Notes under the pieces: model-generated
The model's input: only the letters and a program-made list of their open reading frames with translations
Told to the model about the DNA's origin: nothing
The model's database searches: none
Assembly: GCF_001705235.1 (NCBI RefSeq)
Contig: NZ_MCGV01000001.1
Location: 3,724,181-3,788,180 of the forward strand
DNA length: 64,000 nt
From: Clostridium pasteurianum
GTDB lineage: Bacteria; Bacillota; Clostridia; Clostridiales; Clostridiaceae
Direction of reading: 5' to 3'
Made by a program: the position numbers and the translations under genes
Shown: piece after piece, positions 1 through 64,000 of the stretch
How positions within the stretch are numbered: the stretch's first letter is position 1
How the letters are laid out: every line of letters starts with the position of its first letter

Positions 1-530
1 AAATGAAAAATCAATATAAGGATGGATATGCATTTAGGTTAGTTGAGCCTATGGTTGATCAAAGAATAAAAAATATTGTGGGAAATGAGTTCCCGGACTT
101 TAAATATGCAACTGTTATCACAACAAATGCTAATCCGGAATATGCAGAAGGAAATTATACAAAAAAAATTGATTATAATGATTTTATTAAAAAAGAAGGA
201 GTGTATGGTGCGTATATAGAAATTAACGCATTTGTGAATTGTGGAAATGTATTTGACAAAGACAAAGAAGCACAAGAAATGTTATCGTTTATGAAAAGAA
301 TAGTTGATGGCAAAATAGTGGGTAGTAAAATTGCTATAGTAGGTGAATTTACATTTTTAGACAATAAAAATTTTAATAGAGTTGATGCTAATAAACTTAA
401 GGTAGTAAGTGATGGTAAAAAATTAAAAAAGGAATATGATGTCAAAATGTTTGCTCATTTGATGTTAGAAGATGGGCAGAAATATAATGTAACAATTGAA
501 GATGCTAAAAACGATTTTTATAGTGATTAG
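1..530 (+). CDS. Type B T7SS-associated protein, 5' truncated by window edge
   Basis: This is the C-terminal part of a protein of unknown function. The reading frame is open to the left edge, and the first visible Met aligns with an internal position of the gene at 9454-10185 (shared YKDGY, then RL-EP, ERI/QRI and DFK-F/YKYA motifs), so the true start lies outside the window. It belongs to the type B family of the array at 8.5-11.9 kb. The stop lies 11 bp before the ATG of the lipase-like effector gene, so the two are probably co-transcribed. No catalytic motif is visible. A role as an immunity or accessory protein for the effector is inferred only from position and from the related array downstream of the T7SS genes. 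Confidence 0.7.
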   Translation, partial: MKNQYKDGYAFRLVEPMVDQRIKNIVGNEFPDFKYATVITTNANPEYAEGNYTKKIDYNDFIKKEGVYGAYIEINAFVNCGNVFDKDKEAQEMLSFMKRIVDGKIVGSKIAIVGEFTFLDNKNFNRVDANKLKVVSDGKKLKKEYDVKMFAHLMLEDGQKYNVTIEDAKNDFYSD

Positions 531-541
531 TGGAGGATATT

Positions 542-2428
542 ATGAATACTAATATAAATGATATAAAAGATAATGATTATAATATGCTATCTATATTAGC
601 ATATGCGGATTTACCAAATTCTCTTAAGAATAAAAGAGGCTTAGGGGTGGAAAACTATACTATTAGGGATATGGCAAATTATTATCTTAGTGATAATCCT
701 GAAAGTGTAAAGCAATTTAATACGTTAAGTGGTAGATGCAATATGACAAAAACTGAATGGAGGAATACTTTTCAGGCAATAAAGAATACACCTAAGTTAA
801 GTAGCTTAAAAGTAACAGGGTATACCAATCAGGATTCTACAAGCTATAATAATTTACATCCCACAGAAAATGGACTAGTAGCATATTGTTTTGAAACAAG
901 TGATCATAAAGCAATAATAGATTATAGAGGAAGTGAAACTAGAGCGGGTGCTGGTGGAGAGGACTGGTATGATAATTTTAAGCTTGCCTGTGAAGATTAT
1001 ACTCCTCAACAGAAGGCTGCGGTAGATTTTTTAAAGGATATGAAAAGCAAATATGGCTACAGTGAATTTGCTACGACAGGACACTCAAAGGGTGCTAATG
1101 ATGCACAGTGTGTGGCAGTAAAGGCTGGTTCTGATGTAGTAAAAAGTGTTACTTTCGATGCTCCAGGGTTTAATTTCGGTTTTATTAAAGAAAATTCAGA
1201 TGGAATAGCAGGAGCTAAGGATAAAATAACTTCATATATGGGCTATAAGGACTTCGTTTCGGCTATATTAAATAATATAGCAGGGCATGTTAAAGTTGTA
1301 GAAACTAATGGAGTAAAAAGCTTTGGTGATAACCATAAGGATAATATATTTTTTAAATTAATATTTAATAAAAATAAAGATGCTGTAGGCTATGAGGATT
1401 TTGGTTCTTATGGAAATATTAAAAATAAGGATTATGCATTTTCTGAATTAGGTCTTTTAACAAATCTTTTGTCCAAGCAGGAAAGTGAAAAAGACATTCT
1501 AAATTTTGCCGGTGGTTTGTACAATATTGGACTAAAGGGTGAAGGAATGGGCACAAGAGAAAGCCTTATTGACCTTTTAACCGATAAGAACTTCACAGGA
1601 TCTACCTTTGTTACGTTGGGAAATTTGCAGGTCGATAAGGATATTGTTGCAGGAGACTATATATTAAAGACCATTAAATCTAATGATAAACTTTCAGTTA
1701 AGGTTCTTAAAATAGGTGGAACAGTAGTAGCAGATAAAGTTGCTACGCCTGTAATTGCTATTGCACAATCTGTAGATAGTGATTTGGATATGGCAAATGG
1801 TATCGTTGCAGTATCTAAGAAAACTTTTGAAAAAGTAAAAGAAGCTGCTTCAGAAATTAAGAATGATGTAGAGTACTTTAAGTTAGAATTTGAGAAGGGA
1901 GAAGGATGGGTCAAACGTGAAGTAGAAGAGGCAGAAGGTTACGTTGAAGATAAGAAGGAAGATGCAGAAGCATTTGTATCAGATATAGTCGACGTAGGTA
2001 CAGTAATGGGGAAGGATACAGTAGGTGAAGTCGGTGGAAGTTATCTAGATATGGCTGGTGAAGATATGTCATTTGCAGCAGTTACTGAAAATTTTATTAA
2101 GGATACACTTGGTATAGGCGAACATAGTGTAACAACGGAAGAGTATATAAAGATAAATACCGATAGGCTAAGACAGTATGCTTCTAAAATTAGCAGCTTA
2201 AAAAGAAGAGCCGATGAAATTAGCCATAAAATTAATACACTGTATTTTGGACTTGGAGTAGATAATTTAGTGCATTTAGGTAACCTTGTAAATTTAGTTA
2301 GGTCAAGCTATATGGATGAAACAAACTATAGATTTGCAGAGTGCATAAATTTCTTCAATCAAACAGCGGATAGGTTTGACAGCGTTGAAAATAGTATTAC
2401 CCAGTATGCAAATTCACTACATAGTTAA
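542..2428 (+). CDS. Lipase-like (DUF2974/Mbeg1-type) putative T7SS effector with C-terminal helical domain
   Basis: About 628 residues. The ATG at 542 is chosen because GGAGG lies 5 bp upstream; an in-frame GTG at 530 would put that ribosome site inside the gene. The N-terminal third is an alpha/beta hydrolase of the DUF2974 type: the nucleophile elbow GHSKGAN places Ser182, and Asp206 (TFDAPG) and His265 (DNHKD) are plausible triad partners. A charged helical stretch follows near residues 430-490. The last 90 residues are helical and resemble WXG/LXG-like targeting hairpins. There is no signal peptide. It is immediately followed by a small helical protein and EssC, so T7SS export is likely. 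The order (toxin domain first, helical domain last) is the reverse of LXG toxins and matches the S. aureus TslA lipase. Lipase activity and export are inferred. Confidence 0.75.
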   Translation: MNTNINDIKDNDYNMLSILAYADLPNSLKNKRGLGVENYTIRDMANYYLSDNPESVKQFNTLSGRCNMTKTEWRNTFQAIKNTPKLSSLKVTGYTNQDSTSYNNLHPTENGLVAYCFETSDHKAIIDYRGSETRAGAGGEDWYDNFKLACEDYTPQQKAAVDFLKDMKSKYGYSEFATTGHSKGANDAQCVAVKAGSDVVKSVTFDAPGFNFGFIKENSDGIAGAKDKITSYMGYKDFVSAILNNIAGHVKVVETNGVKSFGDNHKDNIFFKLIFNKNKDAVGYEDFGSYGNIKNKDYAFSELGLLTNLLSKQESEKDILNFAGGLYNIGLKGEGMGTRESLIDLLTDKNFTGSTFVTLGNLQVDKDIVAGDYILKTIKSNDKLSVKVLKIGGTVVADKVATPVIAIAQSVDSDLDMANGIVAVSKKTFEKVKEAASEIKNDVEYFKLEFEKGEGWVKREVEEAEGYVEDKKEDAEAFVSDIVDVGTVMGKDTVGEVGGSYLDMAGEDMSFAAVTENFIKDTLGIGEHSVTTEEYIKINTDRLRQYASKISSLKRRADEISHKINTLYFGLGVDNLVHLGNLVNLVRSSYMDETNYRFAECINFFNQTADRFDSVENSITQYANSLHS

Positions 2429-2447
2429 AGTAAAGAAGGTTTATAGA

Positions 2448-2642
2448 ATGAATGATGGAGATAAAAGTAAAGTTAATGCAATAGTACGTGAACTTGATGG
2501 ATTAATAAGAGAGCTTAATTCTTTATCAGCTGGTGTGACTAGAGATTTCAAAGGAATAGGGGAGTCCGCATGCAGCGAAAGCATAAAGAAAATGGCAGAT
2601 AGATACACTTATGTGAAGAGTCAAATATCTTCTCTTAAGTAA
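2448..2642 (+). CDS. Small helical WXG-like/DUF5082-like T7SS partner protein
   Basis: A 64-residue, almost wholly helical protein. The start ATG at 2448 has AAGAAGG 8 bp upstream; an earlier in-frame ATG at 2376 would overlap the effector gene and has no ribosome site. The C-terminal half (FKGIGES followed by a KKMADRY helix) resembles the small alpha-helical partners encoded beside T7SS toxins (DUF5082/DUF3130-like, or Lap-type targeting proteins). It sits 19 bp after the effector gene and before EssC, which suggests it binds the helical tail of the effector and helps target it. The family assignment is tentative because the protein is short and has no diagnostic WXG. Confidence 0.6.
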   Translation: MNDGDKSKVNAIVRELDGLIRELNSLSAGVTRDFKGIGESACSESIKKMADRYTYVKSQISSLK

Positions 2643-2670
2643 TGTATATGATTTTGCATTTATAGGAAAA

Positions 2671-2687
2671 GGAGGGACAAGGCTATT
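2671..2687 (+). promoter_or_regulatory. Ribosome site pointing to a non-canonical ATT start of essC
   Basis: GGAGGG (2671-2676) is followed by an 8-base spacer and ATT at 2685 in the essC frame. No ATG, GTG or TTG occurs in this frame between the ribosome site and 2736. Translating from here adds a hydrophobic strand and VTLIKKDS before the LPEKQNGQYW segment, as expected for an EssC N-terminus. Confidence 0.5.
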
Positions 2688-5600
2688 ATTATTCAGGTAA
2701 CATTAATAAAAAAAGATTCTACTAATACATGTGTTTTGCCAGAAAAGCAGAACGGACAATATTGGATAAGTGAAAAAAGTAAAAATGGTTATGGACAGGA
2801 TGTAATTAGTGTTGAAGGTTTTCAGGAAAAATGGTTTTTAGTTTCAAATAAAAATGTGTTTGTAACGGACGAAAATGATGAAAAAGTTATGAGAATGGCT
2901 TTAGAGCCAATGCAATTTTACAATATATGTTTTTCAGAATCAAAGGAAAGAGCACTTATATATTCAGAACCCGTTACAGCGGATAGAAAGCATTTTAAAA
3001 AGTTTATTATACATAAAAATACTAAGCTTGTAGTTGGTAGAAGTGATGATTGTGATATTATATTTGAAAATGAATTTGTATCTTCACATCATGCTGAAAT
3101 TAATATATCAGAAAAAAGTATTAGTATAAAGGATTTAAATAGTTCTAATGGAACCTTCGTAAATGGTTTTAGGGTGGAACAGGATAAATTAAACCCAGGT
3201 GATGTCATATACATTTTGGGACTTAAGATTATAGTGGGAAAAGGTTTCTTAGCTTTAAACAATCCGGATTCTTTAGTTAAGCAAAATGGTAATGTACTAA
3301 AGATATTTGTAAAGCAGAAGGTTGAAGCAGCAGAAGAAGATTTAGAAGCAGAAAGTAACATGGATTTATTTTATCGTTCTCCGAGATTTAAAAGAGATAT
3401 AGAAAGAAAAGTTATAAGGATAGATTCTCCTCCAGCTATTGGAGATGGAGATGAAATGCCACTTATGCTTATATTAGGACCCTCTTTAGCTATGGGTATG
3501 GCATCATTTTTTACAGGTATTATGGCACTGCAAAATGTCATGAGTAATCATGGAAGTATAATGACGGCTGTTCCAACTTTAGTAATGTCACTTAGTATGC
3601 TTGTGGGAACAGTTTTATTTCCTATTCTATCAAAAAAGTATGAGACAAGAAGACGTAATAAAAAGGAAAAAATACGATGCCAAAAATATAGAGCATATCT
3701 TAAGAAGGTAGAAGGAAAAATAGTTGAAGAATGCATTAGACAAAGCAAAATACTTCATGAAAATAATATAACCTTAGATGAATGTATAAGTAGAATAAAG
3801 CTAAAACAGAGGAACCTATGGGAAAGAACTTATGAACATAATGATTTTTTAAGTGTAAGGCTTGGAATTGGAAGCATTCCCATTTATGCGGATATAAAAT
3901 ATTCAGAGAAAAGTTTTTCAGTTGAAGAAGATGTTCTTAAGGATGAAATGTACAAAATGGCGGATAAGCCTAAAATGCTAGAGCAGGTTCCTATAACTAT
4001 TTCTTTTCATGAAAAATGGATATCTGGGATAATTGGTGATAGAAACAGGGTTATAGAGCTTGTAAAGGGCATTATAGTACAGCTTACAGCCTTTCACAGT
4101 TATGATGAACTAAAGTTTGTATTTATATATGACAAAAGTGAAGAGAAAGTATGGAATTTTGCAAGATGGCTTCCATACACCTGGAATCAAGGTAAAACAA
4201 TTAGATTTATAGCTGAAGATTCCAATGAGGCCAAGGAACTTTCTTTATATCTATTAAGTGAATTTAATAGAAGAAAAGCCATGGGTAAGGAAAAAAGCCT
4301 TGAACAAATGGGACCATATTACATGGTGTTTTCAATAAGTAGGGAGCTATCTAAAAAATCTGAAATTGTAAATACCATACTTGAGAGTAAAGATAATTAT
4401 GGTTTTGCTTTAATAACTCTTTATGATGAACTTAAAAATTTGCCTAAAGAATGCAGAACGGTTATAGAACTTGGAGAGCGCGAAGGTAAAATATATGATA
4501 AAAGCGATATAAGCGGTAAACATCTTGATTTTCAGCCGGATATTTTCTTAAGACAAAGCATAGATGATATAGCAGTTGATCTGGCAAATATAAAGCTTGA
4601 TTCCTTAGATGCTTCTTATAGCTTGCCTAAAATGCTTACTTTTTTGGATATGTACGGTGTATCTAAAATTGAACATTTGAATTCTTTAACCAGGTGGAAG
4701 AAAAATGATCCAACGGTATCTCTAGAGGTTCCTTTAGGCGTTGATACAAGAGGAGAAGCGTTTAAAATTGATTTGCATGAAAGGTATCATGGCCCTCATG
4801 GATTAATTGCAGGAATGACAGGTTCAGGTAAAAGTGAACTTATAATGACTTTGATTCTTTCTTTGGCTGTAAATTATCATCCATATGAAGTTGCCTTTAT
4901 TCTCATAGACTATAAGGGCGGAGGAATGGCAAATGTTTTTACAAAGCTTCCACATTTAGCGGGAACAATAACAAATTTGGATGGTGCAGCGGTAAAGCGT
5001 TCGCTTGTTTCAATACAGAGCGAGTTGAAACGTAGACAGGCTATCTTTAGTGAAACAGGGAAGAAATTAAATTTAAGTAACATTGATATTTATAAGTATC
5101 AAAAACTTTTTAGAGAAAAAAAGGTAACTGAGCCTTTGCAGCATTTGTTTATAATATCCGATGAGTTTGCAGAATTAAAAACACAGCAGCCTGATTTTAT
5201 GAATGAACTTGTAAGTGCCGCTAGAATAGGAAGAAGTCTTGGAGTCCATCTTATACTAGCAACTCAAAAGCCATCGGGAGTAGTTGATGACCAAATATGG
5301 AGTAATACAAGATTTAGAATATGCCTTAAGGTTCAGGAAAAAGAAGATAGTATGGATGTTATAAAAAGGCCAGATGCTGCAGAATTATCTGTAACAGGAA
5401 GATTTTATATGCAGGTTGGATTTAACGAATTTTTTGAACTAGGTCAATCAGCCTGGGGAGGAGCTCCTTATTATCCATCAGAGCAGATAGAGGAGAAAAG
5501 CTATGATAGAGTTTCAGTTATAGATGATTTAGGACATACTATACGTGAAGCTAAAATAGCAAATAAGGCGCATACTGTAAAGCATCCTCCAAAGCAAATT

Positions 5601-7292
5601 GATGAAATAAATAATTATCTTGTGAAACTTGCGGAGGAAGAAAATATTAAAGTTAGACCTTTATGGCTTCCTCCAATACCAGAAGTTATATGTATTGATG
5701 ACACAGCTAAAAAGTACAAAATAAATAAAAATGAAAAGTGCATATTAAGTCCTGTTGTTGGTGAAATTGATGATCCTGCAAGACAGAGACAGCTGCCTTT
5801 AGTACTTCCTATTACGGAAGAGGGAAATGTAGTCATTTATGGTTCTGCTGGTAATGGAAAAACTACTTTCTTAACTACACTAATTTATGCGCTTATGAAG
5901 GATCACTCGCCAGATGAACTTAATCTCTATATCCTTGACTTTTCGGCAGAGACACTTAAGGCATTTTCAAAAGCTCCTCATGTTGGTGATGTTGTTTTAT
6001 CCCATGAGAGTGAAAAGATAAACAACCTTATTAAAATGCTGACTAAGGGAATAGAAGTTAGAAAAAAGACACTTTCAGAGTATGGAGGAGATTATGTTTC
6101 ATATAACACTAAAGGAAATGGAAGTATGCAGTCTATAGTTGTTATAATTCACAATTTTGCAGCCTTTAGTGAAATGTATGCAGACTTTGAAGAAAATATT
6201 TCATATTTAACTCGTGAAGGAACAAAGTATGGTATTTATTTTGTTATTACAGCAGCAGGTGCAAGTGCTGTTAGGTATAGGATTTTACAGAACTTTAAGC
6301 AGCTTTATGTACTTCAATTAAATGACTCTGTAGATTATTCAGGGATACTTGGAAATGTAGGAGGGGTATATCCTTCAAAATATAGAGGTAGAGGAATTTT
6401 CAAAAAGGACAATGTGTATGAATTCCAAACTGCAATTGTAGGAAATAGTCCAGATAATATATTTGAATTTGTAAGAAATTATTGTAAGGTATACGCTGAA
6501 GCCTGGAAAGGGAAATCAGCTAAAAAAATTCCTATACTACCAGAGAAGGTTGATATTTCTTATTTAAGAGATGACATATTAAATGGAGATTATGACAAGA
6601 TACCTGTTGGAGTGCAGAAGAATAATTTTAAGACAGTTTATTTCAACTTTTATGATAACTACATAAACTTTGTGTTCTCTTCAGGAAATGAAAATGCAGG
6701 TTTCTTGCAGGGATTAGCTGAAATTTTTGTGCTTAAAGGTGTAAATGAAGTAATTGTATTAGATCCAGTAGATATGTTTAATGATATAAAAGGTACACAG
6801 TATAAATATGTAAAAGCAGAAGAATTAGAGAAAAATGTTGTTTACTTATTTAATACTTTAGTATATAGAAACAATACGTATAAAGATGCAAAGGAAAAAG
6901 GAGAGAAGCTTCCTAATTTTAACAGGATTATTTGTATAGTAAATTCTATGTCAAGTCTTATAAGTAATCTTTCAGATGATGGAAAAGACAAATTGAATGT
7001 CCTTTTAGACAAGGGAGAGGCTGAGTACAATGTGAATTTCATTATTTCCGATGCTATTGGAAATATAAATTCCTATTCAATTCAAAATTGGTATAAGTGC
7101 CTTGCACTAAATGATGGAATTTGGATTGGAGATGGAATAGGTAACCAGTATCAACTCAAGATTTCAAACGTAAATAAAGATATGTACAAGAGTATAGGGG
7201 ATGATTTTGGTTACGTAATTTCAAAGGGTAAGCCCAAACTTGCAAAACTATTGTTATCTACAAATTATGAGGGGGATGATATATATGGATAA
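2685..7292 (+). CDS. essC: EssC/YukB-type FtsK-SpoIIIE ATPase of the T7SS
   Basis: The motor ATPase of type VII secretion, about 1535 residues if begun at 2685. An FHA domain lies near residues 110-190 (VGRSDDCD, SSHHAEI, NSSNGTFVNG). Two membrane segments lie near 261-283 and 293-315. The first FtsK domain has Walker A GMTGSGKS near residue 710 and Walker B IISDE near 826. The second has Walker A GSAGNGKT near 1053. A third, degenerate ATPase-like module is C-terminal. The first canonical start in frame (TTG, 2736) lies 60 bp from the ribosome site and would remove a conserved N-terminal beta strand. The frame is open upstream, and an ATT at 2685 lies 8 bp after GGAGGG, so an AUU start is proposed. 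The EsaB-like gene overlaps its end. Confidence 0.93.
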   Translation: MIIQVTLIKKDSTNTCVLPEKQNGQYWISEKSKNGYGQDVISVEGFQEKWFLVSNKNVFVTDENDEKVMRMALEPMQFYNICFSESKERALIYSEPVTADRKHFKKFIIHKNTKLVVGRSDDCDIIFENEFVSSHHAEINISEKSISIKDLNSSNGTFVNGFRVEQDKLNPGDVIYILGLKIIVGKGFLALNNPDSLVKQNGNVLKIFVKQKVEAAEEDLEAESNMDLFYRSPRFKRDIERKVIRIDSPPAIGDGDEMPLMLILGPSLAMGMASFFTGIMALQNVMSNHGSIMTAVPTLVMSLSMLVGTVLFPILSKKYETRRRNKKEKIRCQKYRAYLKKVEGKIVEECIRQSKILHENNITLDECISRIKLKQRNLWERTYEHNDFLSVRLGIGSIPIYADIKYSEKSFSVEEDVLKDEMYKMADKPKMLEQVPITISFHEKWISGIIGDRNRVIELVKGIIVQLTAFHSYDELKFVFIYDKSEEKVWNFARWLPYTWNQGKTIRFIAEDSNEAKELSLYLLSEFNRRKAMGKEKSLEQMGPYYMVFSISRELSKKSEIVNTILESKDNYGFALITLYDELKNLPKECRTVIELGEREGKIYDKSDISGKHLDFQPDIFLRQSIDDIAVDLANIKLDSLDASYSLPKMLTFLDMYGVSKIEHLNSLTRWKKNDPTVSLEVPLGVDTRGEAFKIDLHERYHGPHGLIAGMTGSGKSELIMTLILSLAVNYHPYEVAFILIDYKGGGMANVFTKLPHLAGTITNLDGAAVKRSLVSIQSELKRRQAIFSETGKKLNLSNIDIYKYQKLFREKKVTEPLQHLFIISDEFAELKTQQPDFMNELVSAARIGRSLGVHLILATQKPSGVVDDQIWSNTRFRICLKVQEKEDSMDVIKRPDAAELSVTGRFYMQVGFNEFFELGQSAWGGAPYYPSEQIEEKSYDRVSVIDDLGHTIREAKIANKAHTVKHPPKQIDEINNYLVKLAEEENIKVRPLWLPPIPEVICIDDTAKKYKINKNEKCILSPVVGEIDDPARQRQLPLVLPITEEGNVVIYGSAGNGKTTFLTTLIYALMKDHSPDELNLYILDFSAETLKAFSKAPHVGDVVLSHESEKINNLIKMLTKGIEVRKKTLSEYGGDYVSYNTKGNGSMQSIVVIIHNFAAFSEMYADFEENISYLTREGTKYGIYFVITAAGASAVRYRILQNFKQLYVLQLNDSVDYSGILGNVGGVYPSKYRGRGIFKKDNVYEFQTAIVGNSPDNIFEFVRNYCKVYAEAWKGKSAKKIPILPEKVDISYLRDDILNGDYDKIPVGVQKNNFKTVYFNFYDNYINFVFSSGNENAGFLQGLAEIFVLKGVNEVIVLDPVDMFNDIKGTQYKYVKAEELEKNVVYLFNTLVYRNNTYKDAKEKGEKLPNFNRIICIVNSMSSLISNLSDDGKDKLNVLLDKGEAEYNVNFIISDAIGNINSYSIQNWYKCLALNDGIWIGDGIGNQYQLKISNVNKDMYKSIGDDFGYVISKGKPKLAKLLLSTNYEGDDIYG

Positions 7293-7536
7293 AATTTTAG
7301 TTAGTATATATGTTCCGTCAATAGGATGTAGTTATGATGTGTACATACCATTAAAAAGTAAGTTTTATGAAATTGTAAGATTAGTAACTAGCATAATCGA
7401 GGAATTATCTGAAGGCTATTTTATAGGTGATGATGATTCTGTATTATGTGATAGGATAACAGGAGCAATTTATAATGTTAATATGTCATCAGCTGAACTT
7501 GGACTTAAAAATGGTTCAAAGCTGATGCTAATATAA
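7285..7536 (+). CDS. EsaB/YukD-like ubiquitin-fold T7SS protein
   Basis: An 83-residue protein starting at ATG 7285, preceded by GAGGGGG. It overlaps the essC stop by 8 bp, so translational coupling is likely. The pattern of beta strands and one helix (ILVSIYVP, YDVYIP, VRLVTSIIEEL, ending in LKNGSKLMLI) is that of the small ubiquitin-like YukD/EsaB proteins found in Firmicute T7SS operons, where they act in the cytoplasm as regulators or assembly factors. The assignment rests on length, fold pattern and position between EssC and WXG100 genes. Confidence 0.7.
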   Translation: MDKILVSIYVPSIGCSYDVYIPLKSKFYEIVRLVTSIIEELSEGYFIGDDDSVLCDRITGAIYNVNMSSAELGLKNGSKLMLI

Positions 7537-7572
7537 ATAAAGTAATTTTTTCACAGGAGAGGAGAAATTAAA

Positions 7573-7875
7573 ATGGGAAAATCTATACTTGTAGATCCAT
7601 CAAAATTAAAATCAGCATCAGGCAATATGGATACAGAAATTGCACAATATGAAAAGAATTATAATCAGCTTTATAGTGAAGTTGAAGCAATGAAATCTGC
7701 ATGGCAGGGTTCTGATAATCAGGCATATGTAACACAAATAGAAGGCTTTAGAGAGGCATTTAAAGCAATGGTTAGTGTAATGAAGGAGTATTCAGATTTC
7801 TTAAAGTCATCTTCAACTTATTATTCTCAGGCTCAAGAAGAGACTATGAATGCAGCAAGAAGATTAACTAACTAA
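7573..7875 (+). CDS. WXG100 family secreted protein (EsxA/YukE-like)
   Basis: A 100-residue helical hairpin protein with a WQG turn near residue 45 (KSAWQGSD), the family's usual length and motif. The C-terminal helix carries a YxxxQ-type pattern. It is preceded by GGAGAGGAG. Such proteins are exported through EssC as dimers and are hallmark substrates of the pathway. It lies 36 bp after the EsaB-like gene and 31 bp before a second WXG100 gene, suggesting a pair that may form a heterodimer. Confidence 0.93.
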   Translation: MGKSILVDPSKLKSASGNMDTEIAQYEKNYNQLYSEVEAMKSAWQGSDNQAYVTQIEGFREAFKAMVSVMKEYSDFLKSSSTYYSQAQEETMNAARRLTN

Positions 7876-7906
7876 TTAAGACAAAATAAGAAAGAAGGAA
7901 TTTATA

Positions 7907-8209
7907 ATGGCTTCAGATGGAATAAAGATATCTTTTGCAGAGGTTTCAAAGACAGCGTCAAGTATAAGAAATTTAAATCAAAGTTTGACATCAGAACTTG
8001 AAGACATGAAAAGAGAAGTAAATGGTTTAAATGGAACATGGCAGAGTGATGCTGGAAACACAATAAGGGACAAGTTTAATGCATTAGCACCTAAATTTGA
8101 TGATTACAGAAGAGTGGTAGATTCATATGCAAGATTTTTAGATAGTGTTGTTGAGAACTATACTCAAATGGAAGCTTCAATAAATAATAATGCAAGTGCA
8201 TTTAGATAA
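7907..8209 (+). CDS. WXG100 family protein with WQS variant turn
   Basis: A 100-residue helical hairpin of WXG100 length. The turn reads NGTWQSDAG, so the Gly of WXG is replaced by Ser while the rest of the family pattern is kept. A likely partner of the WXG100 protein 31 bp upstream. It closes the T7SS operon: a GAGGCTGTTGCA inverted-repeat structure follows within 10 bp of the stop. Confidence 0.9.
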   Translation: MASDGIKISFAEVSKTASSIRNLNQSLTSELEDMKREVNGLNGTWQSDAGNTIRDKFNALAPKFDDYRRVVDSYARFLDSVVENYTQMEASINNNASAFR

Positions 8210-8215
8210 TATAAA

Positions 8216-8427
8216 GAGGCTGTTGCATTAAAAATTAAGAATTAAGAATTAAAAATTAAGAATGATGGAGGATTTTCCGCCGCTTTGCTCTGGAAAATTT
8301 AATAATACAGGAAGCAGTATAAGCTTAAAAGTTTTTCATGGTGTAACGGAGAAAAAGTTACATTCATTCTTAATTCTTCACTCTTAATTCTTAATTTTTT
8401 TCTGCTTTTAAGTAGTGCAACAGCTCC
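8216..8427. repeat. Terminator-like inverted repeat split by a MITE-like palindrome
   Basis: Outer arms GAGGCTGTTGCA (8216-8227) and TGCAACAGCTCC (8416-8427) pair and are followed by a T-rich run, as in an intrinsic terminator for the T7SS operon. Between them lies an element of about 170 bp (about 8230-8400) whose ends are imperfect inverted repeats built from ATTAAGAAT-type units (about 35 bp each). Its interior contains GTGTAACGGAGAAAAA, also found at 36008-36023. One ATTAAGAAT-type end recurs at about 35877-35912. The arrangement looks like a small non-autonomous element inserted in a terminator loop. Confidence 0.6.
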
Positions 8428-8486
8428 TTTTATATTATAAATGATTAAAAAATGCTCATATAAGCTTTTAAGAAAGGATTTTTAAA

Positions 8487-9368
8487 TTGAACAAAATAAG
8501 AAAAGTAGTATGTATTTTTATAAGTTTAATTGTAATTTTACTAGAATTATGTGGGTGTGAAACAAATGGAATGGTAGCTAGTGATTTTCAAAAGTATGCT
8601 AGAAAAAAGTATGCTATGAAGGCGAAAGTTAAAGGTGTGGATCAAGGAATGTGGGATGTTTTGGGCAGCTCGCGTGATGAATGCTTATTATATCCTATAA
8701 ATAACCCGTCTAAAAAATTCCTAATGACTAGAGACCATCATACTATGGGGATAGCCAATGAATGTACGGATGGATATTTTAATAATTTAGTACAATCCTT
8801 GATTGAGGAGCGCATTAAAGGAATTATGGGAGATAGATTTAAAGATTTTAAATATTGCTTCTCTATTTCTAGTTATTATTGTGAAAAATTTAAAAATGAA
8901 AATAAGAATATGAGTTTTAATTTAGATGATGTTCTAAATAATAAAGATGAGATTGATATTGATACATATGTGTTAGTTGATAGTGGAGAAAAATTTGATA
9001 AAACTCAAGCGGCTGAAAGGGTTTATCAATTTATGAATGAACTTAGAAACAGTAATCTAGTTAATAGAGATATAAACATGGTATCTATGAGTTTAAGTTT
9101 TTATTTTGTAAATAGCCATACGTTTAATAAAACAAAACCAGAAATCATACAAAATGAAGAGTCTGAAGATGCAAAGCAAAACAGAAGACTGCAGGGAGAT
9201 AAAGAAGAAACTGGAGATTACGATCAAAAAGAAGCTAAGGCACAAGCGAAGATATACAAAGAAACCCATTATTATGATAAAGCAGTATGTGACATATATA
9301 AGGATAATACAGTAGATGAAATTTTAAATGATTTTAAAAGCGTAGAAGATCCTAAAAAGGGTATGTAA
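8487..9368 (+). CDS. Type A lipoprotein of T7SS-linked array
   Basis: A 293-residue predicted lipoprotein with a TTG start 7-9 bp after AGAAAGGAT. A signal peptide ends at the lipobox LCGC, giving lipidated Cys24. The mature region is shared with 10211-11095 and 11230-11898 (ERIKGIMGD, FKDFKY, LVDSGEKFDK, VYQFMNELRNSN). A charged C-terminal tail of about 90 residues follows. Function is unknown. A surface lipoprotein family next to T7SS genes fits an immunity or accessory role, but nothing catalytic is visible. Confidence 0.75.
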   Translation: MNKIRKVVCIFISLIVILLELCGCETNGMVASDFQKYARKKYAMKAKVKGVDQGMWDVLGSSRDECLLYPINNPSKKFLMTRDHHTMGIANECTDGYFNNLVQSLIEERIKGIMGDRFKDFKYCFSISSYYCEKFKNENKNMSFNLDDVLNNKDEIDIDTYVLVDSGEKFDKTQAAERVYQFMNELRNSNLVNRDINMVSMSLSFYFVNSHTFNKTKPEIIQNEESEDAKQNRRLQGDKEETGDYDQKEAKAQAKIYKETHYYDKAVCDIYKDNTVDEILNDFKSVEDPKKGM

Positions 9369-9453
9369 ATGCTATAGTTTATTAAATGATTATATAAAAG
9401 TAAGCAAGCTATAATTGAATATAAAGGTAGCCTTAAAATAAACGGAGGAAAAA

Positions 9454-10185
9454 ATGAGAGCAAAAAAAGTTGTAATAAGTGCACTAGTAATAATACTATT
9501 TTTGTTAGGGGTAAGTTCATTTAAGATAGTTGATGAATATAAGCTTCACAATATGGTTAGCTATGAAGGAAATAAATATGCTTTGTATTTAAAGGTTAAA
9601 GAACATAAATTATTATCAAATGAAATGATTGTATATCCTGAGAATGATGTAAATAGATTTTTTTATGTAAAGAAAGAGAAAAAGGATACATATAAGGATG
9701 GATATGTATACAGATTGATAGAGCCTTTATTATATGAAAGAATACTTGGAATACAAAACCAGGATTTTAAAAATTTCAAATATGCAGTTATGGTATCTAA
9801 CAATAATGATGGGAATTTGTCTGTTTCAGATTATGATTACAAAGAGCAGCCAGAATTAGAAGACTTTTTTAACAAGGAAAAAAAGGCTTTAGTTACAATA
9901 AAAGTGTTTGTCAATTATGGAGATAAACTGGACAAGCTACAAACAGCTAATGAAATAGGAGATTTTATTAATAAGATAATGAAGAACAAGTTGTCTAATA
10001 GAGATGTTAAAATATCCTTTCAATTTTATCTTGTTACATCAAAACAGTATGTAAAGATAAATCCGGAAAAATATAAATTTAAATATAAAAATGAGATTAT
10101 AAAAGATTTGACTATAAAAAATATAGCTTCTATTGAGTGCAAAGGACAAAAGGATTATAAGGATAAAGTGAAAATCACGCACTAA
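9454..10185 (+). CDS. Type B membrane-anchored protein of T7SS-linked array
   Basis: A 243-residue protein with a good CGGAGG ribosome site before ATG 9454. The N-terminus is a single hydrophobic segment (residues 7-25) without a lipobox Cys, so it is either a membrane anchor or a cleaved signal. The mature part is the same family as the truncated gene at the left edge of the window and is distantly similar in layout to the type A proteins (YKDGY, RIL, FKNFKYA, VNYGDKLDK). Function unknown. It lies between two type A genes and is probably co-expressed with them. Confidence 0.7.
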   Translation: MRAKKVVISALVIILFLLGVSSFKIVDEYKLHNMVSYEGNKYALYLKVKEHKLLSNEMIVYPENDVNRFFYVKKEKKDTYKDGYVYRLIEPLLYERILGIQNQDFKNFKYAVMVSNNNDGNLSVSDYDYKEQPELEDFFNKEKKALVTIKVFVNYGDKLDKLQTANEIGDFINKIMKNKLSNRDVKISFQFYLVTSKQYVKINPEKYKFKYKNEIIKDLTIKNIASIECKGQKDYKDKVKITH

Positions 10186-10210
10186 AGCAAAGTAAGAAAG
10201 GGTTTTTTTA

Positions 10211-11095
10211 TTGAAGAGGTTAAGAAAAGTAATATGCATTTTTATAAGTTTAATTGCAATTTCAACAGTATTGTGTGGGTGTGAAACCAATGGAATGATA
10301 GCTAATGATTACAAGAAATATGCCAGAAAAAAGTATGCAATGAAGGCAAAAGTTAAAGATGTGTATCAAGGAGGTTTAGGGATTTTTTGTAGTTCTTATG
10401 ATGAATGTTTATTATATCCGGCCAATAGCCAGTCTAAAAAGTTTCTAATGATTAGGACACATCTTTTTACAAATAGCCAAAGTAAATGCACTGATGAATA
10501 TTTTAATAATTTAGTACAATCTTTGATTGAGGAACGCACTAAAGGAATTATGGGAGATAGATTTAAAGATTTTAAATATTGCTTTTTTATCTCTAGTTAT
10601 TATTGTGAAAAATTTAAAAATGAAAATAACAATATGAGTTTTAATTTAGATGATGTTATAAATAATACAGATGAGATTGATATTAATACTTATGTGTTAG
10701 TTGATAGTGGAGAAAAATTTGATAAAACTCAAATGGCTGCAAGGGTTTATCAGTTTATGAATGAACTTAGGAATAGTAATTTAATTAATAAAAAGATAAA
10801 CAGGATGTCTATGAAGTTGAATTTTTATTTTGTGAATAGCTATGTGTTTAATAAAACAAAACCAGAAACTATACAAAAAGAAGATGCTCATGAAGAGATG
10901 TATGTAAAAAGAGTACTGCAAGGGGAAGAAGAAAAAGATAGAGATATTGAAATAGAAGATAATAAGGCGCAAGCAAAAATATATGGAGAAACGCATTATT
11001 ATGATAAAGCAGAATGTGATATATATAATGATGATACAATAGATAAAATTTCAGATGAGTTTGAAAGTGTAAAAAAATCTAAGAATGGTATGTAA
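10211..11095 (+). CDS. Type A lipoprotein, close paralogue of 8487-9368
   Basis: A 294-residue predicted lipoprotein starting at TTG 10211 behind AGAAAGGG. The signal peptide ends in LCGC. It is nearly collinear with 8487-9368, including the ERTKGIMGD, YYCEKFKNEN and LVDSGEKFDK segments and the C-terminal HYYDKAECD segment, so the pair arose by recent duplication. The gap to the previous gene is only 25 bp. Function unknown. Confidence 0.75.
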   Translation: MKRLRKVICIFISLIAISTVLCGCETNGMIANDYKKYARKKYAMKAKVKDVYQGGLGIFCSSYDECLLYPANSQSKKFLMIRTHLFTNSQSKCTDEYFNNLVQSLIEERTKGIMGDRFKDFKYCFFISSYYCEKFKNENNNMSFNLDDVINNTDEIDINTYVLVDSGEKFDKTQMAARVYQFMNELRNSNLINKKINRMSMKLNFYFVNSYVFNKTKPETIQKEDAHEEMYVKRVLQGEEEKDRDIEIEDNKAQAKIYGETHYYDKAECDIYNDDTIDKISDEFESVKKSKNGM

Positions 11096-11213
11096 ATTTA
11101 AGGATAGAAATGAAATTATGAAAACTGAGTCTGTGAAAAATATAGTTTCTATTGAGTGTAAGGAACAAAATGATAAAGATAAAGTAAAAATTACATATAT
11201 TAAAACAAAGTAA
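11096..11213 (+). pseudogene. Remnant of the 3' end of a type B gene
   Basis: The spacer translates, in the frame ending at TAA 11211-11213, to a peptide aligning with the C-terminus of the type B gene 9454-10185: NEI-K, then KNI-SIEC, then KDKVKIT. The flanking AGAAAGGGTTTTTTT leader before the next type A gene is also shared with the 10185-10211 junction. This shows that a whole A-B unit was duplicated and that the second B gene was lost except for its last 35-40 codons. Confidence 0.8.
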
Positions 11214-11229
11214 GAAAGGGTTTTTTTTA

Positions 11230-11898
11230 TTGAATAAATTAAGAAAAGCAATATGTATCTTTGTAAGCTTAATTATAATTTTAACGTTGTTTGGGTGTGA
11301 AACAGATAAGGATACAGCTAAGGATTTTAAAGAGTACACTAAAGCTAAATATGCAATGAATTTTAAGATTAAGAGTATATCTCAAGGGTCAAGTTTCTTT
11401 GGTGAAGGCAGCTATCCTGATGAATGTGTAATTTATTCTGAAAATAATCCTTCTAAAAAATTTACAATAACTAAAAATCATTGCTATTTTGGTAAATCTA
11501 CTACATATAATGATGGATATTTTGCATCACTTGTAAGCAATTTGGTAAGTGAACGTATTAAAGGAATTATGGGAGATAACTTTAAAGATTTTAAATATTA
11601 TGTTGATATTTCAAGCGACATTATAAAAAAAGATAATGATATGAGTTTTGATTTGAATTCTGCTATAAGTAATCAGAAGGAAATGACAATTAATTTATAT
11701 GTTTTAGTTAATAGTGGAGAGAACTTTGATAAAAATCAAATGAATTCCAGGGTATACCAGTTTATGAATGAACTTGAGAATAGTAATTTAATAAATAAAG
11801 GAAATCATCATATAAATATTTACTTTCATTTTTATTCTGTAACTAATGAGGTTTTTAATAAAACAAATCCTAAAATTTTAAAGCATGGAGCAAAATAA
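11230..11898 (+). CDS. Type A lipoprotein, short form
   Basis: A 222-residue predicted lipoprotein with TTG start at 11230, 9 bp after AGAAAGGG. The lipobox is LFGC. It shares ERIKGIMGD, FKDFKYY, LVNSGENFDKNQ and VYQFMNELENSN with the other type A proteins but lacks their charged C-terminal tail of about 70 residues. Its stop codon lies inside the first bases of repeat R1 (AAAATAAC), so the truncation may have come with insertion of that element. Function unknown. Confidence 0.72.
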   Translation: MNKLRKAICIFVSLIIILTLFGCETDKDTAKDFKEYTKAKYAMNFKIKSISQGSSFFGEGSYPDECVIYSENNPSKKFTITKNHCYFGKSTTYNDGYFASLVSNLVSERIKGIMGDNFKDFKYYVDISSDIIKKDNDMSFDLNSAISNQKEMTINLYVLVNSGENFDKNQMNSRVYQFMNELENSNLINKGNHHINIYFHFYSVTNEVFNKTNPKILKHGAK

Positions 11899-12076
11899 CA
11901 TTACTGAAGGAACATTAAAAAAATCCTATAAATCTAAGATGAAAAAATCATAAAATCCTAAGATATTTTAATAACTCCCTATCGGTCAGACAAATTAAAA
12001 TATCTAAGGATTTTACGATTTTTTCACCAAGATTTATTAGAATTTTTTTAAATCGTTCCTTCAGTAATGTTATTTT
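11892..12076 (+). repeat. R1: oriented 3'-UTR palindrome (A to B on + strand)
   Basis: A 185-bp imperfect palindrome. The ends AAAATAACATTACTGAAGGAAC and its complement pair over more than 20 bp, and the arms continue for about 75 bp. Arm A carries GAACATTAAAA and arm B carries GAACGATTTAAA (read inward). The centre is AACTCCCTATCGGTCAGAC. It includes the stop codon of the upstream + strand gene. The short companion module follows at about 12088-12125 (ATTCCTCCGTGCCTACGGAAT). Confidence 0.85.
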
Positions 12077-12082
12077 GATTTA

Positions 12083-12125
12083 AATGTAAAGCAAGGGAAA
12101 AATTCCTCCGTGCCTACGGAATTTA
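12083..12125 (+). repeat. Companion module of R1
   Basis: AAAGCAAGGGAAAAATTCC followed by TCCGTGCCTACGGAATTT. CCGTGCCTACGG can form a small hairpin. The same module follows R2 (about 12914-12955), R4 (degenerate, about 18668-18740) and each unit of the R7 array, always on the B-arm side. Confidence 0.7.
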
Positions 12126-12259
12126 ATATATCAAGATTAATAGGAAATTATGATACCAGAAGTGAATTGTATTTTTAATATCATGGTACTGTTAGAATCT
12201 ATAAAAAACACTTATATTTATAAATGAATAATGATTAAATAAAGTGAGATGATGAAAAT

Positions 12260-12745
12260 ATGGGGTTAGAACTTGTGCCATATTCAAATGATTATATTAA
12301 ATTTATTGAAAAGTGGGAGAGTACTAAAGAATTATCTAAGTATTTGTCTCATACTAGGCCGCAGTATTTAAGAGAATCGGATTTAGCTCTTGAAAAGCAC
12401 ACATTATTTTTTATGATAAAATTTGACGAATCAATAATAGGTGCTGCATGGCTTGAAAATATAACTGAAAATAATGGAAAACTTGGAATTTATATTGCTG
12501 ATGTGAACTGCAGAGGAAAGGGCATAGGGAGTGAAGTAATAAGAATTTTAAAGGAAAAGGCATTTAAAGAAATGAAACTTAGTAAAATATATTTAAATGT
12601 TCGTGAGACAAACAAGAGAGCCATTAGCTGTTATAAAAAATGTGGATTTGAAATAATTAAAAAGTATCCTAAAAAGCATTTTTCGGATTCTTCTTACCAG
12701 GGCGTATATGAGATGGAGCAAAATAACAGTGCTTTGGAACATTAA
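12260..12745 (+). CDS. GNAT family N-acetyltransferase
   Basis: A 161-residue acetyltransferase of the RimJ/RimL-like GNAT group. The acetyl-CoA binding motif A is visible as CRGKGIGSEVIR near residues 93-104, followed by LNVRETNKRAISCYKKCGFE, typical of the last beta strand and helix. Substrate unknown. The final eight codons and the stop (from CAA AAT AAC) are supplied by repeat R2, so the C-terminus has been rewritten by the element. The start at 12260 has only a weak ribosome site (GAGATGATG). Confidence 0.85.
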   Translation: MGLELVPYSNDYIKFIEKWESTKELSKYLSHTRPQYLRESDLALEKHTLFFMIKFDESIIGAAWLENITENNGKLGIYIADVNCRGKGIGSEVIRILKEKAFKEMKLSKIYLNVRETNKRAISCYKKCGFEIIKKYPKKHFSDSSYQGVYEMEQNNSALEH

Positions 12746-12906
12746 AAAAAGTCTATAAATCTAAGGCTAAAAAATCATAAAATCCTAAGAGTTTTAATAA
12801 CTCGCTAAAAAAATGCTCAAACAAATTAAAACTCTAAGTATTTTATGATTTTTTAACCAAGATTTATTAGACTTTTTTTAAATCATTCCTTCAGCACTGT
12901 TATTTT
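12720..12906 (+). repeat. R2: oriented 3'-UTR palindrome (A to B on + strand)
   Basis: A 187-bp imperfect palindrome closely related to R1. Arm A begins AAAATAACAGTGC and carries GGAACATTAAA; arm B carries GGAATGATTTAAA (read inward). The centre is AACTCGCTAAAAAAATGCTC. It overlaps the end of the GNAT gene. A companion module follows at about 12914-12955. Confidence 0.85.
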
Positions 12907-13170
12907 GATTTAAGGGTAAAGCAAGGAAGAAATTCCTTCGTACCTACGGAATTTCAGGTATGATTAATAGAATATTATAAGGCTCTGGCTTTACAGATTG
13001 TTCTCCTGTAATAAGATATCAGGGTATTATAAAAGAATTTTTTAATTAACGAATCAAAGTTATTAATCGTAAACATTAAGAGCGCCTGTATTTTATAAAG
13101 AAGGATAATGAGCTTCGCCCAAACCTCGTATATGATAATATTCATTATACTTTTTTTAAATCGTTCCTTA
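12746..13170. other. Non-coding stretch between R2 and R3
   Basis: After R2 and its companion module there is no convincing gene. A 34-bp segment at 13101-13134 (GCCCAAACCTCGTATATG core) recurs at 60845-60878. A solitary B-arm piece (TTTTTTTAAATCGTTCC) adjoins R3 at about 13152-13169. A short minus-strand frame here runs through the repeats and is not considered a gene. Confidence 0.6.
13101..13134 (+). repeat. 34-bp dispersed repeat, first copy
   Basis: AAGGATAATGAGCTTCGCCC followed by AAACCTCGTATATG. It differs from the copy at 60845 at two positions in the hairpin arms. It lies in the gene-free stretch between R2 and R3. Confidence 0.6.
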
Positions 13171-13364
13171 AGAGAAGTAACAGTATTTTGGAAACAATTT
13201 AAATAAAACTCAATAAGACTTTGCTCCAAATAATGAAAAGACTTAGAAATTTTAATTTGTTTGAGCTTTTTTTCAGCGAGTTATTAAAATTTCTTAGTAT
13301 TTTCATTATTTGGAGCTTAGTCTTATGAGCTTTATTTAATGTTTCCAAATACTGTTACTTCTCT
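13171..13364 (-). repeat. R3: oriented 3'-UTR palindrome (A to B on - strand)
   Basis: An imperfect palindrome of about 194 bp with ends AGAGAAGTAACAG and CTGTTACTTCTCT. Read on the minus strand, arm A (GGAAACATTAAATAAAG) follows directly on the stop codon of the AICAR transformylase gene, the centre is AACTCGCTGAAAAAAAGCTC, and arm B (GGAAACAATTTAAATAAAAC, read inward) comes last. Confidence 0.85.
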
Positions 13365-14539
13365 TAGTGATGGAACAACCTTACTTTGGAGAATGCCATT
13401 ACCATGCCGTAATTGTCGCAGGCTTCGATGACAACATCATCCCTTATAGAACCTCCAGGTTGAACGATATATTTTACACCGCTTTTAGCAGCTCTGTCTA
13501 TATTGTCGCTGAAAGGGAAAAATGCATCTGAGCCCAGTGAAACATTTTTAAGATTTGAAAGCCATTTATCTTTTTCTTCTTTTGAAAGTCTCTTAGGTAT
13601 GGATTTTAAAACTCTTCCCCAGCCTACTGTTTCAGCATCAGTAACATCGTCACGAAGGTATTGATCTATTAAGTTGTCTCTATCAGGTCTTGAAATGCCT
13701 TCTTTAAAAGGAAGATTTAATACTGCTTCATGCTGTCTTAAGAACCATATATCTGCCTTTGAAGCAGCAAGTCTTGTACAGTGTACTCTGGACTGCTGTC
13801 CTGCTCCAACACCGATTACCTGACCGTCTAGGGCAAAGCATACAGAATTTGATTGAGTATACTTTAAAGTTATCATAGAAATTATTAAATCACGCTTTGC
13901 TGATTCTGGAAGGTTTTTGTCCTTAGTTACTATATCTTGAAGTAAGCTTTCATTTAAAGGTGTTAGATTTCTTTTTTGTTCAAAAGTAATTCCGTAAATT
14001 TCTCTTCTTTCAATTACAGCTGGTTCATAATCAGGATCAATTTTTATTATAGTGTAATTTCCTTTTTTCTTTGTCTTTAAGATTTCTAATGCCTCAGGTT
14101 CGTAGTCTGGTGCTATTATACCGTCGGAAACGGATTTTTTTAGTATCTTCGCAGTAGCAACATCAACTTTATCACTTAAAGCGGCAAAGTCTCCATAAGA
14201 GGACATTCTATCAGCACCTCTTGCTCTTGAGTATGCAATTGCTGCTGGAGTTAATTCAGTGCCTTCTACTAAATATGATTTTTTAAGGGCATCACTTAGT
14301 GGAACAGCGGTACCTACGCCTGCTGGACTTACGTGTTTAAAAGATGCAGCAGAAACAAGACCTGTAGCTTTTCTTAATTCTTTTACAAGTTGCCATGAGT
14401 TTAGTGCGTCCATGAAATTTATGTATCCTGGTCTGCCGTTTAGTACTTCAAGGGGTAAAACTCCTTTATTTACATATATTCTAGCTGGACTCTGTTGAGG
14501 GTTACATCCATATTTTAGTTTTATTTCTGAAACTTTCAT
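13364..14539 (-). CDS. Stand-alone AICAR transformylase (PurH C-terminal domain homologue)
   Basis: A 391-residue protein matching only the AICAR formyltransferase domain of PurH; the N-terminal IMP cyclohydrolase domain (about 200 residues) is absent. Visible motifs are YGCNPQQ near the start, the catalytic Lys-His pair in SFKHVSPAG, GVGAGQQSRV, SDAFFPF and QPGGSIRD. It would transfer a formyl group from 10-formyl-THF to AICAR (ZMP) in purine synthesis. AGGAGG precedes the ATG. It is under a ZTP riboswitch that senses its own substrate, ZMP/ZTP. The cyclohydrolase must be encoded elsewhere, for example by a full-length PurH or PurO. The stop codon abuts repeat R3. Confidence 0.92.
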   Translation of the reverse strand: MKVSEIKLKYGCNPQQSPARIYVNKGVLPLEVLNGRPGYINFMDALNSWQLVKELRKATGLVSAASFKHVSPAGVGTAVPLSDALKKSYLVEGTELTPAAIAYSRARGADRMSSYGDFAALSDKVDVATAKILKKSVSDGIIAPDYEPEALEILKTKKKGNYTIIKIDPDYEPAVIERREIYGITFEQKRNLTPLNESLLQDIVTKDKNLPESAKRDLIISMITLKYTQSNSVCFALDGQVIGVGAGQQSRVHCTRLAASKADIWFLRQHEAVLNLPFKEGISRPDRDNLIDQYLRDDVTDAETVGWGRVLKSIPKRLSKEEKDKWLSNLKNVSLGSDAFFPFSDNIDRAAKSGVKYIVQPGGSIRDDVVIEACDNYGMVMAFSKVRLFHH

Positions 14540-14566
14540 TTATACATCCTCCTAAAAATTAAATAC

Positions 14567-14605
14567 AAAAAAAGCCTGAGTAAATCACATACAATTCACC
14601 CAGGC
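14567..14605 (-). terminator. Intrinsic terminator of the ZTP riboswitch
   Basis: On the minus strand GCCTGGGTGAAT and ATTTACTCAGGC pair and are followed by seven T. The 5' arm reuses the CCGCCTGGG strand of the ZTP aptamer, so ligand binding and terminator formation are mutually exclusive: an ON switch. Confidence 0.85.
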
Positions 14606-14672
14606 GGTCGATTAAATATAGATTGTGTTTCCTATGGTAGACTCCATTTCCGCCAGTCACACAACCTTCTAG
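14596..14672 (-). ncRNA. ZTP (pfl) riboswitch
   Basis: The minus-strand RNA shows the conserved pieces of the pfl motif in order: GUUGUGUGACUGGCGGA, a short hairpin with UGGAGUCUACCAUA, GGAAACACAA closing the first helix, and CGACCGCCUGGGU forming the pseudoknot hairpin. It lies directly upstream of the AICAR transformylase gene, a classic ZTP target. Confidence 0.93.
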
Positions 14673-14682
14673 TTTTAATAAA

Positions 14683-14711
14683 ATTATATAATAGCATAAC
14701 TTATAAGTCAA
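14683..14711 (-). promoter_or_regulatory. Sigma-A type promoter of the ZTP riboswitch transcript
   Basis: On the minus strand TTGACT (14711-14706) and TATAAT (14688-14683) are separated by exactly 17 bp. The start of transcription would fall just before the ZTP aptamer. Confidence 0.8.
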
Positions 14712-14712
14712 A

Positions 14713-14967
14713 TCATTTGTTGAGTTTTTTACTATTTACTTCCTTTATTTTATTTACAATGTGATCATAGCCCTTTGGGGAATGAGGGATGAGGCAATTT
14801 GAACAGTCCTTTATTCCATGGAAGTCTTTGTTATTTCCACCACAGTTTTCTAAAAAGTAAAGTGGGCAATAGCAAAAAAGGCAATTAAAGTTTTCTTCAT
14901 TTTTTACTTTGTGACAGGGGAAATATTCGCAGTTTTTGTGCTGAAAGAATTTGTAGTTTTCACTCAT
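14713..14967 (-). CDS. Cysteine-rich small domain protein (PF04071-like)
   Basis: An 84-residue protein with eight or nine Cys in patterns such as CEYFPCHK, CLFCYCPLYFLENCGG and CSNCLIPHS, which matches the cysteine-rich small domain often encoded beside cobalamin genes. It probably binds a metal or cluster. It overlaps the 3' end of the ABC ATPase gene by 8 bp and is the last gene of the cobalamin-riboswitch operon, which supports a role in corrinoid handling. Molecular function is unknown. Confidence 0.8.
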   Translation of the reverse strand: MSENYKFFQHKNCEYFPCHKVKNEENFNCLFCYCPLYFLENCGGNNKDFHGIKDCSNCLIPHSPKGYDHIVNKIKEVNSKKLNK

Positions 14968-16135
14968 GGTTATACCTCCTAATATAATTAATTATATTAA
15001 CTGCATCACTGCAGGAAATTACTTTATCATTAAAATTTTTTCTCAAGGTTATTACTTTTTTATTTTTTTCTAAAGCGTAATTTATGAGATCCATATTTTT
15101 TTTATTTATTTCTCCGATTTTAACTCCAGAGTCAATTATTATATCTGACAAGTCAATGATCTTTAAAGCTTTTTCAAAAACGGCTGAACTTATTTTTTCA
15201 AAAGGCTCTTCACTTTGAATGTTTAAGCACATAGTTTTGGCTATTTCATAATCAATATCATTTTTATGTAGAATTCCTGTAGAAAAGCCAATATTACATT
15301 TTGTAAGAAGCCTGTATATTGGAGTTCCCATTCCACAACCGCCTATTACATAGATACTGTTTTTTAATTGGTTTTTTACTTCTATAGAGCATAAAGCTTT
15401 ACTGAAGTTAGCATTTTCTATATTATAAAGTTTATTTATAGTACTGTCATCTAAAATATTTTCAGGTTCACCAAAGGCGAAAGCTTTTTTATTTTTAATG
15501 AGCATAACTTTATCACAGTATTTAAGAGCAAGGTCAATTTCATGCAAGGATAATATAACTGAAATTTTATTTTTTATGCTTAATTTTTTTAAAGTATTTA
15601 AAAGTTCTATTTTATGATTAATATCAAGATGAGTTGTGGGTTCATCTAAAATTATGATTTTAGGTTCTTGAACTAAGGCTCTTGCAAGCATAACTTTTTG
15701 TTTTTCGCCATCGCTTAATTCATCAAAATATCGATTTATTAAATTAAAAGCACCAACATCTTTTAGAGTATTTGAAATTTTATTTTCATCATCTTTTGAC
15801 AGTTTACCAAAAAAACCCGTATGAGGATAACGTCCAAGTGCTGCTACTTCAAAAACTGTCATGAGGTCAAAGGAAGTTTTTTGTGTAAGTACAACTGAAA
15901 GTGTTTTTGCAAGGTCGGTCTTTTTTATATTAAGAAGATTTTTTCCATTAATATATACATCACCCTTTACAGGTGGAAGAAGACCTGATATTGTCCTAAG
16001 TATTGTGGTTTTACCTGCACCGTTTGGACCAAGTAAACATATCATTTCACCTTCATTAGCACTAAAATTTATATTTTCAATTACAGCTTTTTTATTATAG
16101 CCGCAGTATAAGTCCTTTGTTTTTAAACAGTTCAT
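14960..16135 (-). CDS. Corrinoid/iron-type ABC transporter ATPase with extra C-terminal domain
   Basis: A 391-residue protein. Residues 1-255 form a FecE/BtuD-type ABC ATPase: Walker A GPNGAGKT near residue 36, Q-loop region, signature LSDGEKQK near 140, Walker B IIILDEPTTHLD, switch His in LSLHE. Residues from about 262 to the end form an additional domain beginning SIYVIGGCGMGTPIYR, with an alternating beta-alpha pattern; its function is unknown. It overlaps the permease gene by 4 bp (ATGA-type junction) and belongs to the cobalamin-riboswitch operon, so corrinoid import is the probable job. Confidence 0.88.
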   Translation of the reverse strand: MNCLKTKDLYCGYNKKAVIENINFSANEGEMICLLGPNGAGKTTILRTISGLLPPVKGDVYINGKNLLNIKKTDLAKTLSVVLTQKTSFDLMTVFEVAALGRYPHTGFFGKLSKDDENKISNTLKDVGAFNLINRYFDELSDGEKQKVMLARALVQEPKIIILDEPTTHLDINHKIELLNTLKKLSIKNKISVILSLHEIDLALKYCDKVMLIKNKKAFAFGEPENILDDSTINKLYNIENANFSKALCSIEVKNQLKNSIYVIGGCGMGTPIYRLLTKCNIGFSTGILHKNDIDYEIAKTMCLNIQSEEPFEKISSAVFEKALKIIDLSDIIIDSGVKIGEINKKNMDLINYALEKNKKVITLRKNFNDKVISCSDAVNIINYIRRYNHE

Positions 16136-17160
16136 AATGAAGTCCTCCTTTTTAAAATGAGGAAAATAACGATAGGAGCACCTATAAAAGAGGTTACTGC
16201 GCTTATTGGAAGTTCTGTTGGTGAAAATAAAGTCCTTGACATAAGATCACACATTGAAGTTACTATGCCTCCAAGTAAAATAGAGCCAGGTATTAAAAAT
16301 ATGTTATTTGAAGTTCTAAAAACCAATCTTGTTATGTGTGGAATAGCTAATCCTATGAATGCAATAGGACCTGCAAAAGCTGTTACAACGGCAGCCAAGA
16401 TGCTGGAAATTAGTATAATTGCAATTCTAAAAGCTTTTATTTGTATTCCCATGCTTTTGGCATAATCTTCTCCAAGTAAAAAGGCATTCAAAGGTTTTAT
16501 TATAAACATTGAAGCTAAGAGAGTGGGTATTCCTATAAAGATAAGTATATGTATGTTCTTCCAGGTAAAGCCTGAAAAGCTTCCATATGTCCACATGGTA
16601 AAGTTTTGAAGCTCTTCTTTGGTTGCAAAAGTAGATAAAATACTTGTTGCAGCACTGCATATGTATCCAACCATTATTCCAATTACCAGAAGTGTTACTA
16701 TGCTTTTAACTTTGTTTGCAAATAAAAGTACTACAATTGTTACTAAGGTAGAGCCAAGTAAAGCTGCTAAAAATATTAAAAAAGGAGCGGATAAGGAAAG
16801 CCCAAAACTTATCCCTCCAAGCATAACAAGTGCAACAAATAAAGTTGCTCCAGAGGATATACCAAGAACATAAGGTTCCACTATGGGATTTTTAAAGAAT
16901 ATTTGAAGTAATAGTCCCGAAACGGATAGGGCAGAGCCACCTATTAAGGCACCTAGCGCCCTAGGAAAACGTATATTCCATATTATTTCATAGTTCCCAC
17001 TATCATAAGAACCGTGTCTAAGTAATATTTTAAATACTTCAATTAAGTTTATTTTTATGGAACCAACACTGATACAAAAGGCAAAAGTTATAATCATCAT
17101 TATAGATAGAAGTATAATAAAGATTACATGTTTTGCATTCTTTTTAAGAATAAAATTCAT
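16132..17160 (-). CDS. FecCD/BtuC-type ABC transporter permease
   Basis: A 342-residue polytopic membrane protein with about ten hydrophobic segments. Family motifs include RFPRALGALIGGSALSVSG after the first segments, NPIVEPYVLGISSGA, and the C-terminal GPIAFIGLAIPHITR, which forms the coupling region for the ATPase. It forms the channel of a corrinoid or siderophore importer with the ATPase downstream (4-bp overlap) and the binding protein upstream (21-bp gap). Cobalamin-riboswitch control favours corrinoid as substrate. Confidence 0.93.
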   Translation of the reverse strand: MNFILKKNAKHVIFIILLSIMMIITFAFCISVGSIKINLIEVFKILLRHGSYDSGNYEIIWNIRFPRALGALIGGSALSVSGLLLQIFFKNPIVEPYVLGISSGATLFVALVMLGGISFGLSLSAPFLIFLAALLGSTLVTIVVLLFANKVKSIVTLLVIGIMVGYICSAATSILSTFATKEELQNFTMWTYGSFSGFTWKNIHILIFIGIPTLLASMFIIKPLNAFLLGEDYAKSMGIQIKAFRIAIILISSILAAVVTAFAGPIAFIGLAIPHITRLVFRTSNNIFLIPGSILLGGIVTSMCDLMSRTLFSPTELPISAVTSFIGAPIVIFLILKRRTSL

Positions 17161-17181
17161 AGCTATCCTCCAAAGTAAAGT

Positions 17182-18618
17182 TTAGTAATGTGAATAATGT
17201 TTTACAGTATAGCCTTTAAAGCTATCTGGATGTAATATAGATGCTAAATCTTCTATGAGTTCATCAGTTTTATCTATAGATTGATAATAATCTTCACTAA
17301 AGCACCATACTTTTTTGTCTTTTACAGGTTTAATACTTTTAAGCACAGGAGCGGTAGTAAGCATTGATTTAACTGATGGTGTATATTTTTTTGTAGAGGC
17401 ATAGATTAATATGTCAGCATCTTTTGCTTTTGCGTAAAAATCTTCAAGAGTTATGTATCCACTTTCATTTTTGAAGTTTTTAAATATATAATTTCCGCCT
17501 GCCATTTGAATCATTTTTGCAGGATAAGAATTTTTTTCGGGTATATATACTTTTCCATTCTCAACTATTCCCCATGCAACGTTTGGTCGTTTTAATGAAG
17601 ATGTCTTTTTAGTTATAGCATGAACTTTTTTGACCATATCATTAAAGTACTTTTCAGCGGTATCTTCTTTGTTATAAAATGCCGATAAAAATTTTATCCA
17701 TTCTAATCTTCCAAGTGGATTTTCCTCTAGATATTCATTGTCAGAAGCATAATTTATTTTTAATTCATCGAATTTTTTCATCATATTGTTTAAACCATAA
17801 GTTCCTCCATAAAGAAATGCCATATCTGGTTTTGAAGATGAAATTTTTTCATAGTCAGGAGAATTATTATCTCCAACATAAGTTATAGAATTGTTTTTAA
17901 GACCATTTTGTATGTCTTTGATTTCCCATTCATTTTCTTTTGATGTAACGCTCTTTATACTGCCTAATTCATTTAGCGGTTTCAACAAAGTACCTTGAGT
18001 AGTTGATGCACACAATACATTTGTTACAGGTGTAGTAACTATAGTGTCATTTTTGTATTCATCTGGGACAGCTTTCCCTTTTGGTACAAGTATTAAGACT
18101 TTGTTATTTCCGTCAGTTACTTTTTTAAGTCCACCTCTTAGGTATTTAATGCTAAATGCTTTTGTGTATTTTAAAGGCATTTCTGTTTCGATGTTAAGCT
18201 TCCCATTTGAGTAATCTAATCTAGCGTCCATTACATCACTTAAGAAGTCCATTGGGACATACATATCGTTATTTTTAATAGTAGGTACGGTACTCATTTT
18301 TACTACAGTGGTAGCTTTGGTCTTCAGGGAAGTTACATAAGCTGTATCGCTGCCTGATGTAATTTTTAAAGTTTCATCAGGATCTGATATGTTGGCAGTT
18401 TTGCCATTTAGTGAATATTTTCCATTTACGCATTTGTAAGCGTCTTTTAGCGAAACATAAACTTTACCATTATAATTCATAATAGATGCGCTGGTCTTTT
18501 TGGAGCTTGGTTCATTAGCTGTAGGAGTTTTATTTGTACTGCTAGGAGTACATGAAGATAAAGCTAAACTGACTAAAACCAATAAAGAAATTACTAGTAT
18601 TTTGATTTTTTTGTACAT
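17182..18618 (-). CDS. Corrinoid-type ABC substrate-binding lipoprotein with N-terminal stalk domain
   Basis: A 478-residue lipoprotein: signal peptide with LSSC lipobox (Cys23), then residues about 45-155 with a copper-amine-oxidase-type stalk domain (KVYVSLKDAYKCV, MYVPMDFLSDVM, LDYSNGKL), then a FecB/BtuF-type periplasmic-binding fold (NVLCASTTQGTLLKPLNELG, PDMAFLYGG, VAWGIVENGKVYIP, ADILIYAST). GGAAGGAG precedes the ATG. It is the first gene of the operon. The stalk domain is unusual for a BtuF homologue and may lift the binding domain from the membrane or attach it to the wall. Repeat R4 lies in its mRNA leader. Confidence 0.88.
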   Translation of the reverse strand: MYKKIKILVISLLVLVSLALSSCTPSSTNKTPTANEPSSKKTSASIMNYNGKVYVSLKDAYKCVNGKYSLNGKTANISDPDETLKITSGSDTAYVTSLKTKATTVVKMSTVPTIKNNDMYVPMDFLSDVMDARLDYSNGKLNIETEMPLKYTKAFSIKYLRGGLKKVTDGNNKVLILVPKGKAVPDEYKNDTIVTTPVTNVLCASTTQGTLLKPLNELGSIKSVTSKENEWEIKDIQNGLKNNSITYVGDNNSPDYEKISSSKPDMAFLYGGTYGLNNMMKKFDELKINYASDNEYLEENPLGRLEWIKFLSAFYNKEDTAEKYFNDMVKKVHAITKKTSSLKRPNVAWGIVENGKVYIPEKNSYPAKMIQMAGGNYIFKNFKNESGYITLEDFYAKAKDADILIYASTKKYTPSVKSMLTTAPVLKSIKPVKDKKVWCFSEDYYQSIDKTDELIEDLASILHPDSFKGYTVKHYSHY

Positions 18619-18753
18619 TGTAAATCTCCTTCCTATTGTAAAGGGTCGTTAAATTAATAATTATAATTTCAAAAACAAGGGAAAAATTCCTCCGTGTCTA
18701 TGGTATTTTTCGCAGTGAAGCGGAGAAAAATTTACCTTGCTTTTATTCTAAAT

Positions 18754-18889
18754 GAAGTAATATTATTTTGGGAACGGTTTAAACAAAATTCAATAAGTCT
18801 TGTTCCAAATTATAAAAAGACTTAGTATTTTTATAATTGGGAGCTTAGACTTATGAGTTTTATTTAATGTCTCAAAATACTATTACTTC
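18754..18889 (-). repeat. R4: oriented palindrome in the riboswitch-to-gene leader
   Basis: An imperfect palindrome of about 136 bp with ends GAAGTAATA and TATTACTTC. On the minus strand it reads arm A (GACATTAAATAAAAC) to arm B (GGGAACGGTTTAAAC, read inward); the central loop seen in R3 and R6 is missing. A companion region follows at about 18668-18740 with two pairing blocks. It lies between the terminator of the cobalamin riboswitch and the start of the binding-protein gene, so it is transcribed whenever the operon is on. Confidence 0.8.
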
Positions 18890-18907
18890 TTCGGAAGATT
18901 GATGAAA

Positions 18908-18932
18908 ATAAAAAAACCTCGCTTATGCGGGG
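18908..18932 (-). terminator. Intrinsic terminator below the cobalamin riboswitch
   Basis: On the minus strand CCCCGC, loop ATAA and GCGAGG form a compact hairpin followed by TTTTTTTATTTT. It lies about 80 bp after the B12 box and about 290 bp before the gene start, and is the likely expression platform. Confidence 0.75.
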
Positions 18933-19011
18933 CGAAATTTTGTACATAAATATAACTAATATATCCCTATAGATTAATTTTGGGAATATTATCTTATGTT
19001 TATGGATTTTA

Positions 19012-19190
19012 CTTCCCTCCGAAGTTCCATAATACTTTAGGTAGGTCTCCTGACTTACAGTTTAACCTCTGCCATCCTTCCCAGAAAAATTCCCAGTGGA
19101 TATTGGCTTTGTACCTGCATACAGTAACGGGGGTTGTATTGGATTTTTACCAATTTCCCTATTAAACCTTAATTGGTGCCTAAAGCATAG
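19012..19190 (-). ncRNA. Cobalamin riboswitch
   Basis: The minus-strand RNA has the ordered cobalamin motifs: GGUUUAAUAGGGAA, GGUAAAAAUCC, ACAACCCCCGUUACUGU, a GAAGGAUGGCAGAGG-like segment, and the B12 box AGUCAGGAGACCUACC at 19055-19040. It stands upstream of the ABC uptake operon 18618-14713 and indicates repression of that operon by cobalamin. Confidence 0.93.
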
Positions 19191-19206
19191 CATTTAGTTT
19201 ATGGTT

Positions 19207-19235
19207 AGTATACCATGTTATTTTATAAATTACAA
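19207..19235 (-). promoter_or_regulatory. Sigma-A type promoter of the cobalamin operon
   Basis: On the minus strand TTGTAA (19235-19230) and TATACT (19212-19207) are 17 bp apart, ending about 15-20 bp before the riboswitch aptamer. Confidence 0.65.
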
Positions 19236-19331
19236 TTATGCAGAATAGATAAGTTATTTTAATGTTAACATAAAATTTTATATATTATGATATAATAAAA
19301 AATTAGAGATAAATTAAATGGGGATGATAAT

Positions 19332-19721
19332 ATGAAAATTGAACATGTGGCAATGTGGACAACAAATATAGAACAGTTAAAAAAATTCTACATTGAGTAT
19401 TTTAATGGAAAAAGTGGCAATAAATATATAAATGAGAAGAAACACTTTGAGTCCTATTTTATTGAATTTGATGAGGATGCACGATTAGAAATAATGTCTA
19501 ATGAGAAAATAAAATCAAGGACAAGTGATGGAGCTCAAGAATTTATTGGATTAGCTCATATAGCTTTTTCAGTAGGAAGCGTAAAAAAAGTGGATGAGCT
19601 TACTGACTTATTAAAAAATAAAGGATATGAAGTTGTAAGTGGACCAAGGCGTACGGGAGATGGATATTATGAGAGTTGTATATTAGATCCTGATGGTAAT
19701 AGAGTAGAGATAACTGAATGA
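19332..19721 (+). CDS. VOC/glyoxalase family protein
   Basis: A 129-residue protein with the beta-alpha-beta-beta-beta pattern of the vicinal oxygen chelate superfamily in two modules. Candidate metal ligands are His5 (IEHVAMW), Glu in ARLEIM, His in LAHIAFSVG and the final Glu in NRVEITE. It resembles lactoylglutathione-lyase-like proteins; the true substrate (methylglyoxal adduct, fosfomycin or other) cannot be told from sequence. GGGGATG precedes the ATG. The next gene starts 20 bp downstream. Confidence 0.85.
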   Translation: MKIEHVAMWTTNIEQLKKFYIEYFNGKSGNKYINEKKHFESYFIEFDEDARLEIMSNEKIKSRTSDGAQEFIGLAHIAFSVGSVKKVDELTDLLKNKGYEVVSGPRRTGDGYYESCILDPDGNRVEITE

Positions 19722-19741
19722 TATTTTGAAAGGAAATGGAT

Positions 19742-20542
19742 ATGAATTCTTTAGTAAATATATTTATACAAGCATTAATAGAAACAGTATATTTAACAGG
19801 GGTAATAATTGCTGGTGGATTTATATTGGGCTTCTTAAGAAATAATTCAATATTAAATTTTGAGAGAAGTTTTGGAATGAAGGCTGTTATGATAACCGGA
19901 TTTATAGGAGTGCCTGTTCATGAACTAAGCCATGCTTTAGCTGCGATTATATTTGGGCATAAAATTGTGGACATGAAGCTACTACAAAAACCAGACCAAA
20001 GTGGAGTATTAGGTTATGTGAAACATACTTATAATGCGGCAAACATATATCAGCAAATAGGAAATTTTTTCATAGGTGTTGCTCCTATTTTTGGGGGTAT
20101 AACTGTAATAATTGCTTTAATGAGAGTAACTATGCCAGTAGAATTTACAAATTTTATTACTATAATGAAGCAAAATTTAGGGGTTACTGTATTAAATAAA
20201 GGTTCAATACATGGAATTCTAGCTTCTAATATAATGGCTATGAAGACTATTTTTTCTGCGGTTAATTTGAAAAATCCATATTTTTATTTGTTTTTATTTA
20301 TTGCAATATGTATATCATCACATATATCTTTAAGTGGTGCGGATATGCAGGGAGCATGGAGCGGGCTTATAAGTATATTTATGATTATTCTTGTTATAAA
20401 TATTTTTGGATTGTCTAAATATATATTTAATATAAATATTGTGAGATATAATGTTTTAATGACATGTTTTATTCTTTTAGCTGTTGCATTTTCTTGTATT
20501 ACGTTTTTAATAAGTTTAATTACAAGAGTTGTAAGGATATGA
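19742..20542 (+). CDS. Polytopic membrane protein with HELSH (HExxH) motif
   Basis: About 266 residues, with roughly six hydrophobic segments. An HELSHALAAIIFGH motif in the second hydrophobic region matches the zinc-binding HExxH of M50-type intramembrane proteases. The following LLQKPDQSGVLGYV and FFIGVAPIFGG segments are also like that group. ATG 19742 is preferred, 9 bp after AAAGGA; ATG 19736 is only 3 bp from it. A paralogue with an altered motif lies 113 bp downstream. Protease activity and substrate are unknown. Confidence 0.65.
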   Translation: MNSLVNIFIQALIETVYLTGVIIAGGFILGFLRNNSILNFERSFGMKAVMITGFIGVPVHELSHALAAIIFGHKIVDMKLLQKPDQSGVLGYVKHTYNAANIYQQIGNFFIGVAPIFGGITVIIALMRVTMPVEFTNFITIMKQNLGVTVLNKGSIHGILASNIMAMKTIFSAVNLKNPYFYLFLFIAICISSHISLSGADMQGAWSGLISIFMIILVINIFGLSKYIFNINIVRYNVLMTCFILLAVAFSCITFLISLITRVVRI

Positions 20543-20655
20543 TTAAATGGTTCACAAGGTGAAGTTAAAGTTATGCATTTTTAAAATGTTATAAACAAAG
20601 CATTATGATGTATGTATAACTTAATATTATGATATTTTAAAGATGGTGATATAAA

Positions 20656-21477
20656 ATGAAGATAGATTATATAACTGAGATTGCGGTTTTATCGAGAACT
20701 TTAATCGAGGCTATTTATTTTACAATAATATTAGTAGTATTTAGTTTTATTCTTGGTGGATTTAAAAATTTTATTATAGGTAATTTAAAAAGCAGTATTG
20801 GGAAAAAAGCTGTAATGGTAATAGGGGCTTTAGGTTCTACTTTTCATCAATTTCTTCATGTATTTATGGCTGTTGTATTTGCACACAGAATTGAAGATAT
20901 AAAATTACTTCAAGAGCCAGATAAAAATAATATGCTTGGATACGTAAAGTGTTTTGATAAGAATGAAAACTTTTATCAAAGGACAGGGGATTTTTTTATA
21001 GGAATTATGCCTTTTTTGTGGGGGATTTTGGCTATATTTATAGGCGTTAAAGTTATTATTCCAGGTACGCTGCAGAATATTCTTAAAGTTGTATATCAAA
21101 ATGCCAATTCTATAACTTTAGATTTTGGTACTTTAAATGGAATTATAAATTCGAATAAATGTATGTTAGAAACTTTTTTTGATGTTTCAAATGTAGCTAA
21201 CCCACATTTCTTTATATTTATATTTGTAGCGGGATATATTTTTTTAAGCATGTCACCAGATAAGGGTGACATACGATGTGTAATGAGAGGCTTTTCAATA
21301 ATTTTTATTATATTAATGGTATTTAATTTTATTGATGCTTTTGATGTATCAAAATATACTTTTGCACTTTATATAATTAGAGCAGGAGTATTAACTTTAG
21401 GTTTTCTTGAAATATCAATTGTTATAGCTTTAATTTCAGCTATTATTAGTTTAATTTTGATGATTGCACTGGGCTAA
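20656..21477 (+). CDS. Paralogous membrane protein with degenerate HQFLH motif
   Basis: A 273-residue polytopic protein collinear with the gene upstream: AVMVIGALGSTFHQFLH aligns with AVMITGFIGVPVHELSH, and LLQEPDKNNMLGYVK and FFIGIMPFLWG with the matching segments. The catalytic Glu of HExxH is replaced by Gln, so if the first protein is a metalloprotease this one is probably inactive and could be a regulatory partner. Its stop overlaps the end of the convergent PAP2 gene by 4 bp. Ribosome site weak (GATGGTGATA). Confidence 0.65.
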   Translation: MKIDYITEIAVLSRTLIEAIYFTIILVVFSFILGGFKNFIIGNLKSSIGKKAVMVIGALGSTFHQFLHVFMAVVFAHRIEDIKLLQEPDKNNMLGYVKCFDKNENFYQRTGDFFIGIMPFLWGILAIFIGVKVIIPGTLQNILKVVYQNANSITLDFGTLNGIINSNKCMLETFFDVSNVANPHFFIFIFVAGYIFLSMSPDKGDIRCVMRGFSIIFIILMVFNFIDAFDVSKYTFALYIIRAGVLTLGFLEISIVIALISAIISLILMIALG

Positions 21478-22004
21478 ATTAGATTGTATTGAAGTACTAT
21501 AAATAGTAATTTAGAGCACAGAATTCCAAGAAGTACGCCTCCAAGTACGTCTGTAGGATAGTGTACGCGTAAATAAACTCTCGATATAGATATAAGAAAT
21601 GCTAGTATGAAAAATATTATGCCTGTGTTATTAAAATAAAGGTAAAGCATATTTGCGGCAGCAAAAGATGAGAAGGTGTGACCAGAGGGGAAAGAATAAG
21701 ATGCAGGTTTTGAAATTAAAATTTTTATACTTTTATCAACATTGCAAGGACGTATTCTTTTTACACAATGTTTGATTAAACCTTCTCCTAAAATTGAGCT
21801 CATAACAAGTGCTAGTAGTACACTTAAGGCTGCTATTTTATAAGGCGTTAGAAGCCATAAGAAGGTTGATATTATTATCCAGATTAGACCTCCATTACCC
21901 ATACATGTTATGCATATCATGATTCTATCTAAAAGTGTATTTTGATGTTTAAAAGGGGTACGAGAAATTATAAAGTTATCAAATTTTCTTACAAATAGCA
22001 TCAT
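21474..22004 (-). CDS. PAP2 family phosphatase (undecaprenyl-diphosphatase-like)
   Basis: A 176-residue membrane phosphatase with all three PAP2 signatures: KHCVKRIRP, SYSFPSGHTFSS and SRVYLRVHYPTDVLGG, and about five membrane segments. Such proteins dephosphorylate lipid phosphates such as undecaprenyl diphosphate or phosphatidic acid at the outer membrane face. AAGGAG precedes the ATG. Substrate is not determined by the sequence. Confidence 0.92.
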   Translation of the reverse strand: MMLFVRKFDNFIISRTPFKHQNTLLDRIMICITCMGNGGLIWIIISTFLWLLTPYKIAALSVLLALVMSSILGEGLIKHCVKRIRPCNVDKSIKILISKPASYSFPSGHTFSSFAAANMLYLYFNNTGIIFFILAFLISISRVYLRVHYPTDVLGGVLLGILCSKLLFIVLQYNLI

Positions 22005-22153
22005 TATTTCACTCCTTTATTTTAGCTATTTTTATAAATATAAACTGATTGCTTAGTTTTAACATTCATTATAATTTTATTTTACAATTTTTATATTAAA
22101 TCTATATTAAAAGGAATGAAATAATGTTCTAAAATTTAATAAAATATATGCAC

Positions 22154-22744
22154 CTATTTAGCGATTCTGTGCTTTCTACTTTTCTTTTTTACTGAAAAAC
22201 CAAAAGAGCCCAATGGCTTTGAACTTAAACCGTAATATTCTCCATGACTGTAGCATATAAGGTTAGCTTTATTAAAACATATCTTATTATTCTTATCTAA
22301 TAAATTTTCATCTACTTTAACATTCAAGATTTCTAGTAGAAATAAATCATGTGTTCCAAGTGGTGTTACTGATTTAACTTTGCACTCTAAAGCAACTGGC
22401 GAATTTTCTAGTGAAGGTGTAGAAATCGACACACCATCATTTAGTTTTAAATTAAAATGCTTAATTTTATCTTCTTTTTTCCCAGAGACAACACCGCAGT
22501 AGTCTACAATTTTAACCATACTTTGGGTAGGAAGGTTTATAGTACACTCACCACTTTCTGTAATGTATTCATGTGAAAGTCTTTGAGGTCTAACTCCCAT
22601 GGCTAGTATTGGCTCTTTAGTACATACAGTACTTATCCAGCCAACGGTAAAAATATTTATTTTATCGGATTTGTTTTTGCTAATAACAAGAACTACGGGG
22701 GTAGGGTTTAACATAACACTGCCCTTGAAATTTAATTTACTCAT
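22154..22744 (-). CDS. Flavin reductase-like FMN-binding protein
   Basis: A 196-residue protein of the flavin reductase/flavoredoxin family. The N-terminus has the expected VMLNPTPVVLVIS strand and NIFTVGWISTVCTKEPILAMGVRPQRLSH, followed by SGECTINLP and VDYCGVVSGKKEDK. It probably binds FMN and acts as a cytoplasmic reductase or electron carrier. AGGAG precedes the ATG. It is monocistronic. Confidence 0.88.
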   Translation of the reverse strand: MSKLNFKGSVMLNPTPVVLVISKNKSDKINIFTVGWISTVCTKEPILAMGVRPQRLSHEYITESGECTINLPTQSMVKIVDYCGVVSGKKEDKIKHFNLKLNDGVSISTPSLENSPVALECKVKSVTPLGTHDLFLLEILNVKVDENLLDKNNKICFNKANLICYSHGEYYGLSSKPLGSFGFSVKKKSRKHRIAK

Positions 22745-22930
22745 GTGTATGCTCCTATTCTATATATTGAACTTTATTTAATTTACAATATTTTTAATTA
22801 TATTAATATAACATCTCCGAATATTATTTTAACATATGATTAATATTTAAAGAATTACTTTTTTACTATATACAGCTGTGATATATTAAAGATGTTTATA
22901 ATTATATTTTAACAGAATGGAGATGAAACT

Positions 22931-24145
22931 ATGAGCAAAAAGAAAAAGATTATATTTGCAAGTCTGGCAGTTGTATTTGCTGTACTTTTTTTAATATGGC
23001 ATTTTTATTTTAGTGATAATAACGGAAATACTGTTATACATGGTAAAGTAATTGGAGAAGCGTCAAGTAACAAAAATTCATCTAAAAATAAAGTAGTAAA
23101 TGTACCGGAAAATAAAAAATCAATTAACAACAAAAGTTCATTGAAACAAAAGTATGTTTTGGTGAAAATATTAAATGGAGATTATAAAGGGAAAGTTATT
23201 AAACTTGAAAACTTGATTAATGAAAAAACTGCACACCAAACACTTACTAAAAAGGGAGATGAAGTACTTGTTAATATAGATGAGGACAGCAAGGGCAAAA
23301 TAACAAGTGCGTACATATATGATGTTGTAAGGTATAAATTTATTTATGAACTTATAATTATATTTATAATATTACTTGGTATAGTTGGAGGAAAAAAGGG
23401 AATAAAGTCAGTAATTGCACTTGGAATAACTGGATTTGCAGTTCTAAAAATAATGGTACCACTTATACTACATGGATTTAATCCAACGGTTGTATCAATT
23501 GTAATATGTATGGGTGTAAGTACGATTAATCTTCTGATAATAAGCGGAAAGAACAAAAAAACTTTAGCAGCTATAATGGGCACCTGGGGTGGAGTAATAT
23601 TGTCAGCGCTTATTGCAGAATTTAGCATATTATCCTTAAATCTTGCGGGACTAACAGATGAAGAAGAGCAGATGGTTATTTATATCTCTCAAAATGTAAA
23701 TTTTAATTTTAGTGGTTTGCTTTTTGCTGGAATACTTATGGGAGCTCTTGGAGCAGTTATGGATGTAAGTATGTCTATTGCATCATCTATAAATGAAATA
23801 AATGATAAACAGGATAATGCAAGTATTAAGGATCTTGTAAAATCAGGTATGAATATTGGAAAGGATATAATGGGTACTATGGCCAATACTCTTATTCTTG
23901 CATATGTTGGTGGAGCCATGTATGCTATTATATGGATTTCTTCATACGATTTGCCTTTATATAGAATTATAAATCAGGATGTAATAGCTTCTGAAGTTAT
24001 AAAATCTTTAGCGGGAAGTATTGGACTTATATTTACTATACCTCTTACTGCAATTTGTTCTGCTGTCATATTTAAAAAAGAGAAGAAAAAGCTTAATAAT
24101 GGGGAGAATAGTATAATAGAAGGTGGAGAAATAATTAAAGAATAG
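22931..24145 (+). CDS. YibE/F family membrane protein
   Basis: A 404-residue protein: one N-terminal membrane segment, an extracytoplasmic region to about residue 140 containing VKILNGDYKGKVIKLEN, then about seven membrane segments with family motifs GGKKGIKSVIALG, LLFAGILMGALGAVMDVSMSIASSINE and DIMGTMANTLILAYVGGAM. Function of YibE/F proteins is not well established; transport has been suggested. It lies 27 bp before a response regulator gene and may be part of the same operon. AATGGAGATG precedes the ATG. Confidence 0.88.
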   Translation: MSKKKKIIFASLAVVFAVLFLIWHFYFSDNNGNTVIHGKVIGEASSNKNSSKNKVVNVPENKKSINNKSSLKQKYVLVKILNGDYKGKVIKLENLINEKTAHQTLTKKGDEVLVNIDEDSKGKITSAYIYDVVRYKFIYELIIIFIILLGIVGGKKGIKSVIALGITGFAVLKIMVPLILHGFNPTVVSIVICMGVSTINLLIISGKNKKTLAAIMGTWGGVILSALIAEFSILSLNLAGLTDEEEQMVIYISQNVNFNFSGLLFAGILMGALGAVMDVSMSIASSINEINDKQDNASIKDLVKSGMNIGKDIMGTMANTLILAYVGGAMYAIIWISSYDLPLYRIINQDVIASEVIKSLAGSIGLIFTIPLTAICSAVIFKKEKKKLNNGENSIIEGGEIIKE

Positions 24146-24172
24146 ACTTATATATATATGGGGGGATATAAT

Positions 24173-24847
24173 TTGGATAAAAACATTCTTATAGTAGAAG
24201 ATGAAGATAGAATGATGGAACTTATAAAGGCATATTTAAAAAGAGAGGGATACGGTATAATTGAAGCAGCTGATGGCAGAAGTGCTTTGGATAGTTTTAG
24301 CAAAAATTCTGTGTCCCTTGTTATTTTGGATATAATGATTCCTGTTTTAGATGGATGGACTGTCTGCGGCGATATAAGAAAAAAATCAGATGTTCCTATA
24401 ATAATTTTAACTGCTAAAAATGAAGAAGATGATAAACTTCTTGGATATGAGCTTGGAGCGGATGATTATGTTACAAAGCCGTTTAGTCCCAAGGTTCTTA
24501 CAGCTAAGGTTAAAGTGCTTTTAAAGAGGGCTAGGCTTAATGAAAAATCTGAAAGCCAAGAGTTTGATGGCCTTAAGATAGATGAGATTTCCCATGAAGT
24601 TATGATTGGGGATAAGGAAATCTATTTGTCTCCAAAGGAATATGATCTTTTGATTTATCTTTGCCATAATAAAGGTATAGCTTTAACCCGTGATAAAATT
24701 TTAGATAATGTTTGGGGAAAAGATTATTATGGTGATTTTAGAACTGTTGATACTCACGTAAAAAGACTTAGAGAAAAGCTTCAGGACAAATCGTATCTTG
24801 TAGCTACAGTTAGGGGAAGTGGATATAAGTTTGAGGTGAAAAAATGA
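24173..24847 (+). CDS. OmpR/PhoB-family response regulator (CssR-like position)
   Basis: About 224 residues from TTG 24173, which has GGGGGG 7 bp upstream; an ATG at 24158 would contain this ribosome site. The receiver domain has the acidic pair VEDEDR, phospho-acceptor Asp in LVILDIMIP, Thr in ILTAK and Lys in VTKPFSP. The C-terminal winged helix has LSPKEYDLLIYL and RTVDTHVKRLREKL, ending in VRGSGYKF. It overlaps the kinase gene by 4 bp. The convergent neighbour is htrA, an arrangement seen for CssRS, the secretion-stress system of Bacillus. Confidence 0.93.
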   Translation: MDKNILIVEDEDRMMELIKAYLKREGYGIIEAADGRSALDSFSKNSVSLVILDIMIPVLDGWTVCGDIRKKSDVPIIILTAKNEEDDKLLGYELGADDYVTKPFSPKVLTAKVKVLLKRARLNEKSESQEFDGLKIDEISHEVMIGDKEIYLSPKEYDLLIYLCHNKGIALTRDKILDNVWGKDYYGDFRTVDTHVKRLREKLQDKSYLVATVRGSGYKFEVKK

Positions 24848-26328
24848 AGATAAAAAAAAGTATAACAACTAAATTATTTTTGGTAACCTTAATTTTTTAT
24901 GCATTTTTCATAATAGCTATACTTGTATTCGAAAGTGCTTTTTTTGGCAAGTTTTATCAAAATAAAAAAATGGATAGTCTTGATACAGCAACTATGAATT
25001 TTAAGAAACAATATGATAGTAAAAGCGATTCTAATTATGATATTCAGAGCAGTATAAAGGAGTTTGAGCAAAAAAATGATTGCAAAATTGCAGTGCTAAA
25101 TCCATATGGAAACTTGAGATATTTGGAAAGTGACTATGAAAGCAGTAGTACAATTGCACAAATAAATATAATTAAGGATATAATGCATAGCTGGGTATCA
25201 AATCCTGCTGAATTTATTAACATGAAGAGAACAGGAAAAAGTAAGACTTATGTTTTTCAGAGTAAGACATATAATGTAAAAAATATAGTATGTGTAGTAC
25301 CAGGTAAAAATGGTGATGTTATATTTGCAATATCGTCTTTTGAGGCAATTACAGAGGCGTCATCAGTAATGAGAGAATTTTTTATCTACATATTATTAAG
25401 CGCAATTGTTGTTGTAGTAATTTTGTCATTTATATATTCAAAAATGATAACAAAGCCATTAAAAAGACTGAGAAGCACTGCATCTAAAATGGCAGAACTT
25501 GATTTTAATGAAAAATGTACAATAACCTCTGATGACGAAATAGGTGACCTCGGAAAGAGCTTAAACTTTCTTTCCGAAAATTTAGATAGTTCCCTTAGCT
25601 CTCTCAGGAAGGCCAATGATAAATTAAAAAAGGATATAGAGAAAGAAAAGGAACTTGAGAAAATGCGAAAAGAATTTGTGGCTGGAGTTTCTCATGAACT
25701 TAAAACACCTGTAGGAATAATTGAAGGCTATGCGGAAGGACTTAAGGATAATGTAGTGACTAGTGATGAAGAAAGGGAATATTATACTGATGTGATTATT
25801 GATGAGGCATCAAGAATGGGAAAACTTATTTCTGATATGCTTGATTTATCTCAACTTGAGAGTGGAAATTTTAAACTCACAAACGAAAAATTCGATATAG
25901 GGGAAATGGTATTTAAATGCTGTAAAAAATATTATGCTATACTTGAAGAAAGAAATTTAGATATGGATATAAATATAATAAATAATTATGTTTTTGGAGA
26001 TAAATATAGAATAGAACAAGTTTTAATTAATTTACTTAATAATTCTATGAAATATGCTAAAGCTAGTATAAATATAAATATGATTAGAGAAGGTAATAAG
26101 ATTACAGTAGAGGTTATAAATGATGGAGAACATATAAATGAAGTTGAAATAAATAAAATCTGGGATAAATTCTATAAAACTGATAAGTCTAGAAATAGAA
26201 AAATAGGTGGTACAGGACTTGGACTTGCAATAGTTAAAAATATAATAGAACTCCATAAAGGAAATTATGGAGTTCAGAATATAAAAAAGGGGGTAAAGTT
26301 CTATTTTTCACTTAATGTAGCCAATTAG
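24844..26328 (+). CDS. HAMP-containing sensor histidine kinase
   Basis: A 494-residue membrane kinase. Two membrane segments (residues 10-32 and about 180-202) flank an extracytoplasmic sensor region of about 145 residues. HAMP follows, then the H box FVAGVSHELKTP, N box INLLNNSMKYAK and G box IGGTGLGLAIVKNI. It pairs with the response regulator that overlaps it by 4 bp. It ends 3 bp before the end of htrA, which runs the other way. A role in envelope stress is inferred from that context. Confidence 0.94.
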   Translation: MKIKKSITTKLFLVTLIFYAFFIIAILVFESAFFGKFYQNKKMDSLDTATMNFKKQYDSKSDSNYDIQSSIKEFEQKNDCKIAVLNPYGNLRYLESDYESSSTIAQINIIKDIMHSWVSNPAEFINMKRTGKSKTYVFQSKTYNVKNIVCVVPGKNGDVIFAISSFEAITEASSVMREFFIYILLSAIVVVVILSFIYSKMITKPLKRLRSTASKMAELDFNEKCTITSDDEIGDLGKSLNFLSENLDSSLSSLRKANDKLKKDIEKEKELEKMRKEFVAGVSHELKTPVGIIEGYAEGLKDNVVTSDEEREYYTDVIIDEASRMGKLISDMLDLSQLESGNFKLTNEKFDIGEMVFKCCKKYYAILEERNLDMDINIINNYVFGDKYRIEQVLINLLNNSMKYAKASININMIREGNKITVEVINDGEHINEVEINKIWDKFYKTDKSRNRKIGGTGLGLAIVKNIIELHKGNYGVQNIKKGVKFYFSLNVAN

Positions 26329-26330
26329 AT

Positions 26331-27695
26331 TTATTTATCAGATAATTTTAGAGAGATGGTTTTATATGAATCATCTCTATAAACTTCAACTTGAACAACA
26401 TCACCTGAATTATGTTTTCCTTTAATTTGATTTATGTCGTTTGTTGAGGATACTTTTTTACCATCAAATTTTGTTATGACATCTCCAGCCTGTAATCCAG
26501 CTCTTTGAGCAGCACTTAAATCTTCTACTTGTTCAATATATACTCCCTGTGGAATATTGTGCTGTTCAGCTGTATTTTTATCTATATCTTCACATGATAT
26601 ACCAAGTTTAAGCATTGGTTTTGAGAGGTTTTGAATTTTTGTTTTTACAGTATCTATTGGTATTGAGAAACCAATGCCTTCTACGCCGCTTTCACTTACT
26701 TTTGCAGTATTTATACCAACGACCTGTCCTAAAGAGTTAACAAGAGGACCACCACTATTTCCAGGATTAATTGCTGCATCTGTTTGAATGTATTCTTGAG
26801 TTGCACCACTAGTTGTACCACTACTGCTGTTGTTATTATCACCAAAACCGTTATTACTACTGTCTTCACTTCCAACGCTTATTTGTCGATTAAGAGCGCT
26901 GACAACTCCAGTTGTAACTGTACCTAAAAGTTCTTTGCCAAGAGGATTTCCTATGGCTACAACTGAATCTCCTACATTCAAGCTGCTTGAGCTTCCAAGT
27001 TCAGCAACACCAGGCACTGTAAAATCGCCTGTCATTTGTATAACTGCTACATCAGCTGATTCATCATAATTTACAACTTTAGCTTTCACTTGCTTTTTAT
27101 TATTTAAAATTACTGTTATTGTATTTGCTCCTTTTATAACATGATAATTTGTTAGAATGTATCCATCCTTATTATATATAATTCCTGATCCCATTCCTTC
27201 TTGAACTGAATTACGTGAGTTTTTTCCATTACCAAATGAACCAAAGAAGGAATTATAATCATCTTGAGTTACATTGGTTTTTGTTGAAACTGCAACTACA
27301 GCTGGACTAACCTTTTTTACTATTTGTGATACGGTTAAACCACTTCCAGCTGAACTGTTCGTTTTAGCAGATGTTGCAGATGCATTAATATATGATGATG
27401 GGGAAGCATAACTATTATTTACAGCTTTGTAGAGAGGAGTATTTTTGAAAAAATTTGATTTAGGAATAAGATATAATGCTGAAGCTGTTGATATTCCTCC
27501 ACCAAGTATTGCACAAGTTAACCCTACAGCTATATATGAAGCTAATTTTTTGTTGAAAGGTCTTTTAGTTTTGTCTGTACCTTCTACGTCGTATTCAATA
27601 GGTAGATTCATGTTAGTAGTATTATCATTTTTATTATCATTTATATTATTATTTCCATTTCCATTTGTATTATTGGAATTATTTAAGTTATCCAT
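26331..27695 (-). CDS. htrA: HtrA/DegP-like membrane-anchored serine protease
   Basis: A 454-residue envelope protease: a low-complexity Asn/Asp-rich cytoplasmic N-terminus (about 45 residues), one membrane segment (residues 48-70), a trypsin-like domain with His in LTNYHVIKG, Asp in SADVAVIQ and Ser in NPGNSGGPL, and one PDZ domain (GVYIEQVEDLSAAQRAGLQAGD near residues 375-395). It degrades or refolds damaged exported proteins. GGAGG precedes the ATG. A TATGTGACA direct repeat lies upstream and may be the operator of the neighbouring two-component system. Confidence 0.95.
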   Translation of the reverse strand: MDNLNNSNNTNGNGNNNINDNKNDNTTNMNLPIEYDVEGTDKTKRPFNKKLASYIAVGLTCAILGGGISTASALYLIPKSNFFKNTPLYKAVNNSYASPSSYINASATSAKTNSSAGSGLTVSQIVKKVSPAVVAVSTKTNVTQDDYNSFFGSFGNGKNSRNSVQEGMGSGIIYNKDGYILTNYHVIKGANTITVILNNKKQVKAKVVNYDESADVAVIQMTGDFTVPGVAELGSSSSLNVGDSVVAIGNPLGKELLGTVTTGVVSALNRQISVGSEDSSNNGFGDNNNSSSGTTSGATQEYIQTDAAINPGNSGGPLVNSLGQVVGINTAKVSESGVEGIGFSIPIDTVKTKIQNLSKPMLKLGISCEDIDKNTAEQHNIPQGVYIEQVEDLSAAQRAGLQAGDVITKFDGKKVSSTNDINQIKGKHNSGDVVQVEVYRDDSYKTISLKLSDK

Positions 27696-27751
27696 AAGTA
27701 TTGTTACCTCCTTAATTGTTCATGTTTTGTATGCCTTAATAATAATACCTA

Positions 27752-27771
27752 TATGTGACAGTTATGTGACA
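27752..27771. promoter_or_regulatory. TATGTGACA direct repeat upstream of htrA
   Basis: Two copies of TATGTGACA (27752-27760 and 27763-27771) with an 11-bp period lie 57 bp upstream of the htrA start in the intergenic region shared with the divergent AI-2E-family gene. OmpR-family regulators typically bind tandem sites with 10-11 bp period. The adjacent regulator gene at 24173 is the obvious candidate. Confidence 0.5.
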
Positions 27772-27875
27772 ACATTGTTAAATAGTTGTTTAGATTTAAA
27801 AGTTATACCAAAGCTATACCATTGAAATTATAGAAATTTCATAGTAAACTATTACTGTAAAAGGAGGGTATTATA

Positions 27876-28895
27876 TTGGAAAGTTTATTAGAGCTATTTC
27901 ATAAAGAATCATTTAAGAGAGCTTCATTTTTGATTCTCTTAATTGCATTTTTCTATTTTTGTAGAACTATAATAAATTTTATTTTGTTAACATTTATTAT
28001 TACATATTTAATTAGCAGTCTACAAGGTTATATAGTCTTAAAACTAAAAAAACATATTAAAGTTCGTGAAAGCTTAGTTACTATATTGTTATATGTGACA
28101 ATGATAGCTCTGATAGTTCTTGCATTTTATAGTTATGTTCCAATAATTGTAAGACAAACAACAAGTATTATTAATCAAGCAAGTAGTTTCTATAATAGTG
28201 TTGATTTAAATCAATTAGGAATACTCGGCAAGTATATACAACCAATTATTTCTAAAGTGGATATAGGATCATATACTAAAATGGGATTGGGCTATATTAT
28301 AGAATTTGCTAAAAGTTTTGGAACGGTAAGTTTAAATGTTTTTTTTGCATTTGTATTAAGTTTATTCTTTGTGTTAGAAAAAAAACAGATACAAAATTTT
28401 GGAAAAAAATTTGAAAAAAGTAAATTATCTGTTATGTATAAATATTTTATATACTATGGAAACAATTTTTTGAATTCCTTTGGTAAGGTTATAAAGGCAC
28501 AGATTATAATAGCTTTTGTTAATACAATATTATCAGTTATTTCTCTTATAATAATGGGATTTCCTAATATTATGACCTTAGGGGTTATGATATTTGTATT
28601 AAGTCTTGTTCCTGTGGCAGGAGTAATCATTTCTCTTGTACCTTTATCACTGATTGCATTTAAAATTGGTGGTATTGTGGAAGTATTATATGTGATTATA
28701 ATGATTTTTGTCATTCATTGCATAGAAAGCTATTTTTTAAACCCTAAATTAATGTCATCAAAAACTAAATTGCCTATATTTTTTACTTTTATAATACTTA
28801 TTGTATCAGATCATTTTATGGGAACATGGGGACTATTACTAGGAATACCACTTTTTATGTTTATACTTGATGTATTTGAAGTAAAAGTTTCATAA
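27876..28895 (+). CDS. AI-2E transporter family (PerM-like) membrane protein
   Basis: A 339-residue polytopic protein with the typical layout: two or three N-terminal segments, a long amphipathic/extracytoplasmic stretch (about residues 85-150), then several C-terminal segments with the family pattern LSLVPVAGVIISLVPLSLIAF and a final GTWGLLLGIPLFMFILDVF. AAAGGAGGG lies upstream of a TTG start. Members act as small-molecule or ion exporters; the specific substrate is not predictable. Divergent from htrA. Confidence 0.88.
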   Translation: MESLLELFHKESFKRASFLILLIAFFYFCRTIINFILLTFIITYLISSLQGYIVLKLKKHIKVRESLVTILLYVTMIALIVLAFYSYVPIIVRQTTSIINQASSFYNSVDLNQLGILGKYIQPIISKVDIGSYTKMGLGYIIEFAKSFGTVSLNVFFAFVLSLFFVLEKKQIQNFGKKFEKSKLSVMYKYFIYYGNNFLNSFGKVIKAQIIIAFVNTILSVISLIIMGFPNIMTLGVMIFVLSLVPVAGVIISLVPLSLIAFKIGGIVEVLYVIIMIFVIHCIESYFLNPKLMSSKTKLPIFFTFIILIVSDHFMGTWGLLLGIPLFMFILDVFEVKVS

Positions 28896-29068
28896 AATTA
28901 TTTTATGAGAGAATTTTTAAAGGTTATATGTATATAAGACATAAATTCTAATGCGTTATATGTACTAATACATGAATAATTTATTTAATGTTAATAAGTT
29001 ATTTATGTATTATTAATTTTTTTATATTATATTATAGGAGAATGATAAATTGGAAGAGAGATGAGTGA

Positions 29069-30991
29069 ATGAAATCTTATGCAGCGGATAAGAATTATTT
29101 ATTAGATAGAGCAACAGATTTATTTTCGAAAATATTAAATTATGGTGATAGTATAGTTTTTTTCATGGTTATATTTTTTAAAGTAGTTTCTTATGGAAGG
29201 GAAATTTCTCCAGAATATTTTGACACAGGTGTTATTACACCAATATTTGCTTCTGTACTAATACTTTTTAGCTTTTCGTTATTATTTAAGGGAAAGAAAA
29301 GAACTGTATATTTCCTTGTAATTGACATTTTGATAAGCATTATTCTTGTATCGGATATAGCGTACTTTAGGTATAATAAGGATATAATAACTGTTTCTGC
29401 AGTCAAAAATGCAAAAATGTTAATGGGAGTAAAATCAAGTGTAGCAGGTGTTTTAAAAATTACAGATATTTTTTATTTTATTGATGTTATTATATTTATA
29501 ATTTTAGAAAAATTTTTTAAAAAACCGTATAAATATTATGATAAATCTACTTTCAAGTTAAGAATCATTTTGTTTGCTGCGGTATTAATTTTAGGCTCAG
29601 CAATGGAGGCAAGTGCATTTCATAAGGTTTCTACAGAGCAGCCTACGTTATTAACGGCAATGAGTAATAGAATATATTTAACAAAAATGATTGGAGATGT
29701 AAATTTTCATGCTGTAGATGCGTATAATTATACGAAAACCAAGATAAAAAACTCTAAAAAGCTTCCTGAAAAAAATCAGAACGCGATTAGCGGATATCTT
29801 AAGAATAAGAATTCTAATAGTGGCGTTAATTTTAAATCTGAGGGTTCAGGAAAAAATCTTATAATGATACAGGTGGAAGCACTTCAACAGTTTGTTATAA
29901 ATAGAAGCATAAACGGAAAAGAGATAACACCTAATTTAGACAGGTGGATAAATAAAAGTTTGTATTTTGATAATTATTTTTATCAAGTATCTCAAGGAAC
30001 TACTTCTGATGCTGAATTTATGTCATTAAATTCATTGTATCCAGCTGAATCAGGAGCAGCATATTATACTTATGCAGGTAATACTTTTAATTCTATTCCT
30101 AAGGAGTTAGGTGATAAAGGGTATTATACAGCAGCGCTTCATGGTTATACTCCAGGATTTTGGAATAGAAATGTTATGTATAAAGCAGAAAAGTTTGATG
30201 ATTTCTTTTCTCAAACAAATTACAATTTGAATCAAACTGTCGGTATGGGGTTAAGTGATGAATCTTTTTTAAATCAATCTCTTACAAAATTAAAAAGCTT
30301 TAAGCAACCGTATTTTTCATTCCTTATAACTTTAAGTAGTCATTATCCTTTTAATGATACAAAAGCATATGAAAAGTATACTAATGATAAATTAGATGTT
30401 GGAAAATACAAAGGTTCGCTTTTGGGAAATTATCTAGAAGGAATACATTATACAGATGAACAGTTAGGAAAGTTTTTGGACGAACTGGATAAAGAAGGAA
30501 TAACTAAGAATTCTATAATTGTGTTGTATGGAGATCATTTTGCAATACCAAAAGAAAATATAAATCAACTTTATGCTTTTGAAGATACAAAAGAAGCAAA
30601 TGATCTTAAATGGTATGAATATCAAAAAGTTCCTATGCTTATTCATTTCCCTGATGACGAGCATAAAGGTGTTAACCATACTTATGCAGGCCAGATGGAT
30701 CTTTATCCAACTTTAGCTAATATGTTTAATATAAATAATAATTATATGTTTGGTGATGATCTGCTTAATCTAAAAGATGCAAATAAGAAGAGAGTTACAT
30801 TTAGAAATGGGTCATTTACAGATGGTAAAGTATTTTATGTATCATGGACTGATACTTATTATGATATAGCAACTGGTAAGAAGATTCCAGAAACATCTGA
30901 ACTTAAAAGCGAAAAAAATGCAAGTGCAGCTGAACTTAAATATTCAGATGATTTATTAAACCATAATTTAATTAAAACTTTTTCAAAATAA
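29069..30991 (+). CDS. LTA synthase family sulfatase-fold membrane enzyme
   Basis: A 640-residue protein with five N-terminal membrane segments and an extracellular sulfatase-like domain. Catalytic features are the nucleophile Thr in QGTTSDAEF, the early metal-binding Glu in IQVEALQ, HGYTPGFWNR, SHYPF and the late metal site YGDHF. It likely transfers glycerol-phosphate from phosphatidylglycerol to a lipoteichoic-acid or related polymer. The start ATG 29069 has only a GAGAG purine run; a stronger AGGAG at 29036 precedes very short frames that end just before this ATG. A strong terminator follows the stop. Confidence 0.9.
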   Translation: MKSYAADKNYLLDRATDLFSKILNYGDSIVFFMVIFFKVVSYGREISPEYFDTGVITPIFASVLILFSFSLLFKGKKRTVYFLVIDILISIILVSDIAYFRYNKDIITVSAVKNAKMLMGVKSSVAGVLKITDIFYFIDVIIFIILEKFFKKPYKYYDKSTFKLRIILFAAVLILGSAMEASAFHKVSTEQPTLLTAMSNRIYLTKMIGDVNFHAVDAYNYTKTKIKNSKKLPEKNQNAISGYLKNKNSNSGVNFKSEGSGKNLIMIQVEALQQFVINRSINGKEITPNLDRWINKSLYFDNYFYQVSQGTTSDAEFMSLNSLYPAESGAAYYTYAGNTFNSIPKELGDKGYYTAALHGYTPGFWNRNVMYKAEKFDDFFSQTNYNLNQTVGMGLSDESFLNQSLTKLKSFKQPYFSFLITLSSHYPFNDTKAYEKYTNDKLDVGKYKGSLLGNYLEGIHYTDEQLGKFLDELDKEGITKNSIIVLYGDHFAIPKENINQLYAFEDTKEANDLKWYEYQKVPMLIHFPDDEHKGVNHTYAGQMDLYPTLANMFNINNNYMFGDDLLNLKDANKKRVTFRNGSFTDGKVFYVSWTDTYYDIATGKKIPETSELKSEKNASAAELKYSDDLLNHNLIKTFSK

Positions 30992-31033
30992 AAAAATCAG
31001 CTTAAATGTTTTAACATTTAAGCTGATTTTTTT
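30991..31033. terminator. Bidirectional intrinsic terminator
   Basis: AATCAGCTTAAATGTT and AACATTTAAGCTGATT form a 16-bp perfect stem with a TT loop, with a run of A on the left and of T on the right. It can end both the LTA-synthase-like gene (+) and the convergent greA (-). Confidence 0.93.
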
Positions 31034-31035
31034 AT

Positions 31036-31500
31036 TTATAAAATTTTAACTACCTCAACTTCATAGTTACCATCGGGAGATTGAACAGTAGTTTTGTTAT
31101 TTACTTCTGCTTTATATAAAGCTTTTCCTAATGGAGAATCAATGCTTATTTTCATATTTTTAATATCAGCTTCTACAGAACTTACTAATGTAACTTCTTC
31201 TGTTTCATCTGTATCACAAAACTTAACTAACGCTTTTTTATTCAAATCAAATATATTTTGATTTTCAGAACTTTCAACTACAGTACAGCTTTTTAGTATA
31301 GCTTCAATTTCTTGAATTCTAGTCTCATTCATAGACTGGTCATCTTTAGCAGCACTATAATCGGCATTTTCACTTAAATCGCCTTGTGAACGGGCAAATT
31401 TTAGAGCTTCTTTAATTTCAGCCCTTTTAACAGTTTTTAAATATTCCAATTCATCTTCAAGTTTTTTCTTTCCAGATTCAGTTAAAATCTTACTACTCAT
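31036..31500 (-). CDS. greA: GreA-type transcription elongation factor
   Basis: About 154 residues: an N-terminal coiled-coil hairpin (LTESGKKKLEDELEYLKTVKRAEIKEALKFA, then GDLSENADY, the conserved acidic tip) and a C-terminal FKBP-like domain (SPLGKAL). It rescues backtracked RNA polymerase by stimulating transcript cleavage. The tip signature GDLSENADYSAAK is complete. ATG 31500 is preferred over TTG 31503. It may be a second GreA/GreB-type copy, since it is not beside lysS or other usual neighbours. Confidence 0.93.
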   Translation of the reverse strand: MSSKILTESGKKKLEDELEYLKTVKRAEIKEALKFARSQGDLSENADYSAAKDDQSMNETRIQEIEAILKSCTVVESSENQNIFDLNKKALVKFCDTDETEEVTLVSSVEADIKNMKISIDSPLGKALYKAEVNNKTTVQSPDGNYEVEVVKIL

Positions 31501-31503
31501 CAA

Positions 31504-31904
31504 TAAACACCCACTATCTTAAATTTTGTATAATAAAGAGAAACCAATTGAAAAATCTATATATGAATCAATTAAAAATTGTATTTAATAAATATATAGA
31601 TAAAATTCATATTGCTTTCCATATAAAAAATATATACACATTATATGTATATTTATTTGCTTTCCTAAAATTATATAAATAAAATATAGTGAAACCTTAT
31701 TTATATGTAATAAAAATACATATAAATTTAAACAACTTACCACAAGTTTCACTATATATCATATTACTAAATTCAATTTATTTCAAGAAGTTTCTACATT
31801 AAACTTATATAATATAGGATTTTAAGTTTAATATTTTATTTATACATGTACCATAATGTTTTGAAAATTAATGTCTTGGTACATGTGTAAGTAAAGTTTA
31901 ATTA
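31504..31904. other. AT-rich non-coding stretch with two inverted repeats
   Basis: No gene is visible. ACATGTACCA and TGGTACATGT (31844-31886) form a 10-bp stem near the end of the PilZ gene, without a clear T run. TATAGTGAAAC (31688) and GTTTCACTATA (about 31747) form a second, widely spaced inverted repeat. The rest is low-complexity A/T. Confidence 0.5.
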
Positions 31905-32687
31905 TTATCCTATATTTGTTAGAGTTTTAGATATTTCGTCTATAGCTAGTAGTTTTATTTCATTAGGTAGTTTTTCAAAGTCAATTTTGTATTTTTGAGC
32001 ACGATCACTTTGAAAATCAGATAAATTAATTTCTCTCAATTGTAGTGCTGAAATACTTTCGGAATTGTCTTCAAGGGATTTTATTGAAAAATCAAGTATA
32101 TCATAGAATTGATCATATTCATACATACTTACTTTAAAACAATTTGCATTTTCCTCTAGATATGTGCTTAATCTTTCAACAATATTATTTCGTATACTTA
32201 AATCAAGAACCTCTGTTGATTTTTTAAAACTTCCTATTTGATATGTTGCATATTGAAATATTTTATACAAGTCACTATTTGATATATCTAAAGTGTAATA
32301 TACATTTGGAATTATGTAAGTTTTTTTATCTTTGTATATTGATATAAACTTTTTATTATAAAGTGAATCAATAAAAAGCTTTAGGAGGTGTTTATCAGCA
32401 GCGATAATATCGAATTTACATCCATTTATAAATCCAGATGAAAAGCTATTAACAGCTCCCCATATAATTGTTGAATTACATGTTATATTTAAAGCTCCCA
32501 TTCTAAAATTAAAAGTGATTTTATCGCCTGTGTTTAATTGTTTAGGTACATGAATTCGTGCACCTGATTCACTGATATCAAGAATTTCAACATTATAAGA
32601 TTGAGATACACCATTTACTATAAAAGAATTTACAGTACATTTGTATTTTGTTCTTTTAAATTTTCTATGTTCACTAAAGTTTCTCAT
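31905..32687 (-). CDS. PilZ-domain protein with uncharacterised C-terminal domain
   Basis: A 260-residue cytoplasmic protein. The N-terminal PilZ domain carries the c-di-GMP binding patterns RKFKRTKYK (RxxxR-type) and DISESGARI (D/NxSxxG), so it probably binds c-di-GMP. Residues from about 115 onward form a mostly helical domain I do not recognise. It has its own promoter region and no operon partner, so it may couple c-di-GMP level to an unknown target. Confidence 0.85.
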   Translation of the reverse strand: MRNFSEHRKFKRTKYKCTVNSFIVNGVSQSYNVEILDISESGARIHVPKQLNTGDKITFNFRMGALNITCNSTIIWGAVNSFSSGFINGCKFDIIAADKHLLKLFIDSLYNKKFISIYKDKKTYIIPNVYYTLDISNSDLYKIFQYATYQIGSFKKSTEVLDLSIRNNIVERLSTYLEENANCFKVSMYEYDQFYDILDFSIKSLEDNSESISALQLREINLSDFQSDRAQKYKIDFEKLPNEIKLLAIDEISKTLTNIG

Positions 32688-32817
32688 AAATAACCACCCT
32701 CAAATTATTACCATAGTAAAATAATATTTTCTAGATAATAATATTATACAGTATATAGTTAAAATTAACAAAATTAATTCATAGTATTGTAATAATTTGA
32801 GTTATTGACATATAAAA

Positions 32818-33777
32818 TTATACAGCATTGCTTTTACTCCATTTTCCGCATCTATCACCGAAGCATCCTATAATGGAGCTGTTATTTTTTATTTCAACTA
32901 CTTCACATCTGTTAGAACATCCAGAACATTCAAAGCTCTTAGAATTAAAATCTGTATTAGATAAACTGAATCCAGTAAAATTAGTATGATTTTTTCTTTT
33001 AATTAAACTTTCCTTAGCAATCAAAGCAGCACCTATAGCTCCCATAACTTTATGATGAGGGGGAACTATTACTTTACAACCTAAATAATTTTCAAAAGAA
33101 TTTTTCATACCTACATTTGAAGCAACTCCGCCTTGAAAAAATATTTCAGGAACAATTTCCTTGCCTTTACCTACATTACTTAGATAATTTCTAACAAGAG
33201 CATCGCATAAGCCTTTAATTATATCCTCTTCTTTGTAGCCTAATTGCTGTTTATGTATCATATCTGATTCTGCAAAAACGGCACAGCGCCCTGCAATACG
33301 AACGGGACATGTACTTTTGAGGGCATACGTTCCGAAGTCTTCTATAGGTATATCAAGTCTCTCTGCTTGCCTATCAAGAAAGGAGCCAGTTCCAGCAGCG
33401 CAAACAGTATTCATTGCAAAATCAGTAACAATACCACTTTTTAATGTTATAATTTTAGAATCTTGACCACCTATTTCTATAATGGTTCTTACATTTTTAT
33501 TTATGCTTAATGCTGCTACTGCATGTGCTGTTATTTCATTTTTAACTGCATCTGCACCAAGTACATAAGATGCTATCTCTCTTCCACTTCCAGTTGTACC
33601 AACGCCTAAAATTTGGTCATCAGTATATTTTGTGTTTAAAAATTTAAAACCTTCTTTTATGGCACTAATTGGTCTACCTTTAGTTCTCAGATATAAACTA
33701 TCTACTACTTCATTTTTCTCATCTAGTATAACTATATCAGTACTTACTGAACCAACATCTACACCTATATAATACAT
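32818..33777 (-). CDS. BadF/HgdC-type ATPase, activator of 2-hydroxyacyl-CoA dehydratase-like enzyme
   Basis: A 319-residue ASKHA-fold ATPase. ATP and cluster motifs are GVDVGSVSTDIVILD, GVGTTGSGRE, EIGGQDSKIITL, VCAAGTGSFLDRQ and CAVFAESD; the Cys of VCAAGTG and of GRCAVF are the usual [4Fe-4S] ligands at the dimer interface. A Cys-rich C-terminus (CSGCSNRCEVV, CFGDRCGKW) is extra. It would inject an electron into a partner dehydratase or reductase. It is the third gene of an operon with two DUF2229/HgdB-type proteins, overlapping the previous one by 13 bp. Confidence 0.9.
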   Translation of the reverse strand: MYYIGVDVGSVSTDIVILDEKNEVVDSLYLRTKGRPISAIKEGFKFLNTKYTDDQILGVGTTGSGREIASYVLGADAVKNEITAHAVAALSINKNVRTIIEIGGQDSKIITLKSGIVTDFAMNTVCAAGTGSFLDRQAERLDIPIEDFGTYALKSTCPVRIAGRCAVFAESDMIHKQQLGYKEEDIIKGLCDALVRNYLSNVGKGKEIVPEIFFQGGVASNVGMKNSFENYLGCKVIVPPHHKVMGAIGAALIAKESLIKRKNHTNFTGFSLSNTDFNSKSFECSGCSNRCEVVEIKNNSSIIGCFGDRCGKWSKSNAV

Positions 33778-34856
33778 TTATTTTTTCTCCTTTCAAGTAA
33801 ATCTATAAATGCTTCTATTCTCGTCATGTAACCTGCATCTCCTGTCATCTCATCTATTATTAATGATAGAATAGGAAAGTCTTTTTCTTTTGATATTGAT
33901 GGAAGTATTGCTTTAGATACAATTTCAGGCATACAACCCATAGGAAATAATTGTATTGCTCCATCAAATCCAGCTTTACTTGCAGTAACGGCTTCTCCAA
34001 TACATTCACGTCCATGACCACCTATATAGTAAGGCAAATATTTTTTTGAATTAATTCTTAGGCTTAAGGAATTTAAATTTATAGCAGATAAAATTGCATC
34101 TTTGAACCACCAACTTGGATTTAAAGTTTTTTGGGTGGATATTCCTAAATCCATTAATTTGTCTTCAATATAAAAGTTTGAGAAAGGTTCTAATATTGTA
34201 TAAATTTCACCTATAATTGATATTTTTAAAGGCTGCTTATTGGGATCTATTGGAACATTTTTTATCATGCGTTTATATTTTAATAAAAGAGCTAAAATTG
34301 AATCGGCACCTGTAGTATTTAAGGCACTATTTTTACATGAGTTTAAAATCCTTTTGCATTCACCTTTTTTTAATTCAAAACCAGCTTTATATCTAGCGGT
34401 TTTTTCTATATAATCAATAAGATTTATTATTTTGTAGGCGGAATATAAAGTTTTCATTTTTTCAAAGTTACTTATAGAACTTGCATTTGAAATTTTTGAA
34501 ATCCTATTAAAAAATTCGGATTTTCCTATGGATGATGGTTTATCTAATACTATAAAATCAACATTATATCCAAGGTTATTTAAAAGATTTATTTGCATTT
34601 CACAATATTCGCCAAAGCGACAGGGACCACAGCTGCCAGTTATAATTATGGTATCAGCACCTCTTTTTATGCAGTCTATATATGCTCCAAGCATTATTTT
34701 AAATGGAAGGCATATATCTTCAGGAGAATAGAGAGAACCTAATTCAAGACACTTTTTATTGCTTTTAGGAGGCATTATATAATCTATTCCAAGGTTATCA
34801 AAGACTGCTTTAGCTGCATAACAAGTGTTACCTAATTGAGGAAATGTTATTGTCAT
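33765..34856 (-). CDS. HgdB/DUF2229-like protein of split activase operon
   Basis: About 363 residues from ATG 34856, which has AAAGGAG 11 bp upstream; a further upstream in-frame start would overlap the preceding gene by 110 bp. Typical segments are TFPQLGNTCYAA, SPEDICLPFKIMLGAY, ITGSCGPCRFGEYCEMQ, GRECIGEAVTA and FPMGCMPEIVSK, with conserved Cys that could bind a cluster. It corresponds to the C-terminal part of long fused activases. It overlaps its upstream neighbour by 29 bp and the ATPase downstream by 13 bp. The enzyme that the set serves is not encoded nearby. Confidence 0.85.
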   Translation of the reverse strand: MTITFPQLGNTCYAAKAVFDNLGIDYIMPPKSNKKCLELGSLYSPEDICLPFKIMLGAYIDCIKRGADTIIITGSCGPCRFGEYCEMQINLLNNLGYNVDFIVLDKPSSIGKSEFFNRISKISNASSISNFEKMKTLYSAYKIINLIDYIEKTARYKAGFELKKGECKRILNSCKNSALNTTGADSILALLLKYKRMIKNVPIDPNKQPLKISIIGEIYTILEPFSNFYIEDKLMDLGISTQKTLNPSWWFKDAILSAINLNSLSLRINSKKYLPYYIGGHGRECIGEAVTASKAGFDGAIQLFPMGCMPEIVSKAILPSISKEKDFPILSLIIDEMTGDAGYMTRIEAFIDLLERRKNKCII

Positions 34857-35754
34857 TAAAATCGTATCTCCTTTCAAGCATATCGGAAAAAGCTTCAAGC
34901 CTTGTATTAAAACCAGCTTCTCCAGTTTGTTCATCAATTTTAAGAACTAATATAGGGAAGTTTTTGAGTTCTTTTTTTATTAAATCTATTATCACTGAAT
35001 CTATACCACACGCGAAAGATGAAATGTATATTATACCGTCTACTAGATGATTTTTTGCAGCAAAAGTTGAAAAACCATAGGATTTTCTTGCAAAAGTCCA
35101 AAATGGTTTTTTAAATAGATTATTTATTTCATTATTTATAAAATTTTCATCTATATCTTTTTCAGTGAGTATACTTATATTAAAATTATCTAATTTATTT
35201 ACTAAATTTAAATTGGAGAATGTATCCCATATATTATATGGGTGACCAACTAAAGCTACACGAGTACTATGTAACTTATGGCTGCTTTTTTTTGAATTAA
35301 AAGTATTTTGAACCGTTTTAGCTTTTATGTATGATTTTTGAATTTTAAAGCTACTTTTAGTAAATTCATGACCACATTTTCTTATAAATTTCATAAAATT
35401 TTTTTCTGTATCCATGTAAATAGGGTAGGATATTATTTTAGGCAAATCAGGTATAGAATTCTTGATCATTTCTGGAAGACCACAGAATTTAGGACATATA
35501 GATTCACCTTTACTAATTGACATGATTCTAGGAATAAATATGTAATCACATTTATCCTTTAAATATGCCGCATGACCGTGAAATATTTTTATTGGTAAGC
35601 AGGCTTCATCAACACAGTACTTTATACCAAGATTTAAAATGTTCTTGTTTGTATCGGGAGAAGTTACTACATTGCAGCCAAGTTCGTTAAAAAAAGTGTT
35701 AAAAAAGGGATAATAATCACAATATAAAAGACCCTTTGGAAAACCTATTTTCAT
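34828..35754 (-). CDS. DUF2229-like CoA enzyme activase component
   Basis: A 308-residue protein starting MKIGFPKGLLYCDYYPFF, the DUF2229 signature, followed by CVDEACLPIKIFHGHAAYL and IFIPRIMSISKGESICPKFCGLPE, with a late SSFACGIDSVI and LKIDEQTGEAGFNTRLEAF segment. The same features appear in the fused activase at 60940. AGGAGG precedes the ATG. It is the first gene of a three-gene minus-strand operon. Biochemical role unknown. Confidence 0.85.
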   Translation of the reverse strand: MKIGFPKGLLYCDYYPFFNTFFNELGCNVVTSPDTNKNILNLGIKYCVDEACLPIKIFHGHAAYLKDKCDYIFIPRIMSISKGESICPKFCGLPEMIKNSIPDLPKIISYPIYMDTEKNFMKFIRKCGHEFTKSSFKIQKSYIKAKTVQNTFNSKKSSHKLHSTRVALVGHPYNIWDTFSNLNLVNKLDNFNISILTEKDIDENFINNEINNLFKKPFWTFARKSYGFSTFAAKNHLVDGIIYISSFACGIDSVIIDLIKKELKNFPILVLKIDEQTGEAGFNTRLEAFSDMLERRYDFNDNNISSIR

Positions 35755-35875
35755 TTAATTAAGCCTCCTCTAAAAAGATTGTAAGTATATTGGATTATTT
35801 TGCCCACAAAAGAAAAATATATTCAAAGAGAAAAATTAAAGATAAGTAACAATATTTTAGAATACCAAAAATAAT

Positions 35876-36040
35876 TAAGAATTAAGAATGAAAAATTAAG
35901 AATGAAGGATGGTTTTCCGTCGCTTCTCTCCGGAAAAACTGATAATACATAAAAGAACATTTTTATCAGTGAAAATGGAAAGGATATAAGGTTGAAAATT
36001 TTTCGTAGTGTAACGGAGAAAAAGTCACCTCGACTTACTC
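35876..36040 (-). repeat. MITE-like end plus companion sequence next to R5
   Basis: ATTAAGAATTAAGAAT-type sequence (35877-35912), then a TTTTCCGTCGCTTC block, resemble the element at 8230-8400, including GTGTAACGGAGAAAAA at 36008-36023. The far end is not clearly present, so the copy is partial or merged with R5. Confidence 0.55.
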
Positions 36041-36047
36041 TCTAAGC

Positions 36048-36121
36048 GAAGTAATAGTGATTTGGAACAATTTAAAAAAATTCTAATAAATCTTTTTAAT
36101 GTTCCAAAGCATTATTACTTC
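36048..36121 (-). repeat. R5: short oriented palindrome after the patatin gene
   Basis: A 74-bp deleted member of the family. On the minus strand it reads GAAGTAATAATGC, arm A GGAACATTAAA, a short middle, then arm B (GGAACAATTTAAA, read inward) and GCATTATTACTTC-like pairing sequence. It begins 10 bp after the stop of the patatin gene. Confidence 0.75.
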
Positions 36122-36130
36122 CATTTATTT

Positions 36131-36985
36131 TTAATTTAGGAAGTTAATTAAGTTTTCATAGTTTTTTTCAGCATCTTTATACCCTTGTAAATATAATGAA
36201 TTTAATCTTTTTTGATTTTTTTCAACACGTCTTACATTGGGCGGAAGTTGGGGTCTTATAACAAATGCGCTGCCTTCATTTTCAAGCTTTTTTATATATG
36301 CTAAAGTTTCATTGTACAATTTATGTCTATTTAAAAGAGATTTACATAATCCTTTGAAATTAGAATATTTTTTAGAAAGAAGCCACTTATGATTGAAGGG
36401 TGCCTTTACGTAATTTGGATCTCTTGTGAGTATAATAACATTTTTTTTATTTCCGTCACTTATTGATTTTTTTATTGGTATTGGATCAGATATACCGCCG
36501 TCCATTAATATTTTATTATTTATTTTTACGGGTTTGGATATAAAAGGTAGACTGCTAGAAGCTCTTATAATATTTAAAATATCATCATTTGATGTTTTAT
36601 CAAAATAAACTTCATTTCCGGTTAAGCAATCGGTTGTTCCTATAATAAGTTTTTGAGGTGAGGATGAAAAAGTTTCAAAATCGAAAGGAACAAGTTTATT
36701 TGGTACTTCATCGAATATAAAATCCATGTTAAATATAGACCTATGCTTAATAAAATTTTTTATACTTATATATCTTGGATCTGGGGCTAAATCCACGGTT
36801 ACGGCCTTAGTTCTACCTCTTTGTTTTGACACGTATGAAGCAGCGTTACATGCGCCCATGGATACACCTGAGACATAAGGAAAGTATAAATTTTTATCCA
36901 TAAAAAAATCGAGTATTCCAGCTGTATATACGCCTCTCATACCACCGCCTTCTAATATGAGTCCAATATTATTCAATTTAAACAC
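36131..36985 (-). CDS. Patatin-like phospholipase
   Basis: A 284-residue cytoplasmic patatin-family hydrolase. It has the oxyanion-hole motif GLILEGGGMRGVYTAG, nucleophile Ser in GVSMGACN, and catalytic Asp in LMDGGISDPIP. It belongs to the bacterial YjjU/RssA-like group that cleaves acyl esters of lipids. Substrate not known. It is followed on its own strand by repeat R5. Confidence 0.92.
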   Translation of the reverse strand: MFKLNNIGLILEGGGMRGVYTAGILDFFMDKNLYFPYVSGVSMGACNAASYVSKQRGRTKAVTVDLAPDPRYISIKNFIKHRSIFNMDFIFDEVPNKLVPFDFETFSSSPQKLIIGTTDCLTGNEVYFDKTSNDDILNIIRASSSLPFISKPVKINNKILMDGGISDPIPIKKSISDGNKKNVIILTRDPNYVKAPFNHKWLLSKKYSNFKGLCKSLLNRHKLYNETLAYIKKLENEGSAFVIRPQLPPNVRRVEKNQKRLNSLYLQGYKDAEKNYENLINFLN

Positions 36986-37175
36986 CTGCCTTTAAATAAA
37001 TTTTATAATAACTTAATTGCTGTTGTAAAGGAAAAGTTTGGAGGCTTGGTGCATTTTTTAACTTACACATTAAATGAAGCTAATGTTTTAAATTAGCGTA
37101 AAAGCAAACATTTATTTGAAATATGGCTTGAATGATATATAATCTTAATATAAGTGGTTCAGGGGAGGAATTATT

Positions 37176-37970
37176 ATGGAAAATAGGAAGGCTGTATTTT
37201 TTGATATAGATGGTACATTAATAATGCATACGGATAAGGGAATGATATTGCCAGAAAGTACAAAGAAAGCCATAAAACAGCTTAGGAAAAATGGACACCT
37301 TACGTTTATTTGCAGTGGGAGACCTATAAGATTTGTTACTCAAGAGTTCCAAGGTATGTTTGATGGTTATGTTTGCTGCAATGGTACTTATCTTGTGTAT
37401 GAAAATAAATGTATATATAATAAACTTATTGATGAAAATACGATTAAATTTTTAATTAAGGAGTTTAACAGATTAGGGATAAGTGCAAGCTTTAGTGGAG
37501 CTTATAACGGCTATTCTTATAATATGGATAAAAGTAAAATTTATGATATGAATAGATTTTATAAAAGAGGAGAGCCATACATGATAGAAAAGTGGCAAGT
37601 ACAAGATGTAAAGGCTAATATGCTTGATGTTTTTTTAAAGAATAAAAATCATTTAGAAGAGTGCGCTGAATATTTTAAAGATAAACTTGTTTTTAACACT
37701 CATGAACCTTATTTATCGGCAGATGTTTCTTTTATAGATTGGGATAAGGCATGTGGAATAAAATATATTATAAAGTATATAGGAATTAATATTGATGATA
37801 CTGTTGCTTTTGGAGATGGCAAAAATGATATTACTATGATTAAGACTGCAAAAAATGGTATTGCTATGGGAAATGCAGTGCCTGAGCTTAAGAAAGAGGC
37901 AAATATGGTAACAGATAGTGTTCTTCAAGATGGTATTTATAATGCGTTAAATAAACTTAAACTTATATAG
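37176..37970 (+). CDS. HAD superfamily Cof-type phosphatase
   Basis: A 264-residue HAD phosphatase of the IIB (Cof) group. Motif I FFDIDGTLI (residues about 8-16), motif II Ser/Thr in ICSGRP, Lys in the late FIDWDKACG segment, motif IV FGDGKNDITMI, and a cap domain between motifs II and III. It probably dephosphorylates sugar phosphates or nucleotides. GGGGAGG precedes the ATG. Confidence 0.9.
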   Translation: MENRKAVFFDIDGTLIMHTDKGMILPESTKKAIKQLRKNGHLTFICSGRPIRFVTQEFQGMFDGYVCCNGTYLVYENKCIYNKLIDENTIKFLIKEFNRLGISASFSGAYNGYSYNMDKSKIYDMNRFYKRGEPYMIEKWQVQDVKANMLDVFLKNKNHLEECAEYFKDKLVFNTHEPYLSADVSFIDWDKACGIKYIIKYIGINIDDTVAFGDGKNDITMIKTAKNGIAMGNAVPELKKEANMVTDSVLQDGIYNALNKLKLI

Positions 37971-38013
37971 AATTTTTACTAGAAGACTATAATTGATTGC
38001 GAGGTAAAATTAG

Positions 38014-39108
38014 TTGATAAAAAATAAGATAAAAATTTTAGGCGGTATTTGTAGTATTGTTTTAATTTTAGTTATATTATTAGGGATATTTCCGGGATCT
38101 AAAGCTTATATAGCATATTACTCTAACATAATGCATAAAAAGACGTTAAATAAAAGTTTCAATAATAAAATAAAATCGGGTGATTTATCTGTTGATTACA
38201 CTATAGATCAAACGCTTAAGGATGTAGATGGTATGAAGCTTAATACTGTGAATGTTCCTATTGAAGTTGATATATCTGATTTAAATGCAAAGTCTATATC
38301 TGTAAATAAACAAAGCGAAGAAAAGGCGAAAAAGCTTATTGATGAGTTAAATAAAAGAAATATAAATGTTATATTAGAACCATATCCATGGATAAATAAA
38401 GGACAGGATTATGAAACTTCAATGAAGCCTACAGATGTAAATAAATTTTTTAGTACATGGAAAAATGATGTTATTGGTAAAATTATAGATGAGGTTGCTG
38501 TACCTAAAAGAGTCGATGCTTTGTGTATTGCTTCAAATTTTGTTAATCTCGAAAATTACAGTGATAAGTGGTGTAATATAATAGATTTTGCAAGGAGCAA
38601 ATACAAAGGACTTATTACATATAAAACAAATTGGTGGTATACAGCTTCCTGGGATAATGAGTCAAAGGAAAAATTCAAAAAGAAACTTGATAACAAGATT
38701 TTTTCTAAGGTGGATTATATTTCTGTAGCAGCATATTTTGAGATTACAGGTAATGCTGTTAACAGTGTAGATTATATAAAAAACAGTCTTTATTCTACAA
38801 CAATAAATAGTAGGGGACAGAGGATTGTAGATGAATTGAATGAGCTGCATAAAAAATGGAATAAGCCAATTTTCTTTGGAGAGCTTGGTTTTCCAAGAAG
38901 AAATTATGCATCACAATATCCATGGAATCCGCAACCGTCTAATGTAGAGAATGGACAGGAACAGGCAAGATGTTTTGAAGCTTACAAGCTTGTTTTTACT
39001 CAAAAATGGTTCATGGGATTTTCTGTCTTTGCAATTGGCAATAAAGTAGGTGAAAAGAATTATTATCCGTCAAATGAAAGTAAAAAGGTCATAAGAGGAT
39101 GGTTTTAA
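38014..39108 (+). CDS. Membrane-anchored glycoside-hydrolase-like (GH113-like TIM barrel) protein
   Basis: A 364-residue protein with a single N-terminal membrane segment (residues 8-28) and an extracellular domain with TIM-barrel pattern: MKLNTVNVPIEV, NVILEPYPWI, DALCIASNFVNLENY, LITYKTNWWY, VDYISVAAYFEI, and FFGELGFPRR, whose Glu is a candidate catalytic residue. It is like GH113/GH5-type proteins but the assignment is not certain. TTG start behind GAGGT. It lies 43 bp after the HAD gene and may be co-transcribed. Repeat R6 follows its stop. Confidence 0.65.
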   Translation: MIKNKIKILGGICSIVLILVILLGIFPGSKAYIAYYSNIMHKKTLNKSFNNKIKSGDLSVDYTIDQTLKDVDGMKLNTVNVPIEVDISDLNAKSISVNKQSEEKAKKLIDELNKRNINVILEPYPWINKGQDYETSMKPTDVNKFFSTWKNDVIGKIIDEVAVPKRVDALCIASNFVNLENYSDKWCNIIDFARSKYKGLITYKTNWWYTASWDNESKEKFKKKLDNKIFSKVDYISVAAYFEITGNAVNSVDYIKNSLYSTTINSRGQRIVDELNELHKKWNKPIFFGELGFPRRNYASQYPWNPQPSNVENGQEQARCFEAYKLVFTQKWFMGFSVFAIGNKVGEKNYYPSNESKKVIRGWF

Positions 39109-39116
39109 AATAGTAT

Positions 39117-39304
39117 GAAGTAACAGTATTTTGAAACATTAAATAAAACGCATAAGACTAAGCCCAAAATAATGAAAAGACTAAGAAATTTTAATAACTC
39201 GCTGAAAAGAAGCTCAGACAAATTAAAATTACTAAGTCTTTTCATTATTTGGAGCAAAGTCTTATTGAGTTATATTTAAATCGTTCTTAAAATATTGTTA
39301 CTTC
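39117..39304 (+). repeat. R6: oriented 3'-UTR palindrome (A to B on + strand)
   Basis: A 188-bp imperfect palindrome with ends GAAGTAACAGTATTTTG and its near complement. Arm A GAAACATTAAATAAAACG, centre AACTCGCTGAAAAGAAGCTC, arm B GAACGATTTAAATATAAC (read inward). It begins 8 bp after the stop of the glycosidase-like gene. Confidence 0.85.
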
Positions 39305-39309
39305 ACGTA

Positions 39310-39583
39310 GAAGGTAAAGGCAAAGAATTTAGATTTTCTAAGGGGAAAGTGTGCCCAATTTGTGGCTCTGAAACTATATCAAGAAATGGTAAGTATAATG
39401 GTAAACAAAGATATATCTGCAACCTATAAAAGTAAGAAAACATTAGATAAGAGGCCTAAATATGCTAAGTACATGGTTAATGGATATTCTATTAGGAAGA
39501 GTGCTAAAGTTGTAGAAATTAATGTAGCACATTCGTATATCAAAATAAAAGACTTAAAAAATAGCGAGCCAATGTATGTATGA
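39310..39583 (+). pseudogene. Remnant of IS transposase (zinc-ribbon, IS1595-like)
   Basis: In one frame the segment reads CPICGSETISRNGKYNGKQR then YIC and a stop, which is the zinc-ribbon start of IS1/IS1595-type transposases. After a frame change near 39425 it continues YMVNGYSIRKSAKVVEI, the helix-turn-helix region of the same proteins. The catalytic DDE part is missing. The 73-residue open frame at 39362-39583 is the second half read with an out-of-frame start and is not a gene. Confidence 0.75.
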
Positions 39584-39716
39584 CATATGCGATATATTGT
39601 AAGTTATGTTACAATAAGTGTCATTAAAAACTATAATTTAATGGAAAATAGTAAAATATTGTTTACTAATTATGTTTTAAAATTAGATTGAATTTTATAA
39701 ATATGGAGGTTTATAG

Positions 39717-40247
39717 ATGTTAAGCAATAGAAAATTAGTTCTATATATTGCAACAAGTTTAGATGGTTACATAGCGACAGAAGATGATTCCTTGGAATGG
39801 TTGTTTAAAACTGAAGGTGAAGGAGATAATGGATATTCTGAATTCTACAATACAGTTGATACTATTCTAATTGGTAGAAGAACTTATGACTGGATTATTG
39901 AAAAAGAAAAAGGTAAATTTCCTTATAAGAATAAAAAGTGTTATGTATTTTCTAAATCAGAAAAAGGTAAGAATGAAAATGTAGAATTTATTAATCAAGA
40001 TGTAGTGGAATTTACAAATAAAATCAAAAGACTGGATGGAGGAAACATATGGCTTGTTGGCGGTGGTGTTCTTCTAAATTCTTTTATTAAAGAAAGGTTA
40101 GTTGACGAATTTATTATTACTATATCACCTACATTAATAGGTCATGGAATACCTTTATTTAAAAAAAATGATTTTGAGTTAGAACTAAAGTTAAAGGGGA
40201 TAAGGAGGTTCAATCAATTTGTTGAACTCCATTACAAGATGAAATAA
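39717..40247 (+). CDS. RibD C-terminal/dihydrofolate-reductase-like protein
   Basis: A 176-residue protein with RibD_C features: LVLYIATSLDGYIA at the N-terminus, TILIGRRTYDW (NADPH-binding), and IWLVGGGVLLNSFI near residue 105. It probably reduces a pterin- or pyrimidine-like substrate with NADPH; many members are annotated as dihydrofolate reductase family. ATGGAGG precedes the ATG. It converges on the folate-transporter gene, with the R7 array between them. Confidence 0.88.
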   Translation: MLSNRKLVLYIATSLDGYIATEDDSLEWLFKTEGEGDNGYSEFYNTVDTILIGRRTYDWIIEKEKGKFPYKNKKCYVFSKSEKGKNENVEFINQDVVEFTNKIKRLDGGNIWLVGGGVLLNSFIKERLVDEFIITISPTLIGHGIPLFKKNDFELELKLKGIRRFNQFVELHYKMK

Positions 40248-40249
40248 AA

Positions 40250-40926
40250 CAAGTTTAAGCCTAAAATTCCGTAGGCACGGAGGAATTTTTTCCTTGTTTT
40301 ACCCCTGAAGTGAATTAACATTGTTTAAGGAACAATTAAAAAGAATTCTAATAAATCTTGGTAAAAAAATCATAAAATGCTTAGAGTTTTGAATGATATC
40401 ATACATAAGGTTTGAACCACAGGTTAAAGACGACTAGTACATTAATTGATTAAAAGATAAATGAGTCTAAGCCTAAAATTCCGTAGGTACGAAGGAATTT
40501 TTTCCTTGTTTTACTTTCAAGTGAATTAATATTACTGAAGGGACAATTAAAAAAAGTTCTAATAAATCTTGGTAAAAGAATCATAAAATACTTAGAGTTT
40601 TGAATGGTATTATACATAAGGTTTGAGCCACAGCACAGATTAATGACGATTAGTACATTAATTTATTTAAACGAGAAATGAGTCTAAGCCTAAAATCCCG
40701 TAGGTACGGAGGAATTTTTTCCTTGTTTTACTTTCAAGTGAATTAACATTACCGAAGGGACAATTAAAAAAAGTTCTAATAAATCTTGGTAAAAAAATCA
40801 TAAAATACTTAGAGTTTTGAATTTGTTTGAACGTTAGTGAGTTATTCAAAACTCTTAGTATTTTATGATTTTTTTATCTTAGATTTATAGAACTTTTTTT
40901 ATGTCCCTTCGGTAATGTTAATTCAC
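40250..40926 (-). repeat. R7: palindrome plus tandem array of three companion/B-arm units
   Basis: The rightmost unit has a full palindrome (40738-40926) with perfect 24-bp ends (GTGAATTAACATTACCGAAG...). Its right end contains the stop codon of the folate-transporter gene. Read on the minus strand it is followed by the companion module (about 40684-40730), then by two more units that keep the B arm and companion but replace arm A with another sequence. The module start repeats at 40688, 40471 and 40259, periods 217 and 212 bp. The array fills the whole gap between two convergent genes. Confidence 0.85.
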
Positions 40927-41703
40927 CCCCAAAGCTTTTTTGTCTGCAAAATTATATAAATACATAAGCATTGATAACAAATATGCATTTAACATGGTCA
41001 TAAGAATTGTTTGTACAATTCTAGGAAGCCATAAAATCATGAAGCCACTTGCAGCTAAAGCTGGGGTAAAAACTAGCATGAAAATTGTATTTAAAGTTGA
41101 AACTATTATTCCTGAAATTCCAATTGACATTATGAGTTTAAAAAAATTATTGCATAAGTAATAATTTTTTTTCGATTTCTTTTCAATAATTTCATTTAAC
41201 ATGAAGACGGTCATGCCAAGTAATGCTATTAAGATAAAGCCAATACCTGTATACTGAGATTTTTTACCGAGACTAGTAAGTACTCTTGCAATAGGTAGGT
41301 TGTACAAAAATTTTATAAGTATATAATTGACCATTCCGGAAATGAAAATTATTGAGAAAAATAAGACGTATATTTTTTTCAATATGCTTATAGATTTTAA
41401 TTTTATATTTTTCCAAAATAGAGCAGGAAGAAAACCGGCAATTATATTTGTAAGTGTAAAAATAGGCATATAAGCTCCTGTCGGTTTCATTAGAAAACCG
41501 AGTATGTCACTGGCACCACCTGCAATAGCACCATAAAATGGTCCAAATAACAATCCTGGTAGAATGTAAAAAATAGCACTGAAGTTTATTTTCATAATCA
41601 CAATTCCACCACCAGTTAGTGAAATACCAATAGTTTTTAATATAATTGAAAGTGCTATACATAAAGCTGTAGTTATAAGGAATTTTGTACTTCTTTTATT
41701 CAT
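40918..41703 (-). CDS. folT: ECF transporter S component, folate type (FolT-like)
   Basis: A 261-residue membrane protein with about six segments. FGPFYGAIAGGASDILGFLM followed by GAYMPIFTLTNIIAGFLPA is the folate S-component pattern. It captures folate for the shared ECF ATPase module, which must be encoded elsewhere. It is longer than most S components because of a polar stretch near residues 150-190. It is under a THF riboswitch with a strong promoter. AGGAG precedes the ATG. The stop codon lies in repeat R7. Confidence 0.9.
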   Translation of the reverse strand: MNKRSTKFLITTALCIALSIILKTIGISLTGGGIVIMKINFSAIFYILPGLLFGPFYGAIAGGASDILGFLMKPTGAYMPIFTLTNIIAGFLPALFWKNIKLKSISILKKIYVLFFSIIFISGMVNYILIKFLYNLPIARVLTSLGKKSQYTGIGFILIALLGMTVFMLNEIIEKKSKKNYYLCNNFFKLIMSIGISGIIVSTLNTIFMLVFTPALAASGFMILWLPRIVQTILMTMLNAYLLSMLMYLYNFADKKALGVN

Positions 41704-41748
41704 TATTTTATTACTCCTATCTTAGTTATTACGCAGCTTAACTAAAAA

Positions 41749-41815
41749 ATAAAAAGCCTCCTTTCCTCCTTAATGCTTGCCACATTAAAGAGAAAAAAAG
41801 GCAAATGTTCCAAAA
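41749..41815 (-). terminator. Expression platform of the THF riboswitch
   Basis: On the minus strand ACATTAAAGGGA and TCTCTTTAATGT can pair, or GCCTTTTTTTCTC can pair with GGAGGAAAGGAGGC followed by TTTTTATTTTTT as a terminator. The two hairpins overlap, as in an attenuator. The exact switching structure is inferred. Confidence 0.6.
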
Positions 41816-41825
41816 TCCCTTTAAT

Positions 41826-41924
41826 GTAACAGCGGAAGCAACATTGCACCGCAAGACTAAGTCTTTTCGTTTAGAGACAACTTCCCATCCTCTAACACTT
41901 TACGCACAATATCTACTCTGCTAC
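41826..41924 (-). ncRNA. THF (tetrahydrofolate) riboswitch
   Basis: The closing helix pairs GUAGCAG (41924-41918) with CUGUUAC (41832-41826). Conserved internal pieces are GAGUAGA, GCGUAAAGUGU, GGAUGGGAAGUUGUCUC, ACGAA and GCGGUGCAAUGUUGCUUCCGCU. It stands upstream of a folate S component, the standard target. Confidence 0.92.
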
Positions 41925-41934
41925 GTTTAACTCG

Positions 41935-41963
41935 ATTATAAGAAATATATAATTAATTGTCAA
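41935..41963 (-). promoter_or_regulatory. Consensus sigma-A promoter of folT
   Basis: Minus strand TTGACA (41963-41958) and TATAAT (41940-41935) with exactly 17 bp between them, ending just before the THF riboswitch. Confidence 0.88.
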
Positions 41964-41980
41964 TACATGTATTTGAATTT

Positions 41981-42694
41981 TTATTCAACCAAATTAACAC
42001 CTAGCTTTTTATAAAAGTTTTTATCGATAGTGTCTGATACATATATATTGTTATCTTTTTGAAATTTATGTATACAGTATTTCATTCCATCTCCATAAAT
42101 TCCATCTGGTTTTCCTTTATAATATCCTCTTTCTGCTAAAAGTTTTTGTATTTCATAAACATCAGCACCCCGCATACCTGGTTTTATAGTTCTGAGATAT
42201 GAACCAAAATTTCCATAAGGACCTCCTTGTACAATTACTTTAGTACCAACAGGAGTTATTCTATAAAGTTCTCTTACATCTTTGTTTCTCATTCGTATGC
42301 AGCCATGTGAAGCATTCCATCCAATTGAGTTTGGATAAATTGTACCATGTATTCCATATCTACCCCATGGAACATTGAAGCCCATCCATCTTCCTCCAAA
42401 TCCTTCTCCCCATGTATCCTTACCAACAATAGTCCATGTACCTATTGGTGAAGGCGTAGATGGTTTTCCGCCAGAAATGTCATAAGTTTTTAATAATTTA
42501 TCGTGCTGAAAGACACAGAGTTTGCTAGTTTGTACATCTACTACTATGAGTATTTTTTCTTTTGGTATATATCCGGAGATTGTAGAGCTTACGGTACTCA
42601 TCTTATAAAATGTTATTACAAGTATAATTTCAATAATTAAAACAGATATTAATATTATTAGGATTTTTTGAAACTTTGAAAGTTTTAATTTCAA
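41981..42694 (-). CDS. L,D-transpeptidase (YkuD) with peptidoglycan-binding domain
   Basis: About 237 residues from TTG 42694, chosen because GAGGGGGAAG lies 8 bp upstream; an ATG at 42739 would include that site. One N-terminal membrane segment, then a YkuD domain (ILIVVDVQTSKLCVF, SPIGTWTI, GIHGTIYPNSIGW) with the catalytic HGCIRM motif, and a C-terminal PG_binding_1 domain (GMRGADVYEIQKLLAERGYYKG). It forms 3-3 cross-links or attaches material to peptidoglycan at the cell surface. Confidence 0.93.
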   Translation of the reverse strand: MKLKLSKFQKILIILISVLIIEIILVITFYKMSTVSSTISGYIPKEKILIVVDVQTSKLCVFQHDKLLKTYDISGGKPSTPSPIGTWTIVGKDTWGEGFGGRWMGFNVPWGRYGIHGTIYPNSIGWNASHGCIRMRNKDVRELYRITPVGTKVIVQGGPYGNFGSYLRTIKPGMRGADVYEIQKLLAERGYYKGKPDGIYGDGMKYCIHKFQKDNNIYVSDTIDKNFYKKLGVNLVE

Positions 42695-42739
42695 TTTTTT
42701 GTCTTCCCCCTCAAATAAATTTTTTAAGTATATGTACAC

Positions 42740-43068
42740 ATGTACAAGAAAATCAAATTTTAGTAAAAAAAAATCTATAATTAATTTATATTTTTTAAGT
42801 TCTATTAATATACTAAATTTTCATAAAGTATACAGAATAAAGATACATTGGATAAAATGGACACTGAATATATAATCTTCTAATTGCTGTGTATTATAGT
42901 GGGGAGGTTGCACGTGACATGTTTATATTTTTAAGCTATAATAATTTTAGGAGAAATGAACAAAAATAGGGTAGTAAATTATTCTTGTTAAATTTTTGAT
43001 TTATATGGGGAATTTTCGCATATTTCAAAATTGTTTTTCATTAAAAATTGTTGCAAAGGGGTGGTTAT
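42740..43068. other. AT-rich intergenic region, no gene recognised
   Basis: This divergent promoter region between the L,D-transpeptidase and DUF4912 genes shows no conserved RNA motif or open frame with a ribosome site. Confidence 0.5.
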
Positions 43069-43560
43069 ATGATGGAGAATGATGAAACTAAATTAGTGCT
43101 TCTAGTTCAAAATGCTTACAATGTATTTTGCTATTTTAATGTATCACCTATTACTATTAAAGAATTTGAAGATAGATATGGAGAAAATTCGTGGCAAAAT
43201 TCGAAACCTGTTTTAAAGGTATATGAAATCTCAGATGGAAGTGCTTGTGAAATTAAAACTATTTACATAGATCCTGTGGCTGATAATTGGTATATAAAGC
43301 TTGATAAAGATGATGTAGATGTTTTTGTTAAGCTTGGAAGAATCCTGCCAAATGATGATTTTGAAGCCATAGCTGTTTCGAATACTGTTACAACACCTAG
43401 AAATCATATATCAGGTGATTCGGCGGTGTATTATGTAGATGTCTCTGAAAATTTTGTTAATCCAGAGGGAAAGGTGCCAATATATAATAAAAAAGTGAAT
43501 AAAAAAGCCATCCATAAAGAGCCTAAACCATATCCCTTTATGGAGAGAAAAAAAAATTAG
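43069..43560 (+). CDS. DUF4912 domain protein
   Basis: About 163 residues. ATG 43069 or 43072 follows AAAGGGGTGG. The start TKLVLLVQNAYNVFCYFNVS and the later LKVYEISDG and NWYIKLDKDDVDVFVKLG match DUF4912, proposed in some proteins to be a carbohydrate- or nucleic-acid-binding fold. It precedes a GH57 enzyme by 141 bp; this pairing is common in Firmicutes and suggests a role in glycogen or polysaccharide handling. Function not established. Confidence 0.82.
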   Translation: MMENDETKLVLLVQNAYNVFCYFNVSPITIKEFEDRYGENSWQNSKPVLKVYEISDGSACEIKTIYIDPVADNWYIKLDKDDVDVFVKLGRILPNDDFEAIAVSNTVTTPRNHISGDSAVYYVDVSENFVNPEGKVPIYNKKVNKKAIHKEPKPYPFMERKKN

Positions 43561-43701
43561 GAGATATCCTCATATAATTTTACAATCTCATACCTATTAC
43601 AACAAATACTTCCAGCAACAAATGGAACGAAATGAAGAAAAATATTGCAAAATGTCACCTGGATCATCAATTGTCAAAAAATTGTAACGGAGGGGATAAT
43701 T

Positions 43702-45282
43702 TTGAAAAAGGGATATGTTAATTTTGTTTTGCACAGTCATATGCCATTTATAAGGCATCCAGAGATAAAGGATTCTCTTGAAGAAAGATGGCTTTTTGAG
43801 GTAATGAGTGAGTGTTATATTCCACTTATTCAAGTATATGATAGTCTTTTAGAGGATAAAGTGAAATTTAGAATGACAATGTCAATAACGCCGCCGCTTA
43901 TGTCAATGCTTCAAGATGAATATTTGAATTCTAGATATTTGAATTATCTTAATAAAACCATAGAACTTTCAGAAAAAGAGATAGTACGAACTAAAAATCA
44001 TAGAGAAAAAAATAAGGTTGCACTTTTTTATAATGAAAGAGCTAGAAGTATAAAATCAACATATGAAAAATACGAAAATAATCTTATGAATGCATTCAAG
44101 AAGTACGATAAATTAGGATGTGTGGAAATAATCACTTGTTCAGCGACTCATGCCCTGCTGCCTCTTATTTTAATAAATCCAGAGGCTGTTAAAGCACAGA
44201 TAGCTACAGGTGTTCAATATTATATAGATGTAATGGGTCATGAGCCTAATGGAATATGGCTTCCAGAGTGTGCATATGCTTATGGAATTGATAATATACT
44301 TAAGGAATTTGGAATAAAGTATTTTATTTCTGAAAGTACTGCAATTAATTATGCATCACCTAGACCTATGTATGGTACTAATGCCCCTATAGCAGCACCA
44401 AGTGGTGTGTGTGCTTTTGGGAGAGATATGGATTCATCATATCAGGTATGGAGTGATTTTATGGGATATCCTGGAGACTTTAATTACAGAGAGTTTTATA
44501 GAGATATTGGGTTTGAACTTCCTATGGATTACATTAAACCATACATTAATGAAAGTGGAATAAGAGTTGATACTGGGTTTAAGTATTATAAGATAACGGG
44601 AAATACAGAAGAAAAAGATATTTACAATAGAGAAAATGCTATGCAGAAAGTTTGGGATCATGCATCACATTTTGCTAGGTGCAGGCATGATCAAATAAAT
44701 GCTGCAGCCGATAATATGGATAAACCGCCTATAATAACATGCCCTTATGATACGGAGCTATATGGACATTGGTGGTTTGAAGGACCGGATTTTATAAATG
44801 CATTCATAAGAAAGAGTGCAGAGGAGTGGACTTCATATGAGCTTATAACTCCAACTGAATATTTAAAGAAAAATGCTATGGTTCAGTGTAGTACCCCTAG
44901 CCCATCAAGTTGGGGAGAAAATGGAGATTATTCGGTATGGGTAAATCCATCTAATCATTGGATATACAAGGATATTCATAATTGTGAGGAAATAATGATA
45001 AGACTTGCGAACACTTATGATAAACCTTCTAAGCTTCAAGAAAGAGCTTTAAATCAAGCTTCAAGAGAACTTATGCTTGCAGAATCTTCTGATTGGTCAT
45101 TTATAATAAAAAATAATACAACTGTCGATTATGCTATAAAAAGAATAAATACTCATATTGATAGATTTATGAGACTTTATGATGAAATAACTAAAAATAC
45201 AGTTGAAGAAAAACAGTTGAAGAAAATTGAGAATATGGATAATATATTTCCTAAAATCAACTACAGAATATATAAAAAATAA
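43702..45282 (+). CDS. GH57 family enzyme (1,4-alpha-glucan branching enzyme-like, DUF1957)
   Basis: A 526-residue cytoplasmic enzyme. TTG 43702 follows GGAGGGG; an earlier in-frame start at 43645 lacks a site. GH57 motifs: FVLHSHMPFIRHPE at the N-terminus, the nucleophile Glu in GIWLPECAYAYG, and the Asp in TCPYDTELYGHWWFEGPDF; then WGENGDYSVW near the C-terminus, as in the branching-enzyme subgroup. It likely makes alpha-1,6 branches in glycogen. The upstream DUF4912 gene is probably functionally linked. Confidence 0.9.
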   Translation: MKKGYVNFVLHSHMPFIRHPEIKDSLEERWLFEVMSECYIPLIQVYDSLLEDKVKFRMTMSITPPLMSMLQDEYLNSRYLNYLNKTIELSEKEIVRTKNHREKNKVALFYNERARSIKSTYEKYENNLMNAFKKYDKLGCVEIITCSATHALLPLILINPEAVKAQIATGVQYYIDVMGHEPNGIWLPECAYAYGIDNILKEFGIKYFISESTAINYASPRPMYGTNAPIAAPSGVCAFGRDMDSSYQVWSDFMGYPGDFNYREFYRDIGFELPMDYIKPYINESGIRVDTGFKYYKITGNTEEKDIYNRENAMQKVWDHASHFARCRHDQINAAADNMDKPPIITCPYDTELYGHWWFEGPDFINAFIRKSAEEWTSYELITPTEYLKKNAMVQCSTPSPSSWGENGDYSVWVNPSNHWIYKDIHNCEEIMIRLANTYDKPSKLQERALNQASRELMLAESSDWSFIIKNNTTVDYAIKRINTHIDRFMRLYDEITKNTVEEKQLKKIENMDNIFPKINYRIYKK

Positions 45283-45286
45283 AAAT

Positions 45287-45331
45287 ATAGTTTTAAATGA
45301 GTGCTAAGGTAGGCACTTATTTAAAACTATG
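45287..45331 (+). terminator. Long hairpin after the GH57 gene
   Basis: ATAGTTTTAAAT and ATTTAAAACTAT, with inner AGTGC/GGCACT, form a long stem directly after the stop. The T run after it is poor, so it may act as terminator or as a 3' stabilising structure. Confidence 0.55.
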
Positions 45332-45341
45332 TTAAAATAGA

Positions 45342-45386
45342 AGAGACAGTTCGAAACCATCCTGTCTATAAATAAAACTATGGAGG
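45342..45386 (+). ncRNA. PreQ1-I riboswitch
   Basis: GACAG (45345) pairs with CUGUC (45362); the loop UUCGAAACCAUC and the A-rich tail UAUAAAUAAAAC match class I. CCAU in the loop (45357-45360) can pair with AUGG (45379-45382), which includes the first bases of the UGGAGG ribosome site, so ligand binding should block translation of the QueT gene. Confidence 0.88.
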
Positions 45387-45390
45387 TAAA

Positions 45391-45894
45391 TTGACATTGA
45401 GTAGAAGAACTTTGAAAATTTTAATAGTAAATGCTTTTGTAGCTGCACTTTATGCAGCACTTACCATATATTTATATTTTTTGAGTTATGGTCAGATTCA
45501 AGTAAGAGTGGCAGAAGCACTAACAATATTGCCGTTTTTTTCGGGATATTATATAATAGGTATTACACTAGGGTGTTTTATAGCGAATATTTTTAGCATG
45601 ATGAAACTCGATATGATATTTGGAACTTTGGCTACGTTTATAGGAGCGTGTCTAACATATTTTATTGGAAAAAGTAATATAAAGTTTAAAAAATATATTG
45701 CTCCATTACCACCAGTGATATCTAATGCGGTGATAATAGGTATAGAATTAAAAATGGTACAGCATACTCCGTTTCTAATAAATGCAGTTTGGGTTGCACT
45801 AGGAGAGATAATATCATGTTTTTGCCTAGGAATTCCATTATTGTCTTTCTTGAAGAAAAGTAAGGCATTAAATAAAATAATAACTTTCAAGTAA
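45391..45894 (+). CDS. queT: QueT-type ECF S component for queuosine precursor
   Basis: A 167-residue membrane protein with five or six segments. The pattern LYAALTIYLYFLSYGQIQVRVAEALTILPFF is diagnostic of QueT. It imports a queuosine precursor with the shared ECF module. TTG 45391 or 45397 is the start; both are in frame after UGGAGG, which is part of the preQ1-I riboswitch. Confidence 0.93.
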   Translation: MTLSRRTLKILIVNAFVAALYAALTIYLYFLSYGQIQVRVAEALTILPFFSGYYIIGITLGCFIANIFSMMKLDMIFGTLATFIGACLTYFIGKSNIKFKKYIAPLPPVISNAVIIGIELKMVQHTPFLINAVWVALGEIISCFCLGIPLLSFLKKSKALNKIITFK

Positions 45895-45935
45895 TAAAGT
45901 AATAATACAAGGTTTAAAAGATTGGGGAGATTTGA

Positions 45936-46898
45936 GTGGCAAATTGGTGGATGATTAGTAGTATTAATGGAAATGAAAATTTATTAACTAAATGGACAAG
46001 TAATGGCGTAATAACTTTCGGATTTCCTGAAATCGGTAATCCTATGGAGTATGATACCAAGGATAAACTTTTAATTAAGTGTGATGAAGTATATAGTAAG
46101 GAAACACCTATGATGAGAATTCAACGCGAAGGTTACATATGGAAGTTTTCTAGAGAAATTGCTAAAGGAGACAGGGTGATTTCATATGATCCTCAAGATA
46201 AAGAGTATTATATAGGAACTGTAGATTCAAATTATGAATATAATCCTAAAGAATGGCCTAAATATCCAAGTATGTTCAGGGTAAAGTGGATTAATAAACA
46301 TATAAGTGAAAGCTCTATGTCTAAGAATCTCAGAGCATCATTAAGTTCAAGTAGTCCTATTTTTATGGTATTCGGCTGTGAAGCAGAAATGGGAAGACTT
46401 ATTGTTTCTAGCGGTAGTGCTGATGAAATATTAAAGAAGGAAAAGAAATTATATAATGATGCTGTTCAATGTGTTAAAAATATAGTTTATAGTATGGATA
46501 AAAATAAATTTGACTCAGTACTAAAAGATATTTTAACCGCAATGGATTATAAAGTAAGTTCACAATTTGATAATGATAATAAAAATTCATATCTTATTGT
46601 AAATGAGGATAAACTTAAGTTTACTAAAAATATAATAAGAGTATGTATCTTAGAGAATAAGGATATAGTTGAAAGTGAAAATATATTAAATATAATATCA
46701 AAATATAGTGATCAGATAAGCAATTATTTGATAGTTACCGATAAGCCTATAGAGAAGGAGATATTGGCTGAGGTGACTAAAAAGTATTTTATAATAAATA
46801 TGTCAGGTAAAGATATGGTAAAAGCTATGTTCTGTTATTATGATAAATTGGATAGTAAAATAAAAAATGTTCTTTTATTAAAGAAAATGTATATCTAA
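45936..46898 (+). CDS. EVE/PUA-like domain protein with Mrr-like C-terminal region
   Basis: A 320-residue protein from GTG 45936 behind GGGGAG. Residues 1-160 (MANWWMISS, YIWKFSREIAKGDRVISYD, YYIGTVDSNYEY, FRVKWI) resemble the EVE/PUA-like modules found at the N-terminus of restriction-type proteins that read modified bases. Residues 190-310 (FDSVLKDILTAMDYKVSSQ, IISKYSDQISNYLIVTDKP) follow the layout of an Mrr-type nuclease domain, but the D-ExK core is not visible. It may be a catalytically dead reader. Function unknown. Confidence 0.6.
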   Translation: MANWWMISSINGNENLLTKWTSNGVITFGFPEIGNPMEYDTKDKLLIKCDEVYSKETPMMRIQREGYIWKFSREIAKGDRVISYDPQDKEYYIGTVDSNYEYNPKEWPKYPSMFRVKWINKHISESSMSKNLRASLSSSSPIFMVFGCEAEMGRLIVSSGSADEILKKEKKLYNDAVQCVKNIVYSMDKNKFDSVLKDILTAMDYKVSSQFDNDNKNSYLIVNEDKLKFTKNIIRVCILENKDIVESENILNIISKYSDQISNYLIVTDKPIEKEILAEVTKKYFIINMSGKDMVKAMFCYYDKLDSKIKNVLLLKKMYI

Positions 46899-46944
46899 TA
46901 ATTTATAAAAATGAAGTTTACAATTTTGCAAAATATAAATGATT

Positions 46945-46980
46945 TTAAGGGAAGTTATAAATACTTCCCTTAATTTAAGT
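46945..46980 (+). terminator. Intrinsic terminator
   Basis: TTAAGGGAAGT and CTTCCCTTAA form a 10-bp stem with an AT loop, followed by a T-rich stretch, about 46 bp after the stop of the EVE-like gene. Confidence 0.75.
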
Positions 46981-47088
46981 TGTTTCTATTTTTCTATATC
47001 ATTTTTATGTGAATTTGAGGTATAATTTATTTTGTGGATTTATATTAAATATAAATTGGTAGTTTAGTTATAAATGAAGGAGAAGTTA

Positions 47089-48339
47089 ATGAACAACAAT
47101 ATTTTTGATTCAAGAGAATTTAGGTTGGATAATGGACTGAAGATTATTTCTATAAGAAAAAAAACAGCATTGTTTTCACTGCATGTTGGTGTTAAAATTG
47201 GTTCTATATATGAAAAGAATAATGAAAAAGGTGCTTCACATTTTATAGAACACATGCTTTTTAAGGGAACTAATGAATTTAGCAATAGAGAAATAAATGA
47301 AAAATTTGAAAACCTTGGTGGAGAATATAATGCGTACACCGATTATAATTGTACAGTATATAGTGTAACTGCGCTTCATGAAGAGCTAAACAATGCTGTA
47401 GAATTAGTTTCTGATATGTTAAAAAAACCATCATTTGATAAAGATGAGTTTAAAAAAGAGAAGAAAGTTATATTATCAGAAATAAACAGCAGCAAGGATG
47501 ATATAGAAGATTATTGTTATACTAAAGTGCATGAAATTGGATTTTCTAATAGTCCGCTAAAGTATGATACAATAGGTACAAAATTAAATGTACAAAATTT
47601 CACGAGAGAATTCATAGTCAATTTTTATAAAAAATATTACTTGCCTAATAATTCTTTTATAGTTATTGTGTCAATGATGGAACATGATGATATATTTAAT
47701 TTAGTGAACAAGTATTTCGGGGATTGGAAAAGCGGGGAAGTTAAACAAGATAATATAATTGTTGAAAAAAATATACCTTGCAGGGTAACTTCAAGCAAAA
47801 GTGATATATCTCAAAGCAGTATAATATATATGTTTACTGTCCATAATTTAAATAGGTTTGAGGAAACAGCCTTAAAGATATTAAATTATAAATTAGGGGA
47901 AAGTGCAAACAGCATACTTTTCAGAGAAATAAGAGAAAATAAAGGACTTGCTTATGATATATATTCTGAATTAAATTTATCCAAGTATGTAAAAACTATG
48001 TACATTTATACTGCTGTAAGTAGTGAAAATATTAAGGAAACAATTGAAAGTATAAATAATGCTATAGAAAAGATCAAGACAGAGCCGGATGTTCTTAATG
48101 ATGATTCTATTGTACTTATGAAAAAGGTTTTAAAAACTTCTATAGCTTTTACATTAGAGGATACTACAGATATTGGCAATTATGTCCTTCACCAGTGCAT
48201 GGATGACGAAGATATATATGAATTCTTGAAGGATGTGAATTATGTTGATACTATAAAGAGTGAAGATGTAAGAAAAATTGCATGTAGAGTTCTTAAAGAT
48301 CCTTCAGTATATATAGTAAAGTCTAAAGGAAGTGTTTAG
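47089..48339 (+). CDS. M16 family zinc peptidase (insulinase type)
   Basis: A 416-residue peptidase. ATG 47089 has AGGAG 6 bp upstream; ATG 47074 would include it. The inverted zinc motif HFIEH (residues 51-55, HxxEH) is intact with a downstream Glu in KKVILSEINSS. Two M16 half-domains are present, and the C-terminal half has no zinc motif, as is usual. Related to YmxG/PqqL-type processing peptidases. recX follows with 1-bp spacing. Confidence 0.92.
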   Translation: MNNNIFDSREFRLDNGLKIISIRKKTALFSLHVGVKIGSIYEKNNEKGASHFIEHMLFKGTNEFSNREINEKFENLGGEYNAYTDYNCTVYSVTALHEELNNAVELVSDMLKKPSFDKDEFKKEKKVILSEINSSKDDIEDYCYTKVHEIGFSNSPLKYDTIGTKLNVQNFTREFIVNFYKKYYLPNNSFIVIVSMMEHDDIFNLVNKYFGDWKSGEVKQDNIIVEKNIPCRVTSSKSDISQSSIIYMFTVHNLNRFEETALKILNYKLGESANSILFREIRENKGLAYDIYSELNLSKYVKTMYIYTAVSSENIKETIESINNAIEKIKTEPDVLNDDSIVLMKKVLKTSIAFTLEDTTDIGNYVLHQCMDDEDIYEFLKDVNYVDTIKSEDVRKIACRVLKDPSVYIVKSKGSV

Positions 48340-48340
48340 T

Positions 48341-48982
48341 ATGGATAATGCTATAACAAAGATAGAAGTTCAGAAGAAGAAAAAAGATAGGGTAAATGTA
48401 TATGTTGATGGAGAATATTCATTTTCATGCAGTAGTGAACTTGTATATATAAATGGACTTAAAAAAGGCAAGATTATTGATATGAATTATCTTGAAGGTT
48501 TAATTGAAGAAGATAATTATTTGTATGCTAAAAGTAAGGCTCTAACTTTTATTGAAAAGACATTTAAAACAGAAAATGAAATAGAAGTTAAACTTCAAAA
48601 GTATAATTTTAATGATAAAATAATAAGGCGGGTTATAGAATTTTTAAGGGATTATAAGTTTGTTGATGATTCTAAGTATGCTGAAGTTTATATAAAAGAG
48701 AAAGCTAAAAAATATGGAAAATCAAAGATAAGGTATGAGCTTAAGCGAAAGGGAATAAAGGATAATATTATAGACGAAAAGTTAAATGAATACCATGATA
48801 ATGATGAAGCCTATGTAGAGGGTATGCGAAAAATGGCTATAAAAAAGTATAACTCATTAATAAGAGTAGAAGAAGATAAATTTAAAATAAAGAGAAAGGT
48901 AGGCAGCTATTTACTTGGAAGAGGATACTCATGGAATGAAATAGGTGAGGTTTTAAAGGAAATTTTTGTTGAAAATTATTAA
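48341..48982 (+). CDS. recX: RecX regulatory protein
   Basis: A 213-residue helical protein with three RecX-type repeats: TFKTENEIEVKLQKYNF, FVDDSKYAEVYIKEKAKKYGKSKIRYELKRKGI and a C-terminal GSYLLGRGYSWNEIGEVL. It modulates RecA filaments. ATG 48341 is preferred over GTG 48332, which lies within the preceding gene; AAAGGAAG lies 9 bp upstream. Confidence 0.9.
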   Translation: MDNAITKIEVQKKKKDRVNVYVDGEYSFSCSSELVYINGLKKGKIIDMNYLEGLIEEDNYLYAKSKALTFIEKTFKTENEIEVKLQKYNFNDKIIRRVIEFLRDYKFVDDSKYAEVYIKEKAKKYGKSKIRYELKRKGIKDNIIDEKLNEYHDNDEAYVEGMRKMAIKKYNSLIRVEEDKFKIKRKVGSYLLGRGYSWNEIGEVLKEIFVENY

Positions 48983-49005
48983 AGGTCAATATTGAGGTGA
49001 TTAAA

Positions 49006-50199
49006 TTGAAAGCAAATCCAATAACTTTAATTTTGATATTTGCATTTTTCTTTCCAATTGTAAGAGGATTTTTGTTTAAATTTTCTTCTTATGATTTAAA
49101 GAGAGATACTGAAAATTTAGTAAATAGCATAGCATTTATTGCTGCCATTTTTGTAGGAATAAAATATTCAAAAGTTATATTTTTAAATAGTCAGGGAAGT
49201 AAGTTATATAAACTTATTCCTCAAAATATAACGGAACTTATTGCAAATAAACCATATATACTATATTTTGTAGTTGCACCCATATTTGTATATATAGTAT
49301 ATAAGCTTATTAGTTTGATACTAAGTTTGCTTGCTAGATTTGTATTTTTTAATATATATGATGGACTTGATAAAGTTATTTCTAACAAGAGCAATATTGT
49401 GAAAAGAATTTTAGGTTCAATTGTTCAGATTCCAAGGGGAATTTGTTATCTTATAACTGTTCTTATTTTGTTTAATGCAATTTCTATAATAAGTCCAGGC
49501 GCAAAGATGAATAGTTATCTAAAGGGATCAAATGTATACACTTATTTGTGTAAAAAAGTCATAGTTCCGGTAACTAATTCAAGTGTAGCTAAGAATTTGC
49601 CTGATATTTTGGACAATTCCTTTAAAATTGTAGCTAAAACAGGAAATGCAACTAAAGAAGCAAATGAATCAAATAGTACAAATAATAATATTAATAGTGA
49701 AAATGAAGGCTCTAATGTAGTTGTTTATTATAATGGAGTAACATTGGATGAAGGTATAAAATCTGATTCTGAAATTGATAGTTTTGCTAGAAATTTAACT
49801 TATAATTCAAGTGGAACCTTAAATAAGGCTAGAAAGCTATATAACTGGGTAGGATATAATATAAATTATGATTATGATAAAGCAAATAGTGTTTTAAATA
49901 ATAATTATGATGTTAAATCAGGTGCTATACCTACATTTAATACTAGAAAAGGAATATGCTTTGATTATTCTTGCCTTTATGTAGCTATGGCAAGAGCGAA
50001 TAATATGAAAGTTAGGCTTGTAACGGGAGAAGGGTTTAATGGAGCTTCATGGGTAAGCCATGCATGGAATCAAGTCTATGTTCCTGAGAGCGGAAAGTGG
50101 ATAAACGTAGATACTACTTTTGCAAGAGGTGGAGATTATTTTAATAATGGATCTTTTGATATAGATCATAGAAATGCAAAGGTAATTGGAGAATGGTAA
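49006..50199 (+). CDS. Membrane protein with transglutaminase-like domain
   Basis: About 397 residues from TTG 49006, behind GAGGTGAT. Four N-terminal membrane segments (to about residue 170), a linker rich in Asn and Ser (residues about 215-240), and a transglutaminase-like domain with catalytic Cys in RKGICFDYSCLY, His in SHAWNQVYV and Asp in WINVDTTFA. It likely acts outside the cell as a cysteine protease or cross-linking enzyme on the wall. Probably co-transcribed with recX. A strong terminator follows. Confidence 0.88.
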   Translation: MKANPITLILIFAFFFPIVRGFLFKFSSYDLKRDTENLVNSIAFIAAIFVGIKYSKVIFLNSQGSKLYKLIPQNITELIANKPYILYFVVAPIFVYIVYKLISLILSLLARFVFFNIYDGLDKVISNKSNIVKRILGSIVQIPRGICYLITVLILFNAISIISPGAKMNSYLKGSNVYTYLCKKVIVPVTNSSVAKNLPDILDNSFKIVAKTGNATKEANESNSTNNNINSENEGSNVVVYYNGVTLDEGIKSDSEIDSFARNLTYNSSGTLNKARKLYNWVGYNINYDYDKANSVLNNNYDVKSGAIPTFNTRKGICFDYSCLYVAMARANNMKVRLVTGEGFNGASWVSHAWNQVYVPESGKWINVDTTFARGGDYFNNGSFDIDHRNAKVIGEW

Positions 50200-50216
50200 A
50201 TTAGTAAATTTACTGG

Positions 50217-50288
50217 ATAGGCTATACAAAATGGGCTGCCATCTGTTAGTTAACAGAGGCGGTCTAATTTTGTATAGCCTATTTTTTA
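50217..50288 (+). terminator. Strong nested intrinsic terminator
   Basis: ATAGGCTATACAAAAT pairs perfectly with ATTTTGTATAGCCTAT and is followed by TTTTTT. A second hairpin (TCTGTTA/TAACAGA) sits in the loop. Confidence 0.9.
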
Positions 50289-50443
50289 TGCAAAGGTATA
50301 ACCAAATTTAAGCAGAATATTTTACAATGTTTGATATTAAGGCTAAATTATGATATAATTTGTTAAAGATAGACATAAATGAAAGAAAATCTAATTAAAT
50401 TACAGTATATTACAAGCTAGACACCTGCGGGGGGTGGTGGAAT

Positions 50444-51574
50444 TTGAATAATAAAATACTTATAGTAACTGATGGAAAGAGAAATATAAAGTATAATGAT
50501 ATACTTACTTTTTATGATAATGATATATTTAATTTGGACAAGCTTAATTTTATAAAAGAGTTCGTATATTCTATGGTTATAATAGATGCTAGTGATCCTA
50601 TAAAGTGTGCTGATGCTGGGAACATTATAAGGCTATCAAACATGTGGATTCCAATACTTATTGTTGTAGATGTTAAAACGTCTTTAAAAACAGAATTATA
50701 TTATTTAAACAGTATAAAGGGACTTGGTCAAATAAAGCTTCTTAGATGGAAGGAAAAATATCCATATGAAATTGTAGATGGTGTTCAAAATATTTTAAAG
50801 CCAATGTATTATATAAAACCATACAATATAGCTGTAGTTATTCCAGTATATAATGAAGAATCTAGAATTAGTTATGTATATGATTTTATAAGTAAAATAA
50901 AGATTATGATAGAAAAAGGTTTTACTAATGCTAGTATCTTTTTTTTAAATGATGGAAGTACAGATGAAACTGATGGATTAGTCAATAAAATTTTAAAACA
51001 TTATAAGGAAAATGTAGAGTGGATAGATGATAAGGCAAGTATATCGTATTATAAGTTAGACTATAACACTAAAAAAGCAGGTACATATATACAGGCACTT
51101 AGCTATATACGTGCAGATACTATAATTTTTGTAGACTCTGACGATTCATTTAAGATTGAAGATATATCTCTTATGCTAAATATAATTAAATTAGGATATT
51201 ACGATATGGTTATTGGAACTAAAGATAAAACGGCAGAGGATAGAAATATTATAAGGAGAATTATAAGTTTCCTAAAGAGGCATATTACTAAGCCCTTGCT
51301 TCCTAATAAAGTAGATGATTCTCAGACAGGGTTAAAGGTAATGAGCTGGAATTGTGCTAAATATATACTGCCATATTTACATTGGGATATGCAGCTTGCT
51401 ATAGATCTTGAGATGCTGTACATTGCAAAAAAGCTTAATTTTAGAGTATTTCAACTTGCTGTGAAGTGTATAGATAGGGAAGGCTCTCATGTGAATATAG
51501 TAAAGGACTCTTTTAAATTTGTTAAAAATATTTTTAAAATAAAGAAATTTCATGGGAATATGAATTCATATTAA
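50444..51574 (+). CDS. Family 2 glycosyltransferase with N-terminal receiver-like domain
   Basis: A 376-residue protein, TTG start after GGGGGGTGGTGG. Residues 1-118 have the alternating pattern of a receiver domain (KILIVTDG, MVIIDASDP, PILIVVDV), retaining one possible phospho-acceptor Asp but not the full acidic pocket or Lys. Residues 123-376 are GT2: AVVIPVYNEESR, FFLNDGSTDETD, IIFVDSDDSF, and QTGLKVM, like dolichyl-phosphate sugar synthases. First gene of a surface-polysaccharide cluster. The fusion suggests that signal input may control the transferase. Confidence 0.8.
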   Translation: MNNKILIVTDGKRNIKYNDILTFYDNDIFNLDKLNFIKEFVYSMVIIDASDPIKCADAGNIIRLSNMWIPILIVVDVKTSLKTELYYLNSIKGLGQIKLLRWKEKYPYEIVDGVQNILKPMYYIKPYNIAVVIPVYNEESRISYVYDFISKIKIMIEKGFTNASIFFLNDGSTDETDGLVNKILKHYKENVEWIDDKASISYYKLDYNTKKAGTYIQALSYIRADTIIFVDSDDSFKIEDISLMLNIIKLGYYDMVIGTKDKTAEDRNIIRRIISFLKRHITKPLLPNKVDDSQTGLKVMSWNCAKYILPYLHWDMQLAIDLEMLYIAKKLNFRVFQLAVKCIDREGSHVNIVKDSFKFVKNIFKIKKFHGNMNSY

Positions 51575-51587
51575 GGGGGGAAAATTT

Positions 51588-51983
51588 ATGTACAAAAATT
51601 CAATATTATTTGTTGATGATGTAAAATTTATCTTAAAAACTCTTGATGGTCTTTTAAAAAATGAAAAATTCAATAAATTTTATGCGTCAAGTGCGCAGGA
51701 AGCTTTAGAAATACTTGAGGACGATGATATTGATGTAATAGTAACAGATATACTTATGCCTGTAACAAATGGCCTACAGCTGCTGCAAATTGTTAAAAAT
51801 AAATACCCTAAAGTAGTAAGAGTTGCATTATCGGGAAATTATAATTCTTCATTTATAATAGATGCTATAAATAAGGGAGAAGTTTATAGGTACCTAACAA
51901 AGCCATTAAATTTACAGGGAAATTATAAAAAAATACTAAAGGAAACTATTGAATATTCAGAGTATCTCAAATCAGCTAGGTAA
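51588..51983 (+). CDS. Stand-alone response regulator receiver domain
   Basis: A 131-residue CheY-like protein. Acidic pair FVDD, phospho-acceptor Asp in VIVTDILMP, Ser in VALSGN and Lys in YLTKPL are all present. No output domain. It lies 13 bp after the receiver-like glycosyltransferase, and its 3' end overlaps the flippase gene by 35 bp, so it is part of the polysaccharide operon and may regulate assembly or export. The cognate kinase is not nearby. Confidence 0.9.
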   Translation: MYKNSILFVDDVKFILKTLDGLLKNEKFNKFYASSAQEALEILEDDDIDVIVTDILMPVTNGLQLLQIVKNKYPKVVRVALSGNYNSSFIIDAINKGEVYRYLTKPLNLQGNYKKILKETIEYSEYLKSAR

Positions 51984-53199
51984 ACAAAAAAAACTTCAAG
52001 AAATAATATTCCCTATATTTGATGTTAGCTTAAATGGAGTGAATTATTTTTTTCACATATTTGTAAGCTGGTACTTGATTCCGGATGATTATGGAAAGCT
52101 TAATTCACTTCTATCACTAATTTCAATTCTTACAGTCATAGGAGTTTCTTTTCAAACATATACAGCAAAATATATATCCAGTAATAAGGATTCAAAATCT
52201 AATTTAAAAGGTATATTTAAAAGTTCAACAGTATGTTTCTTTATTTTTACGGCTTTTATACTTCTTTTTTCTCCAGTACTGATTAGAACTACAAAAAGCG
52301 ATTTTATAAGTATTGTCATTATAATTTTAATACTTGGTTCAAATATATTTTTAAGTGTTATAAGAGGAATTTTTCAGGGAACAAAAAACTTTTTTATTCT
52401 TAACATAAGTTTCTACATAGAAGTACTTTTTAAAATTTTAGCATTGTTTTTATTATTACGGAATAAGAGCAATATATATTCAGTGCTTTTGGCTATATTG
52501 TTTGGTATGATTTTTTCACTAATTCATGGTGTATATAAAGCTAGAAGGTTTTTAAATCTGAAACAAGAGGTAAGTGAGATTAAGGGAATTGCAGTACAAG
52601 TTACGAATATTTACATAGCAAATTTCTTTTTTAATTTTTTTACTTCTATTGATATGATAATGGTTAATTATTATTTACCTAGAAGTTCAGGTATATTTGC
52701 AGTTGTTTTAAAATATAATCAGCTTTTGACATTTGCATCCTCCAGTATATTTACTGTATTTATTCCTTTGCTTACTGAAAAACTTTATGATAGGAAAAAG
52801 TTCAATAAGTGTATTAAAAATTTGTTTCTCATAATGGTAGGAGTAAGCATTTTTACACTTATATTTTATAAATTTGTAATGCCGTATACGGTGACAATTT
52901 TCTTTGGAAAACAGTATGCACATGCAAAAGATTATTTCTTTATTGGAATAATTTCATATATTTTCTTGAGCTTTATTTTTATAATAATCAATATTTATAT
53001 AATAATTGAGAAGTGGATACATTTTATAGTTCTTTTCATAGCTTCTATTGCTTTTATGATTATTATAGCTTTACATCATGAAAATATAACATCCATTTTT
53101 TATATTGAAATTATTTTCTACGCAGTGCTATTTTTCATACTTTTAATGAGTGTTATACATGTCTTAAAGCCTAAAAAAGTAGAAGGAGGAAAAGAGTAG
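51949..53199 (+). CDS. Polysaccharide flippase (Wzx/MATE-like)
   Basis: A 416-residue membrane protein with about 12 segments, of the polysaccharide-biosynthesis exporter family (VNYFFHIFVSWYLIPDDYGKLNSLLSL, RGIFQGTKNF, KYNQLLTFASSSIF). It starts with TTG 51949, 5 bp after AAAGGA, within the end of the receiver gene. It would move lipid-linked glycans across the membrane. It overlaps the next gene by 1 bp. Confidence 0.85.
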   Translation: MNIQSISNQLGKQKKLQEIIFPIFDVSLNGVNYFFHIFVSWYLIPDDYGKLNSLLSLISILTVIGVSFQTYTAKYISSNKDSKSNLKGIFKSSTVCFFIFTAFILLFSPVLIRTTKSDFISIVIIILILGSNIFLSVIRGIFQGTKNFFILNISFYIEVLFKILALFLLLRNKSNIYSVLLAILFGMIFSLIHGVYKARRFLNLKQEVSEIKGIAVQVTNIYIANFFFNFFTSIDMIMVNYYLPRSSGIFAVVLKYNQLLTFASSSIFTVFIPLLTEKLYDRKKFNKCIKNLFLIMVGVSIFTLIFYKFVMPYTVTIFFGKQYAHAKDYFFIGIISYIFLSFIFIIINIYIIIEKWIHFIVLFIASIAFMIIIALHHENITSIFYIEIIFYAVLFFILLMSVIHVLKPKKVEGGKE

Positions 53200-54344
53200 T
53201 GAAAGATAATAAAATTAACATACTGTTTTTATCATGGAGGGATATAAAATGTCCGAAAAGTGGTGGAGCTGAAGTATTTACTCATGAAATGCTTAAAAGG
53301 CTTAACTTTGACAAATATAACATAACACATTTTTCTCCAATATTTGAAGGCGCAAAGAGTGAGGAAATAATAGATAATATAAGCTATATAAGGCGTGGAA
53401 ACATTTTATCTGTGATAAGAGAGGCAAAAAAGTATTATAAATTAAATGAAAAAACAATTGACTTTGTGGTGGATCAGTGTAATACTCATAAATTTTTCAC
53501 TCCACTGTGGGTTCCTAAAGAAAAAAGAATATTTTTTATACATCAATTAACAAGAGAAATATGGTATGAGAATGCTAAATTTCCTATTAGTTTTTTGGGA
53601 TATTTGTCGGAGACTCCCACACTGAAATTATATAAAAATGACTATACTATTACGGTATCGGCATCAACTAAAAATGACTTAATAGACATAGGGTTTAATA
53701 AAGATAAGGTACATATTTTTCCAGAGGGACTCAACTTTAAGCCTTGGAACAGTGAAAAATTTATTGAAAAAGATAACTCAGATATTTTTGGATATGTAGG
53801 TCGTTTTGTGAATTATAAAGGCATAGATGCGGCGGTTAAAGCTTATTCAATTATAAAAAAGAAACATACACAGAGTAAGCTTTGGATTATTGGCAAGAAA
53901 AATGATGTCTATATTGAAGAAAAGTTAGTGCCTGTATTTAAAGAAAATAATATATCTTATGGCGACAGAGATGAAAATAGAGATGTTACTTTTTTTGGTT
54001 TTGTAACTGATAAAGAAAAACTTACTTTGATGAGTAAGATGAAAGCACTTTTGTTTCCGTCATCACGTGAAGGTTTTGGATTAACAGTAATAGAAGCTGG
54101 AGCTGTAGGTACACCAACTATAGTGTACAATTCTAAAGGATTAGTTGATGCAGTAGACCAAGGAAAGGCAGGATATATTTGCAAAGAAAATACACCAAAG
54201 GATTTGTGTTCAATCATGAGCAGGGTTATAGAGGATAAAACTGAGTATAACTTAGTAAGGGAGAAAGCTTATGATTTTTCACTCAAATTTAATTGGGATA
54301 ATACATCAATATGTTTTGATAAATTCATAAACTATATAAAATAA
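53199..54344 (+). CDS. Family 4 glycosyltransferase
   Basis: A 381-residue GT-B enzyme. N-terminal SWRDIKCPKSGGAEVFTHEM is the acceptor-side motif; the donor side has FGYVGRFVNYKGID and the EX7E-type SSREGFGLTVIEAGAVGTP. It transfers a sugar from a nucleotide donor, in the cytoplasm. GTG start behind GGAGG, overlapping the flippase stop by 1 bp. Confidence 0.92.
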   Translation: MKDNKINILFLSWRDIKCPKSGGAEVFTHEMLKRLNFDKYNITHFSPIFEGAKSEEIIDNISYIRRGNILSVIREAKKYYKLNEKTIDFVVDQCNTHKFFTPLWVPKEKRIFFIHQLTREIWYENAKFPISFLGYLSETPTLKLYKNDYTITVSASTKNDLIDIGFNKDKVHIFPEGLNFKPWNSEKFIEKDNSDIFGYVGRFVNYKGIDAAVKAYSIIKKKHTQSKLWIIGKKNDVYIEEKLVPVFKENNISYGDRDENRDVTFFGFVTDKEKLTLMSKMKALLFPSSREGFGLTVIEAGAVGTPTIVYNSKGLVDAVDQGKAGYICKENTPKDLCSIMSRVIEDKTEYNLVREKAYDFSLKFNWDNTSICFDKFINYIK

Positions 54345-54360
54345 AAGGGGAGAAATAGAT

Positions 54361-55236
54361 TTGGATGAAATAGTATCAATAGTTTTCTCAACTTATAATA
54401 ATAAGGAAAGTGCATTAAAGTGCATTGAAAGTTGTTTGAAACAAAAATATGATAAGCTTTATGTAATAGCAGCAGATGATGGTTCAGAGGATGGTTCTAA
54501 GGAGGCATTTTCTAAAATTGCAAATAAGGAAGATAGATTTAAATTTATATCACTTGAACATAAAGAACGTGGTGCAGCTAGAGAAAAAGCAATAGCATTA
54601 GCAAGAAAATTAAATAGTAAATATATATACATAATAGATTCGGATATGTTTTTAGAGGACGAGCTCGTAGAAAAATGTATTGATTTTTTTCATAAAAATA
54701 AAAAGGTAGGAGCACTTATAATACCTGAAGTAGCCTTTTCAAACTATAAAAATTTTTATTCTAAGGTTAAGGTTTTCGAGAGAAATACAATAAATAATTC
54801 AGGAGGTAATATAGGTAAAAACTCTATAGAAGCAGCACGATTTTGGAGAATAGATGCTTATGATCTATCTGGGAGAATAAACCCCAATCAAATCTCTTTT
54901 GAAGAAACGCAGCCTACTATAAGATATATGGAAAAGGGCGGAATGATAAAGAGGGCTGTATTTACAAAAGTTTACCACGATGAAAAGTTTGTTACATTGG
55001 GAAATTTATTAAAAAAGAAAAAGTACTATTTTTCTGTAATGGACAAGACAATTCAGTCTGAAAAGAATGGCTTTATGAAAACTCTTAAACGATGGTATTT
55101 TTTTAGACCAGTGCTTTATAGAAAAAGTAACCTTAAAAGATATATGAAGCATCCCATTTTAACTTTAGGCATAATAAACATGTATATTATCTTAACAATT
55201 ATAGGAGTAATTCAAATTATAAAGCATAAAAAGTGA
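54361..55236 (+). CDS. Family 2 glycosyltransferase
   Basis: A 291-residue GT-A enzyme: VSIVFSTYNNKESALKCIES, AADDGSEDGSKE, and the metal-binding IIDSDMFLED. A single hydrophobic segment at the C-terminus (residues about 265-287) anchors it in the membrane. TTG start behind GGGGAG. Part of the polysaccharide cluster; substrate not known. Confidence 0.9.
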   Translation: MDEIVSIVFSTYNNKESALKCIESCLKQKYDKLYVIAADDGSEDGSKEAFSKIANKEDRFKFISLEHKERGAAREKAIALARKLNSKYIYIIDSDMFLEDELVEKCIDFFHKNKKVGALIIPEVAFSNYKNFYSKVKVFERNTINNSGGNIGKNSIEAARFWRIDAYDLSGRINPNQISFEETQPTIRYMEKGGMIKRAVFTKVYHDEKFVTLGNLLKKKKYYFSVMDKTIQSEKNGFMKTLKRWYFFRPVLYRKSNLKRYMKHPILTLGIINMYIILTIIGVIQIIKHKK

Positions 55237-55252
55237 GGAATTTTTACAATAT

Positions 55253-58200
55253 ATGAAGGATATTAAAAGTAAGCTGAAAATTTTTTTGAATAAACATAGA
55301 TATGATTTTATATGTATATTAATATTATATTTATTAATAATTCTTATATTGAATCCCATATATAGAAGCGGACATATTGTTTTTAGTGATATAGATTTTG
55401 GATTTTCTTCAAAAGGTTATATGAATGAGATATTTGGAGCATGGAATGAAAGGTGGAGTACTTCTACATTGCTAAATGTGCCGCGTTTAATGTATATACT
55501 TCCATTTTATGCATTATCAATGGTATTTAATTATAGTGGAGCAGTATTCTTAAAAAGTTTTATTACAGGTATAATATTAATTTCTGGAACATCTATGTAT
55601 ATATTTTGCAATAGGCTTTTAAATATATATTTTATTAACAATAAGCTGCTAAAAAAGATTGTTATTATACCTGGGGCTTTGTATTATGCTATAAATCCAT
55701 GGGTTATAGTTAGAATACAACATGTTTATCTATTATGTGGATATAGCCTTTTTCCATTAATTATTATGTTTTATTTAAATATTTTCTATTATAGATTTGA
55801 AGAAACCATAATAGAGGATTATGACATACAAAGTACTAGGATTTATAAGAGAAATATATTTGATATGTTTATGCTAAGTGTTGTTTTTGCATTTAGTGCT
55901 GCTGCAATACATTATTTTTTTTACGGAATTATAGTTATATTTATTATAACTATTTTTATTTTGTTAAAATTGTCTTTAGAGTGTTTAGTGAAAAAGAAAT
56001 ACAACTTTAAATGCATAATGGTAAATTTTTTTAAAAAAGTGTTTATATTTATACCAATATTCATAGTTACAAATGCTTACTGGTTGTCTATGTATGTATT
56101 TAGTATTATTTTAAAGGCAGAGGTTACGCAGCATAATGTAAATGTAATTGATACTTTATTTTTATTTGGAAAATACAGTTCTATAAAAAATATACTTTAT
56201 TTAATATCATATTGGTGGCCTATGTTTGATATTAGAAGTCTTAGCATAAGTTTTTATATTTCAGGAGGTATAATTTTATTAATAATATTATATTCGATAA
56301 TATTTGAGATAAGACGGAAATATTTAATTTTATGTTTTACTGCACTTACTGGAATTTTTTTGATATTATCTACAGGACCTAATTTTGATTGGTTTTATAG
56401 CATGTTTGTAGGAATAAATAAACTTCCTGTTATAGGCAGCATATTTAGAGACTGTAATAAAATGGTAGCGATAATGGCATGTTTTTTAAGTGTACTCCTT
56501 ATATTTGGATTGTATTCCATTACCATAAGATTTAATAGGTTTAAATATGTTATGACGTTTTGCATTTTATTTACCACATTTATAATTGTGTGCTTGTTAG
56601 TATATATACATCCGTTTTATATACATTATATAAAGGGATTTTATAATCCTGTAAAGGAACCTAAAGAGTATATAGAATTGCAAAATAAATTAAAAAATAA
56701 AGGTTCTTTTAGCAGTAAGGTTTTATATCTACCTATTGCAGATAATATGCTGCAATCTAAAACAGGAGTTTCAACACCATACTGGAATGTAAATGGTGAA
56801 AAGTATGGAATGGAGAAGGCAACAGGTGATATACAAGTATATTCGTCTTCAAAAAACACTATATTTCAACATGAAGGCAATTCCATGAATATACAATATT
56901 ATATGAATTTCCTTCAATATTTAATGGATAGGGGCATGTCTATAAATATTGGTAAATTAATAAGTGCATTTGGAGTTAATCAATTTGTATATCATAAGGA
57001 ATACAATGGTCAAACTCAAAGACAGAATTTTAATAAAAAAATAATAAGCAAGGATTCGTCTATTAAAAAAACTTATGAAAATAAAATTGCGACTTGTTAT
57101 GATATTAAGAATAGCTTGCCATATTTATACAATGTACCTAAAAAGATATATACTCCATATGGCTTTGATAAATTAGAAAGTTATAATAGTATACCTAATT
57201 TTAATTTTAAGAATTTAGGTGTTATATTTTCGGCAATAGATAAAAAATCATGTATAGACATTTTGAATAAAGGTGATTACCTTGAAGCCAATAATATAAA
57301 TGATGTTTTAATGTGTAATTTGAAGCAAGATGATTATATAGTTCCTTTTGATAGTATTAATAGCTCTGATGCATATATGAACTGGGCTAAAACTTTGTGT
57401 CAAAATTCAGATTGGCTGTGGATTTTAAATTCACAGGATATAAATAATTTCCCATTTGATTTCGATTTTAATTCAGGAATAGTGTATACTTTTTCAAATA
57501 TGAAATTAAATGCGGCTCCTAATAAAGTAAATAAAATCAAGGGGAAAAATATAGTGAATTTTAAAGATATTTTAAAGAAAAATGATTTTTTTGTATCAGA
57601 GAATCCTTCTGAATATAAAATTGAGGCTGATGTAAAGGAAAAGAATAGTAGCGCACCATATGTAAAGGGTGAAATAGAAAAAGGTCAGTCAAATAATATC
57701 TGGGAAGTAGCTAAATCTGGTGTTTTAAGAGCTAAGGAAAATAATCCATATAAATTTAGGATAAATATTTCAGGCAAGAATACTAGTAAACTTCACTTTA
57801 AAGTTAAATATTTTGATACTAATATGCACGAAATATACAGCAGCTATGTTGTAAAACCATCAGATGATTGTGATTTTGATTCTATGGATTTTAATGGAGA
57901 GTGTGTATCTCCACCAGGAGCAAAGTACATGAGAATGGAACTCCTATGCTATAAAAATCCAAAGGAAAAAACTTATTGGAAGATTCATGACATCAATATA
58001 TACGATTTAAGTAAATATAAAATTTCTAATTCCTTTGATATGAACAAAAAACTCAAAAAACCTGAAAATGCAAAAGTCTATATAAGAGCCTTCGTTTCTA
58101 AAAAGGGTGGAAAACTTAAAATTACTATTGGAAACAAATCTGCCTATGTAGATACATTTAATTCTTATGAGAATCAGTTTAAATGGATTGAAGTTGGAAA

Positions 58201-59665
58201 GTTTCACTTTAATGCTGGAGATAATTCTATTAAGGTTGAAAACAAATCAGGTTTTAATGCGGTAAATTTGTTCACAGTGGTTTCTGATGATGAGTATAAT
58301 AATTTGAAAAAAAAGCTTTATAAAAAGGCTGATGAATGTAAGGTATTTTATGAACTTGAGGCAGAGAATAACTTTGAATATTCTGGAAATATTCAAAGCA
58401 GCAGGATATATCCTAAGTTAAGTATGGGGAGAAGCATAAGTTCTCAAAATGGTACTTTAAAAAGAAACGTAGACATAATAAAAGATGCAAATTATTCTTT
58501 TGTAATGAATATGAATGCTTTTAATGGAAATAACGGATATGTTACTTTTGAAATTAAAAATTTAAAGGATAATAGTACAACAACAAGGCAGATATCTAGC
58601 AGTGAATTTACTAAGATAAATAATGATAATGAAGTCGTAAATTTGAATAGTTTAAGTAATAATTTTCAGTATACATTAAAAAACATACCAGATCAAATGA
58701 GTTATTATAAGAGAATTGAATTAAAAGATATATATCTTAAAAAAGGAAAATATACAATTACAATAACATTTAATAGCTGTGCACCAACGTTAAGTGATTT
58801 TACTGATTTACATAAATTTAAATATAATGAGCAGGTAGATAAAAAGAGCAGTAACAAAAAAAACAATGCTAGAGTTTCAAAAGAAAAAATAAATGATTCA
58901 ATGATGGATAGTCACATTGATAAAGATGTTTTTGAAATAAATTTACAGAAAACAAAATCAGATGATTGGTATGATTATGCTTCTAAAAAAATGAATGTTA
59001 TAGAGCAAAATGAATATTTATTTGAGGTTTCAGTTATTTCAAAATATGTACATGATAGACATATGAAAATAGTATTTATGGACAAGGATTCTAGAGTTAT
59101 TTCAGATGTATATATTAATGATATAAATGAGAGGTTTAAAAACGATTGGAACTCATATGAGCAGGTGATAGAAGCTCCTAAAAAAGCATCATATATGCAA
59201 TTTCACATATTATGTAGAGGAAATAGTAGTAAAGATGGTTACATAGAGATGAAAAAGTATAATATTTATCATTATTCAGAATTAATATCTGTCGACAATT
59301 TAATAATGTTTGAGGGAAATAATTTTGATGAATTCTTTCCGTCTAAAGTAAAGGGGAAGAAAGTAAAATATTCAAGGGTAGATTCTATGAAGAGACTTTT
59401 GTCTATTTCTAATCCTAATAATGAAAAATTACTTATAAATTATTCAGAATCACCAACTCCTCTTTGGAATTTGAATTTAGATGGTGACAATGAGCGAGGG
59501 GACTTAGCCGTAAATGGAGTTACTTCAGGATTTATTACGAATAAAAATGGAAATGGAAGTATAAGTGTAATTCTTAGGAATATATATTATGGAAGTTTTA
59601 TATTTGAACTGATATTGACTTCTATAGGTATATTTATTTATAAAAAAATCTATAAAAATAAGTGA
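55253..59665 (+). CDS. Giant GT-C-like polytopic membrane protein with long extracellular region
   Basis: A 1470-residue protein. Residues 15-465 hold about 11-12 membrane segments; the first outer loop carries an acidic SDIDFGFS motif, as GT-C transferases do. Residues about 470-1435 are extracellular and include at least two beta-rich, carbohydrate-binding-like modules (near 820-920, SDDCDFDSMDFNGECV, and 1235-1345). A final membrane segment lies at 1445-1463. It resembles in layout the AftD/YfhO-like arabinosyl- or glycosyltransferases. It could modify or assemble the exported polysaccharide. Family assignment is inference. Confidence 0.65.
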   Translation: MKDIKSKLKIFLNKHRYDFICILILYLLIILILNPIYRSGHIVFSDIDFGFSSKGYMNEIFGAWNERWSTSTLLNVPRLMYILPFYALSMVFNYSGAVFLKSFITGIILISGTSMYIFCNRLLNIYFINNKLLKKIVIIPGALYYAINPWVIVRIQHVYLLCGYSLFPLIIMFYLNIFYYRFEETIIEDYDIQSTRIYKRNIFDMFMLSVVFAFSAAAIHYFFYGIIVIFIITIFILLKLSLECLVKKKYNFKCIMVNFFKKVFIFIPIFIVTNAYWLSMYVFSIILKAEVTQHNVNVIDTLFLFGKYSSIKNILYLISYWWPMFDIRSLSISFYISGGIILLIILYSIIFEIRRKYLILCFTALTGIFLILSTGPNFDWFYSMFVGINKLPVIGSIFRDCNKMVAIMACFLSVLLIFGLYSITIRFNRFKYVMTFCILFTTFIIVCLLVYIHPFYIHYIKGFYNPVKEPKEYIELQNKLKNKGSFSSKVLYLPIADNMLQSKTGVSTPYWNVNGEKYGMEKATGDIQVYSSSKNTIFQHEGNSMNIQYYMNFLQYLMDRGMSINIGKLISAFGVNQFVYHKEYNGQTQRQNFNKKIISKDSSIKKTYENKIATCYDIKNSLPYLYNVPKKIYTPYGFDKLESYNSIPNFNFKNLGVIFSAIDKKSCIDILNKGDYLEANNINDVLMCNLKQDDYIVPFDSINSSDAYMNWAKTLCQNSDWLWILNSQDINNFPFDFDFNSGIVYTFSNMKLNAAPNKVNKIKGKNIVNFKDILKKNDFFVSENPSEYKIEADVKEKNSSAPYVKGEIEKGQSNNIWEVAKSGVLRAKENNPYKFRINISGKNTSKLHFKVKYFDTNMHEIYSSYVVKPSDDCDFDSMDFNGECVSPPGAKYMRMELLCYKNPKEKTYWKIHDINIYDLSKYKISNSFDMNKKLKKPENAKVYIRAFVSKKGGKLKITIGNKSAYVDTFNSYENQFKWIEVGKFHFNAGDNSIKVENKSGFNAVNLFTVVSDDEYNNLKKKLYKKADECKVFYELEAENNFEYSGNIQSSRIYPKLSMGRSISSQNGTLKRNVDIIKDANYSFVMNMNAFNGNNGYVTFEIKNLKDNSTTTRQISSSEFTKINNDNEVVNLNSLSNNFQYTLKNIPDQMSYYKRIELKDIYLKKGKYTITITFNSCAPTLSDFTDLHKFKYNEQVDKKSSNKKNNARVSKEKINDSMMDSHIDKDVFEINLQKTKSDDWYDYASKKMNVIEQNEYLFEVSVISKYVHDRHMKIVFMDKDSRVISDVYINDINERFKNDWNSYEQVIEAPKKASYMQFHILCRGNSSKDGYIEMKKYNIYHYSELISVDNLIMFEGNNFDEFFPSKVKGKKVKYSRVDSMKRLLSISNPNNEKLLINYSESPTPLWNLNLDGDNERGDLAVNGVTSGFITNKNGNGSISVILRNIYYGSFIFELILTSIGIFIYKKIYKNK

Positions 59666-59925
59666 AACTTTATAAAACCACAAAAGAAGATTGTTACTCA
59701 TAAATGAGGTTTGGTTTCTGCGCATTATCTTTCTTAATCCAGTATAAGTATTTTCTAACTTACATGGACTTTGTCTGTACTGCTCATGCAAGTTAAAGAT
59801 TGCCTGCTTGAAGTTAAGAATAATAGGTTGAAATCCAAACTACGTGTATGATAATTTTATGACTTTTTCACCAATAGTTATTAGATTTTTTTTAAATTTC
59901 CATGCTTTTATTTTAAGCGAAGTAA
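59666..59925. other. Intergenic stretch with a solitary B-arm remnant
   Basis: No gene is evident. A piece at about 59862-59898 (TTATGACTTTTTCACCAATA, then TTATTAGATTTTTTTTAAAT) matches the B-arm half of R1 and R7. It is read on the + strand after the giant gene, without an A arm. Confidence 0.5.
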
Positions 59926-59926
59926 T

Positions 59927-60106
59927 AGTATTTTGGAAACGATTTAAATAAAGGTCAATAAGAATTGCTTCAAATTATAAAAAGACTTAGAAATTTTAAT
60001 TTGTTTGAGCTTTTTTCAGCGAGTTATTAAAATTTCTTAGCATTTTTATAATTCGAAGCTTAGACTTATGATTTTTATTTAATGTTTCAAAATACTATTA
60101 TTTTGC
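59927..60106 (-). repeat. R8: oriented 3'-UTR palindrome (A to B on - strand)
   Basis: An imperfect palindrome of about 180 bp. On the minus strand it starts at the stop codon of the TPR gene (TAGCAAAATAATAGTATTTTG), arm A GAAACATTAAATAAAA, centre AACTCGCTGAAAAAAGCTC, arm B GGAAACGATTTAAATAAAGG (read inward). Confidence 0.85.
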
Positions 60107-60510
60107 TAAAGAGAAAATTTTTTATAAGAATTTAGAATAAGTGTAATAGCTTTTTTACAATCCTCATCATTATTGTCAATAGACCAGGCTTTATTAAAGC
60201 ATATTAAAGCTTTTTTCTTATTTTTTGTCATAGCATAACAGTAACCAAGATTAAAATAGTATCTGCTGTCTTCTCTTTTAGTAAGAGCCAATTTTATAAA
60301 TGGTATAGCCTTTTCATAGTTTTTTAATTTTATGAGACACACAGCGGAGTTATATAATGATGCAGATTCATTTTCTTTTAATTCAAGAGCTTTTTTATAC
60401 ATTGAAAGAGCTTTTTTGTAGTCTTTTTTATTATAATAATCTGTAGCTTTATTAAAATATAATATATTAAAGACCTCCTTACATGAGTTTGTATTTAAAT
60501 TTATATCCAA
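60106..60510 (-). CDS. Small TPR-repeat protein
   Basis: Up to 134 residues with three TPR units: YFNKATDYYNKKDYKKALSM, SASLYNSAVCLIKLKNYEKA, and YFNLGYCYAMTKNKKKALIC. A protein-protein interaction module; partner unknown. The frame can begin at TTG 60510, which has no ribosome site. A strong AAGGAGG (60480-60474) lies inside the frame, and no ATG, GTG or TTG follows at the right distance; an ATA at 60465 is 8 bp away. Either the long form or an unusual AUA start is used. The stop abuts R8. Confidence 0.75.
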   Translation of the reverse strand: MDINLNTNSCKEVFNILYFNKATDYYNKKDYKKALSMYKKALELKENESASLYNSAVCLIKLKNYEKAIPFIKLALTKREDSRYYFNLGYCYAMTKNKKKALICFNKAWSIDNNDEDCKKAITLILNSYKKFSL

Positions 60511-60547
60511 TATATGTAATAATATTCAATTTTCATAAAGATTTAAA

Positions 60548-60576
60548 TTGAGGAATTTATTTTTATATGATAGAAT
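60548..60576 (+). promoter_or_regulatory. Candidate sigma-A promoter
   Basis: TTGAGG (60548-60553) and TAGAAT (60571-60576) are 17 bp apart. A transcript from here would run through three hairpins and, 360 bp further, into the fused activase gene. Confidence 0.5.
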
Positions 60577-60582
60577 AATAAT

Positions 60583-60745
60583 TAGTAAAAGATAATATGT
60601 ATTAATAAGAACAAAATAAATATATAGTGAGGTTAATTTAACTAGCTACATAATGTAGCACTAACAAACCTTGTGTTAGCATATATGAGAGTAAGAAGGA
60701 TAACTATCATATAAGGAGTTTTAGTCAGATTCAGTATCCTTCTAA
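60583..60745 (+). ncRNA. Candidate structured RNA or leader with three hairpins
   Basis: Three consecutive hairpins are visible: GCTACATAATGTAGC (60646-60660), CTAACA/TGTTAG (about 60662-60680), and AGAAGGATA (60695) paired with TATCCTTCT (60744) around a 32-base loop. A likely promoter lies just upstream. I do not recognise the motif as a known riboswitch. It could be an independent small RNA or the leader of the activase gene. Confidence 0.4.
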
Positions 60746-60844
60746 ATTATAAAAAAGCATTTTCTAAAAATAAAAGTTGATTTGTGTAATACGCTTTTAA
60801 ACTGTAAAACCTCGTGATAAAAAGAGTGCTTTTATGAGATTAAG

Positions 60845-60878
60845 AAGGATAATGGGCTTTGCCCAAACCTCGTATATG
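60845..60878 (+). repeat. 34-bp dispersed repeat, second copy
   Basis: AAGGATAATGGGCTTTGCCC followed by AAACCTCGTATATG is nearly identical to 13101-13134. GGGCTTTGCCC can form a small hairpin. This copy lies 62 bp before the start of the fused activase gene. Confidence 0.6.
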
Positions 60879-60939
60879 TTAACATTTATTTAACTATATG
60901 TTATACTAAATTGAATTCAAAATAGATAGGAAGGTAACT

Positions 60940-63900
60940 ATGGGAGAAAATTTACATTTAGGATTAGATGTAGGATCAACTACTGTAAAAATAGTAATTT
61001 TAAATGATGATGATAACATTTTATACAGTAAGTATCAGAGACATTATTCAGATATTAAGTTTACAATTATAAGCCTCATAACTGAAGCATACGAAAAATT
61101 TAAAAATGAAAATGTTACAGTTATGGTAACCGGTTCTGGAGGATTGTCTGTTTCCGAATGGATGGATGTTAAATTTATTCAAGAAGTAATAGCATGTACT
61201 AATACTATTGAAAAAATTGTACCTGAAACTGATGTTGCAATAGAACTTGGTGGAGAAGATGCAAAAATAACTTATTTTTATGATGATAATATAGATCAAA
61301 GAATGAATGGAACTTGTGCTGGCGGAACAGGAGCATTTATCGATCAAATGGCTACGCTCTTAAAGACAGATGCCGCAGGCTTAAATGAGCTTGCTAAAAA
61401 GCATACATGTATATACCCAATTGCAGCTAGATGCGGTGTTTTTGCAAAGACAGATGTTCAGCCCCTTTTAAATGAAGGTGCGGCAAAAGAGGATGTAGCA
61501 GCTTCAATACTTCAAGCAGTTGTAAATCAAACTATAAGTGGCCTTGCTTGTGGAAAACCAATAAAAGGTAAAGTCGCATTTTTAGGTGGACCTCTTTACT
61601 TTTTATCTGAACTGAGACAGAGATTTATTGAAACTTTAAAACTCGCAGATGATGAGGTTATTTTCCCGGATAATTCACAGCTATTTGTAGCTATGGGTGC
61701 AGCACTTTCTTCTAAAAATGAGGAAGTATTAACTTTTAGAGAAATAAAGAAAAGACTTTTAAAACTAAATAAAGCAGTAGACAATGGAGTAAATACCTTA
61801 GAGCCTTTATTTAGAGATGAAGATGATTATAATAAATTTAAGGAAAGACATGATAAAGATAAAGTAAGTAGAAGAGAACTTAGTTCATATAGTGGAAATT
61901 GTTTTTTGGGAATAGATGCAGGTTCTACTACTACGAAGGCAGTTTTAATATCTGATACTGGAGAACTTTTATATTCATATTATGGAAGTAATGAAGGAAG
62001 TCCTTTAAAGCTTTCAGTAAAAATATTAAAGGATATATATAGTAAGCTTCCTGAGAATGCTCATATTGTTAATAGTGCATCTACAGGATACGGAGAGAGC
62101 CTTATAAAAGCAGCACTTAAAGTTGATATTGGACAGGTTGAAACAGTTGCACATTATAAAGCTGCTGAATTTTTCCAGCCTGGTGTTGATTTTATACTTG
62201 ATATTGGTGGACAAGATATGAAGTGTATGAGGGTAAAGGATGGAGTAATAAGCTCTGTAACTTTAAATGAAGCTTGTTCATCAGGATGCGGCTCGTTTTT
62301 GGAGACATTTGCCAAATCATTAAATATGGATGTACGTGAGTTTGCAAAGACTGCTATTTTTGCTAAGAGACCTGTTGACTTGGGGTCAAGGTGTACGGTA
62401 TTTATGAATTCAAGGGTAAAGCAGTCTCAAAAAGAAGGTGCTGAAGTAGGTGACATATCAGCTGGACTTTCATACTCAGTAATAAAAAATGCACTCTTTA
62501 AGGTTATAAAGGTTAGAAACCCAAAGGATTTGGGCAAAAGAGTAATAGTACAAGGTGGAACTTTCTATAATGATGCTGTGCTTAGAAGTTTTGAAATAAT
62601 ATCAGGAAGAGAAGCTATAAGACCTGATATTGCAGGACTTATGGGCGCTTTTGGAGCAGCTATTATAGCAAAGGAAAACTATGATGGTAAGCATGAAACA
62701 GCCATATTAAAGAGTGATGAACTTGAAAAGTTTGGCACTCAAACAAGTATGAGAAGATGCGGCAAATGTGCTAATAATTGTATGCTTACAGTGAATGAGT
62801 TTTCAGATGGAAGACAGTTTATAACTGGAAATAGATGTGAAAGAGGCGCTGGCAGCGAAATCAAGAAAAATGATCTTCCTAATTTGTATGATTATAAATA
62901 TAAGAGGATTTTTGGTTATATACCACTTAAAAAGACAGAAGCCAAAAGAGGAGTTGTTGGAATTCCTAGAGTTTTAAATATGTATGAAAACTATCCATTT
63001 TGGTTTACTTTTTTTACAGAGCTAGGGTTTAGAGTTGAATTATCACCTAGATCGTCTAAACGTGTTTATGAAAAAGGTATGGATACAATACCGTCTGAAT
63101 CTGTATGTTATCCTGGTAAAATTGCACATGGACATGTTGTTAGTCTTATGGAAAGAGGTATAAAGTTCATATTTTATCCTTGTGTTCCATATGAGAGACA
63201 GGAACAAAAGGATGCAAATAATCATTATAATTGTCCTATAGTAACCTCTTATGCAGAGATTATAAAGAATAATATTGATGGTCTTAGAGATGGAGATATA
63301 ATATTTAAAAATCCTTTCTTGTCATTAGATGATAAGGGCAAACTAAAAGAAATGCTTTTAGAGTCACTTAAGGAATTTAATTTAACAAAGAGTGAAGTTG
63401 GCTTAGCTGTGGATAAAGCGTGGGATGAACAGGAAAACTTAAGGCAGGATATAGGTAGAAAAGGTGAAGAAGTTTTAAAATATTTAAAGAAAACTGGTAA
63501 AAAAGGAATAGTTTTATCAGGAAGACCATATCACATTGATCCTGAAATAAACCATGGGATACCAGAACTTATAAATAGTTTTGGGATGGCTGTTTTAACT
63601 GAGGATTCTATTGCGCATCTTGGAAAAGTTGAAAGACCTTTAAGAGTAGTAGATCAATGGGTATATCATTCAAGGCTGTATGCAGCAGCAAGTTTTGTTG
63701 CACATGAAGATAATCTTGAACTTGTACAACTTAATTCTTTTGGATGCGGGCTTGATGCGGTAACAACTGATCAAGTTGAAGAAATACTGGATCAGTATGG
63801 AAAAATATATACTCTCATTAAAATAGATGAGGGAAGCAATCTAGGAGCTATAAGGATAAGAATAAGGTCCCTTAAAGCAGCTATGGCTGAGAGAGATAAG

Positions 63901-64000
63901 AATAATATAAAACCTGAAAGGAAGTTTGAACTTCCAAAGAGAAAAGTATTTACTAAGGAAATGAGAAAAAATCATACTATATTGATGCCTCAAATGTCTC
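60940..64000 (+). CDS. Fused CoA-substrate enzyme activase (two BcrAD domains plus DUF2229), 3' truncated
   Basis: At least 1020 residues, open to the right edge; full members are about 1400. ATG 60940 has AGGAAGG 5 bp upstream. Domain 1 (about 5-275) is an ASKHA ATPase: [49 protein letters not shown]. Domain 2 (about 322-585) repeats it: [49 protein letters not shown] Cys motif follows ([10 protein letters not shown]), then DUF2229 ([31 protein letters not shown]) and an HgdB-like tail ([27 protein letters not shown]). It probably couples ATP hydrolysis to electron transfer. The operon at 32818-35754 carries similar parts as separate proteins. Confidence 0.9.

Follow-up and report, generated by a model that had tools for sequence, protein, structure and literature searches.

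In the work of De Gregorio et al. from 2006, insertions of the YPAL elements of Yersinia were reportedly located shortly behind stop codons and at terminator-like sequences, and went along with raised transcript levels. REP/RAYT and IS200/IS605-type enzymes read imperfect hairpins with fixed mismatches, and integron attC sites are hairpins with fixed unpaired bases that lie just after a gene in one orientation and carry boxes of the consensus RYYYAAC/GTTRRRY. YPAL/RU-2 is described as an intergenic palindromic repeat of ~168 bp, non-autonomous and co-transcribed with upstream genes, with target duplications of 3-26 bp, and the MITEs ERIC, RUP and Correia/NEMIS as short repeats whose ends are inverted and whose transcripts form hairpins (PMC2229807).

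Eight imperfect palindromes (R1-R8), each with an A and a B side, lie in a 64-kb stretch of a Clostridium genome (the whole stretch analysed, hereafter the window). Like YPAL/RU-2, this family consists of palindromic intergenic repeats placed after stop codons, the stop lying within 60 bp of the A end at 122 of the 152 palindrome centres whose A-side gene is in sense. Features on the Clostridium side that differ from YPAL/RU-2 are the orientation rule of the outer end, the element-borne stop codon, the tail hairpin, the fixed tip loop, and a two-ended inverted form with two end types; no target duplication was seen in six Clostridium pairs, in contrast to the 3-26 bp given for YPAL, a comparison made by description. 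With ERIC, RUP and Correia/NEMIS the family shares a short repeat with inverted ends, but the Clostridium ends are structured hairpins of ~190 nt, placed by stop codons, and no TA duplication was established. With REP/BIME and RAYT it shares high-copy hairpins in intergenic DNA, although the Clostridium hairpins are several times longer and no RAYT is among the Y1_Tnp matches. Intrinsic terminators resemble it as hairpins directly after the stop codon with compensatory evolution, whereas the Clostridium hairpin, at ~190 nt, lacks a consistent GC stem and U-tract, and separate terminators were scored further downstream at a third of the sites (43/133). At the gathering score, Rfam returned three riboswitches only in the 64-kb window and no family matching the hairpin, in agreement with the view of the initial annotation that no named family fits; around R1-R3 there were sub-threshold matches only, mostly to microRNA models. 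No publication naming this hairpin family was found in the literature searched, in which the 11 papers containing a fragment of the tip were assessed by their titles.

The eight palindromes of the window

All eight palindromes reported in the initial annotation proved to be real, being located as profile matches or, for R5, by eye. Their A-to-B direction along the transcript was borne out in 8/8, seven lying behind a gene and R4 in a - strand leader, as was the relation of the A end to the stop codon, which R1, R2 and R7 contain and R3 and R8 touch. The proposed arm motifs held only in part: GAACATTAAA of arm A is exact in R1, R2 and R5 but in none of the other five, and GAACGATTTAAA of arm B is exact in R1 and R6, with a third exact match (13155-13166) falling just beyond R3.

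R1 (11891..12076, +), a profile match, is a full hairpin with arms that are type II-like by eye. The stop codon (11896-11898) of its host gene (11230-11898, +) lies within it, and its tail (12075..12124, +) consists of the linker GTAAAGCAAGG and then a second hairpin, variant v1 (by eye); this tail is the endpoint of many matches to copies in C. guangxiense (G002). R2 (12718..12906, +; full hairpin, type II by eye) holds the stop codon 12743-12745, and the gene upstream is acetyltransferase-like according to family matches under their cut-offs. R3 (13173..13363, -; full hairpin, type I by eye) touches the stop of a PRK07106-type gene (13364-14539). R2 and R3 probably form one two-ended element (12718-13363), with an ORF of 84 aa between them; as to the coding capacity of element centres, only short ORFs such as this one were met, in passing.

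R4 (18754..18889, -) is degenerate and without the centre, and it occupies the leader between a cobalamin riboswitch and the gene 17182-18618, 3' of the riboswitch terminator (by eye) and 5' of the gene start at 18618. The short R5 (about 36044..36122, -), with its profile match spanning 36046-36095 only, keeps the outer arms and has lost the centre; it follows the gene 36131-36985 and, by eye, has a tail on the B side. R6 (39116..39305, +; full hairpin, type I by eye) follows the gene 38014-39108, and the linker behind it leads into what is, by eye, the remnant of a transposase. The stop of a folT-family gene (40918-41703) falls inside R7 (40739..40926, -; full hairpin, type II by eye), and behind this hairpin are two tandem B-side partial copies (40522-40633 and 40311-40394, both -) with the A part missing. 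R8 (59917..60106, -; full hairpin, type I by eye) touches the stop of the gene 60106-60510.

A two-ended element with a conserved fold

A genome-wide scan, proposed with the initial annotation, gave 187 exact matches to the palindrome centre in the 4.68-Mb genome and 0 for the reversed-pattern control. Positions were listed for 169 of these centres, eight of which lie on contig C2 (191 kb), and 170 centres were read in 120 of the 122 planned regions, one of them without an A-side ORF; ORFs came from our own caller and not from annotation. R3 is 89-96% identical to its 39 best other copies, and profile and BLAST counts are lower bounds (40 of 364 candidates scored for R3, and 40 per relative genome). 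The fold of R3 (-97.1 kcal/mol, where 200 shuffles average -28.0; z -17.2), together with the 187 centres and the identity among copies, rules out chance palindromes.

A new finding is that the palindrome makes up one end of a fold-back element with two ends. In its complete form, the element has a variable centre flanked by long, imperfect hairpins in inverted order, which belong to two sequence types: type I goes with tail hairpin v2 or v3 and type II with v1. The 18 typed inverted pairs are I-II in 16 cases, II-II in two and I-I in none (10 further pairs have one untyped end), and therefore the A arms are the outer termini of the complete element. As in MITEs, the element is short with inverted ends: the 26 inverted pairs listed span 292-984 bp, some with tandem copies inside, and 16/18 typed pairs are heterotypic. 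Six of the 26 pairs were inspected closely by eye, and none of the six showed a target-site duplication. The majority of copies consist of one end plus its tail, and because solo ends outnumber inverted pairs (118 vs 28 clusters), the unit that moves is not necessarily the two-ended form.

Matched arm changes, fixed A·A mismatches and the tip loop show that the fold of one strand has been preserved. Covariation in the arms, which had been put forward as a test, was found as two-sided changes in 44 of 63 pairs, and pairing cells amounted to 94.9%, against 81.3% in shuffles and at most 54.2% in slid controls; the alignment held 68 of the 71 non-redundant copies, the three partial ones being excluded. 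Two A·A mismatches are retained in 67/68 copies, and the asymmetric internal loop at the tip stays fixed.

Orientation, terminators and age of the copies

A gene reads into A in sense at 152 of the 169 centres having an A-side neighbour. Counted relative to the upstream gene, as had been suggested, the orientation bias and the stop-codon placement hold across 170 of the 187 centres; the mirror arrangement was seen at 11 centres, in five of these cases with an ORF inside the element. The earlier argument that random insertion would give both orientations needs to be qualified: both do occur, as inverted pairs, but the flank faced by the outer end is biased. Among 66 co-directional clusters (a count that excludes the window, clusters without a gene on both sides and gaps >1500 bp), the outer end was on the stop side only in 50, on the start side only in 6 and on both in 10. 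Because the outer end is mostly at the stop codon, which it often provides itself, a transcript reading past the stop would carry the long hairpin as its 3'UTR. Of 58 element-borne stops, 46 are used in frame 0, whereas the two remaining frames account for 4 and 8. The idea that the junction coincides with the TAA was rejected, since GNGAAG before TAA is kept alike in all four position classes. The possibility that start-facing copies follow a tRNA or a structured RNA of known type was also rejected: 21 loci contained no tRNA, and among the three riboswitch/T-box matches at 20 loci none was both in sense and immediately upstream of a copy.

In 11 of 121 cases (20/121 with an earlier scanner version) the element itself scored as containing a canonical terminator, and a GC-rich stem with a U-tract was absent from most copies by this scanner, which is insensitive (7/13 alleles scored in the relative G003 vs 10/13 by eye). 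Between stop-proximal hairpins and the next gene, terminators were scored at 43 of 133 sites, compared with 5/133 after shuffling, which weakens the idea that the element replaces native terminators; at control gene ends, the scores were 31/158 in the same regions and 10/26 in G003. Mobility may be targeted to terminators, as envisaged earlier, but one of the 13 empty sites read is, by eye, a tight junction between two genes with no terminator.

These 13 syntenic sites in G003 are empty of the element, and no hairpin copy was found in that genome among 40 of 76 candidates scored. The sense rule was followed by 14/16 sampled copies in G002 and 13/18 in the relative G001. Thus, two sister species carry the repeat and one is without any copy found, and effects on termination and mRNA decay are therefore comparable gene by gene. 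When hairpins were grouped by identity to the nearest relative, 49/64 (>=93%), 64/71 (86-93%) and 16/22 (<86%) were stop-proximal, with no steady rise with age across the three groups. The stop proximity of the young copies (49/64) favours targeted insertion over slow sorting. The age contrast (p 0.04) compares two of the three groups, picked after inspection, and nearest-relative identity shows no difference overall (p 0.37). At three loci (four hairpins) common to relatives, each hairpin is closer to own-species copies than to its counterpart, and therefore conversion is allowed as well as fresh insertion; this number of common sites is no more than biased sampling could give. Relatives of the element were found neither on plasmids (one 4.4-kb region and R6 searched) nor on phages (R6 searched), and the GC form of the tip had no match in viral contigs.

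Origin of the element and its tip motif

The palindromes are best read as a MITE-like element that resembles YPAL in its placement and supplies a structured hairpin as 3'UTR, with a putative mobiliser and a putative molecular effect. We assign a probability of about 0.6 to R1-R8 being the ends of an apparently non-coding, MITE-like fold-back element, mobile now or recently, whose hairpin is inserted near stops by a predicted trans-acting enzyme and then takes a 3'UTR role. A putative trans-acting recombinase or transposase would recognise the hairpin end and insert the hairpin near a stop codon, in most cases 5' of the terminator. Once part of an mRNA, the hairpin may act as a 3'-end stabiliser, an RNase III substrate or a termination aid, and such a role would help the stop-facing end to persist while the other end is lost. 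The family would then be a clear case of a repeat turned frequent 3' end of genes.

The sense bias and stop adjacency, the structure preserved by compensatory change and the prevalence of frame 0 among element-borne stops would also suit a 3'-end RNA element owned by the host (a terminator, stabiliser or processing signal), duplicated and kept in sense purely by selection, with no transposon. This is unlikely given that inverted elements with both ends are found between divergent genes as well (L168, L187), that 28/157 outward full hairpins are not stop-proximal, that few elements contain a canonical terminator, and that no copy was found in G003. Correction of a quasi-palindrome, in which template switching or repair keeps the arms complementary and the folded strand has no function, could account for outer arms that are copy-specific yet complementary (copies compared by eye), but neither the A·A mismatches nor the asymmetric tip loop would survive such correction, and copies found via their arms in other species likewise keep both; we consider it improbable.

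The proposal of an IS200/IS605-type TnpA (RAYT) as mobiliser was not sustained. The transposase search covered the Y1 family, and the genome's three Y1_Tnp matches are two intact IS200-type genes and one broken fragment, with no RAYT gene and no transposase with ends matching the element among them. Both intact tnpA genes adjoin element copies, and imperfect hairpins with fixed mismatches suit REP/RAYT or IS200/IS605-type enzymes, which would move the element as folded single-stranded DNA; however, the intact transposase scores 160.2 bits with the IS200-type model (cut-off 55) and 32.3 bits with the REP-associated model (cut-off 80). Furthermore, because both intact copies sit inside the linker/tail after GCAA (by eye), they are insertions into the element, so that IS200 was rejected as mobiliser and a system of this kind is very improbable. 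Scarcely credible is a folded-strand recombination site comparable to integron attC, for all the likeness in overall anatomy and position: gene order around the compared sites is conserved with G003, which speaks against a cassette array, and the outer boxes are unlike the attC consensus (by eye).

The tip motif reads AATAACTC-N-C...G-N'-TCARACAAATT. Among 50 exact matches to it that public genomes beyond this genus contain, several on contigs sharing a source genome, 35 sit at the top of a hairpin under a criterion of 5-of-6 outer pairs, compared with 77 of 2450 random sites. Carriers comprise Gastranaerophilales, Bacteroidota, Phascolarctobacterium and others; the N-N' pair is kept in 35/35 hairpins, and their arms share no sequence with the Clostridium hairpins (by eye). 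Sense and antisense placements are equally frequent among the cross-phylum copies (19 each, with 3 more lacking an A-side ORF), and an autonomous element beside them was discounted, no transposase being seen by eye among the 25 most recurrent proteins listed. It is conceivable, if rather doubtful, that the tip marks a class of mobile hairpins spanning several phyla, all of them read by the same unrecognised machinery, and that in the Clostridium clade this machinery or selection sets the outer end at the stop codon in frame 0. The motif gives a practical starting point in the search for the protein that recognises the tip. Placement at the stop codon and the frame-0 bias (46:4:8) hint at a possible coupling of insertion with the termination of translation or with the 3' ends of mRNAs, for which an RNA intermediate may be one possible route. 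Tandem copies without the A side exist in the genome, as would be expected if copying began at the B side.

Oriented placement of the element at stop codons

The R1–R8 family is a MITE-like fold-back element with a conserved one-strand structure, and its placement is that ascribed to YPAL. The data establish where it is placed, how it folds and that it has two ends. The eight palindromes were confirmed at their positions in the window (contig C1, 3724181–3788180, of a 4.68-Mb genome in two contigs). The RNA fold of R3 reaches −97.1 kcal/mol, against a mean of −28.0 for 200 shuffles (z = −17.2). The centre pattern, the tip motif of full copies, has 187 matches in the genome (91 forward, 96 reverse) and none in the reversed control. 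With 40 of 364 candidates scored, the 39 best other copies were 89–96% identical to R3.

The initial annotation held that A-to-B runs along the transcript and that, in five of the eight copies, the A end contains or touches the stop codon; this rule extends genome-wide. Among 170 centres read in 120 regions, 169 have an A-side neighbour, and a gene reads into the A arm at 152 of them. That gene's stop codon is no more than 60 bp from the A end in 122 of these sense centres, many of the remaining 30 being positioned behind a first copy. In the mirror arrangement, a gene runs into the B end and stops at most 60 bp from it; this was counted 11 times, and in five of these the gene is an ORF within the element (122 vs. 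11, P about 8×10−25). Sense copies also predominate in samples from two carrier relatives, taken as C. guangxiense (14/16) and C. hydrogenum (13/18), and 22 of these 27 have the stop inside the copy or at most 12 bp away. R1 is the end of an array of tandem paralogous genes (8469–11898; repeat families D1, D2, D5, D7, D11, D12, D14 and D15).

The gene uses an element-borne stop in 58 cases, as classed by offset: 46 are in the frame that lengthens the protein by about two residues, and 4 and 8 are in the others (P = 8.5×10−13). This bias could reflect insertion in phase with the stop codon, or else selection against longer tails; we infer a target rule and an mRNA effect for the element. Grouped by identity to the nearest relative, stop-proximal copies make up 49/64 at at least 93%, 64/71 at 86–93% and 16/22 below 86%, so the stop bias is present from early on, and the copies show no steady sorting with age. 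A single age contrast, picked post hoc, gives P = 0.04; overall identity is no different (P = 0.37).

Hairpin structure and its tip beyond the genus

Covariation in the arms, proposed earlier as a test, was found. Sixty-eight copies, 16 from the two relatives and each less than 86% identical to the others by our own measure, align into one long hairpin. Under the structure specified, 94.9% of cells are paired, compared with 81.3% in shuffled alignments and at most 54.2% in slid versions; two-sided changes occur in 44 of 63 pairs (shuffled, 27.1), and covariation scores 0.375, against 0.124 for shuffled alignments. A·A mismatches are fixed at columns 95/147 and 71/170 (67 of 68 copies each). 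The internal loop AACTC/TCARACAA is likewise fixed; sampling via the centre biases this feature, but copies found by their arms in the relatives retain it too. The N-N' pair closing this loop is GC in 43, AU in 19, CG in 4 and GU in 2.

The centre pattern occurs in three of 58 genomes around G000, the genome of the window, all three within the genus, and a looser form in two of 398 genomes of the phylum, including the window's own. It also occurs in unrelated phyla, where 35 of the 50 matches form the tip of a hairpin (at least five of six outer pairs), compared with 77 of 2450 random sites, and the N-N' pair is retained in every one of the 35. Among these cross-phylum copies, sense and antisense orientations are equally frequent (19 each). 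What is widely shared is therefore the tip; on the evidence so far, the stop-codon rule is confined to the Clostridium clade.

The B arm is followed by a linker (about GCTTAGNNTAAAGCAAGG) and then by a second hairpin, of which three variants occur (v1–v3). Two dispersed repeat pairs were observed in the window: 8230–8309/35870–35949, rich in AATTAAGAAT, and 13078–13151/60822–60895, around ACCTCGTATATGATAA, the latter seen again in several B-side flanks.

A two-ended element and IS200 insertions in its linker

Profile hits and gene maps reveal inverted pairs with A outward on both sides. Their ends fall into two sequence types, pairing as I-II in 16 cases, II-II in two and I-I in none; a further 10 pairs have one end untyped. 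Where the tail is callable, 49 of 52 type II copies carry v1 and 53 of 56 type I copies carry v2 or v3, counts that omit 36 further typed copies. Pairs of this kind are also found between divergent genes (loci L168 and L187). Taken together, A marks the outer end of an element with two ends, and R2 and R3 probably make up one of these. Single outward ends outnumber pairs (118 clusters vs. 28). Among 66 co-directional clusters, the stop-facing end stands alone in 50, the start-facing end alone in six and both are present in 10. Many stop-facing ends are followed by tandem copies in which the B part is retained and the A part is missing.

The six inverted pairs checked showed no duplication at their ends. 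We infer an enzyme for the element; the IS200/IS605-type TnpA (RAYT) considered in the initial annotation was not borne out, a genome search covering the Y1 transposase family giving two intact copies, whose protein is IS200-type, and one broken copy. Both intact copies interrupt the linker behind a palindrome, following GCAA (loci L091 and L092, about 1293–2022), so IS200 may favour this linker as a target. By eye, a putative transposase remnant with a zinc-ribbon start (39304–39590) lies directly behind R6; it follows GGCAA in the linker, where the IS200 copies are inserted as well. At L091 (about 1087–1250), the B arm is interrupted by another short inserted palindrome with AGGCATCT ends, also seen by eye.

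Empty sites in a relative and neighbouring features

Species of the genus differ in the copies they carry, and recent movement is strongly suggested. No copy was found in the congener G003 (second search, 40 of 76 candidates scored). Thirteen syntenic sites were compared, twelve gene ends (those of R1, R2 and R8 not among them) and the leader of R4. Gene ends in G003 match those of G000 to within a few codons. A terminator-like hairpin lies near the G003 site in 10 of 13 by eye and 7 of 13 by scanner; L146-1730076 is, on the G003 side, a close junction of two genes that lacks a terminator. By eye, the G000 A end falls near or upstream of the terminator start, R4 excepted. Some terminators appear to persist downstream of the element, with scored terminators further downstream in 43 of 133 cases vs. 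5 of 133 shuffled.

R4, a degenerate copy, lies between a cobalamin riboswitch (19023–19198, −) and its gene (17182–18618, −). This riboswitch and those for THF (41828–41922, −) and ZMP/ZTP (14591–14670, −) score above gathering. The stretch 39521–40252 holds the gene 39717–40247, whose 89% identical counterpart is located elsewhere in G003, with syntenic matches at 72–80%; transfer is possible judging from these identities.
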